Of a DNA stretch of 64,000 nt, positions 1 to 64,000 are shown piece by piece; within the stretch, counting starts at the first letter, position 1; every line of letters begins with the position of its first letter. The notes under the pieces are model-generated. The model had not been told where the DNA came from. It saw only the letters and a program-made list of their open reading frames with translations, and made no database searches. The DNA comes from Hydnum rufescens UP504. Lineage: Eukaryota > Basidiomycota > Agaricomycetes > Cantharellales > Hydnaceae. The stretch lies in contig MU129168.1 of the NCBI GenBank assembly GCA_014904985.1, forward strand, positions 4,943-68,942, in the 5' to 3' direction. Both the position numbers and the translations under genes were made by a program.

Positions 1-547
1 TTGGATGTCAAATTGACATCTGGCCATCTTTCTGGAGCAGAATCAAACACATGTGAGCAGAAGCATATGGATATATTTTGGTTGGGGTATCGGGATAGGT
101 CCTGGAATGGCCCGGGGACACCCCTGAATGGGTCAGTAAACCTCTTGATTCCCTATATGGAAATGTAATTACATAATAGCCTAAATAGGAAATTATGTAA
201 TTCACCCAAAAAGCGGTGACATAATCATACACAATAATAGTATTATGTAATATATTATATAATATGTATTACCTAATATACATATTATCTAATTAATTAT
301 TACCTAACTACTACCTAATTAATTATATAATATTAGGTCACATGACCAGCACTCCTGTGCCAGTCATGCAAAAAAAGGAGGGGGCACCCTTGCCCCAGAC
401 CAACTGGAGGGGTGGGGCAGGGGGTATTCCTTTTCCTCTCTTTTTTGGATTGTCAATTGACATCAAAGAAAAAATAGGCCTCTTAGGCTGACTAGATGAG
501 GGATTTGTCCCACCTATTAAGGTCAGCCCAAGTGGCTGACCAAGGTG
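1..547. repeat. MITE-like terminal-inverted-repeat element, left end outside window
   Basis: Positions 1-430 repeat nearly base for base at 19864-20310. Positions about 432-545 are the reverse complement of 19768-19863, so the full element had roughly 100-bp inverted ends around an AT-rich middle (160-330). The right end reads GGCTGACCAAGGTG, matching the GGTCAGYCA termini of the larger elements here. Its own end carries a nested inverted repeat, GGTCAGCCACTTGGGCTGACC-like, at 522-542. No coding potential is visible. It is inserted in a fold-back-family repeat, since the flank at 548 resumes at the point seen uninterrupted at 838. Confidence 0.75.
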
Positions 548-933
548 CAAAAATCAGCCCAATCCATGCACTTAAAGAGGGGGAACTGGGCAGGGGGGAC
601 TGGAACCACCAGAAGATGCCAGAACATAAGTGCTGGGTGGACAAGTCTGAAATTCAGCACATATTAGGAGGCCATTGGTATGCAAAGCATATCAAAATCT
701 CAGCCAAATCCATGCATTACTTATGGAGATATGAGCCAAACAAGTGTAGACATTACAAATTGATTTCCACCCCCTATAAAATAGCTGGGGACTTGAAAAT
801 TTACACAGAGTATGAAGTCATTGTAAGGTAATCATGTACCAAAAATCAGCCCAATCCATGCACTTAAAGAGGGGGAACTAGGCAGGGGGGACCGGAACCA
901 CTGGAACATGCTGGAAAGTAAGCACTGGGCGGA
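548..933. repeat. Fold-back family fragment
   Basis: This stretch contains two related copies of a segment beginning AAAATCAGCCCAATCCATGC (552 and 841). It resembles one arm of the large palindrome at 20655-23757, for example near 21010. I see no gene in it; the short ORF at 496-831 runs across the MITE/repeat junction. Confidence 0.55.
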
Positions 934-1010
934 CACCTTGGTCAGTCATCTAAGCCTACCTAGTTAGGTACCACTTTTGGGGCAGATAATGGTACCTAAG
1001 TAGGTCCCAT
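934..1010 (+). repeat. Left terminal repeat of array element C
   Basis: Starts CACCTTGGTCAGTCATC and continues to an imperfect GGTACCACTTT...AATGGTACC inverted block. The same terminus begins the elements at 34016, 43850 and 51482. Confidence 0.7.
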
Positions 1011-1330
1011 CACTATTCTGGCCAAAATGGCCATTTTATGGTCTGCACCTTCTGGCTCAGAATTGGCTGAAATGGCCAAAAATTGGCCGAAACTTGGCAG
1101 AAACTGGGACTTAGAGAGCATCTCAGACTTGCAGGACAGCAGGCCATGTGGGCTTATCGGGGATAATCACCAGTATTTATTATTATATTCCCCCCTCTGG
1201 TGTTTCATTTATAGTTATTTATTTATTATCATTATCACTCACCCCAGGTGGGGGCTGTTTTCATTTGGCAGTCTCATGTTTTTTTATCAACTTATGTATT
1301 TATTTATTTAAAAATTCAATTAACAAAACA

Positions 1331-3508
1331 TACCACACCCGCTAGGGCAGGTGTGGTACCATCTGTTGCTTCCTCGAGACTTTGGACGGGGGGTTGTCTG
1401 GTGTTCAGATGCAGGTTCAGGGGGCATGTTGCTGGGGTGTCGCGCAGCAAAATATTAAGTTAAAAAATTCAAAGCAGCACAAAAAGAGCAGCTATTGCTG
1501 CTCTTTTTGTGCCACTTGCAAATCAAAATCAAAATCAAAAACAGACCTTTTGTACCACACCCCCGCTGAGGGGGGCATGTGGTACTGGGCATTGCTGCCT
1601 TGGGGCTTGGATGGGGGCTCGCCCAGCTCATCAGTGGCCATTTGAGTGGGCTTGGCTTGGCTGTTCACTGTTGTGCAGGTCATTTGGGGGTTGCGGCTGT
1701 CTGTTGTCTTCATTTTGGGAGCTTCAAATTCAATCCTAGAATTGAATGATAATGAATGTTAGTAAAAAAATTCAAAGTGATGCCAAAGGGGCAGCTTGCG
1801 CTGCTCCTTTGGCATCATTGTAGATGTAGAAAGTTTAAAAAAAATACCTTGTAGTACCACACACCCGCATTGGCGGGGGTGTGGTACTCATTGTTGTCCG
1901 GGGTTGTGTACCTTCGACTGCCGGTTTTCTGTACAGTTCTCAGGTGGGTTGGGGGGGTTTTCAGGCACATACTCGTTTGGGGGGAAGGAAGATCTAGAAT
2001 ACAAAAATTTGGATCAGTACAAGTTAACACGATGCAAAAAGAGCTGCCTTCACAGCTCTTTTTGTGCCATTGGGGGTGCGTTACATTACATACCTTTTAT
2101 AGAACCACACACCCACTACTGTGGGTGTGTGGTTCATCTCTGTGTTTGGCATGTCATTGTTCACAGGGATGTTGTTGTTCTGGCAGGGCTTTGCAGGTCT
2201 TCATTTGTGGTGATACCTAGAATGAAAAATTATTAGTTAAAAAATTAAAAGCGATGCAAAAAGAGCAGCTTTCACTGCTCTTTTTGTGCCATTGGATACG
2301 GGAAAATAGCCTCCCTTAAATAGTACCAGATGCCACCATGGCAGGTGTCTGGTTTGCATTGGTTTTTCGTTTGGTGGGGTTTGGTGGTGCATTTGTTGGG
2401 TTTTCTTTTGGCATGGCTTCAGTTGGACTCTTGATTAGTAAAAAAATTCAAAGTGACACAATGGGAGCAGCTTGTGCTGCTCCTTTTGCATCGTTGTACA
2501 TATAGAAATCAAATAAACAAAATAAAAACCTTGTAGGACCACACCCACCAAAGTGGGTGTGGTCCTTGGTTTGTACCACAGTCATGTGGTTCGTACTTGG
2601 TACGGGGCTTGGTCGTCATGTTGGGGGTTTGAAGTCTCATGGGTTTTGTTTGGTGGGTCTGTTGCTGTTTTCGTGTGTTTGCTTGGTGGGGTCATGGGTT
2701 CAGACAACCTAAAATAATGTATAATACGTTAGTAAGAGGAAAAAAGAAAAGCCATGCAAAAGGAGCAGCATACACTGCTCCTTTTGCATGGTTATATGCT
2801 CACCTTAAAATTACCACACACCCACCGAAGCAGGTGTGTGGTTCGTCTCTTCATGTGGCACGTCATCGTTTGGGGGTCCCCTTTGTGGGTGTGTTATCAT
2901 TGTGGGGGGACTTGCTTCATGGGTCTTTGGTCTTCATTTGTGACAATACTGTACCTAGAATAAAAAATCATTAGTTAAAAATAATTAAAAGCAATGCAAA
3001 TAGAGCAGCTTTCACTGCTCTTTTTGCGTCGTTGGGGGTACATATCAAGTATAGAACCACACACCCGCTACTGCAGGTGTGTGGTTCATCTCTTTGTGTG
3101 GCATGTCGTCATTCGCAGATCCTGTTTGTGGGCATGTTATTGTTCTGGGGGGTTGCTTCGTGGGTCTTCATTTGTGGCAATACCTATAATAAAATAATAT
3201 TAGTTAACAAATGTAAAGCAATGCAAAAAGAGCAGCTTTCGCTGCTCTTTTTGTGCAGCTCCATCTATTGGGGGGGAGGAGACTCACCTTACAGTACCAC
3301 ACCCACTGCAGCAGGTGTGGTTCCTGAGCCCACTCATTGGGCAGCCTGTCGTTTGTTTTGGTTTTGACCTGGAAGAATAAAGGCTATGTTAGTATAAAAA
3401 TTCATAGCAGTGCAAAAAGAGTAGCTTTGCGCTACTCTTTTGTGCTATTGTATCTACTGAGACAAAATGTACCTTATGACCACACACCCACATCAGCGGG
3501 TGTGTGGT
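1331..3508 (-). repeat. Left array, ten hairpin-intron units
   Basis: H hairpins: 1331-1358, 1552-1585, 1853-1888, 2102-2135, 2324-2353, 2535-2566, 2813-2842, 3054-3087, 3296-3321, 3479-3508. S stems: 1477-1512, 1778-1817, 2034-2067, 2256-2289, 2455-2492, 2752-2791, 2996-3027, 3223-3256, 3412-3445. Read on the minus strand, each H is followed within about 10 bp by a GTGAGT or GTATGT-like donor. The S stem follows, then CTAAC/CTAAT (seen as GTTAG on the plus strand) and a TAG acceptor. CpG decay has changed many CCCGC arms to CCCAC. Confidence 0.75.
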
Positions 3509-3542
3509 TGTGTGGTTGTGGTCATGCAGTTGTGGTCATGCA

Positions 3543-3567
3543 GTGTTGCTGCTGCTGTTGCTGCTGT

Positions 3568-3599
<32 letters not shown>

Positions 3600-3640
3600 C
3601 TGTTGCTGCTGTTGCTGCTGCTGCCTGCTGTTGCTGTTGT
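3543..3640. repeat. CTG/TTG trinucleotide microsatellite
   Basis: An interrupted run of TGC/TGT triplets lies between the innermost H hairpin and the palindromic centre. In the sister element the same place has only a short CAG/CAA run (about 46920-46945), so the tract expanded in this copy. It gives open frames of poly-Cys, poly-Leu, poly-Ala or poly-Ser, none of which I accept as a gene. Confidence 0.9.
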
Positions 3641-3649
3641 GTCGTGGTC

Positions 3650-3965
3650 CGTGCAGTCACATTTCTGTTCCTGGGTGTGGCTGCGTAGTTGCGAATCGAA
3701 TGCCAGCAATTGCCAATACTCAAGAAGTGCCCAGCACTGGTGGGCCAATTCCGATGTGTAGAAGTGGCCCAATCCACTCTGCAATTTGCCATCTCATGCC
3801 TTATTGGGCTCTGACTCATTATCATCGCCTTCTTTGGGTGTTCCTGGACAAATATTTATTATATAGTATTTATTTTAAATATACACGCTTGGTACTATTG
3901 TGTGCTGTGCTTGCAGTGCCAGCGCTTGGGTGCTTCTTGAGTATCGGCAATTGCTGGTGTTGAAT
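3650..3965. repeat. Shortened palindromic centre of element C
   Basis: Contains parts of both arms seen complete at 46215-46900: a GTGGCCCAATCCACT block, a CCTTATTGGGCTCTGACTCA block and an AT-rich TATTTATTATATAGTATTTA block. The middle of the palindrome is deleted. CCAAT-type and TATA-like sequences here make it a candidate divergent promoter; that is inference. Confidence 0.6.
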
Positions 3966-4025
3966 CTGCATCTTGCTTCCATCTCTGCAACCAAAACAAG
4001 CAACCACCCTAAAAGGCAAGTGCAT

Positions 4026-5014
4026 GACCACACACCCACCTCTGCAGGTGTGTGGTCACAAGGTGAGTATTTTTTTTAGTAGATACAACGGTGCAAACAG
4101 AGCAGTGAAAGCTGCTCTTTTTGCGCTGCTTTGGAATTTTTTTACTAATGCACCTTTATTTATTTTAGATTGAGGCCTCACAACGAGAGCCCAAATGGGA
4201 ACCTGATGCATGGGAACATGACACGGCAGTGCAATGCACAGGAACGTGACACAGCAGCGCAACGTATGGCAATGCAACATGGCAGCACAGCGTATGGCAA
4301 TGTGATGGCAGTGCAATGCACGGCAACGTGACACAGCAACCCAATGACGCAATATATGGCACCATGCCAAACGAGGATGCGACCGTGTCAAATGATGTGC
4401 CAGGAATCACACACCCGCCACAGCGGGTGTGTGGTTCCATATCAGGTGAGTTCCTCCCCCCCCACTACCTACAGCCATGCAAAAAGAGCAGCGAAAGCTG
4501 CTCTTTTTGCATGTTCTTTAATTTTTAACTAATTTAAAAGTCATATCGTCTAGGTCTCGAGTCTCTTTGCAAATGAATACTGACGCAAAACCCCCTGCAA
4601 CCCCACTTATCGACACCCGAATGACGGGGCACAGAGAAGACCTGTATGACCAGTTGTACGGATGACCTGGAGTACATGGTCCCAGTACCCCACACTCCCA
4701 CAGCAGGTGTGGGGTACTACAAAGGTATGTCTCTTTTATTTTTTTTATTTCTTATTCTTGTGGTGCAAAAAGAGCAGCATAGGCTGCTCTTTTTGTGCTG
4801 CATTGCTGTTCTACTAACATTTCATCATTTATTTCTCTAGATTCTGAACCAGAACCCCTGTGAGCCCCCAAGCAGAACCTACTGAACGAGACGTGGCAAA
4901 CAATTACTGCGAACGAAGCCCCGCAAATGAAGACCAACCCCTTCAAGGGAGCGCCCAAATGGAACTGACCCCGACCGGGGCATATGGACCCCACCTGCTG
5001 CGGCGGGTGTGGTG
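4026..5014 (+). repeat. Right array of element C, four units
   Basis: H hairpins: 4026-4057, 4404-4437, 4685-4717 (a TACCCCACAC variant with matching change in the other arm), and about 4988-5014. S stems: 4093-4124, 4476-4513, 4765-4798. Donors follow H (AAGGTGAGT near 4060; AGGTGAGT near 4444). The exon-like block at 4190-4340 is expanded by degenerate repeats of CAATGCAACATGGC type. Confidence 0.75.
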
Positions 5015-5109
5015 GGTATATACAGGTGCATGGCCTGCATGAACTATGCCCCCCCCTGTGGTGGCAAACCCCAGGGGGGGGGATAATATGTATATAGCAT
5101 AATATGTAT

Positions 5110-5110
<1 letters not shown>

Positions 5111-5146
<36 letters not shown>
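5111..5146. repeat. AAT trinucleotide microsatellite
   Basis: About twelve AAT units just outside the last exon-like block. Similar AATAAT runs end other array halves (14910, 30485, 38205, 49240), so this AT-rich tail is a shared part of the element near its terminus. Confidence 0.9.
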
Positions 5147-5149
<3 letters not shown>

Positions 5150-5239
5150 GTAAACAAACAATAGTAAATAAACAAATAATCTAGCACAGCCATGGATTGG
5201 CCGATAGATGGCCAAAAAAACTGAATTGGAATGGCTTGA

Positions 5240-5332
5240 TTTCGGCCGAAAGGTCTGGGGGACCTCTTAGGTACCATTTTCTGCCCTGAAAGTGGTACCT
5301 AAATTAGGTCCCCTATGTGACTGACCAGCCTG
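5240..5332 (-). repeat. Right terminal repeat of array element C
   Basis: Reverse complement of the left terminus type: GGTACC...TTCTGCCC...GGTACC, then TGACTGACCAGCCTG. The same end closes the fold-back element at 36887 and resembles the end at 59318. Confidence 0.7.
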
Positions 5333-5445
5333 GGCAGGTCGGAGGTTTTCAATTCGCGGTTTGTGCAGGTTGTGGGTACAGACAGACAACCTACGATAAT
5401 AAATCAAATGTTAGTTGAGAGCCAAAATAAATAAAAAAGAAAAGC

Positions 5446-6103
5446 CATGCAAAAGGAGCAGCCTAGGCTGCTCCTTTTGCGTGATGGTAAGTACTTACCT
5501 TGAAAACCAACACACCCTTCAGCAGGTGCATGGTTCCTGTGGCTCTTGTGGTCTTCTGGCACGGTTTCAGTGGGTTATGATTTGGGGGTGGCATGCAGGT
5601 TGTTGTTTCAGGGAGGGGGGGTTTGTTTGGTGGGGGTTTCTTGTGGTTGAGGTGATGGTCTAGAATAAGAGATGATATATTAGTTAAAAATTAAAACCAG
5701 CCCAAAAAGAGCAGCATTGGCTGCTCTTTTTGGGCTATTAGAGGTGCATGATGGACTTACCTTACATAGAACCACACACCCGCCACAGCAGGTGTGTGGT
5801 TTGCATGGTCACTTGGTGGGTGCATTCTCACTTGTTGTGGCATCATTTGGCGTCTTTTTGTTTGTTGCATATTCGGTTGGCACATTGTCATTTGGACCCT
5901 GACTGTTCAGCCCTTGTCGTTGGCCAGTTTTTCTTTTGAGCCACCAGGCCATGATCTAAAATAATAAAGAATAACGTTAGTAATGATATTCAAAGCCATG
6001 CAAAAAGAGCAGCTTTTGCTGCTCTTTTTGCACTGGCATATCTGCTTCAATCAAAAAAAACTCACCTTACATGACCACACACCTGCTGCTGCAGGTGTGT
6101 GGT
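5446..6103 (-). repeat. Left array of element D, three units
   Basis: S stems: 5446-5482, 5700-5735 (flanks changed in step to GCCC/GGGC), 6000-6031. H hairpins: about 5509-5535 (one arm eroded), 5771-5800, 6074-6103. Minus-strand donors (ACTCACC on the plus strand at 6060) and GTTAG branch complements are in the expected places. Confidence 0.75.
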
Positions 6104-6149
6104 TGTTGGCTTGCCTCTCTTGGTTGTGTGTTTGGTGTGTGGCTGCGCA

Positions 6150-6600
6150 GTTGCGGAGAGTGCAACTCAATGCCAGCAAATGCTGGCACTCAAAAAGCAC
6201 CAAGTCCCATGGCCATGAGCACAATATAAATTAATAGCAAGCACCTAGACATGTTCTAAATACTAAATAATAAATATTTATCCAAAAATGTGAAAGAAGA
6301 TAACAATAATAAGTTAGGGCTCAATAAGGCATGATAGGCCTATATTATAAAGTGGATTGGGCCACTTCTATAGGTCAGAAGTGGCCCAATCCACTTTATA
6401 ATATAGGCCTATCATGCCTTATTGAGCCCTAACTTATTATCATTATCTTCTTTTGCATTTTTGGATAAATATTATTATTTAGTATTTAGAACATGTCTAG
6501 ATGCTTGCTATTAATTTATATTGTGCTTGTGGCCATGGGACTTGGGTGCTTTTTGAGTGCCAGCATTTGCCAGCATTGAGTTGCATTCTCTTTGCAACCA
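6150..6600. repeat. Palindromic centre of element D
   Basis: A near-perfect palindrome of roughly 220-bp arms around about 6373 (ACTTCT-ATAGGTC-AGAAGT). The arms contain CCCAATCC blocks and AT-rich ATTTAGTATTTA-like stretches. Units to the left read minus and units to the right read plus. A divergent promoter is the simplest role, but a recombination or replication product is possible. Confidence 0.75.
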
Positions 6601-6648
6601 CAACAACCACCCACTGCAACTGCCCAGAAAAGGAAGCAGGGCAACCAC

Positions 6649-7288
6649 TGTCAGGGCCACGCTGTGACAAGGGCACCAAACAAATGTAAACACAAATAAT
6701 TCCGGCTAAGTCCAGTGTAAGTCCGGCTAAGTCTGCAGGAATCCGGGCAAGAATGAGATAAGGAGGTTAGGGGTGTCGGAGGAGCAGTCCAGCAGCCTGG
6801 AAGGGACTAGGTGGAAATGAGCACAGCGGTCCTTAAGCTCATGGAGTCGACTGGATAATACTCGGAGCTGTAGTCCGGAGTAACAGCGGAAATCCTGAGA
6901 TTATGTAATATGAATACGGAATACATGAAGGCTGACCTGTAGTCTGGAGTAACAGCAGAAATCCTGAGAGACCAAAGCTGGGGTCTCTGGACTTCACTCT
7001 CGGACTACTTATACATGATGACTATACTATGGGGGAGTGATTGCTAAACTGTGGGTGGTTACAAGGGGGACAGGAACAGGAACAGGAACTTGGCCAGGGG
7101 ACAAACCGGAAGCAATGGGAAATGAAAGGGAAATGAAACCAAGATAGGGTTGGACCGGAGTCAAACCAGAAGCAAAGTGGACTTGGGCAAAGGAACTAAG
7201 TGGAGGACTGGACTGGAGGTGGGTGGACAAGGACCGGAGTGATCCGGAGTGGACTGGAGTTGACCAGAGTGAGGGGCAAACCCTGACA
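6649..7288 (-). mobile_element. Solo LTR of the gypsy family
   Basis: A 640-bp copy in reverse orientation relative to the element at 7777-14008. It begins TGTCAGGG, ends CCCTGACA, and is flanked by the 5-bp duplication ACCAC (6644-6648 and 7289-7293). The paralogous site near 63348-63385 has no insertion. A solo LTR is the usual result of LTR-LTR recombination. Its TATAAG-like promoter and R start are present in reverse. Confidence 0.92.
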
Positions 7289-7311
7289 ACCACCCAAAAA
7301 GGGAAGCAGAT

Positions 7312-7771
7312 GACCACGCACCTGCCGCTGCAGGTGTGTGGTCATATAAGATGAGTTTCTTTTTTTATTGTAGTAGCTACAATAGTGCAAAAAGAGCAGC
7401 CGCTGCTGCTCTTTTTGCACTCCTTTAGATTTTTTTACTAACATATCTTTTATTGTCTTTTATTATTCTAGATCACAGCCTGGTCAAGGCATGGTGGGGC
7501 CTCGTCAAATGACGCTGGCCCAAACAGAAACACGAGAAAAAAGAACATGGCACACAAGAATGTGGCACATGAGAATGCGGCACATGAGGATGTGACACAC
7601 GAGAATGTGCCCAATGCACCAGACGTGCCCAATGAGTGAACCAGAGACCACACACCCACTGTGGTGGGTGTGTGGTACTATATAAGGTGAGTCCTCCCCC
7701 AAATTGATACAGCTGCACAAAAAGAGCAGTGAAAGCTGCTCTTTTTGTGCTGGTTTTAATTTCTAACTAAT
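7312..7771 (+). repeat. Right array of element D, first part
   Basis: H hairpins 7312-7343 and 7647-7676; S stems 7385-7420 and 7715-7750. The second intron-like segment has its CTAAC at 7763-7767, directly before the gypsy insertion. The exon between carries degenerate repeats of CACATGAGAATGTGG type (7540-7605). Confidence 0.75.
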
Positions 7772-7776
7772 GTATC

Positions 7777-8357
7777 TGTCAGGGTTTGTCCCTTCCTCCG
7801 GTCCACTCCAGTCCACTCCAGTCCACTCCGGATCACTCTGGTCCTTGTCCACCCACCTCCAGTCCAGTTCTCTGCTTAGTTCCTTCACCCAAGTCCACTT
7901 TGCTTCTGGTTTGACTCCAATCCAACCCTATCTTGGTTTCATTTCCCTTTCATTTCCCATTGCTTCTGGTTTGTCCCCTGGCCAAGTTCCTGTTCCTGTT
8001 CCTGTCCCCCCTTGTAACCACCCACAGTTTAGCGATCACTCCCCTGTAGTATAGTCATCATGTATAAGTAGTCCGAGAGCGAAGTCCAGAGACCCAGCTT
8101 TGGTCTCTCAGGATTTCTGCTGTTACTCTGGACTACAGCTCCGAGTATTATCCAGTCGACTCCACGAGCTTAAGGACCACTGTGCTCATTTCCACCTAGT
8201 CCCTTCCAGGCTGCTGGACCGCTCCTCTGACATCCCTAACCTCCTTATCTCATTCTTGCCTGGATTCTTGCGGACTTAGCCGGACTTACACTGGACTTAG
8301 CCGGAATTATTTGTGTTTACATTTGTTTGGTGCCCTCGTCACAGTGTGGCCCTGACA
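7777..8357 (+). repeat. 5' LTR of gypsy element
   Basis: Starts TGTCAGGG, ends CCCTGACA. It differs from the 3' LTR by scattered substitutions and a small indel near 7905 versus 13548, so the insertion is not very recent. It contains the promoter described at 8063. Confidence 0.95.
8063..8106 (+). promoter_or_regulatory. LTR core promoter and predicted transcript start
   Basis: TATAAG at 8063-8068 lies 33 bp before AGCTTTGGTCT at 8096-8106. That 11-mer is exactly complementary to 8360-8370, just inside the element. If transcription starts at 8096, the RNA 5' end could pair there and prime reverse transcription, as known for Tf1 of fission yeast. Confidence 0.65.
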
Positions 8358-8359
8358 GA

Positions 8360-8370
8360 AGACCAAAGCT
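8360..8370 (+). other. Predicted self-priming primer-binding site
   Basis: AGACCAAAGCT lies two bases inside the 5' LTR boundary. It is not an obvious match to a tRNA 3' end and carries no TGG start. It is the exact reverse complement of the predicted first 11 bases of the transcript (8096-8106). Tf1/sushi-type elements use an 11-base self-primer of this kind. Confidence 0.65.
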
Positions 8371-8375
8371 CTCTC

Positions 8376-9532
8376 ATGAGCCCACCATCTGGATTGCTTA
8401 GTATCACCGATTTCCCTCCCACTCCTCATTCTGAAATGTCCAACAGTGCTCCAGTAGCCATTACCACTGACCACCTCCAACACCTCCTCACCCAACTCCA
8501 ACAACAAAATGCTGCCCTCCATGAGGAGCTGGACAACATGCAGAACCAAGGGACACACGTCGCTGGCTTTGTGTCAGCTGCAGTCCAGCAGACACTCCAG
8601 CAGCACCCTCCGCCTACCCGGTCTGCTCACAAGGCCAAGGGAGCCGACCCCGAACCATTCTCTGGCGATCGGAAGAAAATGGAGAGTTTCCTACACTCCG
8701 TCCAGCTGAACATTGCCCTCCAACCTAGAGTCTATCTGACAGAGTTGCACAAAATCCTGTACACACTCTCCTGGATGAAGGATGGAACTGCCAGAGCATG
8801 GGCAGAAAGTCTCTCCACCTCCTTCCTAGATCTGGAAACCCACAATCCATACAAGACCTTTGAAGGGTTCCTGGTTGCCTTTGAAAGTGCTTTCGGAGAA
8901 CTGGACCAGGAGTTCACTGCACGATCCCAACTCCGGAATCTGAAACAAGGGAAGATGTCTGCAGAGGAATACACCACACACTTTGACGCCTTGGCAGGAC
9001 GAACCGGATTCAGAGAGGAAGTGTTGATTGATGCATATCAGTGGGGCCTCAACAAAAGACTGTTGGAAAAAATGCACCTCAGTGATCTGCCAAAGACACT
9101 CGGAGGATGGCAGGACACAGCACGGCATCTGGATAACCTATATCTCCGGTTCTGACAAGCCACATCCAGTACAACCCCATACACTCCGAGAAACCCACCG
9201 ACATCCACAGAGAAACCCCAGACAGCAGCACCTGTCACTCCTAGACTGACCACACTCCCTCCTGCACCAACACCCTCCTCATTGACTTCATTCACTCCCA
9301 TGGATGTAGACTCGACTCGGAAATGAGAGGCACAACGGTGTTATGACTGTCAAGAGTTGGGACACATCTCTCGTGACTGTCCCCACCCGCGGAAGCCACA
9401 ACAATTCATTTGCGCCATGGAAGACATTGGAGCAATCATCCGTGAGGAGTTACGGAAACTATTCCCAGCTCCGAAGAATGCCTCAGAAGCTCAAGGATCA
9501 CCTCTGCAGGATTTTCCCAATGGTCAGCAGTG
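8376..9532 (+). pseudogene. gag: gag of gypsy element, with CCHC zinc knuckle
   Basis: The start at 8376 (MSPPSGLL...) is the first ATG after the LTR; the open frame also runs back into the LTR, which I exclude. Codons to 9152 give a Gag core: a Gln/Asn-rich amphipathic stretch (about residues 30-60), then FSGDRKKMESFL and YTLSWMKDGTARAWAE, typical of the retrotransposon Gag family that forms the particle shell. The same frame continues past TGA at 9153 and 9324 to a CX2CX4HX4C knuckle (9339-9380), which binds RNA. It stops at TGA 9530-9532. Each stop sits where CGA (Arg) would fit, so this is a formerly continuous Gag broken by C-to-T change. The downstream pol lies in another frame. Confidence 0.9.
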
Positions 9533-9584
9533 AAGGATGCATCCTGCCTGACCAACAGATTCTCCCCTCTCGAAAACTGTACAT

Positions 9585-12500
9585 ATGGAGTTGGAAATGA
9601 CATGTTTTTCTCCGATGATGAGAGTGACGAATCTGAAAGCGTATCAACTGAGGTTGACCCTGTCTACAACCCTCCCCCTTCTATCTGCCTCCTTTCCAAA
9701 GACCCCAGACAAGCCAGAGATCAAAGTGAATATCCAATCACCATGGACTGGAGTGATCTGTGCCAGAAAGGCCCTACTGGACTCCGGAGCCACTGGAATG
9801 TTCATGGACCCAACCTTCACAAAGGAAAATGGTCTAGACATATGACCCCTTGCATGCCCGATCCCTGTCTACAATGTCGATGGAACACTGAATGAAATGG
9901 GGTCTGTCCGTGAAGAGGTTGAGGTCATCCTCCGAATCAATGATCACTCTGAGTGGGTAGTGTTCTCTGTGATCGGACTGGGGAAAACCAAGCTGATCAT
10001 AGGGCACACATGGCTTCACCATCACAACCTGGAGATTGACTGGACAACTGGGGTAGTCACACTGACCCGGTGTCCATCTGACTGTTGTGTAGTGATCCGG
10101 AAGATGTGGAATGCAGAGCATCGGCAAGGGAGAACCTCCAGGAAGACACTGGAAGAACCCCAGACACCTCCCACTCCTATGGAGGATGATACTGATGACA
10201 TTAATGAGTCCCTGACACTGGAAAAAGGAGATGTCATCTTTGCAGCTTACTTCCCCAGTGACACTGAGCACTCCGAGATTGTCTGAGCAATGAGCACCCC
10301 TTCCCAGAGACTGGCAGAGGCTGTGAAAGCCAAAGCAAATGAGCCAGTGAAGACATTCGAGGAGCTTGTCCTGGAGGAATTCCATGACTTCTGAGATGTG
10401 TTTTCCAAGGACTCCTTTGATCAGCTCCCTGGCCGGAAACCATGGGATCACCACATTGAGTTTAACAAGGGAGTCCAGCTGCCTCCCCCAGCCAAACTCT
10501 TCCACTCTCCCCAGCAGAGCAAAAGGAACTCAATGACTTCCTGAAGGAAAACCTGGCCTCCGGTCGGATCCGCCCTTCCAAATCCCCTATGGCTGCCCCA
10601 GTGTTCTTTGTGAAGAAAAAAGATGGAGGTTTTCGGCTAGTCCAGGACTACTGGAAACTCAATGACATCACAGTCAAGAATGCATACCCCTTACCTCTGA
10701 TCTCTGATGTCATTGACCGACTCTGAGGAGCCAAAGTGTTTGGGAAACTGGACTTGTGGTGGGGCTTCCAGAATATCCAGATGGCAGATGGAGAAGAATG
10801 GAAAGTGGCTTTCCGGACTAACCAAGGACTGTTCGAACCCTTGGTCATGTTCTTTGGACTTTGCAACTCTCTGGGCACCTTCCAGAACATGATCAATGAT
10901 GTCCTCTGGGAATGGATCGACAATGGAGTGTGCATCGTGTATCTGGATGACATCCTAAGCTTTGCCAAGACCCGGGAGGAGTATGTCTGCAGTGTCCGAG
11001 GGATCCTGCAGACACTCCAGGAGAACAACCTCTTCTTGAAACCTGAAAAGTGTGAGTTCTTCCAGGACTGGATTGAGTATCTAGGGATGGTGTTCACCCC
11101 AGATCATGTGGAGATGGACCCTATCAAGGTTGCAGGTGTAATGGAGTGGCCGGAAGCCAAGAACCTGAAGGAGACGCAGTCATTCCTTGGATTCATCAAC
11201 TTCTACCGCCGGTTCATCCAGGATTTCACTAAGGTTGCCAGACCTTTGAATGATCTCACCTGGAAAGACACTCCCTTCCAATGGGCTGATGCTGAACATA
11301 ATGCCTTCATCAAACTGAAATCCCTTGTCACCTCCACACTGATTCTAGTCTTTCCCTCTGAGTCTGGACACTTCCGAGTGGAAGCTGATGCCTCCGGATA
11401 TGCAACTGGAGCAGTACTCTCACAGCTCCAAGAGCATGGAAAGTGGCACCCAGTAGGTTTCCTATCGAAAAGTCTGTCAGAGGCCAAGAGGAATTATGAC
11501 ATCTATGACAAGGAGCTCATGGCCATTATCTGAGCTCTGGAGGCATGGAGACATTACCTAGAGGGCTCTCCACATCCGATTGAGATCTTGACAGATCACC
11601 AGAACCTTCAGTACTTCCGGACTGCACAGAAGCTGAATCGGAGACAAGCCCGCTGGAATATTTTCCTTTCCTAGTTCAACTTCACCCTCCAGCACTGCTC
11701 CGGATCACAGTCTGGGAAACTGGATGCTCTTTCATGGCAACTCCGATAACTCCAATGTAGTCCTACTGAAGCCGACTGCTTTCCAGTCCTGTGCCCTAGA
11801 CACCACAGAGGTTGTGGCAGTGGAAGGACCTAGTCGGAGCTTGATGGCTTGGATCAAAAGGGCCATGGAGATTGATGACAAAGTAGTCCAGATCATCAAG
11901 GAGTTAAACAGAGATGGCCCGAAGGCTCACCTGAAAGATTGGGAACTCCAAGGGTCTCTGGTCCTTCTCTGCAGATGTGTCTATGTTCCACTGGACTCCA
12001 AACTCCGTCATGACCTAGTCCGTGAACACCACGACACCCCAACCACAGTCCACCCTGGATGATGGAAGACATATGAACTTGTGTCTTGCCACTACTGGTG
12101 GCCAGGGATGTCACGGTATGTCGCAACCTATGTCTCCACCTGTGACACCTGCAATCGGACCAAAACCTTCCCATCCAAACCATCTGGAACTCTCCACCCT
12201 AATCTGGTTCCGGACCACCAATGGCAAGTCATATCAGTGGACATGATCATGGAGGTCCCAGAGTCACATGGATTTGACAGTGTGATGATCGTCGTCGACC
12301 GACTCTCCAAATGGATTCATGTGATGCCCACAATGACCACAGTGGACTCTGCCGGCGTCACCCGCCTTTTCTGAGACAATGTCAGGAGGCACCATGGCCT
12401 TCCAGAGACCATCATCAGCGATCAGGGCACCACATTCACCTCGAAGTTCATGAAGGAACTCAATTCACTCCTTGGAGTTAAAACCAACTTCTCCACAGCA

Positions 12501-13408
12501 TTCCACCCCCAGACAGATAGACAGATGGAGCAAGTCAATCAGGAGATTGAGCAGTACCTCTGGATCTTTGTCAATGACAGACAAAATGATTGGGCAGACT
12601 GGCTCCCTATGGTGGAGTTTGCATACAATAACTGGATTCACTCCTCCACCCAGGAAACCCCATTCCCCCTTGACTCTGGCCAAGATCCTCGCCTCAGTAC
12701 TGAACCAATCCGCCCTGGAGTTGTCGAAGCAGCCACAGACTTTGTCACATGGATGCAGAAAACCTCTGAGGAAGCCCAGTCCGCTCTCCACCAAGCAGCC
12801 AAGGACATGGCTCATCACTATGATGCTCACTGGACAGAAGCCCCAGAGTATGCAGTCGGAGACTCAGTATGGCTGGATGCTCACAACATTTCCATTGACC
12901 GCCCAGCCCAGAAACTCTCAGACAAGTGGTTAGGCCCATACAAAGTGGACAAGGTGATCTCCCGCTCTGCTATCTGGCTCAAACTTCCCCCTCCATGCAA
13001 GTCCACCTGGTGTTCCATGTCTCGAAACTCCACCCTTTCTGGCCTGACCCAATTATGGATCGTGTTGCACATCCTCCACCTCCTCCTATCCTCCATGGTG
13101 GTGAGGAGGAGTATGAGGTGGAACGGATTGAAAACTCCCACTATTTCTGAGGCCAACTCCAGTACTTGGTGAAATGGAAAGGCTACCCACCCTCGGAGAA
13201 CCAATGGCTTCCAGAGACCAATCTAGGTAATGCCCCGGAAGTCATCATGGAGTTCCACCTTGCTCATCCGGAAGCTCCATGGCAGATCAGCGCCATTGAT
13301 TTCTCCTCCATTGGGTTCCGGACATGTCCACTCCTAACCAAACCCCTGCAGACCTCCCAGACTGGTCGACCCATTGATCCCTGCTCCTCCGGCCAATCGG
13401 GATGATCG
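9585..13408 (+). pseudogene. pol: pol of gypsy element: PR-RT-RNase H-integrase-chromodomain
   Basis: Protease: LLDSGATG near 9774-9797 (Asp codon 9780). Reverse transcriptase: about 10500-11000 with [15 protein letters not shown] and catalytic YLDD (about 10940-10951). RNase H: ADASGYATGAVLSQ near 11388-11430 and [10 protein letters not shown] near 11588-11620. Integrase: HH-CC zinc region (CDTCNRTK near 12140), then catalytic Asp in SVDMIMEVP (12235), Asp in ISDQGTTF (12415) and Glu in EQVNQEIEQYL (about 12527-12555). Chromodomain: YEVERIENSHYF...YLVKWKGYPPSENQWLPETNL (about 13108-13235), which reads histone marks in chromoviruses. Breaks are mostly TGA (for example 10724, 11531, 12061, 12372, 13148) plus frame changes. 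Arginines are often replaced by Trp or Gln (LWWGFQNIQM), again CpG loss. Non-functional. Confidence 0.93.
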
Positions 13409-13413
13409 GCCCT

Positions 13414-13426
13414 AAGAGGGGGGTGA
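13414..13426 (+). other. Polypurine tract
   Basis: AAGAGGGGGGTGA directly before the 3' LTR; the plus-strand primer site expected of an LTR element. The truncated copy at 24740-24752 keeps the same tract in reverse. Confidence 0.85.
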
Positions 13427-14008
13427 TGTCAGGGTTTGTCCCTTACTCCGGTCCACTCCAGTCCACTCCAGATCACTCCGGTCCTTGTCCACCCACCTCC
13501 AGTCCAGTTCTCCGCTTAGTTCCTTCACCCAAGTCCACTTTGCTTCCAGCTTGATTCCAGTTTGACTCCGATCCAACCCTATCTTGGTTTCATTTCCCTT
13601 TCATTTCCCATTGCTTCTGGTTTGTCCCCTGGCCAAGTTCCTGTTCCTGTTCCTGTCCCCCTTGTAACCACCCACAGTTTAGTGATCACTCCCCTGTAGT
13701 ATAGTCATCATGTATAAGTAGTCTGAGAGCGAAGTCCAGAGACCCCAGCTTTGGTCTCTCAGGATTTCCGCTGTTACTCTGGACTACAGCTCCGAGTATT
13801 ATCCAGTCGACTCCATGAGCTTAAGGACTGCTGTGCTCATTTCCGCCTAGTCCCTTCCAGGCTGCTGGACTGCTCCTCCAACATCCCTAACCTCCTTATC
13901 TCATTCTTGCCCGGATTCTTGCGGACTTAGCCAGACTTACACCAGACTTAGCTGGAATTATTTGTGTTTACATTTGTTTGGTGCCCTCATTGCAGCATGG
14001 CCCTGACA
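13427..14008 (+). repeat. 3' LTR of gypsy element
   Basis: TGTCAGGG...CCCTGACA, followed by the target duplication GTATC. It retains the TATAAG and AGCTTTGGTCT motifs. Confidence 0.95.
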
Positions 14009-14013
14009 GTATC

Positions 14014-14882
14014 TGCTTTTCCAGGTTGTTGGCTGACCCACAACCAACGAATGGAACACATGCCTGCCAAGTAAAGACCTGCCAAATGAACCCCGAGCCC
14101 CCGAAACAACTGCACACCACACAGACACCCGCTAGACGGTAACCCATGCCCCGAAGGCCACATGCCAAATGAACACTGCATGTGAAGGACCACACTGAAG
14201 ACACAAAATGACGCAGAACCAACAAAACCACACACCCACTGCGGCGGGTGTGTGGTACTCCAAGCTGAGTTTATTTTTTATTTTTTATTTTATTTTTGTT
14301 GCACAAGAAGAGCAGTGTAAGCTGCTCTTCTTGCGATGCTTTAATGTTTAATAACTAACACCTTTATTTTCTAGATCTTGAACCCTGCACAAACCCCCAA
14401 CAGCAAACCCACAACCTGAAACCCTGCAAACTGAAACCCATGACCCAAAGCCCCATGACCCCAAACCCACCCTGCAAAACCAAATCCTGTGAATGAAACC
14501 ACAAATGTGTGAGTACCACACACCTGCTGTGGTGGGTCTGTGGTACTCTCAAGGTAAGTTTTTTTTTCTGGAGCTACAATTGTGCAAGAAGAGCAGCCAT
14601 GGGCTGCTCTTCTTGCACTTTATTACATTTACCTAACACATTGTTTATTTTAGGTGACAAAATAACCTCCCCCTAGACAGGAACCCGTGCGAACTCCCAA
14701 ATAAGCCCCCATGAGATGTGCGCACTGGGCCCACACAAATAGGCAAATGGGGCCACATGAACGCATGAACAGGATCCCATGCAAACACACCCGTGCTGTG
14801 GCGGGGGTGATCATTTAAGGTATGCATTTTCCATTTTGCTCCAAGTGTGCAAGAAGAGCAGCCTCTGGCTGCTCTTCTTGGG
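14014..14882 (+). repeat. Right array of element D, continued
   Basis: Resumes with the acceptor TTTTCCAG (AG 14023-14024) of the interrupted intron. H hairpins: 14227-14256, 14512-14547, about 14785-14812 (eroded). S stems: 14301-14334, 14582-14618 and about 14847-14882, all with the A-to-G change AAGAAGAGC balanced by GCTCTTCTT. The exon 14376-14553 opens with G|ATCTTG like the exons at 29532 and 30231. It has one TGA and no TAA or TAG in that frame. Confidence 0.75.
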
Positions 14883-14965
14883 TGCATGGGTGAGCCTAGT
14901 GTACTGTATATAATAATAATAATAAATTAATTAATTAATAATAAATCAATAATCCTAATGGCTAG

Positions 14966-15105
14966 GGCCCCTGGGCTGCTTGACCAGCCCCCTCGACTGA
15001 ATTGCAGGGGCCCCTGGGGGCCCCCGGGTCTGATATCTAGTTAGAGCATATAAATGCAACCTTCAAACTATCTAATTAGATACTGATAATTGGCTGACCA
15101 GGCTG
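14966..15105 (+). repeat. GC-rich right terminus, TTGGCTGACCAGGCTG
   Basis: Two GGGGCCCCTGGG-rich blocks, a TCTAGTTAGA/TCTAATTAGA pair and the end TTGGCTGACCAGGCTG. The same terminus ends the array at 30533-30633. Confidence 0.65.
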
Positions 15106-18100
15106 GTTCGAGCCTACCAAACATGACCTTCAAGACACCTGGAGTCCAAGAATAATGATGAATGCTCCCCTTATGCATGGGGGCAGGATCCCAAGGAAAA
15201 CTCACAACTGGAAACAGGCCCCTACTCTGCATTGAAATCCAAATGGTTCAGTTCATCATGGGCCCAAAGCCAGAACCTACAGCAGAAAGGCTAGCATCCA
15301 TGCAAACTGGGTTGCTTGATCATCCCCTACCCATAGGCCCAGAGTCAGCACAACACCCATCTGGCCTTAGAGTAACATCCTATGTACCTCAAAGAGTGAC
15401 TAAACTTGAGTCTCCTTGCCCTTGGAATGAGGAGCCCATATTTAACTCTAGTAAGCTTACAATGAAAGTCAAAAAGACCAACCCTCTTGCTGCAACTACA
15501 CTAGGCATCAAAGAAAACCATTCCTGTAAACCCTTACAGAATGCAGTACTCCCTTCCAGAGCCAACCTACTGCTTGCCCCATATGGTTGGCTCATGCTAA
15601 GAATTCAGACCCCTGATTGAGTATGAGTGGCACAGGGACATGGCAATGTCATGATATCTCACTACCAGGGTAGATACAACTCCCTATTAAGGATTGGGCT
15701 CACCATCCATATGAGAGTACAGTGTCCCCTTGTTCACAAAAGGATGGATCCCTGGTTGTCTGACTCCAAGCTGCGTTCAGCCGACTAGGAATGCACTGTC
15801 TACTCAACCACCAAATGTGCCAGTACCTTGCATGGAATTTCATGGAATCCATCCTGGGCCTTGCCAAAGGGCCCCAAATACTCCAAGAAATCAAACCACT
15901 TAAGCTACTTGAGATCCCATCCAATCCAGTCTGGATCGAAAGGTTACAGGAACCTCATTGGTGGACCCAGATGAATACTATGGATGAAGTCATTAAAATG
16001 GTAGGGCAAGATACACAGTTATCGTGCCTGTATGGTCAGACAGCCGCACCGCATGTCTGCCCTCAGTCCAATCTTCAGGGACCCCCGCACAATGTACCAG
16101 TGCCGGTTGAAGCCAATACAATCAGTGGGAGGACCCCCATGAATGCTCTTGCAAACTGTATGAGCCTAGGCGAACATAAATGCAGGGAACAAGACTGCGA
16201 ACTACCCAAAGAAACTGTGCGGCCTAGGCATAAGATCAACTACTACCAGACAGAGTGGACTGTCGATGGTCTGAATGCTTGGGATGCATCTAACAAGTTA
16301 CCTGACCTGTCCACTACTGCAAAACTTGGGTTAGCTGCAATATTCATAGGAATTAAGTACCCAACTTCGATTGGAAATGTCATTACAGCCAGGAACGATA
16401 AGCATTTGACATGAAGCCCTTATCTGCGATTGGGACAGAAGAACATTACCAATCCACAACTAGTCCTGCATGATGCATGGGGTATGAGGCCTAGGAGCAA
16501 GGTTGATCCAGGAAGCAACCCTCGACCAAATGATTACCAAAGGATGAAACTCATGTGTTCCCATATGAGTCAATGACTCTGTGATGTACTGAGCACGCCA
16601 GGTCCCCATTTAGAGGGGTCAGACCAAGGAACCTCCACCCAAGGCCCAGAATGGCTGTTCCTAAGAAAGGATCATTGGCCAGAAGCATATACTGCTTATA
16701 TGCCTAAGAAAGAGGCTAGATTTGAGCTTACTTGTCAACAGGATGAGGAAGCATTGAAAAGGGTCCTTGCTGCAACTTCACTCCATTCTGATGCCCATGA
16801 TGGTCCATGGCCAAGGGGCCACCAAGGTCTAGAAAATCAAGATAGTAGTGCTATCGATGATGAGTCAGGACTGATGATGATTGGGTCAACAATAGAACTC
16901 TCATGCATAGTGGGCTCACCACAAGCATGACAGACAAAGACTTGTCCCAAGCTGGACAAAAACCCTTGGAGACTGCTGGGCCACCCCAATCCCAGATGAA
17001 ACCTGTCAGATGTATGGTGCCATGTAGAATTCATCCAAAGATATCTCAGTTTGACTATGGCCCATCAACAACCCCTGGGTGTCGACCTCGCCATTAGTTC
17101 CTACAAGATGATCCTGAGAAGAGAGGTTATACTCTCCAATCTTGAGAGTATTGATATGGACCTCTTTCATGACATAACCTTGATTTTGGAAAACAACACT
17201 ACCGATCTCATCTTCAAGATCATCATTGAATACCATATCTTGTGTCATATACACGAACAATTCAGTGCCCTCCTGTCTGGATATAGTGAGCTTATCCCAC
17301 AAGAACTTACCAAGGCCTCCGATGAACATGGGCTCAAGCTGTTCATTGGTAGCATGCCTGATATCAATGTCAATGACTGGATGAAGCTCACAGATTATTG
17401 CAAATATGAGATGAACAACAATGGCATTCAGCAACTCTGGCAGATAATATGAAGCTGGTCCACCAAACATGAATCTTGGTGGCTGCAACTTGTCTCGGGA
17501 ATGTCATGAATATTCACCATCAGAAGCCTTGATCAATCTTCCAGAAATATGTCAGGACTGATGCCTGATGGTCTTCGGCCATTGGTACTCAATCAGATCT
17601 GTGTTAAAGGATGGTCAGAACACCCTCGAAGGAGTTGAATGGAAATTCCACTGTACCTCTGCTGGACAGTTCCAGCTAGGAATAAGGAATGTGACAGTGC
17701 TCTGGTCCAAGGTTCACTGCTGCAATTCTCTCCAGGCCATGAAACAGTACTGTGGGGCCACCTTCAATCCAATATTGATGATACCAAGCTCCCATGGGTA
17801 CACAAGGTCCAGTCGAGTACCATCACAGCTGGAGAGGATGAGTATGCCTTACGACTAATCTACATGCCTATCCCAATCATTGGCGCTGCCGAGAAGGGAA
17901 ACTCCCTCTATGAGGCCTCTAGTTGATGAGTGTTACATCCTATCATAGATTCATTCATGAGTTATCGACTAATGTGGAGCAACATTATGCAGTTGCATCC
18001 ACAAACAATGCACTATGAGCATCTTTGCGAGTCCCAGCCGCCCAGTGTTGTTGAAGCCCTTCTGAAAGGATCTGACAGGACCATAATCCTCAACTTGTTA

Positions 18101-18321
18101 TGGGATTCCTTGTTGGACTACAAGCGGCTAAGTATTACTACAATGGAAGAGGACAAAACTCAAAGGACCTTACTGCCAGATCCTCTAAATGATGAAATGA
18201 GTCACAATGCATGCCCAAGGACTGAATCCCTGCCTAATTGTCTGCAGGGCCTATTGCTTGCCAGACAGCCCTTTCAGACTGAAGAAATTATACCTTCATG
18301 ACCGAAGGGACTGGGGGGCTG
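15106..18321 (+). mobile_element. Internal region of a large non-autonomous LTR element (truncated left)
   Basis: Ends in a purine-rich tract (GGGACTGGGGGGC, about 18308-18319) directly before an LTR. It shares sequence with 39192-43682 on the minus strand; a good example is 17098-17440 against 41700-42060, where both read SNLESID and SELIPQEL. I find no protease, RT, RNase H or integrase motif on either strand. Short open frames (15162-15620, 15791-16414, 17051-17452, 17930-18301) are Ser/Thr/Pro-rich and stop-broken. This fits a large retrotransposon derivative that depends on other elements. Its 5' LTR has been lost at the junction with array element D. Confidence 0.6.
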
Positions 18322-18793
18322 TGTTAGTGGCATTTTGAGTCCCTTAGGCCATATAGTGGCTTTATCCTTTAGATTACTTTTACAGTAGCTTCTAAGCCCA
18401 AACTGGTGGGAAGCTTCTCCTCACAGAGGAGTTTGGTGCTGCCCTGGGAATTGCCCCTTTCCTACATAGTCTTCCTTAGTCATAGACCCTGTATGGAAAG
18501 AGCCATGGCAATGCCCTGGTAATCTATCTTTTCTACCATCATCATCTGTCCATCTTGCAGAGTTGTGGACTTACAGATTATGCACTACACACTGTGCAAC
18601 CCCAGTCTTAATGACTAAGCCCACCTATTTTGCCCTTGTGGGCATAGAGACTCTTTCCCTCCAAGAGCTACTAACTTGTTGGGCTATACAAAATGGCCAT
18701 AGTCCTACAGACTGGACTAATCCATTGGACCCAGAACCTCCACCACCTTCTGGTTTCTCCCAATTCCTTAGTTTGGATACAACCAAACTAACA
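18322..18793 (+). repeat. 3' LTR, type 2 (TGTTAGTGG...CTAACA)
   Basis: A 472-bp LTR with TGTTAG/CTAACA ends. Close relatives are 38703-39191 (minus) and the more diverged solo LTR 57938-58488. A conserved AGCTTCTCC...AGGAGTTTGGTGCTGCC block lies at about 18412-18445. The open frame at 18563-19015 runs through its end and is not a gene. Confidence 0.75.
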
Positions 18794-19763
18794 CAGTGGC
18801 AGCATCTGCAGCCTTGTCAGCACCCCTCATCCCCTCACCCCCTGCATGAGTCAATGCAGTTGCCAGTCCAGACTCCTCCTACTCCTCCTCCTACTCCTCC
18901 CCAATTGCCTGATTCCTCACCACCCATCCCAATCCCTGCTCCCTCAGCATCACTACAATCCTTTGACACCTTAAGGGTACCCAGGCATACACTGCCTTGG
19001 AGGTATATGTGCTAAGGAGGATGCATATGGAAGTTGGGGCATAGCCATGTGGAGGTGCACAAGGATTCATAAATGCAGCTGTGTCAGCTTAGTGAGGCTT
19101 AGTGATGACAGCTGTGGAGGCTGCATCAGGAAAATCATTTACTCTCTGAAGACTCTGAAGCTGTAGAAGAGGGTGTAGTTAGAATAGGCTGAAGAGAACA
19201 ATGACTCAAACATCCCACAACTGAGAGATTCAAACATCCCACAACCAAGATTCAGACTTTGCACACAGACCTCCAGAGGCACATTTATACCCCAAGGCTT
19301 TCAACAAATCCCCCCTGGGGCCCATTTCCGCTTTTTTGCTTATATAATGTAATATAGCTATATATGGTAGCTTAGGTAAGACTTTCCAAATATAGAAAAA
19401 TAATTATGTAGTATTTCCATATATGGAAATTGATTAGCTAATCAAATATTATGTAATATGGTGATTATGTGATTTCAAAATAAAATGATTGTGTAATATT
19501 CAAAAAATCATCATGTAATATTTAAAATGAAATGATTATGTAATACTGCCAATATAATGATTATGTAATATTACCATATTTGGTAGCTTATGTCACATCT
19601 CCACATATAATATTGCTATATATGGCAGCTTATGTAATTTATCTTCCAGTACTTCCAGTACTTCAGACAGCTGGAAGAAGCCCTCTTCACAGACTCTGAA
19701 GAAGGGACTTACTGGGAGGCCCTTCCTGCCTTCAGAGTCTTCAAAGTGGCTTTTGATTTTCCT
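18794..19763. other. No gene recognised; low-complexity and AT-rich spacer
   Basis: 18890-18960 is CTCCTCCTACTC-type low complexity. 19330-19660 is AT-rich with repeated GTAATATT and TATGGTAGCTTA motifs like those in the MITE at 1-547. Apart from a short inverted repeat around GAAGAAGCCCTCTTC/GAAGAAGGG (19670-19710), I see nothing interpretable. Confidence 0.6.
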
Positions 19764-20313
19764 GACCTCGGTCAGCCACTTGGGCTGACCTTAATAGGCA
19801 GGACAAATCCCTCATCTAGTCAGCCTAAGAGGCCTATTTTTTCTTTGATGTCAATTGACAATCCTTGGATGTCAAATTGACATCTGGCCATCTTTCTGGA
19901 GCAGAATCAAACACTGTGAGCAGAAGCATAGGATATATTTGGTTGGGGGTATCAGGATAGGTCCTGGAATGCCTGGGGACACCCCTGAATGGGTCAGTGG
20001 GCCTGTTGATTCCCAATATGGAAATGTAATTACATAATAGCCTAAATAGGAAATTATGTAATTCACCCAAAAAGCGGTGACATAATCATACACAATAATA
20101 GTATTATGTAGTATACTATATAATTAATTGATGACATAATTGATTATATTATATATATGTATACCTAATATACATATTATCTAATTAATTATTACCTAAC
20201 TACTACCTAATTAATTATATAATATAGGTCACATGACCAGCACTCGTGTGCCAGTCATGCAAAAAAGAGGGGGCACCCCTGCCCCAGACCAACTGGAGGG
20301 GTGGGGCAGGGGT
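19764..20313. repeat. Second copy of the MITE-like element, right end missing
   Basis: The left end is GACCTCGGTCAGCCACTTGG followed by about 95 bp that pair with 432-545. The body matches 1-415. Similarity stops at about 20313 after TGGGGCAGGGG, so the right inverted repeat has been lost or replaced. Confidence 0.75.
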
Positions 20314-20654
20314 CAGAGGGGCCCACCAGAGGGGATGGGGGCCCCTGGGTGAGCACTTAGGGGATCCTACAATGGGGGGTCAACAGGTTAGTTAAAAAAA
20401 TCAATAGTGTGCAAAAAGGGCAGCCAGAGGCTGCCCTTTTTGCACTAGAGTAGCTAAGATCATAATAACATACCTTAACACCACACCCCAGTCTATACTG
20501 GGGTGTGGTGGCTTGTCCTGGGCTCTTGGTAGATTGAGGTGGTGGTGTCATGCAACAGAAAAAATTTTCCAGCAATTGCCAGTAAATTGAACCCAGGACT
20601 CAACACCTGGCAGTTGCCCAGTTTCAAAGGCAAGCCACCTGCTGCTATGAAAAA
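20314..20654 (-). repeat. Isolated hairpin-intron unit and a tRNA-like tail
   Basis: S stem 20409-20445 uses GGGCAG/CTGCCC and H hairpin 20479-20510 uses CCACACCCCAG/CTGGGGTGTGG. In both, the two arms changed together. A minus-strand donor (ATACCTT) lies between them. At 20570-20650 the minus strand has a GGGTTCAATTT box and a CCAGG/CCTGG stem that resemble a decayed tRNA-derived SINE head; this part is weak. Confidence 0.6.
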
Positions 20655-23600
20655 GCCTAAATGCACTAACTAGATAGACCAATATAAAAGGGTGGATTAG
20701 ATGATACTCCATAATAACTTTGGATCATAGCCAATTACATAATACAATGATTCCTATTAAAAAAAGCCTAAATGCAGAAATTGGATGAGGTACATCCAAA
20801 TACCCACTGAGCAGATCATTCTGAAATTTTGTACATTATTAGATGCTACTTCTATGCAGATTATATCAAAATTTCAGCCAAATTCATGCATAGGTAATGG
20901 AGATATGAAGGAAACAAGTCTGGACATTAAAAATTATTTCCTCCCCAAGCCAATAGCTGGGGACTTGAAAATTTGCACAGAGCATAAGGACACAATGTAC
21001 TAATTATGTGCAAAACATCAGCCCAGTCTACCTACTTTAAGGGAGTGAACTGGACAATAGGTACCAGAAGCACTGGAAATTGCCAAAATGTAAGGAGTGC
21101 AAGGATCACTCTGAAATTTGGCATGTGATTAGATACTGTTTAGGCAAAGACCATATCAAAATTTCAGCCATATCTACTCAGAAGGTACAGAGATATGAGG
21201 GAAACAAGTTTAAACATTGAAAATCAATTTACTCCCCCCACAGACAAGGTATGGACTTGAAATTAGACATGGGTTATGATCATATAATTAACTAGCCATA
21301 TGCCAAAAATCAGCATATTCTGTTTACTTCTAGACATTCAACTCCCTTTTCAGGCAAAAAGAGAACAACAAGCTACTATGAATGTTAAACACTTTAAATT
21401 ACACCCAAAATAGGTGGAATAGGCTTATAATATTATATCCCTGACTGTATCCAAAAATGGAATCAATTGGATGTGTAGAAGTAGCTTAAATTGAGGGGGA
21501 GGGGGAGGAAGATCAAAAGTGAATTACATAAGATGTAGAGCAGGGGTGGCTCTGATATTACACCACTGAGTTAATACATATATGGGGAGTGTACATGACA
21601 GATATCAGCCCAACTGGACTCCATTTAGGCAGTGTTCCACAGGCCTCCCCCCTAAACAACAATTTCCTCCCCAGAGCCTTCTATCCATGTAATTCCCCTG
21701 AAAATGCACACTTGGGTCATCCAAACACATCTATAGCATTCCTCAAAATTTCAGATTTATGACTCCAGTGTTAGAGTCTCCATAATATTTTCAAGTTTCA
21801 CTGAGATACACCCTCCAGTTGGGACACTTGCAGGGCTCCAATCACTCTGAATTTTTGTAGGTCACACCTGCTCATCATTTGAGGCTCAGCCCCACATTTT
21901 CAGCCCATTCTGAGCACTTTTGGCATGTGTCACATGACCAAGATCTTCCCCTCCCCCTGCTTCACTCAGTCATCCAATTTGTGTGGACTTTGTTTCCATC
22001 TGTAGTAGTAGTGTGTGACAGTGCATGATTCAAATTTCAGGAGATTCCATGCAATATTGATTGAGTTATTCAAGAAACATTCTAGATCAATTCAATTTGG
22101 GGTCAGAACAGCAGTATTTAGTGGAAATACTGCTGTTCTGACCCCCAAATTGAATTGATCTAGAATGTTTCTTGAATAACTCAATCAATATTGCATGGAA
22201 TCTCCTGAAATTTGAATCATGCACTGTCACACACTACTACTACAGATGGAAACAAAGTCCACACAAATTGGATGACTGAGTGAAGCAGGGGGAGGGGAAG
22301 ATCTTGGTCATGTGACACATGTCAAAAGTGCTCAGAATGGGCTGAAAATGTGGGGCTGAGCCTCAAATGATGAGCAGGTGTGACCTACAAAAATTCAGAG
22401 TGATTGGAGCCCTGCAAGTGTCCCAACTGGAGGGTGTATCTCAGTGAAACTTGAAAATATTATGGAGACTCTAACACTGGAGTCATAAATCTGAAATTTT
22501 GAGGAATGCTATAGATGTGTTTGGATGACCCAAGTGTGCATTTTCAGGGGAATTACATGGATAGAAGGCTCTGGGGAGGAAATTGTTGTTTAGGGGGGAG
22601 GCCTGTGGAACACTGCCTAAATGGAGTCCAGTTGGGCTGATATCTGTCATGTACACTCCCCATATATGTATTAACTCAGTGGTGTAATATCAGAGCCACC
22701 CCTGCTCTACATCTTATGTAATTCACTTTTGATCTTCCTCCCCCTCCCCCTCAATTTAAGCTACTTCTACACATCCAATTGATTCCATTTTTGGATACAG
22801 TCAGGGCTATAATATTATAAGCCTATTCCACCTATTTTGGGTGTAATTTAAAGTGTTTAACATTCATAGTAGCTTGTTGTTCTCTTTTTGCCTGAAAAGG
22901 GAGTTGAATGTCTAGAAGTAAACAGAATATGCTGATTTTTGGCATATGGCTAGTTAATTATATGATCATAACCTATGTCTAATTTCAAGTCCATACCTTG
23001 TCTGTGGGGGGAGTAAATTGATTTTCAATGTTTAAACTTGTTTCCCTCATATCTGTGTACCTTCTGAGTAGATATGGCTGAAATTTTTATATGGTCTTTG
23101 CCTAAACAGTATCTAATCACATGCCAAATTTCAGAGTGATCCTTGCACTCCTTACATTTTGGCAATTTCCAGTGCTTCTGGTACCTATTGTCCAGTTCAC
23201 TCCCTTAAAGTAGGTAGATTGGGCTAATGTTTTGCACATAATTAGTACATTGTGTCCTTATGCTCTGTTCAAATTTTCAAGTCCCCAGCTATTGGCCTTG
23301 GGGAGGAAATGAATTTTTAATGTCCAGACTTGTTTCCTTCATATCTCCATAACCTATGCATGAATTTGGCTGAAACTTTTATATGATTTGTGTTGAGGTA
23401 CTCTCTAATCACATGCCAAATTTCAGAGCGATCCGCCCAGCGCTTATTTCTCAGCAAGTTCCGGTGGTTCTGGTGATGTTTTTACTGCTCTCATTGTTTC
23501 AGGCACTAATCATTGGCCCTGGGCCTGATTTTTTCACTCTATTGGGGTCCCTACAGGCCCATCCATCTATCCCAGGCACCTCCCCCTGGTCCTGGGCCCC

Positions 23601-23757
23601 CATTGGGCTGGATGCCTAAATGTTTTTTGGATGCACTTCATCCAATTTCTGCATTTAGGCATTTTTTAAAATAGGAAATACTGTATAATGTAATGGGATA
23701 TTATCTAATGCACCCATCCTCATTGGGCTATCTGATTACCGCATTTAGGCATTTTTA
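20655..23757. mobile_element. 3.1-kb fold-back palindrome
   Basis: The two arms (20655-22119 and 22125-23757) are inverted copies separated by a 5-base loop, AGTGG. The inner kilobase is nearly identical, while the outer parts are more diverged. The right arm has about 155 extra bases near 23440-23600. Both outer ends carry GCCTAAATGC / GCATTTAGGC. There is no coding capacity beyond short shadows. Fold-back elements are usually non-autonomous DNA transposons; near-identity of the inner arms suggests gene conversion or a recent origin. Confidence 0.85.
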
Positions 23758-23975
23758 TTATACAGTATATCTGGTGTATATATTATATATTAATTATTAA
23801 TTTTGTTGACTGAGATTTTGCAAAGTGCCCATAAATGAGGCACTTGACATTGCTTGATGTCAAATTCAGCTTTTTGATCATCACTTGACATCAAACTTGA
23901 TTTCAGCCATTTAGGCCTACCTAAGTCATCAATGTGTCCCTCCTTTTAAGGCCCCTCTATATGGCTGACCAGGCT
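23758..23975. repeat. AT-rich sequence ending in ATGGCTGACCAGGCTG
   Basis: The end at 23975 has the same TGACCAGGCTG terminus as 15105 and 30633. Inside are TTGACATCAA / TTGATGTCAA-type repeats like those in the MITE. It is probably the right end of the element that holds the fold-back. No matching duplication of its flank was found at 19764. Confidence 0.5.
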
Positions 23976-24079
23976 GACTCTGTAGTCCTTGCTGAATTAT
24001 TTTGCTTCTCCTGTATCTCAGGTTTCAGGTTTAAACCAGAACCTGACCTGAATGGAACTGAACCTTGGTCATGTTCAGG
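23976..24079. other. Short spacer, nothing recognised
   Basis: 104 bp between the terminus at 23975 and the reverse LTR at 24080. It contains a small CAGGTTTAAACC-type inverted repeat and nothing else I can name. Confidence 0.6.
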
Positions 24080-24739
24080 TGTCAGGGCCACGCTGCGACA
24101 AGAGCACCAAACAAATATAAACACAGATAATTCTGGCTAAGTCCGGTGTAAGTCCAGCTAAGTCCAGGAGAATCTGGGCAAGAATGAGATAATGAGGATA
24201 GGAGGGGACGGAGAGGCAGTCCAGCAGCCTGGAGGGGACTAGGTGGAAATGAGCACGGCGGTCCTTAAGCTCAAGGAGTCAACTGGAAAGTACTTGGACT
24301 GTAGTCCAGAGTAACAGCAGAAATCCTGAGATTATGTAATATGAATATGGAGACATGAAGGCTGACCTGTAGTCCGGAGTAACAGCAGAAATCCTGAGAG
24401 ACCAAAGCTGGGGTCTCTGGACTTCGCTCTCGGACTACTTATACATGATGACTATACTACAGGGGAGTGATTGCTAAACTGGGGGTGGTTACAAGGGGGA
24501 CAGGAACAGGAACAGGAACTTGGCCAGGGGCAAACTGGAAGCAATGGGAAATGAAAGGGAAATGAAAAGGAAATGAAACCAAGATAGGGTTGGACCAGAG
24601 TCAAACTGGAATCAAGCTGGAAGCAAAGTGGACTTGGGCAAAGGAAATAAGTGGAGAACCAGACTGGAGGTGGGTGGACAAGGACTGGAGGGATCTGGAG
24701 TGGACCAGAGTTGACCGGAGTAAGGGGCAGACCCTGACA
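24080..24739 (-). repeat. 3' LTR of a truncated, reversed gypsy copy
   Basis: A 660-bp LTR of the 7777-14008 family in reverse, TGTCAGGG...CCCTGACA. It is followed by the reversed polypurine tract (24740-24752) and the end of pol. Confidence 0.93.
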
Positions 24740-25842
24740 TCACCCCCCTCTTAGGGCTGATCATCCCAATTGGCTGGGGGAGCAGGGATCAATGGGTTGA
24801 CCAGTCTGGGAGGTCTGCAGAGGGTTCGGTTAGGAGTGGACATGTCCAGAACCCAATGGAGGAGAAGTCAATGGCACTGATCTGCCATGGAGCTTCCAGA
24901 TGAGCAAGGTGGAACTCTGCGATGACTTCCAGGGCATTACCTAGGTTGGTCTCCAGAAGCCATTGGTTCTCCAAGGGTGGGTAGCCTTTCCAGTTCACCA
25001 GGTACTGGAGTTGGCCTCGGAAATAGCAGGAGTTTTCAATCCATTCCACCTCATACTCCTCCTCACCACCATGGAGGATAGGAGGAGGTGGGGGATGTGC
25101 AACATGATCCATAATTGGGTCAGGCCGGAAAGGGTGGAGTTTCGAGACATGGAACACTGGGTGGACTTGCATGGAGGAGGGAAGTTTGAGCCAGATAGCA
25201 GAGTGGGAGATCACCTTGTCTACTTTGTATGGGCCTAACCACTTGTCTGAGAGTTTCCAGGCTGGGCGGTCAATGGAAATGTTGTGAGCATCCAGCCATA
25301 CTGAGTCTCCGACTGCATACTCTGGGGCTTCTGTTCAGTGAGCATCATAGTGATGAGCCATGTCCTTGGCTGCTTGGTGGAGAGCAGACTGGGCTTCCTC
25401 AGAGGTTTTCTGCATCTGTGTGACAAAGTCCATGGCTGCTTCAACAAATCCAGGGCGGATTGGTTCAGTACTGAGGCGAGGATCTTGGCCAGAGTCAAGG
25501 GGGAATGGGGTTTCCTGGGTGGAGGAGTGAATCCAGTTATTGTATGCAAACTCCGCCATAGGGAGCCAGTCTGCCCAATCATTTTGTCTGTGGTTGACAA
25601 AGATCCAGAGGTACTGCTCGATCTCCTGATTGACTTGCTCCATCTGTCCATCTGTCTGGGGGTGGAATGCTGTGGAGAAGTTGGTTTTAACTCCAAGGAG
25701 CAAATTGAGTTCCTTCATGAACTTCGAGGTGAATGTGGTGCCCCGATTGCTGATGATGGTCTCTGGAAGGCCGTGGTGCCTCCTGACATTGTCTCGGAAA
25801 AGGTGGGTGACTCTGGCAGAGTCCACTGTGGTTGCCTTACTT
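24740..25842 (-). pseudogene. pol: Truncated gypsy pol: integrase C-terminal half and chromodomain
   Basis: On the minus strand it carries the integrase from HGLPETIIS to the C-terminal tail (25826-25230), then the chromodomain (EYEVEWIENSCYF...YLVNWKGYPPLENQW, about 25000-25090). The second catalytic Asp is replaced: ISNRGTTF here against ISDQGTTF in the longer copy. It breaks off at 25842, where array sequence begins. Everything upstream of the integrase core is gone, so this is a dead 3' fragment. Confidence 0.92.
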
Positions 25843-27062
25843 AGCAGCTATGCAACAACCCACCGAACGAGGAGCGGACGGCTGCCTAGAAAGGCAAGCA
25901 AATGACCACACACCCGCTGCGGCAGGTGTGTGGTCATACAAGGTGAGTTTTTTTTAAATCCTAGTCACTACATCGGCGCAAAAAGAGCAGTGAAAGCTGC
26001 TCTTTTTGTGCTTCTTTTACTTCTTAACTGACACCCTTTTCTTTCAAATCTAGGTTTGACTTTCATGTGAATGAATAGCAACACAAAAACCCCAGCAGCC
26101 CTGTATCGACACCAGGCCAGTAGTAACAGGGATGATGTATGAAGAACCACCCAAGCAAGAGTCTGCACGACCCGAAAAGCACAACGGTGCATGGCCATGG
26201 AACAAAATGAGGTACCGCACACCCACCATGGCGGGTGTGTGGTACTACAAGATGTTTTTTTTTTTAAAATTATTTCTTAATTATTTTGTGGTGCAAGAAG
26301 AGCAGCACAAGCTGCTCTTCTTGCTAAGTTTTAATCATTTAACTAATATTGTTTATTCTCTAGATCTTAAGCTCAAACCCACATGAACACACCGAGCCTA
26401 ACCCCGTGACCCAAACCCGCAGAACAAACGCCCACCCAATGAATGCCTGCCCAACGAAAACTCGCCGTATGAACACCACCCACCCAAACAGAAACCATGC
26501 CAAACAAAGAGCCGCCAAACACAGACCGCCAAACACAGACCGCCAAACACAGACCGCCAAACACAGACCGCCAAACACAGACCGCCAAACACAGACCGCC
26601 AAACACAGACCGCAAACACAGACCGACCAAACAGAGGCCTGCTGTACAAAAACCCCACACACCCACTACGGGGTGTGTGTGGTATATATAGTAAGTGTCC
26701 CTGTGTATGTTTGACTGAACAAAGAGAGCGCATTTGCTGCTCCCTTTGTGCTGGTTTCCAAATTTTAACTCAACATCTCTATTTACTCTAGACCTCGCCT
26801 GAACCAGAAGCCGCCAGATGAAGACACGCCAAACAAGCCCCCACTCCCGAACAACAATCTGGCGAATGAACACTGCCGAATGAACCCTGCCCTGATGAAA
26901 AACCCACAAATAAGAAACCCATGCCACCACACGCCCGCTGCGGCAGGTGTGGGTGTGATATAAGGTAAATAGATATAGGTATGCAATGGCACAAAAAAGA
27001 GCAGCATTTGCTGCTCTTTTTGTGCTGGTATAAATTTTAACTAAGGTAATATATGATTCTTT
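25843..27062 (+). mobile_element. Right-half array fragment, four units
   Basis: H hairpins: 25904-25935, 26212-26245, 26652-26683, 26925-26957. S stems: 25976-26011, 26293-26324, about 26719-26749 (eroded), 26989-27025. Donors and acceptors sit as elsewhere: AAGGTGAGT at about 25940, TTCTAG before ATCTTAAG at 26364, CTCTAG before ACCTCGCC at 26792. The left half and centre are missing; the unit train begins at the break in the gypsy fragment. Confidence 0.75.
26508..26625. repeat. 14-bp minisatellite inside an exon-like block
   Basis: About eight tandem copies of CGCCAAACACAGAC. Since 14 is not a multiple of three, the run reads through all three frames in turn and gives open frames in each. 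The neighbouring exon blocks in other arrays have no such expansion. Confidence 0.9.
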
Positions 27063-28622
27063 CTAGGGGACATCGTCCTGTGAACCCAGAACGCCCTGGC
27101 GAGACAGATAATCGCTAATATGGCGAGAGGGTTATCACTCCCCTTGGGCCTCTCTTCTCTAGAGAGATCAGATCTGCCAAGCGATGAATGTTCTTTCGTA
27201 AAGATTGTAACCCATCTGGTATGATCCGACACACCTGCGTGCGGCGGGGGTATGGGAGTGTTGGGATCGTGTTGAGATAATTATATCAGCCCGCCAGTAG
27301 ATACTGGGTTCAGCAATCATCATAAAGAGCATCTTAAGTCAGCTCTTGTATGGGTTGATGGTGGGTTGTTGTGAAAGTTTCGTATACTAATTCGTGTAGG
27401 TATATCGGTTTGAAGTTCGTGGGTAGCCACGACGGGAACATACCCCACATGACCCAGCCGGATAACTCCCGCTTGAAAAGGGATATGCTGCCGTGAGTCG
27501 AAGGAGAGACGTCGGTCACCAGGAGCAAAGCCCTGGCCAGAGATAGAGATATAACCGTGCAAACCGCACTACCGGCCAGCAGCAGGGTGGCGAGTCATTT
27601 ATAGGAAGCGTTAGAGAACGGCGTGCTACCGTCTCTAGAGGCAGTGGCATGAGCATGGATACGATGTGGGTTGCGCAAAAGTTGGGGTTGTTAGCGAGCA
27701 TGCACGAAGGGCTGTCTCGATTCTGTGGCTGCGTGTTTAGATCTTTCGTTTTTATTTTTCATCATCTGAGACTGATTCGTGGTTTAGTCTTTAGGCATCT
27801 GTCGAACCCCGAACGGCCGCTATCTACCCGCTCGAACGCACCACCATGGCCCAGATAGATGGGTGACATGCCAAGCAGGAGGTCCATCTCTGATTTGTTG
27901 TAACACCGCGGCCACCATCTGAATGTAATGCCACTGACCTGACCGCCAAGTGAAAAAATCTCGACGATTCTCTCCAGTGAATTGAATAAAGCCACAAACT
28001 CTGACCGACTGGTATGAACCCATCAAACCCCGGTGTTATGCGGAAGTTGAGGAGACACGGAAGGACCAGAGCAGAAAGCAGTGGGGGCCGAGATGGGTAG
28101 ATAGATGGGGTATATATGGGTGGGGAGTGTAAGATGTATGGAGAAATGATGTAATTAAGGGGTATAGAGATGGTATCCTATGTACTGAGAATAAACAATA
28201 ATCAATTAGTAGTATAGGAAAATTATCGAGTAGTGCTGAGGAAGCTGTATGGCTGTTGACCCACTCAGGTGCATTCCAGGGTTGCCGGGAGCGCTGGGTG
28301 TGGGAGGTGGCTCCTTGTACCCGCAAGCCATTGAGAGGGGATTAGATTCTATGTGCTTCGTTCGACAGTGTTATTTGAGCTGCAGGTCAAGAGCAGCGTA
28401 AGGTCACCTCTTGAGGAGATTTATGGTTGTAATTATTCAGATAGGATTTGTGGGATGCCCGATTAGCTTTTGATGTTGAATTCTGCAGTGGATCTGCGAT
28501 ACCTATTTGAGGGCCTGCGAGTAGGTGGGCTGACCTAATGTAGATATAAAAGCTTATTTGTGCAGAAAATATATAAGGAGAGGGCATGATTGATAAATGA
28601 AGGAAAGATGCGCCAATAGAGG
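27063..28622. other. CpG-rich region, no confident gene; possible diverged array unit at its left edge
   Basis: CpG is frequent here, in contrast to the arrays on both sides. Near 27229-27345 there is a weak H-like (ACACACCTGCGTGCGGCGGGGGT) and S-like (AAGAGC...GCTCTT) pair, so the array may extend in a diverged form. The minus strand has overlapping short frames (28026-27820 and 27995-27762) with a 68-residue Trp/Gln-rich peptide I do not recognise. A further AT-rich stretch lies at 28120-28230. I see no RNA gene. Confidence 0.45.
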
Positions 28623-29060
28623 CGATTCCCTAATTAGGGAATTGAGGGTGTGAAAAATCAAAAAATCAAAGGATCATCCAATATAATTAGTCGCCCATGT
28701 AGGGTGCATATATACAACCAACATATTTAAATTTGGGCCGATTCTGACCCATAGAAGTGGCCCAATCCACTTTGCAATGTAGGCATGTCATGCCTTATTG
28801 GGCTCTTCCTTATTATCATCATCCTTTTCCTTTTTTTTTTTTTGCAAAAATAGTCGCTATATAGTCTTTATTTTTTTTCTAGATACTTCCTATTAACATG
28901 TATTGTGCTTGTAGTGCCAGCACTTGGGCGCTCTTTGCATGCCGGCAATTGCTGGCATTGAGTCTGTGTCTTTCTTGCAACTCCGCAACCACAACAAACA
29001 ACCGCCTGGAAAGGCAAGCAAACGACCACACACCCGCCATTGTGGGTGTGTGGTCATAAG

Positions 29061-29165
29061 GTGAGTTTCCTTATCAGTAGATACAATGGCACAAAAAGAG
29101 CAGCGAAAGCTGCTCTTTTTGCACTGCTTTGAATACTTTTACTGACTGCTCATTTATTCTTCCAG
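29061..29165 (+). other. Predicted intron (105 bp) with internal S hairpin
   Basis: Donor GTGAGT directly after CATAAG, S hairpin 29089-29122, branch-like ACTGAC 29141-29146, acceptor TTCCAG ending 29165. The following block stays open for 86 codons from ATG 29169, with a repeated ANMSNEDTTDA-like unit. Confidence 0.6.
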
Positions 29166-29531
29166 ATCATGGCATCCAGCAAAACCCCGCGAAATGACAA
29201 GGACCTAAATGGCGATACAGCAAACAGTAACATGCCAAATGCCAACGCGTCAAATGAGGACGTGACAGATGCCAACATGTCAAATGAGGACACAACAGAT
29301 GCCAGTGCATCAAATGAGGATGCGACAGATGCCAACATGTCAAACAAGCACACAACAGACGAGAACGCACCCAATGTATGGCCCCAGGAACCACACACCC
29401 ACTGCGGCAGGTGTGTGGTACTATAAGATGAGTTTTTTTTTAAATTTAAATTTCATGGTGCAAGAAGAGCAGCATAAGCTGCTCTTCTTGCAGTGCTTTA
29501 ATTTTTAACTAACAACATCTTATTTTTCTAG

Positions 29532-29903
29532 ATCTTGGACTTGAACCCCAGTGAACCCCTGACCTCAAACCCGAGCCAAACCCCGTGACCCCAAACCCGA
29601 GCCAAACCCTGCGACCCCAAACCTGAGCCAAACCCTGCAACTCCAAAAGCCATCGAACGAAGGTCCGCAAGCCAAACCCTGTGACCCCGAACCCTGCGAC
29701 TCCAAAACCGCCGAACGAATGCCTGCAAGCCAAACCCCGCAACCTCAAACCCCACAACTCCAAAACCACTGAACGAATGCCCACAAGCCAAACCCTGTGA
29801 ACAGAAATGCGACCAACGTGACCATGACAGATGACAACGTGCCCAATGAGTGGCTGCACCAACTGCACACCTGCTACGGTGGGGGTGTGGCTCTCTATAG
29901 AAG
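29532..29903 (+). pseudogene. Exon-like block with TGA-only stops, Pro/Asn-rich
   Basis: It lies between an acceptor (TTTTTCTAG ending 29531) and a donor (GAAG|GTGAGT at 29904). In the frame that takes one base from the previous exon (G|AT CTT ...), I find about five TGA codons and no TAA or TAG over roughly 120 codons. The peptide is a degenerate repeat of PNPVTPNP / KPPNECLQAKP type. TGA-only interruption fits a former reading frame in which CGA codons decayed. No function is recognised. The upstream donor is ATGAGT rather than GTGAGT, so this copy could not splice normally. Confidence 0.5.
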
Positions 29904-30004
29904 GTGAGTCCCCCAGTGTATACATCTGCACAAAAAGAGCAGTGAAAGCTGCTCTTTTTGCGCTGCCTTTATTTCTTAACTGCCTGACTTTTTTTTTCTA
30001 TTAG
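29904..30004 (+). other. Predicted intron (101 bp) with internal S hairpin
   Basis: Donor GTGAGT, S hairpin 29928-29963, branch-like AACTGC/CTGAC, pyrimidine run, acceptor ATTAG ending 30004. Confidence 0.55.
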
Positions 30005-30134
30005 GTCTTCACCTTTCATGCAAATGAATACCAACACAAGAACCCCCGCCACCCCACATATTGAAACCCAGTCAGCAATATATGGGAACATAAAGTACCA
30101 CACACCCGCCACCTCAGGTGTGTGGTACTACAAG

Positions 30135-30230
30135 GTGAGTTGTTTTTATTAGTCTTGTGGTGCAAGAAGAGCAGTGTAAACTGCTCTTCTTGTGATGCTT
30201 GTCTAACTAACATCTTGTTTTCTTTTCTAG
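30135..30230 (+). other. Predicted intron (96 bp) with internal S hairpin
   Basis: Donor GTGAGT after TACTACAAG, S hairpin 30162-30193 (AAGAAGAGC/GCTCTTCTT form), branch CTAAC 30203-30207, acceptor TTTTCTAG ending 30230. The exon after it (30231-30396) has one TGA and no other stop when joined with one base from the previous exon. Confidence 0.6.
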
Positions 30231-30633
30231 ATCTTGTACTCAAATCCATGTGACCCCCCGACCCCTCACCTGCTGAGCCAAACCCCAGGACCCCAAACCC
30301 ACCAGACGAACACCCTGTGAACCCAAACCTGGCGAACGAAGATCCAGCAAGTGACCCCAAACCCGGCAAACCAAGCCAAGCCCCCCACACATCAAGGTAA
30401 GGGTTTATTTGGCTACAATTGCACAAGAAGAGCAGCCTTGGGCTGTTCTTCTTGGGCACATGGGTGAGCCTATGGATGTATATAATATAATAACAATAAT
30501 AATAATATATTAATATATGATGCATAATATGGCAGGGGCCCCTGGGGGCCCCGGGCTCTGATATCTAGTTAGACTATGTAAATACAACCCTTGAAGCATC
30601 TAGTTAGATATGGATAATTGGCTGACCAGGCTG

Positions 30634-30904
30634 TACCACAAAGGACTGAATGGTGTGCAAGCGGCCTGGGCTAACAAAAAGTACTGTGGTCATAGAGTGC
30701 TTCCAGACACATTAATGGCAGATTTAGATAAGGAAATGAGTGTATAATACCTCTAATTTTCCCAATGGGTATACATTTGGCTTACAACTAGTCATGGGAG
30801 AGCCTGGGAAAGCTATACTGGAGGTCAGTACCTGGTCCCCAAAGATTGAGCACCTAAACCCTAACCCTAACACATCACATGATAGTTCTGGCAAGTGCCA
30901 GAGA
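30634..30904. other. Spacer, nothing recognised
   Basis: 271 bp between two array elements. It contains a short CCCTAACCCTAA run at about 30871-30883 that is too short to be a telomere. No gene is visible. Confidence 0.5.
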
Positions 30905-30929
30905 CTTGATGATTATGCATGTCACCTAC

Positions 30930-31664
30930 CTTAGCAGGTGTGTGGTTTGGTTCTTCATGTGGGGTGTTGCCATTCATGGGTCTCCTTTGTGGGCATGTTA
31001 TTGTTGTAGGGGGGCTTGCTTTGTGGGTCTTCATTTCTGGCAATACCTAGAATGAAAGATTATTAGTTAAAAAATTTAAAGTGACACAAAAAGAGCAGCT
31101 TTCACTGCTCTTTTTGTGCTGTTGGTTACACAAGAATTACATACCTTACATAGAACCAGACACCCACTGGGTTGGGTGTCTGGTTCACATCAGTTTTTCA
31201 TTCGGTTTTGGTGGTGTGTTCATTGGGTCTTCATTTGGCATGGCTTCAATTGGGGCTCATGCAGACATTGGTTCATATTGTGACCTAGAATATTAAAACA
31301 TATGTTAGTGAGAAACTTGAAGCAGCACAAAAAGAGCAGCTTTCACTGCCCTTTTTGCACTACTGTAGTTATTGGGAAAAGCAACTCACCTTAAATAATA
31401 CCACACACCTGCCACAGTGGGCATGTGGTTTCAGGGGCCACTCATTGGGTGGTCTGTTGTTTATTTTTGTTTGGTTCTTGCTGTCTGGGCCCTCATAATG
31501 TCATGGGTTCTCGTCTTGGGCCTGGGACCATGATCTGAAATAATAAAAGTACATTAGTATATTGATTCAAAGCAGTGCAAAAAGAGTAGCTTCACTACTC
31601 TTTTTGCACCATTGTACTTACTAGAATGGAAACTCACCTTATGACCACACACCTGCAACAGTGG
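30930..31664 (-). repeat. Left array of element K
   Basis: S stems: 31083-31119, 31325-31358, 31575-31609 (GAGTAG/CTACTC, both arms changed). H hairpins: a remnant near 30930-30950, 31153-31186 (CCAGACACCC/GGGTGTCTGG, both arms changed), 31400-31429, and one split by the LTR (left arm 31643-31663). Confidence 0.75.
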
Positions 31665-32883
31665 TGTTGGAGGGATAAATCCCTACACCATAGAATCCTC
31701 ATCCTCAGCTGATTTTCCAACCAAACAAATGAATTGATCATCTATCCAATCCTTAATTTTCAAGCTGTTCATTCATTGGAGAAGCAATCCAAATTCTACA
31801 CATCCAAAACACACCATTCCACATCGTTCCTTTGCCTTAAGGGCAAAGAATTGTGATTATGTAATGACATGGACTGTGCCTGGCCTTTGTTCTGGACCTG
31901 CGGACCCGTCACATGATTTAAAAAGGGATTATGTCACTCTCAAGGAGTATTTTTCAAATTTCTCCATCAGTTTTGATCGTATCGACTCAAAACCACCACA
32001 CCCAGAACGATACGAATCGTACCTATCGAACGGTACCAAACACAAAACGAACGGATCAAAAATGCGGTCCCTGTAACAATATCTTGCCATGATTCATACT
32101 CTGAAGGAGTATTTATTGATTTTCGAAGCCAATTCTTATCGGATTTGTTCGCGAGTACCACTCCCTGAAAGCTGTTAAAAATGCGCATCGAACGGTACCA
32201 AGGGCAAAACTAACGGACGCGAACTCCATTTTTCACAAGACAACCCCTTCCTCATGACTCCCCCCTTGCTCCACCAACACAAATGACAAATTGGTTCCGG
32301 CCCTCTTAATTCCAGTGCAAAGGGCACTCAGGGCGACCTATTCCACCTCTCCTTAAGGGAATCTATCCAGTTTCAAGGGAGGAATGCCTTGTAAAGTGTT
32401 TTTTTGTCTCTTTTTCACTTGATTCTTGAATATCTCCACCAGTTTTGAAGCTTTTGGCTTCATTTATTTTTCATTATGCTTCCCTTATCTCCGCTTTTCT
32501 TCCGGAATTTTGAATTGTGGTCTGGAATGTATATAAAGGGGAGGGGGCATGTAAATAGTTGGTTTTTTTTTCCCCTATCACAGTCTGAGGTACTGAAGTA
32601 TTGCTGCTGTCTGGAGGAGATTTCCCACTTGTCAAGACTGTGTACAGCCGCATTAAGACTGAATAGTCAAGAGGACAACTTCAGGGTGTGGCCTTGAGAT
32701 CTTATTTTGTGACACTGATCTACTCCCTTGGGCAATCACTGTTCATTGGGATTTTCTATTATCCTAAAAGACCTTCATTTTCCCAGACCTGAATATCCGA
32801 ATTGTCCCCATGGCTCCCTTCATTTGTCCTGTCCTCAACAATGTGGACAGTAGTTGGTTTGGTTTTTAACCATCCTGCTTACA
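31665..32883 (+). mobile_element. Solo LTR, type 1 (TGTTGGAGGG...CTTACA)
   Basis: 1219 bp, ends TGT/ACA, flanked by the 4-bp duplication GTGG (31661-31664, 32884-32887). It sits in the loop region of an H hairpin, and the right arm resumes with GTGGGTGTGTAG. A TATATAAAG at about 32529-32537 is a plausible promoter. Relatives in reverse are 60912-62283 and 63678-64000. It contains a CpG-rich, GATCGTATCGACT-like segment at 31975-32060. Confidence 0.85.
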
Positions 32884-32929
32884 GTGGGTGTGTAGTCATG
32901 GGGTCATGCCATCATGCCATTGCCTTGTT

Positions 32930-33660
32930 GTTGTTGCTGGGTGTGGTTGCATAGTTACAAAATTCAATGCCAGCAATTGCCGATACTCAAGAAGCACCCC
33001 AGTGCTGGTGCTACAAGCACAGTACACATCAATAGCAAGCATGTAGATATATAATAAATACTATATAATAGATATTTGTCCAAAAAGAAGGGAAAATGAC
33101 AATGATAATGGGTCAGAGCCCAATAAGGCACAATATGGCTAATTGCAAGTGGATTGGGCCACTTCTATGCATCAGAATTGCCCCAAATTTAAATATATTT
33201 TTGGTATATATGTGCTGTATGTAGGGAATTAGCCCTGTTTCCCATTGTGGGCATTTTTCAATTTTCCACACCTTTAATTCCCTAAATAGGGAATTGAAGG
33301 CATGGAAAATTGAAAAATGCCCACAATGTGTGATGGGGCTAATTCCCTACATATGGCACATATATACCAAAAATATATTTAAATTTGGGGCAATTCTGAT
33401 GCATAGAAGTGGCCCAATCCACTTGCAATTAGCCATATTGTGCCTTATTGGGCTCTGACCCATTATCATTGTCATTTTCCCTTCTTTTTGGACAAATATC
33501 TATTATATAGTATTTATTATATATCTACATGCTTGCTATTGATGTGTACTGTGCTTGTAGCACCAGCACTGGGGTGCTTCTTGAGTATTGGCAATTGCCA
33601 GTGTTGAATCTGCATCTCTCTTCCACCCCCACAACCACAACAGGCAACCATGTGACCACA
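32930..33660. repeat. Palindromic centre of element K
   Basis: Arms of about 355 bp meet at about 33285 (ATTCCCTAAATAGGGAAT). They contain the same CCCAATCC, TTATTGGGCTCTGACC and AT-rich blocks as the other centres. Units to the left read minus, units to the right read plus. Confidence 0.8.
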
Positions 33661-34015
33661 CACCCGCCACTGTGGGTGTGTGGTCACAAGGTGAGTTTTT
33701 TATTAGTAGATACAATTGTGCAAAAAGACCAGCAAGAGCTGCTCTTTGTGCACTGCTTTCAAATTTTTTACTAACATGCTTTTAATTATTCTAGCTGGGC
33801 CCTTGTCCAACACATGATGATAGCCCATGGAACAACCAGAGCCCAAACACCAATGCAACACAGTGATGTGACATGCCAATGTGACACAGCAGTGTGATGT
33901 GCCAATGCAACATGACATGCCAATGCAATGCAATGTGCCAATGCAACATGATGCACCAATGCAACATGATGTGCCAATGCAACATGCCACACCAACACAA
34001 TATGGCACACCAATG
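33654..34015 (+). repeat. First right-arm unit of element K
   Basis: H 33654-33685, donor AAGGTGAGT, S 33718-33753 (one arm has a mismatch, GACCAG), CTAAC at about 33770, TTCTAG acceptor. The exon block 33796-34015 is a degenerate tandem repeat of GCCAATGCAACATGA type. The fold-back element is inserted in that repeat. Confidence 0.7.
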
Positions 34016-36887
34016 CACCTTGGTCAGTCATCTAAGCCTACCCAATTAGGTACCACTTCCAGGGCAGATAATGGACCTAACATGGTCCCATCACTATTTT
34101 GGCTGAATTCAGTCATTTAGATCTTTCCCTTTGAAATCTCTCACTCAAGCTTCTGGCTGAAAATTGACCAAAAATTGGCCAAAATGATGACTTAGAGCTC
34201 AAGCCCTTGGAACACTTTAATTAAAGGCCATTATAGATGGCTTCAAGTCTGCCTTTAAGGAATCAAACTTAAACTTAGGAATTCTTAGATATAATCAAAC
34301 AGTTTTTAGAATATAACAGTATTATATACACAACATATCATAACCATATGGTACTATTCAACTGCATCTTCAGAAAGAGTTGAGGAGAAGAAGGGAGGAG
34401 GAGCAAAACACTTGAGTGACACCTGAAGTCCTCAAACCCATCCAATCCCCCTGAAGATAATATTGGAAGAGATCCCTAAACAAGGGATTTCTATCAAGCC
34501 CAGTAGCCCCCCATAGTACACTGCTTCCATCAAACAGTGTGTGAATGACAAGGCAGATGAATGCCTTAAAGCCCCAACACTAGAAAAGCTCCTGCACCTT
34601 GAGTTGTTATCAGATCATCCTGAATGTACCAGCATTGGAATGCCACAATAAGGGCCTTTTTTCCAAGCCTATATATGAGGAGAGGCATGTAGATTACATG
34701 ACAAAGTGGGGGTAGGAATGAAATATCAGCCCCCAAGTGCTTTGGGGGCTCCTGAAGGTGCAATTCGCCACAGATAGGCTCACCAATAGTACTGTTGGAA
34801 AGCCCTAAATCACAGCTTTTGATAGAGCACATTATCATATGTTTTGGTGGGGATTTGGTGATGAAGAGGCAAGAGGAGTACAGAGGTGATGAGGAGATCA
34901 CCACTCATCTCACTCCTGAGCATGCAGTTCACCTCCAATCATCTCACAAATGGGACCAATTGGGACCAATGGAAAGCTGTGATTTACAGCTCCATGTCAA
35001 GCCTATTATGAAGACGATTAGAAATGAACTCATGGAGATATGGGGGAAAGGGTGGGAAACAGGGCCATAGGAAAGACAAAGCCACTGTGCCCCCAATACC
35101 CCACCAAAATGTACAATATAGGGCTTGTTTGAAATCATTGATTCAGGGAATTCCATTGGGCATATGAACACAATGAATACAACAATTGTGCTACTCCCTG
35201 AAACCACACAGACATGATAATAGGGACATGGCAACAATTAAGGACCCTGGTATGCCACCCTCCAGAAACCTCACAGAGGTGGTTTCTGGGTGTTTCAGTG
35301 GTCCATCCCCCCCCTCTTGTGCTACTCCCTGAAGCCACACAGAGGTGGAAACAACAGGGGAATGGTGACAGCTAAGGACTCTAGTATGCCACCCTCCAGA
35401 AACCTCACAGAGGTGGTTTCTGGGTGTTGCAGTGGTCCATCCCCCCCCCCTCTCCCCTAAAAATAAAGTTCTAATGCACCTATCACACCAAAACCACACA
35501 GAGGTGGCTTATGGCAGTGATAAGAATTGACACCCCTCTGGGTGTCAATTCTTATCACTACCATAAGCCACCTCTGTGTGGTTTTGGTGTGATAGGTGCA
35601 TTAGAACTTTATTTTTAGGGGAGAGGGGGGGGGGATGGACCACTGCAACACCCAGAAACCACTGTGAGGTTTCTGGAGGGTGGCATACCAGGGTCCTTAA
35701 TCATTGCCATGTCCCTATTATCACCTCTGTGTGGTTTCAGGGAGTAGCACAATGGTTGTATTCATTGTGTTCATATGCCCGATGGAAATCCCTGAATCAA
35801 TTCTTTCAAACAAGCCCTATATCACACATTTTGGTGGGGTATTGGGGGCATAGTGGCTTTATCTTTCCTATGGCCCTGTTTCCCACCCTTTCCCCCATAT
35901 CTCCATGAGTTCGTCTCCAATAGTCTTCATAATAGGCTTGACATGGAGCTGTGAATCATATATTTCCATTGGTCCTATTTGTAAGATGATTGGAGGTGAA
36001 CTGCATGCTCAGGAGCAAGATGAATGGTGATCTCCTCATCACCTCTGTACTCCTCTTGCCTCTTTGTCACCAAATCCCCACCAAAACATATGATATTGTG
36101 CTCTATTGAAAGCTGTGATTTAGGGCTTTCCAATGGTACAATTGGCGAGCCTATCTGTTGCGAATTGCACCTTCAGGAGCTCCCAAAGCACTTGGGGGCT
36201 GATATTTCATTCCTACCCCCACTTTGTCATGTAATCTACATGCCTCTCCTCATATATATGCTTGGAAGAAAGGCCTTTATTGTGGCATTCCAATGCTGGT
36301 ACATTCAGGATGATCTGATAACAACTCAAGGTGCAGGAGCTTTTCTAGTGTTGGGGCTTTAAGGCATTCATCTGCCTTGTCATTCACACACTGTTTGATG
36401 GAAGCAGTGTACTATGGGGGCTACTGGGCTTGATAGAAATCCCTCAGTTTGGGATCTCATCCAATATTATTTTCAGGGGGATTGGATGGGTTTCACAACT
36501 TCAGGCCTCAAGTGTCCTTGCCCTTGCTTCTCCTCAACTTGTGGTTTCTGCCCTCCCCCTCACCTAGGGAAGCCTTGCAGATATTAGCTAGTTGATTTGT
36601 CCAAGTCCTCATTTGGGCAAATTTCAGTCAGGTCTCACCTGAAGAGTTGAGGAAGAGACTTCAGTAGAGCATACTGAAATGCCTGAAACTGCCTGAAAAA
36701 TGCCTGAAAAATGCCTGAAAAATGCCTGAAAAATGCCTGAAATAGCCCAGAATGGCTGTGAGCTAGTGAATTGAAATGAATGATTTCTGACTGAATTTGG
36801 CCAAAGGCCCTAGGAGACCTATTAGGTACCATTCTCTGCCCCAAAAGTGGTACCTATCTTAGGTCCCCTATATGACTGACCAGCCTG
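34016..36887. mobile_element. Fold-back DNA transposon with perfect 8-bp target duplication
   Basis: Ends CACCTTGGTCAGTCATC and ATGACTGACCAGCCTG, with the duplication CACCAATG at 34008-34015 and 36888-36895. Inside, two arms (about 34379-35535 and 35540-36541) form an inverted repeat with a 4-base loop (CTCT). The left arm carries an internal tandem duplication (about 35185-35305 and 35320-35445). Both outer ends have the GGTACC...GGCAGA / TCTGCC...GGTACC block seen in the array elements. There is no transposase inside. The 8-bp duplication fits hAT and, as I recall, Zisupton-type transposases. Confidence 0.9.
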
Positions 36888-38255
36888 CACCAATGCAACA
36901 CAACATGCCAACATGCCAAGGATGTGGCATGCAGCACCATGCCAAATGAGGATGCAACCACAATGCCAAATGAGGATGCAACTGCACCCAATGCAGGTCC
37001 CAGGAATCACACACCTGCCACAGCAGGTGTGTGGTCCCATATAAGGTGAGTCCCCACACCCCAGTAGCTACAACCATGCAAAAAGAGCAGCAAAAGCTGC
37101 TCTTTTTGCATGGTGTTTAATTTTTAACTAATTTAACAATATTATTCTATAGGTATTAACCATTCTTGCAAACCAATACCAATGCAAAACCCCCTGTACC
37201 CCCTTATTGACACCCAAACAATGGGGCACAGGGAGAACCCATATGTATGACCTGGAGTGATAATCCATGAAATGGCAAGAGCCCAAGCAGCAACACAACA
37301 CACAGCAATGCACTGAACAGCAATGTGCCAATGATGCAACATGCAGCAGCATGCCAACAACATGACATATGGCACCATGCCAAATAAGGATGTGACACAC
37401 AGCAACATGCCAAACAAGGGCCTCAGGAACCACACACCTGCTGCAGCGGGTGTGTGGTATTATATAAGGTGAGCCCCCACCCCCAGTAGCTACACCCACA
37501 CAAAAAGAGCAGCCCGGAATCACATACCTGCCATGGTGGGTGTGTGGTTCTATATAAGGCAAGTCCCCCCCCAGCTACAGCCACACAAAAGAGCAGCAAA
37601 AGCTGCTCTTTTTGTGGGGTTTTTAATCTCTAACTAACTTAAAAGTTTGTCTTGTAGGTCTCAACGTCCCTGGCAAATGAATACCAAGGCAAAACCCCAC
37701 CCCCACCCCCTTTTCAACACCTGAATGACAGGCACCCATACGAACCCCCATAAGTACAAGTGAGAGTACACAGCCCCAGTACCCCACACTGCTGCAGCAG
37801 GTGTGGGGTACTACAAGGTATTTTTTATTTCTTATTTTTATTCCTTATTCTTGTGGTGCAAAAAGAGCAGCATAAGCTGTTCTTTTTGTGCTGCATTCAT
37901 GTTTAACTAATTCATTAATTAGTTCTCTAGATATTGGACCAGAGCCCACATGAACCCCAACCACAGACCTGCCAAATGACATGCCACAAACAAAAACTGG
38001 GAATGAAACTGCAAAGGCCCACACAAATGAAAACCATGAGCAACACCCCCTTGAGGGATCACTGAAATGGAACCCAGGCCCTGACTGGTGTGAATTCCAG
38101 GTAAGTATTTTTTCTTTAGCTACACTTGTACAAGAAGAGCAGCCTCTGGCTGCTCTTCTTGGGCACAGAGTGAGCCCCACTGGGTGAGCCTATGGATGTA
38201 TATACTAATAATAATAAATATATAAATTAATAATGCATAATCTGGCAGGGGCCCC
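36888..38255 (+). repeat. Right array of element K, continued
   Basis: H: 37006-37035, 37429-37458, 37517-37549, 37779-37811 (TACCCCACAC form). S: 37074-37113, a half stem at 37498-37512, 37581-37616, 37858-37891, about 38129-38164. At 37512 one S arm is joined directly to the next exon end, so a unit boundary has been deleted. The GC-rich terminus is cut at 38255 after CTGGGCTGCTTG. Confidence 0.75.
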
Positions 38256-38659
38256 TGGGCTGCTTGGAAGCACTCACCAACTTGTCACACTCAAAGGCCA
38301 GTTACACAGGTGTACAAAAAAATTGCAACCTGTTCTTCCAGCAGGACATGTTTTGAGTTCCCAGCAGCAGTTAGCTGTCAAAGGACTTTCACAAGGTTCC
38401 CAAAGACATGTTTGTGCATGCCAAGTTGGGTGCATATGTGATCTGGATGGCCCCCAAGTAGTTCATAGACCCAACCTTGGCCCATGAGAATGGAAGTATG
38501 GTATGGGACTTTGTCAAAGTAATGTAGGCCATAGGTCTCCAAGCAGACTTGAAGAGCCTGGAGGATGACAGCCCCGGCTGCCTGCCATTCCTTTTGTCTA
38601 TGCCAGATATGGTGGAGTTGGAGTGTTGTGGTGTTGTGCTCAGTGCATAGGGGAGCCAT
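38256..38659 (-). pseudogene. PIF/Harbinger-like transposase, N-terminal fragment
   Basis: Minus-strand start ATG at 38657-38659 (MAPLCTEHNTTTLQL). The fragment reads KVPYHTSILMGQGWVYELL, GGHPDHICTQLGMHKHVF and LEEQVAIFLYTCVTGL. These resemble the N-terminal helical region that precedes the DDE domain in Harbinger-like (HARBI1-type) nucleases of basidiomycetes. In-frame TGA codons interrupt it, after VKVL and twice just after VTGL, exactly where Arg (CGA) would be expected. It is cut at 38256 by the array terminus, so the catalytic DDE domain is absent. The assignment rests on pattern memory of the family. Confidence 0.6.
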
Positions 38660-38702
38660 CTGGTAAATTCTGGCTAGATGTCATCATTTTGAAAAGTATC
38701 TA

Positions 38703-39191
38703 TGTTAGTTTGGTCATATCTGAACTAAGGAATTGGGAGGAACCAGGAGGTGGTGGAGGTTCCGGGTCCAATGGATTAGTCCAGTCTGTAGGACTATGGC
38801 CATTTCGTATAGCCTGACAAGTTAGTAGCTCTTGTAGGGATAGAGTCTCTATGCCCACAAGGGCAAAATAGGTGGGCTTAGTCATTAAGGCTGGGGTTGC
38901 ACAGTGTGTAGTGCATAATCTGTAAGTCCACAACTCCACAAGACAGACAGATGATGATGGTAGAAAAGATACATTTTGGAGTCTGCCATGGCTGGCTATT
39001 ACTAGGTTGATTATGTAATAAGAGACAAATCTAGCTATAAGCCAGGGCAGCACCAAACTCCAGTGGAGAAGCTTTCCACTGGGTTGAATAAGAAGGAAGA
39101 AAGAGAAAAGGAAGGAGAGAAGGGAGACAAGAGCCATGGCTCTGCCCATGAGTTTTCCAAGTGACCTAAGGGACTCCAGACACCACTAACA
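38703..39191 (-). repeat. 3' LTR, type 2, of the reversed large element
   Basis: On the minus strand it begins TGTTAGTGG at 39191 and ends CTAACA at 38703 (489 bp). A purine-rich tract lies just inside (39194-39215). It is close to the LTR at 18322-18793. Confidence 0.8.
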
Positions 39192-42100
39192 CAGCTCCCC
39201 AGTCCCTTCGGTCATGAAGGGGTAGCCTCCCACATGTCAGTTTCCAGTGCAATGGTACCCTCGCCAATGTCCTTTGTACTAGTCAGCCTAATGGGTACTG
39301 GCTCCACTGGGCCAGGTTGGTTGGACATGTCCAGTGCACCCTTAAACAGTTGTGGGGACATAGTACAGATGCTGGTATGGAGCAAGGTCCGCGGCCTACT
39401 CCATGGAATCAGGAATGGGTGCACAGCCTCACTCCCTTCTATCTGTTGACAACAGTATTGTGGCAACCATCTGTTGAGCAAGTCCACGGCCTCCAGTGGG
39501 GTTTGTTGAAACATCCCTTCAACTGATGCTGGTTTCTTTACAATAGGTCCTGGCTCCAGTCCTTGGCCAGGCTGGGCCAGTGGATTTTCCAAGCATAATG
39601 AGGGGAGCCAAGTTCTGTAGTTTGAATGGCTAATGGATCTGGGCTTTGGAGCATACTTTGTGTGGATGGGCACATTTGCAGCTGTAAACACCTAGTCTTA
39701 TTCCCTTTTGTTGATGGATGAGGACTTCTTGAGGCCGCACTTGGAGATTCCTTTGTTCCAGTTGTTGAAAGGTCATGCCTACTATTGACGATTCCACCAT
39801 CTCAATATCATGATGCTGGGGTTCCTCGGACCCTATATGGTGCGTATCTTGACAGTGTGACCCTTTGGGGCAATTTTCGGCCTTGCCCCTTGTTTCTATT
39901 CAAGAGGTACATTGATGACTCTAGGGTTTTCTGGTCATGTTCTTTTAGGCTTGTGTTACCCATAGGGACATATACGAAGGCCCCACCTCTGGTCAAGCCA
40001 GTCATCACTGGCTCAGTGAGTATGACACTCATGGCTGTTTCATTGGTCATATTCAATCCAACTGGTCCTGCATGACAGCATGTATGAGTACTGTTCCCAA
40101 CCATCAAATGGCACAAGTTTGCAGGGCCTTGTGGGTCCTCATAACTGCATTGTGACATTTGTCCATGTTTGGGCCAATTAACTGGACCCGTTCTTTGGAA
40201 CATGTCGAGGCCTGGTTTACTTTCATTATTCACATTGGGACTTGAGATTTGGGAGTAGTTTTTCAGTGAGTGATCATTCTCTCCCATTGCAGCGAGACTC
40301 TCAATCAGGTCATTGCCACTGGCTTGCGTGTGTGTGAAATTCATGATTGACTCAAGCCTCATGATCCTGAATGGGTTAAGTCATTGGCTGATTCTTTGGA
40401 CCCTGCATATCACGACTGTCCATGCAATCTCAGACTTGGTGTTCATTCCATCTGAACTGGTACATTTGTGGAGGTGACTGCGCCATATTGTCACTCCATT
40501 GACAGTGGTGGCATGTTCAAACTGTGAGGAGATTTCTGTTAACTCGGGTCTTATGCTCCCTAGTGGGTTGAGTATCCTGTGAATTGAGCTGGCTCCAACC
40601 AGCCCTGTGGCATTGTGTGGAGGTACAGTGGGCTCTTTCACCTGTAGGAGTGGCTGCATGTTGAAGTCCCATTTCGTTTGTTGGTAGCCATTCCATGGGG
40701 AGTGCTCGTCAAAGGCATTAATAAGACATTGCGAGGTACAACACTTGATGATGGTCTTGATAGCCATTCTGAGATATCTTACAATGAGCTCAAGGTAACT
40801 CTCTAAAAGCATATGCCTGATATGCTTTGTGGAAGATCTGGATGGTTTGGAGGCATCCAGGGGCTTCTGCTTGGTCTGGGACAAGCTTCATTGGACCAGG
40901 TCCTTCTGTGGAGATGACAACATTGCATCATTGCTCCATTTTACTCCTCGACAACAGTATCATGACTGACCCTCGTTCCCCCTGATTGCAGAGACACTTG
41001 GGTGGACCTTGTATAACTGTGGGAAGCCAGGTGAGTGTTGTTACAATAATTCTCAGGTCAATATTCGGACTTGTTGAAGGGGTTTCAGAAATCTCAGATG
41101 TGTCATCAGACTTTGGTCATGTGTCTTGGAGGCTCTGGGACCCATTCTCCATGCACTGGGGAATCTTTCGCCTGTTGCACTGCACAGAGGCTCCATGGCT
41201 TCATTTAATGGTAGCCCTGTAAGGACACCAACCTGATGTGGGACTGCAGTGTGGGCAAGTCTGAGCATTTTCTTGATCCAGTAATAAGGAGGTTCAAACC
41301 CTGTTCCCTTCCCTTCAGGTGGGTTGATTCCTGTTGACAGAGATTTTGTGATAGATTCTAGTTCTAGCCTATGGCCAGACTCAAGTGTATGAATTTTAGT
41401 GAGGGTTAGAGGCTGAGCCTTGTTGGACTTTCTCTGTGTGCCACAAATGAGTCCAGAGCCTGTATTCTGAATGACCAATGGACCTAATATCCAGAGCACA
41501 TTCCGCGGAGTCAGCCTGACTTGTAGTCATAGGTATCCAATGTCATTCCGTTCTGTCTGTGGATAAGGGCTCTGTGTCGGTCTTGTGCATGACTTGAACT
41601 TCCCCATAACAAATGGCCTGGATAGCTGCCAAGTGCCACTCCATGTCCCTTGTCATGACTTCTTAGAAGATCTGTTGGTGACAAATATTTGTGACATCCC
41701 TGTGGCGAATTGTGGTGGCCAAGATTTATGTTCAGTGGACCAGCTTTGAGTTACCTGCCAGGACCAGTGAATGACCTCATTATTCATTTTATATTTCTGG
41801 TAATCTATGAGCTCATTAAAAGTATTAATCAGCTCCTGTGGGATAAGCTCACTAAATCCAGACATGGGAGTGTCGAATGGTTTGTGTACACAATGTAAGG
41901 TATGGTACTCAATGACAGGCTCAAAGATGAGATCAGTAATGTCATTTCCCAAAATCCAGGCCATGTCACAAAAGAGTCCTGTATCAATACTCTCAAGGTT
42001 GGAGAGCATAATCCCTCTATCCAGGATCATCTTGTAGAAACTGACAATGAAGTAGGTATCCAAGAATTGTCAATGAAAGATAACCTGACTGGGGCATCTT

Positions 42101-43682
42101 CTGGTGGATTTGAAGTAGCTTCCCAGGGTTTTTCATCAGAATCCGTTCTGTTGCATCATGCCCATTTGTGGAGGTGGCAAGGTTATGTCATTACTCCATT
42201 CTATTTGCCAGTAGTAGTCTTTTGAAGTGTGCTCATCCTTTCCAGCTACAGTAGTGCTGACAATCACGACAGAATGTGAGAACCATGAGGATCCCATCTT
42301 GAGTTCAGGAATGTCATCCCTAAATACCATACCAATGCTCACTTTGTGGGTCGTTGAGGCCATGATCAGCTTGGTTGCGTTGTACAGAGGCACCGAAGAC
42401 TCAATCGATCACAGAGGCAATGGTGTAATGGGACCCATAGGCAGCATGTCTTGAAACCCATCCTTGTAGCAGTTCCAGGCCATGGCAAAGCTCAGATGAC
42501 CATGCATATTGTCTTGAATCAGGTTGCTGAGCTCGAAACCTCATTTAGGTTTGGTGTCATACATCCTCAGGATGTCATCTCCTGTCATATCTTGACTGTC
42601 TGTACAAATTGGGACCTGGAGCTTGTGGCTAGGCAGGAGAACCATGGTTGCTCTTAGGAGTGATCTGTAATTTCGTTCCTCTTCCTTGTTCACAATGGAG
42701 CTTGAGTTCAGGGTACCATCTTGTGATATATACCTGTCCTTCTCGGCTACCACAGTGCTTGTAATTACCACGGAATGTCCGGGTTGCAAGAATCCCTCTA
42801 TGTCCACTCTGTGAGTCATAGGAGCTTCAGTTGGCTTGGTCATGTCTCAGTGGCCATTCTTGCAACCTTTTCGGATCCCAACCATGGGGGAGCTCGAACG
42901 CCCTACCATTATCAGGTCTGGTCTTGGGCTCCCAGGAAACTCGGTCCTAGTATCTTCAGTATGACCTAATGGCAGCGATTCCCTTGCAATAGACTCTAGT
43001 TTCCATGTGCCATGTTGGACAGTAACAGAGTCTTCCCTTGATTGCGGGCCTCTCCCGTTCAGGAACATGGTACTAATGTTCATCCTGTCAACTGGATTGG
43101 CTCCAACTGGTCTGGTTGCATTGTATGGAAGCCCCATAGTCTCATTTGATTGCAGGTTTGCATGAGGCCTATCAGTGTTTCAAACAGTAGGTTCAGCATC
43201 CATTTTATCATTCTGGGGCATGCTCCCTCATGGCAGCAGTTGCATGATACTGCTCTGTTTGGCTTGTGGATGGGCATACCATTCATTTCCCATAGGGACG
43301 ATGTCACTCCCTCAATCAAGAGTAGACTCCCTTGGACAGGAGGCTGGTACATCCGGCATGTCTCAAAGACCTGGGTGATTTGTGACCTGGTCCATTTGAC
43401 AATAGCTGATCTCATGTCTATATTGAGTGGTCTTCCAGGGTAGTTTGCAGTTTCATTCACTGCATATATCCACAATGGGGTTCTGGCTTGGGAGATAACC
43501 ATTTTCGGAGGGAAGACATTTCATTTCCTCACGAGTTCTGCAAGGGCATGTTGACAACTCAAGGGGTTTTGACTCATGTTCCTCTAGTCTCATGTTGCTT
43601 TCAAGGACATTCATGGAGGTCCTCAGACTTTGATCTAATCCGGTTGTAAGAGCTCCGATGTCTGTCAAGAGTTGAACCCAGT
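39192..43682 (-). mobile_element. Internal region of a large non-autonomous LTR element, reversed
   Basis: 4.5 kb related to 15106-18321. On the minus strand short open frames contain a recurring module: YNATRPVGANPVDRMN (about 43120), YNATKLIMASTTHKVSI (about 42370), HNATGLVGASSIHRILN (about 40600), together with VVITSTVVAEKD-like stretches. So the coding-like part seems built from several diverged copies of one domain. No protease, RT, RNase H or integrase motif was found. Stops are of all three kinds. The function is unknown. Non-autonomous LTR element is the best description; a captured host gene family is an alternative. Confidence 0.6.
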
Positions 43683-43849
43683 ATAAGCAGGATTGTTATT
43701 AACCAATCCAACTACTGTCCATGAGGTTGAGCCAGGGACAAAGGAGGGAATCACAGAACTAATCCAGATGTTCAGGTCCGAGTGGGGGAAGGTCTTTTGA
43801 ACAGGGGAAATTGCAGTGAGCCAACAAAGCCCAAGCAATTAAGTGAGAA
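43683..43849 (-). repeat. Type 1 LTR fragment
   Basis: Starts TATAAGCAGG and follows the start of the reversed type 1 LTRs at 60912 and 63678 (GGGAATC...AATCCAGATGTT...GGAAGGTCTTTT). It is cut at 43849 by the array element. It lies directly against the internal region, although the 3' LTR of that element is type 2, so it may be an independent insertion. Confidence 0.5.
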
Positions 43850-44239
43850 CACCTTGGTCAGTCATCTAAGCCTACCTAGTTAGGTACCACTTTTGGGGCA
43901 GATAATGGTACCTAAGTAGGTCCCATCACTATTCCGGCCGAAATGGCCATTTTACGGTCTGCACCTTCTGGCTCAGAATTGGCCGAAATGGCCGAAAATT
44001 GGCCGAAACTTGGCCGAAACTGGGACTTAGAGAGCATCTCAGACTTGCAGGACAGCGGGCCATGCGGGCTTATCGGGGATAATCACCGATATTTATTATT
44101 ATATTCCCCCCTCTGGTGTTTCATTTATAGTTATTTATCATTATCACTCACCCCAGGCGGGGGCTGTTTTCATTTGGCAGTCTCATGTTTTTTTATCAAC
44201 TTATGTATTTATTTATTTAAAAATTCAATTAAAAAAACA

Positions 44240-46173
44240 TACCACACCCGCTAGGGCAGGTGTGGTACCATCCGTTGCTTCCTCGAGACTTTGGACGGGG
44301 GTCATCCGGTGTTCAGATGCGGGTTCAGGGAGCATGTTGCTGGGGTGTCAGGCAGCAAAATATTAAGTTAAAAAATTCAAAGCAGCGCAAAAAGAGCAGC
44401 TATTGCTGCTCTTTTTGCGCCACTTGCAAATAAAAATCAAAATCAAAAAACAGACCTTTTGTACCACACCCCCGCTGAGGGGGCATGTGGTACTGGGCAT
44501 TGCTGCCTTGGGGCTTGGATGGGGGCTCGCCCGGCTCGTCGGTGGCCATTTGAGCGGGCTTGGCTTGGCGGTTCACCGTTGTGCGGGTCGTTTGGGGGTC
44601 GACGGCTGTCTGTTGTCTTCGTTTCGGGAGCTTCAAATTCAATCCTAGAATTGAATGATAACGAACGTTAGTAAAAAAAATTCAAAGTGACGCCGAAGGG
44701 GCAGCTTGCGCTGCTCCTTTGGCATCACTGTAGATGTAGAAAGTTTAAAAAAAATACCTTGTAGTACCACACACCCGCATTGGCGGGGGTGTGGTACTCG
44801 TTGTTGTCCAGGGGTCGCGTACCTTCGACTGCCGGTTTTCCGTACAGTTCTCGGGTGGGTTGGGGGGGTTTCAGGCACGTACTCGTTTGGGGGGAAGGAA
44901 GATCTAGAATACAAAAATTTGGATCAGTACAAGTTAACACGACGCAAAAAGAGCTGCCTTCGCAGCTCTTTTTGCGCCGTTGGGGGTGCGTTACATTACA
45001 TACCTTGTATAGAACCACACACCCGCTACTGCGGGTGTGTGGTTCGTCTCTGTGTTTGGGGCGTCGTCGTTCACGGGGATGTTGTCGTTCTGGCGGGGCT
45101 TCGCAGGTCTTCATTTGCGGCGATACCTAGAATGAAAAATTATTAGTTAAAAAATTAAAAGCGACGCAAAAAGAGCAGCTTTCGCTGCTCTTTTTGCGCC
45201 GTTGGATACGGGAAAATAGCCTCCCTTAAATAGTACCAGACGCCCGCCGTGGCGGGTGTCTGGTTTGCATTGGTTTTTCGTTCGGCGGGGTTTGGTGGTG
45301 CGTTCGTCGGGTTTTCTTTTGGCGTGGCTTCAGTTGGACTCTCAATTAGTAAAAAAATTCAAAGTGACGCAAAGGGAGCAGCTTGCGCTGCTCCTTTTGC
45401 GTCGTTGTACATATAGAAATCAAATACAAAAAATAAAAACATTGTAGGACCACACCCACCGAAGTGGGTGTGGTCCTTGGTTTGTACCGCGGTCGTGCGG
45501 TTCGTACTCGGTACGGGGCTTGGTCGTCATGTCGGGGGTTTGAAGTCTCGCGGGTTTCGTTTGGTGGGTCCGTTGCCGTTTTCGTGTGTTTGCTTGGTGG
45601 GGTCGTGGGTTCAGACAACCTAAAATAATGTATAATACGTTAGTAAAAGGAAAAAAGAAAAGCCACGCGAAAGGAGCAGCGTACGCTGCTCCTTTTGCGT
45701 GGTTATATGCTCACCTTAAAATTACCACACACCCGCCGAAGCGGGTGTGTGGTTCGTCTCTTCGTGTGGCACGTCGTCGTTCGGGGGTCCCCTTTGCGGG
45801 TGTGTTATCGTTGTGGGGGGACTTGCTTCGTGGGTCTTCGGTCTTCATTTGTGACAATACTGTACCTAGAATAAAAATCATTAGTTATGCTGCCATTGTG
45901 TTGCTGTACGCTGTGCTGCCATGTCATGTTGCTGTACATTGCACTGCCATGTCGTGTTCCCATGTGTTGTGCTACCGTGTCACATTCCCATGTGTTGGGT
46001 TCCCGTTTGGGCTCTCGTTGTGAGGCCTCAATCTAAAATAAATAAAGGCGCATTAGTAAAAAAATTCCAAAGCAGTGCAAAAAGAGCTGCTTTGCTGCTC
46101 TTTTTGTGCTGTTGTATCTACTAAAAAAATACTCACCTTGTGACCACACACCCACAGAGGCGGGTGCTGTGGT
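44240..46173 (-). repeat. Left array of element O
   Basis: H: 44240-44267, 44461-44493, 44763-44798, 45012-45045, 45235-45263, 45445-45477, 45724-45753, 46141-46173. S: 44385-44420, 44688-44727, 44942-44978, 45163-45199, 45365-45403, 45663-45702, 46074-46109. Arms are longer and better paired than in element C because CpGs survive, for example CGCAAAAAGAGC...GCTCTTTTTGCG. At 45235-45263 the arms read CCAGACGCCCGCC and GGCGGGTGTCTGG. Confidence 0.8.
45441..45865 (-). CDS. Two predicted exons that stay open across a 95-bp intron; unknown protein fragment
   Basis: Exon 45865-45715 begins after CTAG and ends TTTTAAG before GTGAGC. The intron 45714-45620 contains an S hairpin (45663-45702), CTAAC and TTTTAG. 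Exon 45619-45441 follows. Joining them keeps one frame open for about 109 codons: TVLSQMKTEDPRSK...DEPHTRFGGCVVIL, then RLSEPTTPPSKHTKTATD...GVVLQ. The chain is hydrophilic, rich in Pro, Thr, Arg and Asp, and the H hairpin is translated at the end of each exon. No domain is recognised. The next junction toward the left (about 44999/44900) is not in the same phase, so a long continuous protein is not shown. This is the best coding candidate in the arrays, not a proven gene. Confidence 0.4.
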
Positions 46174-46214
46174 CAGTGCGCTTGCCTTTTCGGGCGGTTG
46201 CTTGTTGTGGTTGT

Positions 46215-46900
46215 GGAGATGGAAGCAAGATGCAGATTCAATGCTGGCAATTGCTGATACTCAAGAAGCCCCACCTGCACTGCAAGCACAGCACACAATA
46301 GTACCAAGTGTGTATACTTTAAAATAAATACTATATAATAAATATTTGTCCAGGAACACCTGAAGAAGGCGATGATAATGAGTCAGAGCCCAATAAGGCA
46401 TGAGATGGCAATTGCAGAGTGGATTGGGCCACTTCTACGCATCCAGAATTGGCCAAATTTAAATATAGTAGTGTTTATATATACACTCTACATGGGTGAT
46501 TGATTATCTCGGACAATCCTCGCATTTTTCAATTTTTCACGCCTTCAATTCCCTATTTAGGGAATTGAAGGCGTGAAAAATTGAAAAATGTGAGGATCGT
46601 CCGAGATAATCAATCACCCATGTAGAGTGTATATATAACACTACTATATTTAAATTTGGGCCAATTTGGATGCGTAGAAGTTGCCCAATCCACTCTGCAA
46701 TTCGCCGTCTCATGCCTTATTGGGCTCTGACTCATTATCATCACCTTCTTCAGGTGTTCCTGGACAAATATTTATTATATAGTATTTATTTTAAATATAC
46801 ACACTTGGTACTATTGTGTGCTGTGCTTGCAGCGCTTCTTGAGTATCAGCAATTGCCAGCATTGAATTCACAACTACGCGACCACACCCAGGAACAGAAA
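46215..46900. repeat. Palindromic centre of element O
   Basis: Arms of about 340 bp meet near 46556 (ATTCCCTATTTAGGGAAT). Each arm has a GTGTATATATA TATA-like stretch (about 46630 on the right), CCCAATCC, TTATTGGGCTCTGACTCA and TATTTATTATATAGTATTTA. Its position between outward arrays suits a bidirectional promoter; this is inference. Confidence 0.8.
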
Positions 46901-46967
46901 TGCAACCACACGACCACGACACAACAGCAACAGCAGCAGCAGCAACACCGCACGACCATGACCACAT

Positions 46968-49143
46968 GACCACACACCCGCTGATGCGGGTGTGTGGTCA
47001 TAAGGTACGTTTTGTCTCAGTAGATACAATAGCACAAAAGAGTAGTGCAAGCTACTCTTTTTGCGCTGCTATGAATTTTTATACTAATGTAGCCTTTATT
47101 ATTCCAGGTCAAAACCAAAACGACAGGCCGCCCAATGAGTGGGCTCAGGAACCACACCCACTGCGGCGGGTGTGGTACTGTAAGGTGAGTCTCCTCCCCC
47201 CCAATAGATGGAGCTGTGCAAAAAGAGCAGCAAAAGCTGCTCTTTTTGCGTCACTTTACATTTGTTAACTAATATTATTTTATTATAGGTATTGCCACAA
47301 ATGAAGACCCACGAAGCAACCCCCCAGAACACTAACACACCTGCAAACAGGATCCATGAATGATGACATGCCACACGAAGAGACGAACCACACACCCACA
47401 GTAGTGGGTGTGTGGTTCTATACTTGATATGTACCCCCGACGACGCAAAAAGAGCAGTGAAAGCTGCTCTTTTTGCGTCACTTTTAATTATTTTTAACTA
47501 ATGATTTTTATTCTAGGTACAGTATTGTCACAAATAAAGACCGAAGACCCGTGAAGCAAGTCCCCCCACAATGATAACACACCTGCAAAGGGGACCCCCG
47601 AATGACGACATGCCACATGAAGAGACGAACCACACACCCGCTTCGGCAGGTGTGTGGTAATTTTAAGGTGAGCATATAACCACGCAAAAGGAGCAGCATA
47701 TGCTGCTCCTTTTGCGTGGCTTTTCTTTTTTCCTTTTACTAACATATTATACATTATTTTAGGTTGTCTGAACCCACAACCCCACCAAGCAAACACATGA
47801 AAACGGCAATGGACCTGCCAAATGAAACCCATGAGACTTCAAACCCCCAACATGATGACCAAGCCCCATACTGAGTACGAACTGCATGACCACGGTACAA
47901 ACCAAGGACCACACCCACTTCGGTGGGTGTGGTCCTACAAGGTTTTTATTTTATTTATTTTATTTCTATATGTACAACAACACAAAAGGAGCAGCACAAG
48001 CTGCTCCCTTTGCATCACTTTGAATTTTTTTACTAATTGAGAGTCCAACTGAAGCCATACCAAAAGAAAACCTGACGAACGCACCACCAAACCCCGCTGA
48101 ATGAAAAACCAATGCAAACCAGACACCCGCCATGGCGGGCGTCTGGTACTATTTAAGGGAGGCTATTTTCCCATATCCAATGGCACAAAAAGAGCAGTGA
48201 AAGCTGCTCTTTTTGCATCGCTTTTAATTTTTTAACTACTAATTTTCATTCTAGGTATCACCGCAAATGAAGACCCACGAAGCGCCACCAGAACGACAAC
48301 ATCCCTGTGAATGATGACATGCCAAACACAGAGACGAACCACACACCTGCAGTAGCAGGTGTGTGGTTCTATACAAGGTATGTAATGTAATGCACCCCCA
48401 ACAGTGCAAAAAGAGCTGCAAAGGCAGCTCTTTTTGTGTTGTGTTAACTTGTACTGATCCAAATTTTTTGATATTCTAGATCTTCCTTCCCCCAAATGAG
48501 TATGTGCCCGAAAACCCCCCCAACCCACCCGAGAACTGTACGGAAAACTGGCAGTCAAAGGTACACGACCCTGGACAACAACAAGTACCACACCCCCACC
48601 AATGCGGGTGTGTGGTACTACAAGGTATTTTTTTAAAAACTTTCTACATCTACAGTGATGCCAAAGGAGCAGCACAAGCTGCCCCTTCAGCATCACTTTG
48701 AATTTTTTTTACTAATGTTCATTATCATTCAATTCTAGGATTGAATTTGAAGCTCCTGAAACAAAGACAACAGACAGCCGTGACCCCCAAACAACCCGCA
48801 CAACGGTGAACCACCAAGCCAAGCCCACTCAAATGGCCACCGATGAGCCGGGCGAGCCCCCATCCAAGCCCCAAGGCAGCAATGCCCAGTACCACATGCC
48901 CCCCTCAGCAGGGGTGTGGTACAAAAGGTCTGTTTTTTGATTTTGATTTTGATTTGCAAGTGGCGCAAAAAGAGCAGCAATAGCTGCTCTTTTTGTGCTG
49001 CTTTGAATTTTTTAACTTAATATTTTGCTGCCCAACACCCTGCAACATGCCCCCTGAACCCACATCTGAACACCGGACGACCTCCTGTCCAAAGTCTCAA
49101 GGAAGCAATGGATGGTACCACACCTGCCCTAGTGGGTGTGGTA
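46968..49143 (+). repeat. Right array of element O
   Basis: H: 46968-46999, 47151-47176, 47385-47418, 47629-47658, 47905-47936, 48118-48147, 48336-48369, 48585-48618, 48889-48922, 49115-49143. S: 47032-47066 (GAGTAG/CTACTC), 47218-47249, 47442-47479, 47680-47719, 47980-48016, 48182-48217, 48404-48438 (GAGCTGC/GCAGCTC), 48656-48696, 48963-48998. Order and spacing mirror the left arm and element C. Confidence 0.8.
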
Positions 49144-49378
49144 TGTTTTTTTAATTGAATTTTTAAATAAATAAATACATAAGTTGATAAAAAAACATGA
49201 GACTGCCAAATGAAAACAGCCCCCACCTGGGGTGAGTGATAATGATAATAAATAAATAACTATAAATGAAACACCAGAGGGGGGAATATAATAATAAATA
49301 CCAGTGATTATCCCCGATAAGCCCACATGGCCCGCTGTCCTGCAAGTCTGAGATGCTCTCTAAGTCCCAGTTTCTGCC

Positions 49379-51481
49379 AAAAAGAGAGAGATCAAACCCA
49401 AAAACCCACAAACTTTTAATTTCCCCAGGAACTTCAAAATTCATAATACCCGACACCCCAGCCAGGTCATCTCGATCTCCCCATCCCTTTCCGGATGATT
49501 CTAATCTGACTCAGAACATGACTGATTGGGGGAGCCCCAGGAACGAGACTAGTGATAACCAATTATCAGCATATTCCAAAACAATTCAATATCACTCCTG
49601 GAACCGACGCTGCCCACTTGCCGTGGCTTGCCGTGAGCGTAAGCACAATTAATATGCAAATACATAATCCAGGACGCGGAAGGAAATACGTACCTGCTCA
49701 ACAAAATAAACCCAATGAACTAAGCCCGAGGGATGACATGACCGATCATGTCAGGTCATTAATTTAGGCGAAAAGTCAATATTTGAGAGCCTAATACAAC
49801 TAAAGGACGGCGATGAAACCAGACTGGACGCAATGGGAAAAGGCAATTCAAAGCGACTGCAAATGCCTCCAGGAAAAAAGGGACCTGGAGACTTGAATCC
49901 TTACCTGCGGACCGACAGGCAATCGGGCAATTGTTGGACAATTCAAAAAGAAATTTGATGTCGATGGGAATCTATCACGATTACAAAAGCCCGATTAGTC
50001 GCTTCAGGATTCACTCAGAATCCCCAGTCAGATTTCGACCCAGGACATTTTCTCCGGTAAAGGGGTGCGCATGGACTCATTCATAACTAATTCGCTACCG
50101 GCGCATCCTAGAACCTTGAAATTGGGTCAAATGGACATAAGGGGCCGGCTATATTTAAATGGTGACCTACACGAATCTTATAATAACATGCAACAGCCCA
50201 AGGGATATGAAGATGGGAACGAACAGAGTCGCCCCGATTGGTGCCACTCTACGGGCTTTAAACAATCAGGCCCGAGAATGGACAATCAATTGCTTACATA
50301 ACAGCACCTTTAAAAAACCCGGTTGCCGAAATGATCACTGCGTTTACATAAGGCGCAAAGGCAAAGAATTTGATATAATTGCCATTTGGGTAGTGATTCA
50401 TCTTCATCTCAATCATCCAAGGCGCCGATTAGATGCAGCCCAAGGATGAAATCAGACGCGATTGAGACCCACGGACCGGGGACACCACGTCTATTACTTG
50501 GAATTGAAATCCAATAGAAACGATAAAGGAAAATCGATCATGACCTCAGAGGTCAATATATTAGGAAATCCTGAATCAATACAACATGTCCCAAAGCAGA
50601 ACATCTTGTCCACATCCCTACCGCTTCCATCCAGTGTCTCAACCCAACAAAGACGATAATATTCGACGACCCAGATTATATCGGGCAGTCCATTAGGCCC
50701 TTGATGTATGCCGCTATTGGAACATGACCCGACATTGCCTTATGCAATACAATCCCTGTCTCATTTTCCCACAATCTGACATATGAACATTGGATGCAGC
50801 AACACCTAATTAGTATCTACCAAGGAACTAAAGATCATGGCGGAATACTACGATCAACTGCAAGGGGAGCGCCACCATAGCCATATCCGGATTTTCCGGA
50901 TGCCTGATTGGCGTCAAACGAATTGAATCAGAAATCAATTTCCGATATACCTTTTTTATCCGGCGGAGAGCAATATCATGGACTTCCAAGAAGGCAGTCC
51001 CATTGTGGCCCTAATCATCGATGGAGGCAGAATATTATTGCTGCTACCTTAGCTACAAACACAAATAATAATCGGCTAACGAAACTTCTCCGATGCCCTA
51101 AGGATTTTACCCCAATCGACCTTCGGGAAACTATCATTGATAATCAATCGGCAATCGCACCTGACCAGAAAACCCCCAATTTTCAATGTGTGATCAAACA
51201 CATTGAGGCAATTTCATTTTCATTTGGAAACAATAACACAAGCGCATAGCGACCAAGTCCATTGGTGCCCTAACAAACGAAATGACCGCGGACCATATTT
51301 ACCAAAGTCCACTCCTGTGCCCGAAACTCGAACATTCCGGACCGGACTTAAGGAATGGCATCGGTCTGCAGGGGGAGTATTGGAATGAATCATCCGATAT
51401 GGGAATAAACCCGAACCTCCGGAAAGATCTAAGACTGTCCCAGGGACGCGTTATAGGCCGTCTACCATCCGTTATTCCCCG
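49379..51481. other. CpG-rich region, no recognised gene
   Basis: It begins abruptly where array element O is cut and ends at the start of another array terminus (51482). CpG is common and the base composition differs from both neighbours. Short plus-strand frames (50159-50449, 50908-51249) contain RVAPIGATLRALN, which faintly resembles the VGA..HR.LN module of 39192-43682. It could be a less decayed part of that element family. I see no catalytic motif and no RNA gene. Confidence 0.4.
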
Positions 51482-51638
51482 CACCTTGGTCAGTCATCTA
51501 AGCCTACCTAGTTGGTACCACTTTTGGGGCAGATAATGGTACCTAAGTAGGTCCATCACTATTCCGCCGAAATGGCCATTTTACGGTCTGCACTTCTGGC
51601 TCAGAATTGGCCGAAATGGCCGAAAATTGGCCGAAACA
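51482..51638 (+). repeat. Left terminus of another array-type element
   Basis: CACCTTGGTCAGTCATC followed by the GGTACC...GGCAGATAATGGTACC block and GGCCGAAATGGCC repeats, as at 934 and 43850. It runs into the assembly gap. Confidence 0.75.
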
Positions 51639-52278
51639 NNNNNNNNNNNNNNNNNNNNNNNNNNNNNNNNNNNNNNNNNNNNNNNNNNNNNNNNNNNNNN
51701 NNNNNNNNNNNNNNNNNNNNNNNNNNNNNNNNNNNNNNNNNNNNNNNNNNNNNNNNNNNNNNNNNNNNNNNNNNNNNNNNNNNNNNNNNNNNNNNNNNNN
51801 NNNNNNNNNNNNNNNNNNNNNNNNNNNNNNNNNNNNNNNNNNNNNNNNNNNNNNNNNNNNNNNNNNNNNNNNNNNNNNNNNNNNNNNNNNNNNNNNNNNN
51901 NNNNNNNNNNNNNNNNNNNNNNNNNNNNNNNNNNNNNNNNNNNNNNNNNNNNNNNNNNNNNNNNNNNNNNNNNNNNNNNNNNNNNNNNNNNNNNNNNNNN
52001 NNNNNNNNNNNNNNNNNNNNNNNNNNNNNNNNNNNNNNNNNNNNNNNNNNNNNNNNNNNNNNNNNNNNNNNNNNNNNNNNNNNNNNNNNNNNNNNNNNNN
52101 NNNNNNNNNNNNNNNNNNNNNNNNNNNNNNNNNNNNNNNNNNNNNNNNNNNNNNNNNNNNNNNNNNNNNNNNNNNNNNNNNNNNNNNNNNNNNNNNNNNN
52201 NNNNNNNNNNNNNNNNNNNNNNNNNNNNNNNNNNNNNNNNNNNNNNNNNNNNNNNNNNNNNNNNNNNNNNNNNNNNNN
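51639..52278. other. Assembly gap (N)
   Basis: 640 undetermined bases. The left terminus before it and the array unit after it suggest a collapsed repeat array. The open frames crossing it consist of unknown residues and are not genes. Confidence 0.99.
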
Positions 52279-52560
52279 TCTGCTGGAGAAGTCAATGGAT
52301 ATATATCTCTCTCAGTAGCAACATGGCTCATATTGGCAGCGATGCTGGGAGCCCTGCTAATATTGTACAGACTAAGGGAGTGTGTTGTACTCAGCCAGTT
52401 GTTGTTTGGCATATTCTTGTTCCATGGATTGTTGTTTGGGGTGTTCATTTCCCAGTTCTGGTTCAGGCAATGACCTAGGATAATGTCAGTTAAAGCATAA
52501 ACTAATGCAAAAAGAGTCTTTTTGCATGGATGTATCTAGAGGATAATACTTACCAGTGAA
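52279..52560 (-). repeat. Array remnant after the gap
   Basis: On the minus strand there is a donor (ACTTACC on plus, about 52548), a collapsed S stem (GCAAAAAGAGTCTTTTTGC, 52507-52525) without a loop, a GTTAG branch complement and an exon-like block of the TTTGG..TGTTCATT type. The H hairpin is absent. Confidence 0.5.
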
Positions 52561-53522
52561 CAGTAATGCCATTGTCATGCTAACTGCCGAAATTCTTCCC
52601 ACACTTCAGCAGCATTGAGCTTATGGAGTCTGGCAATTAGTGTAGGTACACTGCACCTCTACAGTGAGAGTTGAGGACTTTAGGCAACATCTGGAAGCAA
52701 AAACCAGAAATTTGGCACCACAACTCAATGCCAGCTGAAGGTGAGGGGTGTGTAAGTCAGTAGATACAGTATTTGGGCTCGTAAAATTTACAGAATTAGG
52801 TTATTAGTTATATTTTAAAGTTACTTGAGAAGTCTCAGGTGAATTTGAAGAAGATAATCAAACATTCCCAAAAAGGAAATATCTAACTTCTCATGCACAC
52901 AAGGGTAGTTCATATGGGGGATGAATGTGGAGTTGAGATAATGTTGGAATAAGCTAAAAGGAGGTTTCCCAAACATCCTGCATGCTTCATGGCAGAACAC
53001 CAGGATGGGCACTTAATTTGATCTCTTGACTTGCACAGGTTTTGAACTGGGGAAATGCAAAAAACAATACATTCTGATGGCATGTCAGCCACTACACTAC
53101 AGTGGTGAACACAACCAGTCCTAATTTTGTATGTATATAACACCATCTGGATCCACTGCTGAGTTGCTGAGCGAGCTGAGATTCTAGATTTGCATCTGGA
53201 TGTTGCCCAAAGTCAATTACTTATGGAGAGTTAATCGGGAATATCCGTGCCTTTTGTCTGCAACTGTACAATTCAAGAGACACAACAGACAAAAAACAGG
53301 AACCAGAGGGTTGGCACAGCACCAACCTCTGGACCTCCTTAAGACTGTTATCATGTCTCTATATGCCATTTGCTGCTCAGTACTGAATGCTGGTCTCACT
53401 GGCGTTCGGTGTCCTGTCATCACAACACATGTGTTCTGTAGGGATCCTGCTTTTGCTGGCATTCGAAGCATCCCTGACCCATAGAGCTGGATACCACATA
53501 GATACTTACCTTCATGACAAAA
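52561..53522. other. Unresolved sequence with a tRNA-like segment
   Basis: No gene recognised. The minus strand at about 53110-53025 has TAGTGTAGTGGCTGACA (an A-box-like start) and, about 45 bases on, GTTCAAAACCT (B-box-like). This is compatible with a tRNA-derived SINE head. The opposed frames 53200-53484 (+) and 53217-53612 (-) have no recognisable domain. Confidence 0.35.
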
Positions 53523-54236
53523 ATGCCAAATGACTGGCCCTATTTTGTGGAGGGGAGGTTTTTCTGTTACTGTGGTAAACCTCGTAAGTACTAAAGGTTG
53601 TATCATCCCCAAGCATTAATATTTCTTTCCATCATTAGCTCTTTTGCTTTGTTCATGGACTCACCAAAACATGGGGCAATGGTTTTGGAAGTGTGAAAGT
53701 GGGGGATGTCACTTCTGGCATACAGATCACTATGAATCATTGTGAAATATAGATTTCAACTAATCTACATTGTTTCTTTAGGCTGGTCCAATCATTGTGA
53801 CATGTCTGAACCCCCCACCCCCCAGCCTTAAGACTTTCAGATGGGGGGAACTCCCCAATCATCCATCCCCTAGTTGTCCATCCCCCAGTCATTCATCCCC
53901 CAGTCATCCATCCCCAAATTGGCATTGCCACAATCGTTGTTACTGCAATCATCATTCTCTCCATCATTGTTCCCTCAATCGTCATTCCCACAATCATCGT
54001 TCCCCCAAGCATCATTCCTGCAATTGACCTCTCTCCCCTTGGCACAACTGTCCCCCCATCCTTCCGTCTCTAGCACCATGCTATCAAATTGAATTGTTTC
54101 TTTGGAGATAGAGCTCCAGGAGGTCATGGAGGCACTAGAGGCAATGACCCAGTTGAGGGATGAAGTGCACCTTGTGCTTGGAAATATTTTGGTGGCCCTG
54201 AATACCATTGTAGAAAACACACAGCTTGGTGGCACC
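53523..54236 (+). pseudogene. GRF-type zinc-finger gene, probably decayed
   Basis: Exon 1 is 53523-53583 (MPNDWPYFVEGRFFCYCGKP). A 55-bp intron, GTAAGT...CATTAG (53584-53638), follows. Exon 2 reads LLLCSWTHQNMGQWFWKC then GGCHFW. Joined, this is the GRF zinc-finger pattern CxCG...SWT..N.G..F..C....C.FW, found in nucleic-acid-binding proteins and in many small basidiomycete proteins. The usual GR(R) basic residue is Gln here, again CpG loss. A third block (about 53782-54236) encodes SSFPQ-type repeats with two stops, then a stop-free amphipathic tail (IELQEVMEALEAMTQLRDEV...QLGGT) ending at TAG 54234-54236. The second intron is short and its phase does not fit, so exon 3 is uncertain. It lies 700 bp upstream of the KDZ gene and may belong to the same element. 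Confidence 0.55.
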
Positions 54237-54648
54237 TAGTTTCTCATTGTTGTTTGTCTTGCCTTCCACTCAAAAAAAATGCTTTGTATATATCATGTAT
54301 GCAATAATTATTTCCTTTGATATGCCCTCTCAAAAAAAAGAAAATAACCTGAGACCCATAGCACAGGTCATTGCCATGAAGCACCTCCCAAGTTGGACAT
54401 CTTCAAACCACCCAATGGTAAATTCCATATCTTGTGCTTTTTTGCCCTCCCTGTCACTCACTGCAGTGACACCCATTTTGTCCTCCCTGAATCCACATGT
54501 CTTTCATGAATCAGTAAGTGTAGAAGTTCAATTAAGTTTCATCACTATAGTGTTTTTATTGTACCAATGCCAAACTCTCGCCATGTTCAGTATCAGATGT
54601 TGGCACTCTCTGACATCTGATCCTGTTCAGCATCACTCTTAGCCTAGG

Positions 54649-54933
54649 AAGGCATTTGTCAAGTTCAGTGCCAGACATCGATTTTCTTTTGCATCTGGTA
54701 TCTTGTCTGGCAGTATACAAAAGGCATTTGCTAAGTTCAGTGCTAGACATTGACTTTCTCTCACATCTGGTATCTTGTCTGGCAGTATACAAAAGGCACT
54801 TGCTAAGTTCAGTGCTATATGTCAACTTTCTCTTGCATCTGGTATTTTGTCTGGCACTATACAAGGCACTCGTCAAGTTCAGTGCTACATGTCGACTTTC
54901 TCTTGCATCTGGTATTCTGTCTGACTCTTTGCA
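54649..54933. repeat. 72-bp tandem repeat, four copies
   Basis: Units start near 54649, 54721, 54793 and 54863 (periods 72, 72, 70), each with AAGTTCAGTGC and TGGTATCTTGTCTGGC. Because 72 is divisible by three, a 24-residue repeat (LLYTARQDTRCERKSMSSTEL) appears on the minus strand. I do not accept it as a gene. It ends just before the KDZ start codon. Confidence 0.9.
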
Positions 54934-54952
54934 TTGATTTTGCCTCTCATCT

Positions 54953-57900
54953 ATGGCCAACAAAGGAAAGAGAGGAGGACCAAGCCAGCTGACTACACCA
55001 TCCCTCCCATCCCACATCACCCTGCCAGTAAAGTCTTCAGGTCTGTCTGCTAAATCCAGTAAACATCCCAGTTGAGGACAATTTCCAAAGGCTGAAATTA
55101 TTGGTCAAGGCCCCTCAGGACCCATATATACAGGGGATTGTAGTGTATCTACATGAGGTACTCCACAATCTGAGGATCTCCACCATGCCATTCCTTCTGA
55201 TTTCACAGCAATGTACCCACTGAATCTGGACTATGATCCCTATTTGGTCCCTGAGATGCACATGCACTATCTAGCAAAAGAGTCAAGGCATGTGAGATGC
55301 AAACATGTGCAAGCCACTCACTGGAGCCAAAACTGTCCTTCCTGCTCTCATCAGACCCTTCATGCAGTGGAAGTGTGAGCAAATGTTGTCACAACAGACA
55401 CCTGCCTTGCAAAGGGGGACTGATAATAGCATGTGCTCCTGCTCCAGTCATCACCAGCCTCTGAAGGTTGTGTGTGTATTGATTGAAGGTGTGCTCACTC
55501 TCCATTACTTATAGCTGACGCCTGTTTGTTTATGCTTACAACTTCAATCTAGCTCTTTGTGATGTTGATATCACTGTCTGCACCTGCCACCCAGCCCCAC
55601 AACAGCTGGTGCAGATGGGGTACTTCCCTTGCTCACCAGTCTATCCTATGCTTGCTGTGAGCCTGGAAATGCTCGAGCTTGTCTCTACCCTTTTCGTCCT
55701 TGCTGTGCCTAATGAAAGAGCATGGGCCACTACAATAACGAAATACCTCAAGAACCATGGCCATGAATTTGCTACCAGAGATGCTCTGCAATGTCAATTT
55801 TCATCCGCCCTTTCCCAGTATCAAGTTCTGATGCAACTGGTGGATGGGGAGATGGGTAAAATCATTGATGATGCAAGGGAGAAGACTACTGCGATGTTCA
55901 GGGCTCTCGATGATGAGATGCCTGTTCATGGGCAAGAGTATGCAAATGTGCAGATGTTGGCTGGTCACATTCAAATTGCATGTGATGATATCAGTCACCC
56001 ATCAACCCCTCCACCTTGAGAAAGACCCAGCACCAATCTCCGTGATGCCTGCCCCCTTTGCTTTGGTGGTGATCTGGATATAGTAACACCTAGAGTCCAT
56101 CTCATTGTGTGCCTCAATGCCAACTTCCAGTTGAAGAGGAACAGGGACAAAGATAGAAGAAAGGAGTTTGCAGGCCTACCAGGATCTTTGGATCCTAAAG
56201 TTGTCTCACCGAGAACAATCTTCCTCAGTGAAGTGCAGATCCGGGAGTGGGAAGAGAGGGTCAAGGTTTTGTGACCATCCAAACCAAAGATGGGTCATAA
56301 GCAGAAAGCTGGCCAGATGGAGGAGACCGAGGGTGATTTGATGGGTGGAGGATGGCCTGACAAGATTGAACTGGGTGTGAACTTACCCAATGCAACTTAT
56401 GATGCCTGTAGAGACTCCTTTGTGGCTGCCAATGGTGACTGTATCAAGGCATCGTCCACATATTTTGACTCGACTGGTGTGATGGCCTTGCTCTGTCATC
56501 ATGATCATCCCCTGGTACTGGCAAACCTGAAAACAGCTGGTGAAAAACAGTTCTATGCCCTTGCTCTCATATCTGCCTTGATGGAGTCAATTCCTAACCA
56601 TTGGAGAGTTGGAGTTCTCTATGATATTGGGTGTCAGATGCATAGGACACTTCAAAAATGGGACCTCATGCCTGAATATCTGCATCAACTCAAATTCACT
56701 GTCTCAATATTCCATGCCTATGGACACCAATGGGCATGCCAATTGTGGTATCACCCTTGGAAGGCTGTGATGTGGGGTTTATCTGATGGAGAGGGGTGTG
56801 AACGCTTCTGGAGTGATCTTCAGAAGCTTATCCCAGGTCTCCATATCACAGGTGTGAGTTGGAGTTGGTGATTGCATTTGAATGTTACCTGTATTCCTTA
56901 CCAAGTTTTTCTTCTAGCATCACTGTTGTCTTTTCATTCTTGATCACCAAGCTGAGCACATCCTTGAGACAAAACATGAGGGGGTGGGAAGGTGGTTGTG
57001 TGACTGGGTCTGTCAAGCTGATGAGTGGCTTGGTGAAGCCTTGATGGCTGTGGGGAAGCATCCCCATGGGTTGGATGTGGAAGGGCTCCTTGTGCAGTTC
57101 AATGAACAGTGGGAGTTCCAAACCAAGTCTGTTGATTGTGAGTAGATTATTTGCATATGCTTTATCATGATAGTAATAATTGGCTGTCTTAGGGCAATCA
57201 AAAACAAAGGGAACACAAGTGATAGAGCAAATTCTATCCCTTGAGACAACAGTCCAATCCCAACATGCAATAATTGTACACCTCTCAAAGTAATTAGGGA
57301 GTTTGGCAGTGAATGATAGTGTTGGGGGGCAGGCTTTGCATGAGGACTGGAAGGAGAGGGTGAAGATGGCCCAAGACACTATATCACAACTTGAAGACAA
57401 TATTGCAAGGAAAACCAAGGCACTTCGACTTGAAGACCATGCATTGGCAGACCATCTTGCCAACCTCAAGAAGGACAAATGGATCAACCTACAACTCAAT
57501 ATCCATGTCCTTCATGACCAGCTAATCACAAAACTCCATGCTCACAAATTTGAGCTTGCCAACTTAGAGTGTGCACATGCAAGTCAGGCCATGGGTATGT
57601 GTGCAAAATTTTATGTCTGATTTCATGTCTATAATTGATTGGACTCCAGATCAGAAAACCAAGAGCCATGTCAAAAAGGTGGTTAAACAGCATGCCCCAG
57701 GAATCAAGGCTACAGTCCACAAATACAATGCCAAGCAGAAGGAAATGCTGAAGGGGCAAGGGAAGAATGGTGTATGGAGGGATGCATATGTTCCACCAGA
57801 GCTTGTGATGGAGGGATTATTCAATTTGGACATCAATCAGGACATTTGGGAGAATGCTGACATGGTGGACTTTGAGGGGGGGAGATTCCTTTGTGGCTTG

Positions 57901-59021
57901 CTAATAAGGAGGTTCAGGATGGAATTAGGGCAGCCCATGTTAGTGGTATATAAGCCCGGCTGGTACTTGGCTTTACTGACGTCCCTAGTTGCTCAATCTT
58001 AAATGTACTTCATGCAATCTTACTATTTCCCTTCTTTTCTATTTCACAACCAAGCACCAGTGGAAAGCTTCTCCACAGGAGTTTGGTGCTGCCCCAGTTT
58101 TAGCTAGTATTCGTCTTCTTTACGTAAGCAGACTCGTATAGCTAGACTGGGTATTACCGAAATGTATCCTTTTTTCCACTCTAAACTGCTAACGGCAGCG
58201 TGCTGAACCAGCACACTACCCTCCAAGCATCGGGCGGTCTAGACCATGAACTCACCTTCTCCTAAGGAGTCACCTGACTCGTTCATCCATAAGAGAACCC
58301 GACATACGGACTCCCACCACCCCTTGGGGAACCTGTCTGCTGTAATCTCCTCTTCACAGATCCCTACAACCTTTCCCCAGACCCTATGGCTCCCAGACCT
58401 CATGACTAAGGGCATCAAACCCAGTCCAGAGCCCCCTCCTCAGGTCTCCAGACCATTACTGCCTAATTCGGTTACTCCTGAATTAACAGCCCAGGAGGTC
58501 AAAAGTTGTCAAGAAGAGCTTTGCCAATGTGATGTTGAGTATTCAAACCTTCATGCTTGGTTTGTTGAGGAATATGAAGCAGTCCACAACATATTCAAGT
58601 TCAGCAATGGTGTGAGTCTTCAATACTCTTTCCTGATTTGGAAGCTTATTATAATGTCCACAAAGATGATGATGTAGTGTTCTTTGCATTGCTTCACTTG
58701 CATGTTCTCTTTAACAGGATGAAGACATGGGAACACAGCCTTGCTACAATCACTATTCCTGTGGGTGCAGTAGATTGGAGTTGGATTTCAATGCCACCAC
58801 CTGTCAACCATCCTTGGACATGCAGGAAAGCCCTACAAGGCATCCCACAGCTGGGGGAAAGAGATGAGGATGGGGACACGAGCTCTGATGATGATGATGG
58901 GGTTGAGCTAGAGCCAGTTGCAGAGTTAGAGGATGTCAGATTTCTAGGTGACTTGGATTGTCTGATTGGTGAGGGTGATTGGTCTGAGGGAGAGGGACAA
59001 GACAATGTAATGGTAGATTTA
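54953..59021 (+). pseudogene. KDZ (Kyakuja/Dileera/Zisupton) family transposase
   Basis: Start ATG 54953 (MANKGKRGGPSQL). Cys cluster: CSCSSHH..LKVVCVLIE, then intron 55489-55552 and LCDVDITVCTCHP. The core has FDSTGVMALLCHHD (about 56466), AGEKQFYALALI, YDIGCQMHRT (56620), FHAYGHQW and SDGEGCERFW (about 56781). These carry the Asp/Asp/Glu residues of the KDZ catalytic core. Introns with in-frame joins: 56854-56917, 57138-57309, 57595-57649. The C-terminal part has KTKSHVKKVVKQHAPGIK, WFVEEYEAV and an acidic tail ending at TAG 59021. Stops are TGA at CGA positions, for example 56272. A solo LTR (57938-58488) splits the last part, and the frames on its two sides differ by one base. KDZ enzymes cut and paste DNA elements and are greatly expanded in mushroom genomes. 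This copy is dead. Confidence 0.93.
57938..58488 (+). mobile_element. Solo LTR, type 2, inside the KDZ gene
   Basis: 551 bp, TGTTAGTGG...TTAACA, with the 5-bp duplication GCCCA (57933-57937, 58489-58493). GTATATAAG at 57946-57954 is a plausible TATA box. The AGCTTCTCC...AGGAGTTTGGTGCTGCC block is shared with 18412. It keeps more CpG than the surrounding KDZ gene, which suggests a later insertion. Confidence 0.9.
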
Positions 59022-59318
59022 TAGACTTCATCCTCAGTGTCATGCACAAGTTCAGAATTCTGCTAAGTGCTCTGAGTTGGGTCCAAGTCTTCCTTGTGTT
59101 CAGCAAAACCCAGGAAGTCACCTATTTGGGGCCAGTTGAGTCCAGTTGAGCCCAGTTAAGCCCACTTGGGCCCAGATTTGGGCACAACATTGTTCTCCAT
59201 ACCATAATCAATCAATTTTGGGTGCACATTGGGCCCAACTATATATTGATCTCCATAGGTACCTATTCTGCCACAGTTTTGTGCCTTAGATTGATGTAAA
59301 ATATGGCTGACCAGCCTG
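59022..59318 (+). repeat. Right subterminal region and end of the KDZ-bearing element
   Basis: Repeated CCAGTTGAG / CCCAGTTAAGCCCA / TTGGGCCC motifs at 59135-59180, then GGTACCTATTCTGCC (about 59260-59275) and the end ATGGCTGACCAGCCTG. The GGTACC/TTCTGCC block and the end match those of the array and fold-back elements. The only matching left end upstream is at 51482, but the 8-bp flanks (ATTCCCCG and ATAGTTGT) do not agree. Confidence 0.6.
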
Positions 59319-60011
59319 ATAGTTGTGATACTTCATGGCAGTGAGGTTGGCAAAGGGAATGAAAAAGCCCTTCTGGGCTGTCCTCAACACAATCTCTGGG
59401 ATTATTCCTGAGTGCTTGACTGCTTCTGCAGACACATAGTTGGCTGCTGAGAGGGCATGCTTCTTGTTGGTCTTGGTTGGTGGGGTGTTTGCAGTGAGTG
59501 AAGCAAGTGCTGCTGCTGTGGCAGCAGCAATCAATTCTGTGGCAATTTGGGTCAGCAGTGTCTCATTTGACTCTGCAGTGCTCTCTGTGTTTTTACTCAC
59601 CAACCTAGCCTCCAAGGCTGAAATACTCCCATTCAGTGTCTCTCTCTCACATTGGAATGCCTGTTTGTATTTTGCATGGTCCATCTGGAATTTCCTCAGT
59701 TGGGCTTCCAACCACTGAATGCACTCCTCCACTGTATCTCCACTGCTGTTCTTGCTCTGGTCTCCCTGGGACTCATTTGTCATTCCAGAGTTCAGATCAG
59801 GGGGAGTCAGCAGAGGTGGTATGGATGGGATGCTAGTCTGCATGTTGGCTTTAACAATTCCACCTGTCATATTCTGTCTAGTTCTCCAAGGACAAAGGAT
59901 AGTGTGAAAGGGTCTAGTTGTTGACAGACACTCTAGCTTGATGCAGAATGGAAGAAAGAAGGTTGGGAGGCTTATCCTTGATGATGCAAATGTCCCCCTT
60001 TGTTGAAGCAC
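59319..60011 (-). pseudogene. Open frame of unknown function, cut by the KDZ element end
   Basis: The minus-strand frame from 60011 stays open for more than 220 codons. A plausible start is MTGGIVKANMQTS near 59870. Features: Pro/Ser-rich start, a coiled-coil-like middle (VEECIQWLEAQLRKFQMDHAKYKQ...LEARLVSKN), an Ala-rich helix (ELIAAATAAALASL) and the tail EIVLRTAQKGFFIPFANL. The coding-like part stops at 59319, where the CAGGCTGGTCAGCCAT terminus begins, so its natural C-terminus is missing. It could be a Gag-like or ORF1-like protein of a retroelement. I do not recognise it. Confidence 0.4.
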
Positions 60012-60190
60012 TCAGACACTGGAAGCTAATCTGGCTTCAGCCAACTCATTCACTTCTCATTTGCTAGCCCTTCCTCTGCATCATTGTGCCTTTGGACTAA
60101 GAGGATTATAGTTAGTTGGGGTTGTAGGTTGAGATGAAGACCTAGGAACAAATAATGTGTTAGTAAAAGAAAGAAGAAAAAAAAGAAAGT

Positions 60191-60911
60191 CACACAAGAG
60201 GAGCAGCATACACTGCTCCTTCTGCATGGTTGTACTTACCTTAAAATTACCACACACCTGCCAAAGCAGGTATGTGGTTCGTTTGGGGTCCCCACAGCCT
60301 TGTGCCATGCATTCCCATTCCTGGGTTTCATCTGGGGGGTGTTCTTGGCATGTCATGTTTTGGCCTCTGGTTTGGCAGGCATGTTTAAATAAAAGATATG
60401 TTAGTATCAATGATTCAAAGCAGCACAAAAAAAGTAGCTTTCACTGCTCTTTTTGCGCCACTGTATTTATGGTAATAAAAACATACCTTATATTACCACA
60501 CACCCACCTTGGCAGGTGTGTGGTTTATGTGGTTATTCATTTGGTGGGTCTTCACTTGGCAGGTCTTGTTTGGCAGGTTGTGTTTGGTGGGCTTTTGTTT
60601 GGTGGTTGGCTGTTTGGGAGGGGGGGTTCTTTGGGTGTGCATTCATTTGGTGGGTTCTGGTTCAGGCAATGTCCTAGAAAAATCAATAATATGTTAGTAA
60701 GAAATCATAACCAGTGCAAAAAAGAGCAGCATTTGCTGCTCTTTTTGCACAGTTGCATACACTACATTTACTTACCTTATATATTACCACACACCCACTG
60801 TGGTGGGTGTGTGGTTCATTTGGGGCATTCTCAGTGTGTGGTTTACACCTCATTTCCAGTCCTGGTTTGGTGGCTTGGCATTTGGGGGTTGTGTTTGGCT
60901 CATGTCTGTGC
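60191..60911 (-). repeat. Left array of element T, outer units
   Basis: S: 60191-60228, about 60421-60457, 60714-60750. H: 60248-60278, 60495-60524, 60786-60815. Minus-strand donors (TACCTTA) and GTTAG branch complements are in register. Confidence 0.75.
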
Positions 60912-62283
60912 TGTAAGTGGGAAACAAAGGGAGGAATCCAGCCACAGTCCATGATATGGAATCGAGAACAAAAAGAGGGGACCATGGGATCAATCCAAAT
61001 GTTGAGGCTCAAAGGAAGGAAGGTCTTTTTGGATAGAAATATAATGCTGTAAGCAACACCTGCTCAAGCAATAGAACAAAGAATGAATTTGGGTCACAAT
61101 ACCACACCCTAAGGCTCTCCTCTTGAAGCCCTAGACAAAGTGTATTAGTCTTGGTGGAATTCACCCAAGGAATCAGCAGCAATACATCAGTGCCTCAAAA
61201 CTGGGGAGGGGGGAAACTATAGAAATTCACATCTCCTGCACTTAATATACATCACAGAAAAATGCTAGGGTAACCGGCAGAAAAGTGGGGTGAAGGCGAA
61301 AATGATGAAAAAGAAATCAAGTCAAAAGCTTCAAAACTGAAGGAGATATTCCAAAATCAAGTCAGAATAGAGGAATATGGCTTAACCAAGCTATTCCTCC
61401 TCTCCTACTGAGCATAATCCCTTGGGGAATGGTGGAACTGGTAGTCCTAGATGTACCCTTCGTCAGATATAATAGGGGCAGAGAATAATTTCCATTAATA
61501 ATCAAAAAAAGGAGAGGTAATAATGGAATGAGACATGGGGGAGTTAAATTGTAGAGAGCTGAGTTCTTCTTGGATCATTTTTCCCTTGGTACCGTTGGAT
61601 GCGGAATGTCAACAGCTTTCTATGTGTGCTTGTCATGAACGAATTGGACCAAAACTGATGGATAAATTTAAAACATACTGAGGGGAAATATGAAACACAT
61701 AGTAAAATTGACCTGGAAAGTGCAGTTTTGATTTGTTTGGCTCATGTTTGGTATTTTCTGAAAGGTGTAAATCATAGCTTTCTGGGAGCTATCTTTCCGA
61801 GTCAATCCAATCAACACTGAGGGATATATTCCACATTTACTCCTTGAGAGTACCACATTAGCCCCTATTTGTCATGTGACAGGTCTGCAAGTTGGAATCA
61901 AGGCCCAGGTGTGTCATCCGTCATATTCCATAATCACAATTCATTAGAGTTCCCCTTGAGGCAACTGGTAGGTATGCATGGGATTGATTGAGGGTCAAAC
62001 AAAGCAAGCAAGTTGAATTGCTATTGCCACATTGAGGTATGGCATAAAAAGGTGGAATTTAGGGTGGCCTGTTGAAGTGCCATGGATGAACAATAAATTG
62101 GCTCATATGCAAGTAAAGGAGTGGCACATATTTGTGGGTTTTAGACATATGGCATTTGGGCTTGTTCTCAAATGAATGATGGTGTGGGAATTGATGTCCA
62201 GATTGACATGAAAAATGGTTCATTTATTTGAAGAATCATCCTCAGATAGGGTTTGCACATAGTAGGGATTTGTCCCTCCAACA
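60912..62283 (-). mobile_element. Solo LTR, type 1, reversed
   Basis: 1372 bp, TGTAAGTGGG...CCTCCAACA on the plus strand. Flanks are GTGC (60908-60911) and GCAC (62284-62287). These differ, but each is one deamination step from GCGC, so a 4-bp duplication that decayed separately on each side is likely. Confidence 0.75.
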
Positions 62284-62401
62284 GCACAGTGGTTTGTTGT
62301 CTTGGGGGCTTGTTTGGTGGGTCCTTACTTCATGGGTCCTGGTTCAGGTGACCACCTAGGACAGCACATAAAGATTTAGTTAAGAATTAAAACTAAAACT
62401 G

Positions 62402-62820
62402 GTGCAAAAAGTGCAGCAAACACTGCACTTTTTGTGCTGTTGGGTGAACTGAATCATTTACCTTATATAGAACCATGCACCTGCTGTGGCAGGTGTGTGG
62501 TTTGTACAGTCATTTGTTGGGTGTGTTCTCACCTATTGCAGTCTTGTTGGTGGTGTTTTTGTTTATTGTTTTGTCATTTGTGTTTTTTCCCCATGTGTTA
62601 CCATTTGGGCTTTGGCCATTCACACAGCTGTTGTTGGGTAGGGTCCCACCTTATGCCCCAGATCAGGCCACAATCTAAGATAATAACAATTCATTAGTAA
62701 AGAAATTTAAGGCAGTGCAAAAAGAGCAGCTTTCACTGCTCTTTTTGCACCATTGTATCTGCTTCAATCAAAAAAACTCACCTTACATGACCACACACCC
62801 ACTGCTGTGGGTGTGTGGTC
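62402..62820 (-). repeat. Left array of element T, inner units
   Basis: S: 62402-62437 (GTGCAG/CTGCAC, both arms changed) and 62715-62750. H: 62471-62502 and 62789-62820. Confidence 0.75.
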
Positions 62821-62849
62821 ATTGGCTTGCCTCTCTAGGCAGTTGCCTG

Positions 62850-63330
62850 TTCAGTGTGTGGCTGCATAGTTTTGAAGAGAGCACAACTCAACACTGGCAA
62901 ATGCTGGCACTCAAAAAGTGCCCAAGTCCTGTGGCCATGAGCACAATATAAATTAATAGCAAGCATCTAGACATGTCCTAAATACTAAATAATAAATATT
63001 TATCCAAAAATGCGAAAGAAGATGACAATAATAAGTCAGGGCTCAATAAGGCACAATATGCCTATATTATAAAGTGGATTGGGCCACATCTATAGGTCAG
63101 AAGTGGCCCAATCCACTTTATAATATAGGCATATTGTGCCTTATTGAGCCCTGACTTATTATTGTCATCTTCTTTCGCATTTTTGGATAAATATTTATTA
63201 TTTAGTATTTAGGACATGTCTAGATGCTTGCTATTAATTTATATTGTGCTCATGGCCACAGGACTTGGGCACTTTTTGAGTGCCAGCATTTGCCAGCATT
63301 GACTTGTGCTCTCTTCACAACTATGCAACC
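62850..63330. repeat. Palindromic centre of element T
   Basis: Arms of about 230 bp around 63091, almost the same sequence as 6150-6600. It is flanked by a minus unit on the left and a plus unit on the right. Confidence 0.8.
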
Positions 63331-63393
63331 ACAACAACCACTGCAACTGCCCAGAAAAGGAAGCAGGGCAACTGCCTGAAAAGGGAAGCAGAT

Positions 63394-63677
63394 GACCACA
63401 CACCCACTGCTGCAGGTGTGTGGTCATATAGGATGGGTTTCTTTTTTTATTGTAGTAGCTACAACAGTGCAAAAAGAGCAGCCACTGCTGCTCTTTTTGT
63501 GCTCCTTTAGATTTTTTTACTAACATATCTTTTATTATCTTTTATTATTCTAGATCACAGCCTGGTCAAGGCACAGTGGGACCTCATCAAATGACATGGG
63601 CCCAAACAGAAACATAAGAAAAAGAACACAGGACACAAGAATGCAACACATGAGAACACAACATAAGAACATGACAC
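63394..63677 (+). repeat. Right-arm unit of element T
   Basis: H 63394-63425, S 63467-63502, CTAAC at about 63518, acceptor TTCTAG ending 63553. The exon block is cut by the next LTR at 63678. Confidence 0.75.
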
Positions 63678-64000
63678 TGTAAGCAGGAAACAGAGGGAGG
63701 AATCCAGCCACAGTCCACAATATGGAATTGAGAATGAAAAGAAGGGACCACAGGATCAATCCAAATGTTAAGGCTTCAAGGAATGAAGGTCTTTTGGGAT
63801 AGAAATCTAATGCTGTAAGCAACACCTGCAGGCAATAATGGAATGAGACATGGGGGAGTTAAATTGTAGAGAGCCAAGTTCTTATCAGATCATTTTTCCC
63901 TTGGTACCATTGGATGCGTACTATCGACAGCTTTCTAGGTGTGCTTGTTTCAAACAAATTGGATCAAAACTGATGGAGAAATTCAAAAAATACTGAAGGG
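63678..64000 (-). mobile_element. Type 1 LTR, reversed, running off the window
   Basis: Begins TGTAAGCAGG and follows the LTR at 60912, except for an internal deletion joining the equivalents of about 61065 and 61485. The left flank is ACAC (63674-63677). The other end lies outside the window. Confidence 0.75.

Follow-up and report, generated by a model that had tools for sequence, protein, structure and literature searches.

Transposons of the Kyakuja-Dileera-Zisupton type (KDZ, PF18758) have CA...TG ends and duplicate their target sites, by 8 bp in Zisupton and a Dileera family and by 7 bp in Kyakuja, according to PMC12730594, in whose main text the word 'hairpin' does not occur. Foldback-type elements such as Galileo of Drosophila, a member of the P superfamily, have long inverted arms with internal repeats (portions of PMC3573991), and Tetris of Drosophila and Tm1 of nematodes, the latter titled Mutator/Foldback, are likened to them by description (PMC4079207, PMC3169594, both in part). 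Fungal introner-like elements and symmetrical stwintrons are spliceosomal introns that recur in many copies and contain inverted repeats (PMC8469720). In the basidiomycete Cryptococcus, poor splicing signals in transposon transcripts trigger siRNA through the SCANR route (PMC7763443, in extract), a host pathway rather than an element; a route of this type would give a transposon reason to splice well.

The window analysed here, a stretch of 64,000 nucleotides of Hydnum rufescens UP504 (contig MU129168.1), carries repeated units with two hairpins, an exon-side H and an intron-side S, arranged in arrays (Table 1). We consider it probable that the elements bearing these arrays are KDZ-type transposons of a non-autonomous kind and give rise to non-coding RNAs rich in introns. 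What the DNA itself shows is their ends, target duplications at four insertions, the orientation of the arrays, the splice signals, the absence of coding signal and covariation in aggregate; transcription, splicing and mobilisation in trans we infer. Like KDZ transposons they have CA...TG ends and 8-bp target duplications, and their termini resemble in sequence that of an intact KDZ element in this genome, but they have neither transposase nor long reading frame, and their interior consists of hairpin-intron arrays. Long, inverted and internally repetitive arms give them the foldback trait as well; we know of no foldback-type element with exon-intron repeats and covarying hairpins. Whereas introner-like elements and stwintrons occur singly at new positions in host genes, here it is the unit together with its exon that undergoes tandem duplication, within a transposon. 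No described equivalent was recognised by title among the records listed in literature searches.

Table 1. Array elements and neighbouring features, in window coordinates.
Feature	Position	Strand	Details
Transposon copy 1	934..5332	.	Left end CACCTTGGTCAGTCA..., right end ...TGACTGACCAGCCTG; left array on minus strand, centre-derived from ~3741, right array on plus strand; target duplication looked for, none found
Copy 1 left-arm H-S array, leftward	1455..3516	-	
Copy 1 distal left unit	1455-1588	-	S kept, canonical donor absent
Copy 1 right-arm array	4021..4831	+	Three H-donor-S-branch-acceptor units: 4024, 4401, 4683
Second palindromic array pair	5385..7778	.	Minus units 5385-6109, centre 6340-6406, plus units 7308-7778; interrupted by LTR-related sequence 6649-7288 and Ty3/gypsy element 7777-14009
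Array resumed past gypsy insertion	14223..15105	+	Two full-length units, one partial; end ...TTGGCTGACCAGGCTG at 15105
Lone diverged unit	20361..20513	-	S stem GGGCAG/CTGCCC
Four-unit array	25899..27054	+	
Centre-derived leader 28625 and array	28625..30633	+	Second-type end at 30633
Units after 28625 leader	29019-30457	+	Four full-length, one partial
Three-unit array	30923..31667	-	
Centre palindrome 33254-33317 and plus array 33651-38164	32924..38164	.	Split by 34016-36887
Array-free foldback element, 2,872 bp	34016..36887	.	Like termini; 8-bp target duplication CACCAATG
Second large copy, CpG-richer by eye	43850..49380	.	Left end 43850; minus array 44363-46179, centre palindrome 46525-46588, plus array 46964-49020; right arm truncated at 49380
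Further left end, into N gap	51482..51640	+	
Broken KDZ transposase copy	55519..59318	+	CxC1 cysteine cluster; end ...ATGGCTGACCAGCCTG at 59318
KDZ domain in frame	56275-56868	+	Inside broken copy 55519..59318
Three-unit array	60148..60817	-	
Array pair	62362..63536	.	Minus units 62362-62825, centre palindrome 63062-63128, plus unit 63390-63536

A stem scan of the window confirmed the hairpin units reported by the first-pass annotation together with its list of paired arm changes. H and S hairpins span 1477 to 63503, with arms that are near-perfect palindromes. The S arms vary as GAGTAG/CTACTC (3415, 31575, 47036), GGGCAG/CTGCCC (20409), GTGCAG/CTGCAC (62400), GAGCTGC/GCAGCTC (2033, 48401) and AAGAAGAG/CTCTTCTT (14304, 29459), and the H arms as CCAGACGCCC/GGGTGTCTGG (45235) and TACCCCACAC/GTGTGGGGTA (4684, 37778). 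The earlier count of 65-70 units comes close to the 57 full-length units (profile start <=15, end >=125) that a sequence-only profile recovers in the window along with no fewer than five partial units (14781, 30393, 37426, 38087 and 52479), and the claimed spacing of 5-10 bp from H to donor agrees with a first donor-like GT 6-10 nt after H in 221 of 284 units with such a GT. For unit counts, 345 full-length matches were kept from 930 profile matches. Extrapolated to the whole genome, the units would number about 6,000. Across the 63-Mb genome there are 2,783 exact matches to the S core, mostly clustered among those listed, and 0 to its reversed control pattern; this, together with a full signal set in 186 of 345 units and none antisense, shows that the units are not products of chance. 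Rfam families gave no match in the window at gathering score.

The anatomy of each unit, described earlier as an exon end plus intron, is well supported by donor, branch and acceptor signals that are ordered on one strand only, by T-poor exons (10.7% T) beside T-rich introns (43.6%), and by hairpins and splice signals that are conserved while the flanks of exons are not. The full set comprises H, a GTRNG donor, S, a CTRAY branch and a YAG acceptor in this order, and mononucleotide shuffles yield about one such set. A strict donor is confined to 197 of 345 units, and in 61 the first 30 nt hold neither GTR nor GCRAG. Column conservation reaches 0.89-0.98 for the branch CTAA, 0.96/0.87 for the acceptor AG and 0.87/0.94 for the donor GT, with the median of unpaired columns (n=81) well below at 0.66. 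The units appear to contain small spliceosomal introns, predicted to be spliced. In left-type arms the distal unit still forms S, with 15.6 of 16 pairs intact, yet none of 18 such units has a canonical donor (GGTCTG stands there in 12), so that S may have some role besides splicing. Across quartiles of CpG content, with the donor gap cut more crudely than in the 345-unit count, donors and acceptors follow no trend and pairing is little changed; the share of GNRA loops drops with age from 0.57 to 0.30, as CpG decay of the loop predicts.

The proposal that change in the arms conserves structure holds in aggregate, with no single pair individually significant. Clustering at 80% identity gave 85 representatives, of which 84 were aligned, leaving aside one distal unit (L050:8851-8987). 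Pairing is retained in 89.9% of cells against 34-54% in slid controls, two-sided change is seen in 23 of 31 pairs, and coincident branch changes number 56 against 28.2 expected, the pair being kept in 38 against 2-3 in slid controls. Pair by pair, the branch-coincidence test gives one of 31 at p<0.01 and none past Bonferroni, and the covariation check suggested by the first-pass annotation, run as an R-scape-like G-test with a tree-based null, finds 0 significant pairs. RNAalifold on the 84-unit alignment is weak (-1.62 kcal/mol; seven pairs, all in S and none in H), likely because of misaligned rows. Strand asymmetry is present in part of the pairing: GNRA loops cap 20 of 59 representatives with four-base loops on the splice-sense strand and one on the opposite strand, and H mismatches are G.U rather than A.C at 36:13 (p 0.0014). 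Mismatches in S number 113 G.U and 43 A.C overall and 35 and 34 in the inner stem, so the apparent strand bias of S derives from its outer pairs only. At the H tip, CpG decay yields G.U and A.C equally (49 and 49); among fully paired double-decay states, CA/TG (47) is in excess and TG/CA (17) is not.

To describe the units as a dispersed family misses what they are, since they form the inside of KDZ-type transposon copies and are not free-standing. The host elements are palindromic, protein-less and ~4.3-6.5 kb long, and their arrays run outward from a palindromic centre, conserved in 51 aligned arm copies, and occupy more than the subterminal zone; in the window several of them are broken by other insertions, namely the Ty3/gypsy element and the 2,872-bp element. 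CpG-rich copies include the one at 43850-49380 of the window and another at C353:13379-18462 (G000). Forty left ends scored among 698 first-look candidates begin within a few bases of one point, and 668 candidates for right ends yielded 40 of 95-100% identity over 127-128 of 128 nt and a weak, partial one besides. Perfect 8-bp target duplications flank array elements at three of 20 loci examined (L040, L041, L043) and the array-free element of the window, and a further locus (L036) matches at 7 of 8 bp; at 15 of the 20 an end motif lies rightward of the left end, and no target duplication was found at the remaining loci with such a motif.

An intact KDZ copy of the same genome has a 981-aa frame and the end CAGGCTGGTCAGTTA..., the one end examined. 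This end recurs: of 22 places that match it at >=94%, 10 have a listed KDZ domain, oriented as expected, at a distance of 1.46-1.50 kb. KDZ copies with open frames are present on C1, C42, C309 and C232. Matches of array-element ends to this one end (E 5e-16 to 2e-8) have 76-79% identity over 71-89 nt on the right and 79-84% over 62-68 nt on the left. Within the window the KDZ domain scores E 6.5e-46. The end of the copy that holds it resembles those of array elements mainly in the outermost 15 nt (60% across the first 75 columns), and the same is true of the ends of the second type at 15105 and 30633 (47-48%). The target-duplication search found no left end for the window's KDZ copy, and none was found in the piece beside another KDZ copy on C163 (L057). 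The longest stop-to-stop frame in ten array elements is 236 aa and no KDZ transposase is encoded, so these elements are non-autonomous at most.

These features can be drawn together in a model in which KDZ-type transposases would mobilise non-autonomous elements with an interior of H/S units. A typical copy is a near-palindrome, with a conserved central inverted repeat carrying TATA-like and CCAAT-like motifs and with KDZ-like ends closing arms that each form a tandem row of ~3-9 predicted exon-intron units. The centre may act as a bidirectional promoter from which two non-coding RNAs are transcribed outward. Each unit of ~250 nt would comprise an unconserved T-poor exon ending in H and then a small putative spliceosomal intron of ~95-140 nt, where S, often GNRA-capped, would lie between donor and branch point. 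Arrays would lengthen through tandem duplication of whole units, and selection in an active lineage could preserve H, S and the splice signals while dead copies undergo neutral CpG decay.

The likeliest function, which we put forward tentatively, is that dense and efficient introns keep the element transcribed and off the stalled-spliceosome RNAi route known in Cryptococcus. On a similarly tentative footing, the tandem hairpin introns could be a device of the transposon's own non-coding RNA: cassettes of structured exon and intron, numbering in the thousands and transcribed outward from a single centre, would hold the element open and prevent its silencing through splicing or through the exonic H in spliced RNA. 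To our knowledge, a splicing-based strategy against silencing has no described counterpart. Were splicing confirmed, one fungal genome would hold structured introns by the thousand, carried by transposons and constrained in their structure, and would offer a natural experiment on what hairpins beside donors or between donor and branch point do to splicing. It would then also be shown that non-autonomous DNA transposons can come under selection for producing a non-coding RNA with elaborate splicing, a point of relevance to the way in which genome defence in fungi gauges the quality of splicing and to the origins of new introns.

H and S might instead work at the DNA level, as inverted-repeat binding or cruciform sites for transposase or replication, with splice-like motifs inherited by duplication only. 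The palindromic form of whole elements, like that of foldback transposons, the near-perfect arms, the survival of S in distal units lacking a canonical donor and the absence of strand bias in inner S pairs are consistent with such a device, but we judge it unlikely, as donor, branch and acceptor columns stand far above the unpaired median and are correctly ordered on one strand only, both GNRA loops and wobble pairs in H favour one strand, and arrays extend outside the subterminal zone. A tandem duplication that takes in an exon (47218-47658), along with non-significant per-pair covariation and the weak RNAalifold result, would also suit a passive satellite whose arrays grow by duplication and conversion, its conservation reflecting descent and conversion and its hairpins having no function. 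Conservation of hairpins and splice signals without that of exon flanks, the two-sided changes and a roughly twofold excess of coincident branch changes speak against this reading, to which we give rather little weight.

Mobile introns that spread singly and accumulated in arrays by chance are a very improbable source. Each predicted intron does contain an S hairpin, and inverted repeats or a stable structure also mark the introner-like elements of fungi (PMC8469720), but the exon-side H belongs to the repeated unit and a recent duplication includes the exon; the single isolated genome match examined (L058) is by eye part of an array. Most improbable is a protein gene, in decay or evolving fast, that is made up of numerous small exons. 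The donor and acceptor sites do look genuine and 15-bp repeats in some exons (e.g. 7548-7609) could be read as codon repeats, yet exon repeat periods also include 14, 26, 28 and 58 bp, many exons have a length not divisible by 3, and the longest frame is the 236 aa given above. Coding was rejected after in silico splicing of 13 of 14 arms from seven elements (in L043 the right arm offered at most one usable intron), in which the longest ORF fell inside the shuffled range in 12 arms and slightly exceeded the shuffled maximum in one (139 against 136).

Outside the arrays, one exact form of the H core is found in no viral contig, and the S core is present in 4. The profile search there matches the palindrome alone (profile positions 79-106), and we therefore treat these viral matches as unrelated palindromes, perhaps terminators.

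Self-comparison of the window revealed that the arrays are inverted pairs flanking palindromic centres. The outer end, starting CACCTTGGTCAGTCATC, forms a sharp genomic edge at which 40 scored matches (of 698 first-look candidates) begin within a few bases of one point, and the other end, starting CAGGCTGGTCAGTCACA, gave 40 matches with 95-100% identity plus one weak partial match out of 668 candidates; this identity makes recent activity of the element copies probable. In 15 of 20 loci fetched elsewhere in the genome, the left end has an end motif somewhere to its right. Three of these loci carry perfect 8-bp target duplications, as does an array-free palindromic relative in the window (see table), a fourth (L036) matches at 7 of 8 bp, and the remaining loci of the 15 showed no target duplication. 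Ten elements scored with a strict pattern span 4.3-6.5 kb, with 8-13 S hairpins (in the predicted introns) and 6-14 H hairpins (on the exon side, ahead of the predicted donor), and none of the ten has a reading frame above 236 aa.

These ends resemble those of Kyakuja-Dileera-Zisupton (KDZ) DNA transposons, whose transposases are abundant in the genome (at least 154 matches, with 150 of 584 candidates scored). For the window's own KDZ frame the best named match is a Hydnum rufescens protein (92% identity across 65% of the frame), so that a Hydnum-like basidiomycete is the probable host. An intact KDZ copy on contig C1 has the right end CAGGCTGGTCAGTTATATACCCTACCTAAGTTAGGTACC..., to which 22 genome places are at least 94% identical; because 10 of the 22 have a listed KDZ domain 1.46-1.50 kb away, oriented as expected, this is a true end of a KDZ family. 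Compared with it, right ends of array elements are 76-79% identical over 71-89 nt, left ends 79-84% over 62-68 nt, and the right end of the array-free relative 82% over 90 nt. The window's KDZ copy and a second end type each have mainly the outermost 15 nt in common with the array elements, and the ends that carry the arrays appear to fall into two or more diverged lineages. In one published account, KDZ elements have target duplications of 7-8 bp, a range that includes the 8 bp of the array element, and Kyakuja ends read CA...TG (PMC12730594). On the basis of the KDZ-like ends, the 8-bp duplications and these published traits, we class the element as a putative non-autonomous KDZ-type transposon, presumably mobilised in trans.

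The family is large. A profile made from 35 seed units, using sequence without structure, recovered 345 full-length units in the window and the 20 loci, 57 of them within the window, with a median period of 247 bp. Across the searched genome (63 Mb, 539 contigs, the window being part of one) the exact S core occurs 2,783 times, compared with 0 for the reversed control; since 164 exact cores accompany the 345 units, scaling gives roughly 6,000 units, an extrapolation that may be biased by the choice of the 20 loci for well-matching ends. The 345-unit alignment has the conserved order H, AAG|GTRWGT, T-rich stretch, S, CTAAY, TTCTAG|R, flanked by unconserved columns of the predicted exons. Sense-strand T makes up 10.7% of the predicted exons and 43.6% of the predicted introns. 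In a strict test (GTRNG donor no more than 24 nt past H; CTRAY then YAG), 197 of 345 units had a donor, 302 a branch and acceptor, and 186 both, compared with 13, 2 and 0 on the antisense strand and about 20, 14 and 1 in mononucleotide shuffles; among 85 cluster representatives the counts were 52, 70 and 44 (antisense 3, 2, 0). Across 81 unpaired columns (median top-base frequency 0.66), conservation is among the highest at the branch, acceptor and donor positions and in a few T-rich columns. When 13 arms from seven elements were spliced in silico, exon phases were mixed and the longest ORF of 12 fell inside the range of 50 shuffles, the other reaching 139 where the shuffles peaked at 136.

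A stem scan found 127 hairpins in the window, many of H and S type, including all the paired arm variants listed in the first-pass annotation, which had taken such paired changes as a sign of selected structure. Over 31 pairs in 84 representatives, pairing is kept in 89.9% of cells, 23 pairs show two-sided change, all five covariation measures exceed 500 of 500 shuffles, and sliding the partner by 1-3 columns lowers pairing to 34-54%. On a FastTree tree, 28.2 branches would be expected to carry changes on both sides and 56 do; the pair is kept on 38 of the 56, compared with 2-3 in slid controls. The earlier claim is supported in aggregate but not pair by pair: no single pair passes Bonferroni correction in the branch-coincidence test, and the number of significant pairs was 0 in a G-test whose null was tree-based. 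RNAalifold gave -1.62 kcal/mol and 7 pairs, all within S. We read this as structural constraint on H and S visible in aggregate and not yet in individual pairs.

Loops and mismatches were compared between the two strands. A four-base S loop is present in 59 of 84 representatives, with GNRA in 20 on the splice-sense strand and 1 antisense; the commonest loops with closing pair in all 345 units are CGAAAG (70), CGCAAG (35) and TGAAAG (34), counts inflated by shared descent. Non-CpG mismatches in H are G.U 36 and A.C 13 (p 0.0014), and in S 113 and 43 in total, with no bias in the S inner stem alone (35 and 34). At the H-tip CpG, single decays yield G.U and A.C in equal number (49 each), consistent with dead copies decaying neutrally. 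Double decays there comprise paired CA/TG in excess (47), paired TG/CA without excess (17), TG/TG (18) and CA/CA (13); the CA/TG excess fits either one compensated state inherited from source copies or compensation within those copies.

Because the centre is conserved across 51 aligned arm copies and contains TATA-like and CCAAT-like motifs, it could act as a bidirectional promoter, from which outward non-coding RNAs, each with several structured introns, would be made. We know of no element combining foldback-type repetitive arms with structured repeated introns, and among the titles listed in literature searches none was recognisable as one. Like foldback elements, the array element has long repetitive inverted arms and, like fungal introner-like elements (PMC8469720), structured repeated introns, here predicted ones; the parts are known separately, and their combination within one element appears to be new. 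In Cryptococcus, poor splicing signals in transposon transcripts stall spliceosomes and feed RNAi (PMC7763443), and for this reason strong introns might protect transposon transcription, the role we favour, though at less than even odds. The distal unit of left-type arms keeps 15.6 of 16 pairs in S but only 10.2 of 13 in the weakened H. Since none of the 18 copies with this near-perfect S has a canonical donor (12 read GGTCTG), S may act without splicing. A loose branch-acceptor match is kept in 12 of the 18.

CpG observed/expected varies strongly from copy to copy, from 0.29 to 1.02 across ten elements, and exons of the most CpG-rich copy hold 10 CpG per 100 bp. These differences are consistent with methylation-driven decay.

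Features of the window and of related loci (window positions unless a locus or contig is named)
Feature	Location	Detail
Perfect 8-bp target duplication	L040	AAATGGAG
Perfect 8-bp target duplication	L041	TTACTGTT
Perfect 8-bp target duplication	L043	GGGAATGT
Array-free palindromic relative	34016-36887	KDZ-like ends; sits in exon of an array; perfect 8-bp target duplication CACCAATG
Second end type	15105, 30633	CAGCCTGGTCAGCCAATTATC...
Distal units	1455-1588, 44363-44495, 48886-49020	Same position in other copies too
Places near a KDZ domain	C1, C131, C146, C157, C299, C300, C309, C424, C499, C67	Contigs of the 10 places
KDZ-type end	L038:58-164	96% identical to intact copy's; ~350 bp before array element's left end; points away from neighbouring KDZ domain
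Ty3/gypsy-like retrotransposon	7777-14009	Inserted in array; reverse transcriptase and RNase H (Pfam); direct LTRs ~0.58 kb
Ty3/gypsy-like second copy	24364-25832	Partial, inverted
LTR-related sequence	6649-7288, 24080-24739	
Large near-perfect palindrome	20820-23470	Centre near 22120 (by eye); outer parts common to 603-922; looks like another foldback element
HECT-domain (ubiquitin ligase) gene remnants	17000-17452 (+), 41653-42069 (-)	Opposite orientation
Mutually similar repeats	18293-18796, 38700-39220	Near HECT remnants
AT-rich repeat, ~0.43 kb	1-423, 19865-20312	89% identical; adjoins two array regions
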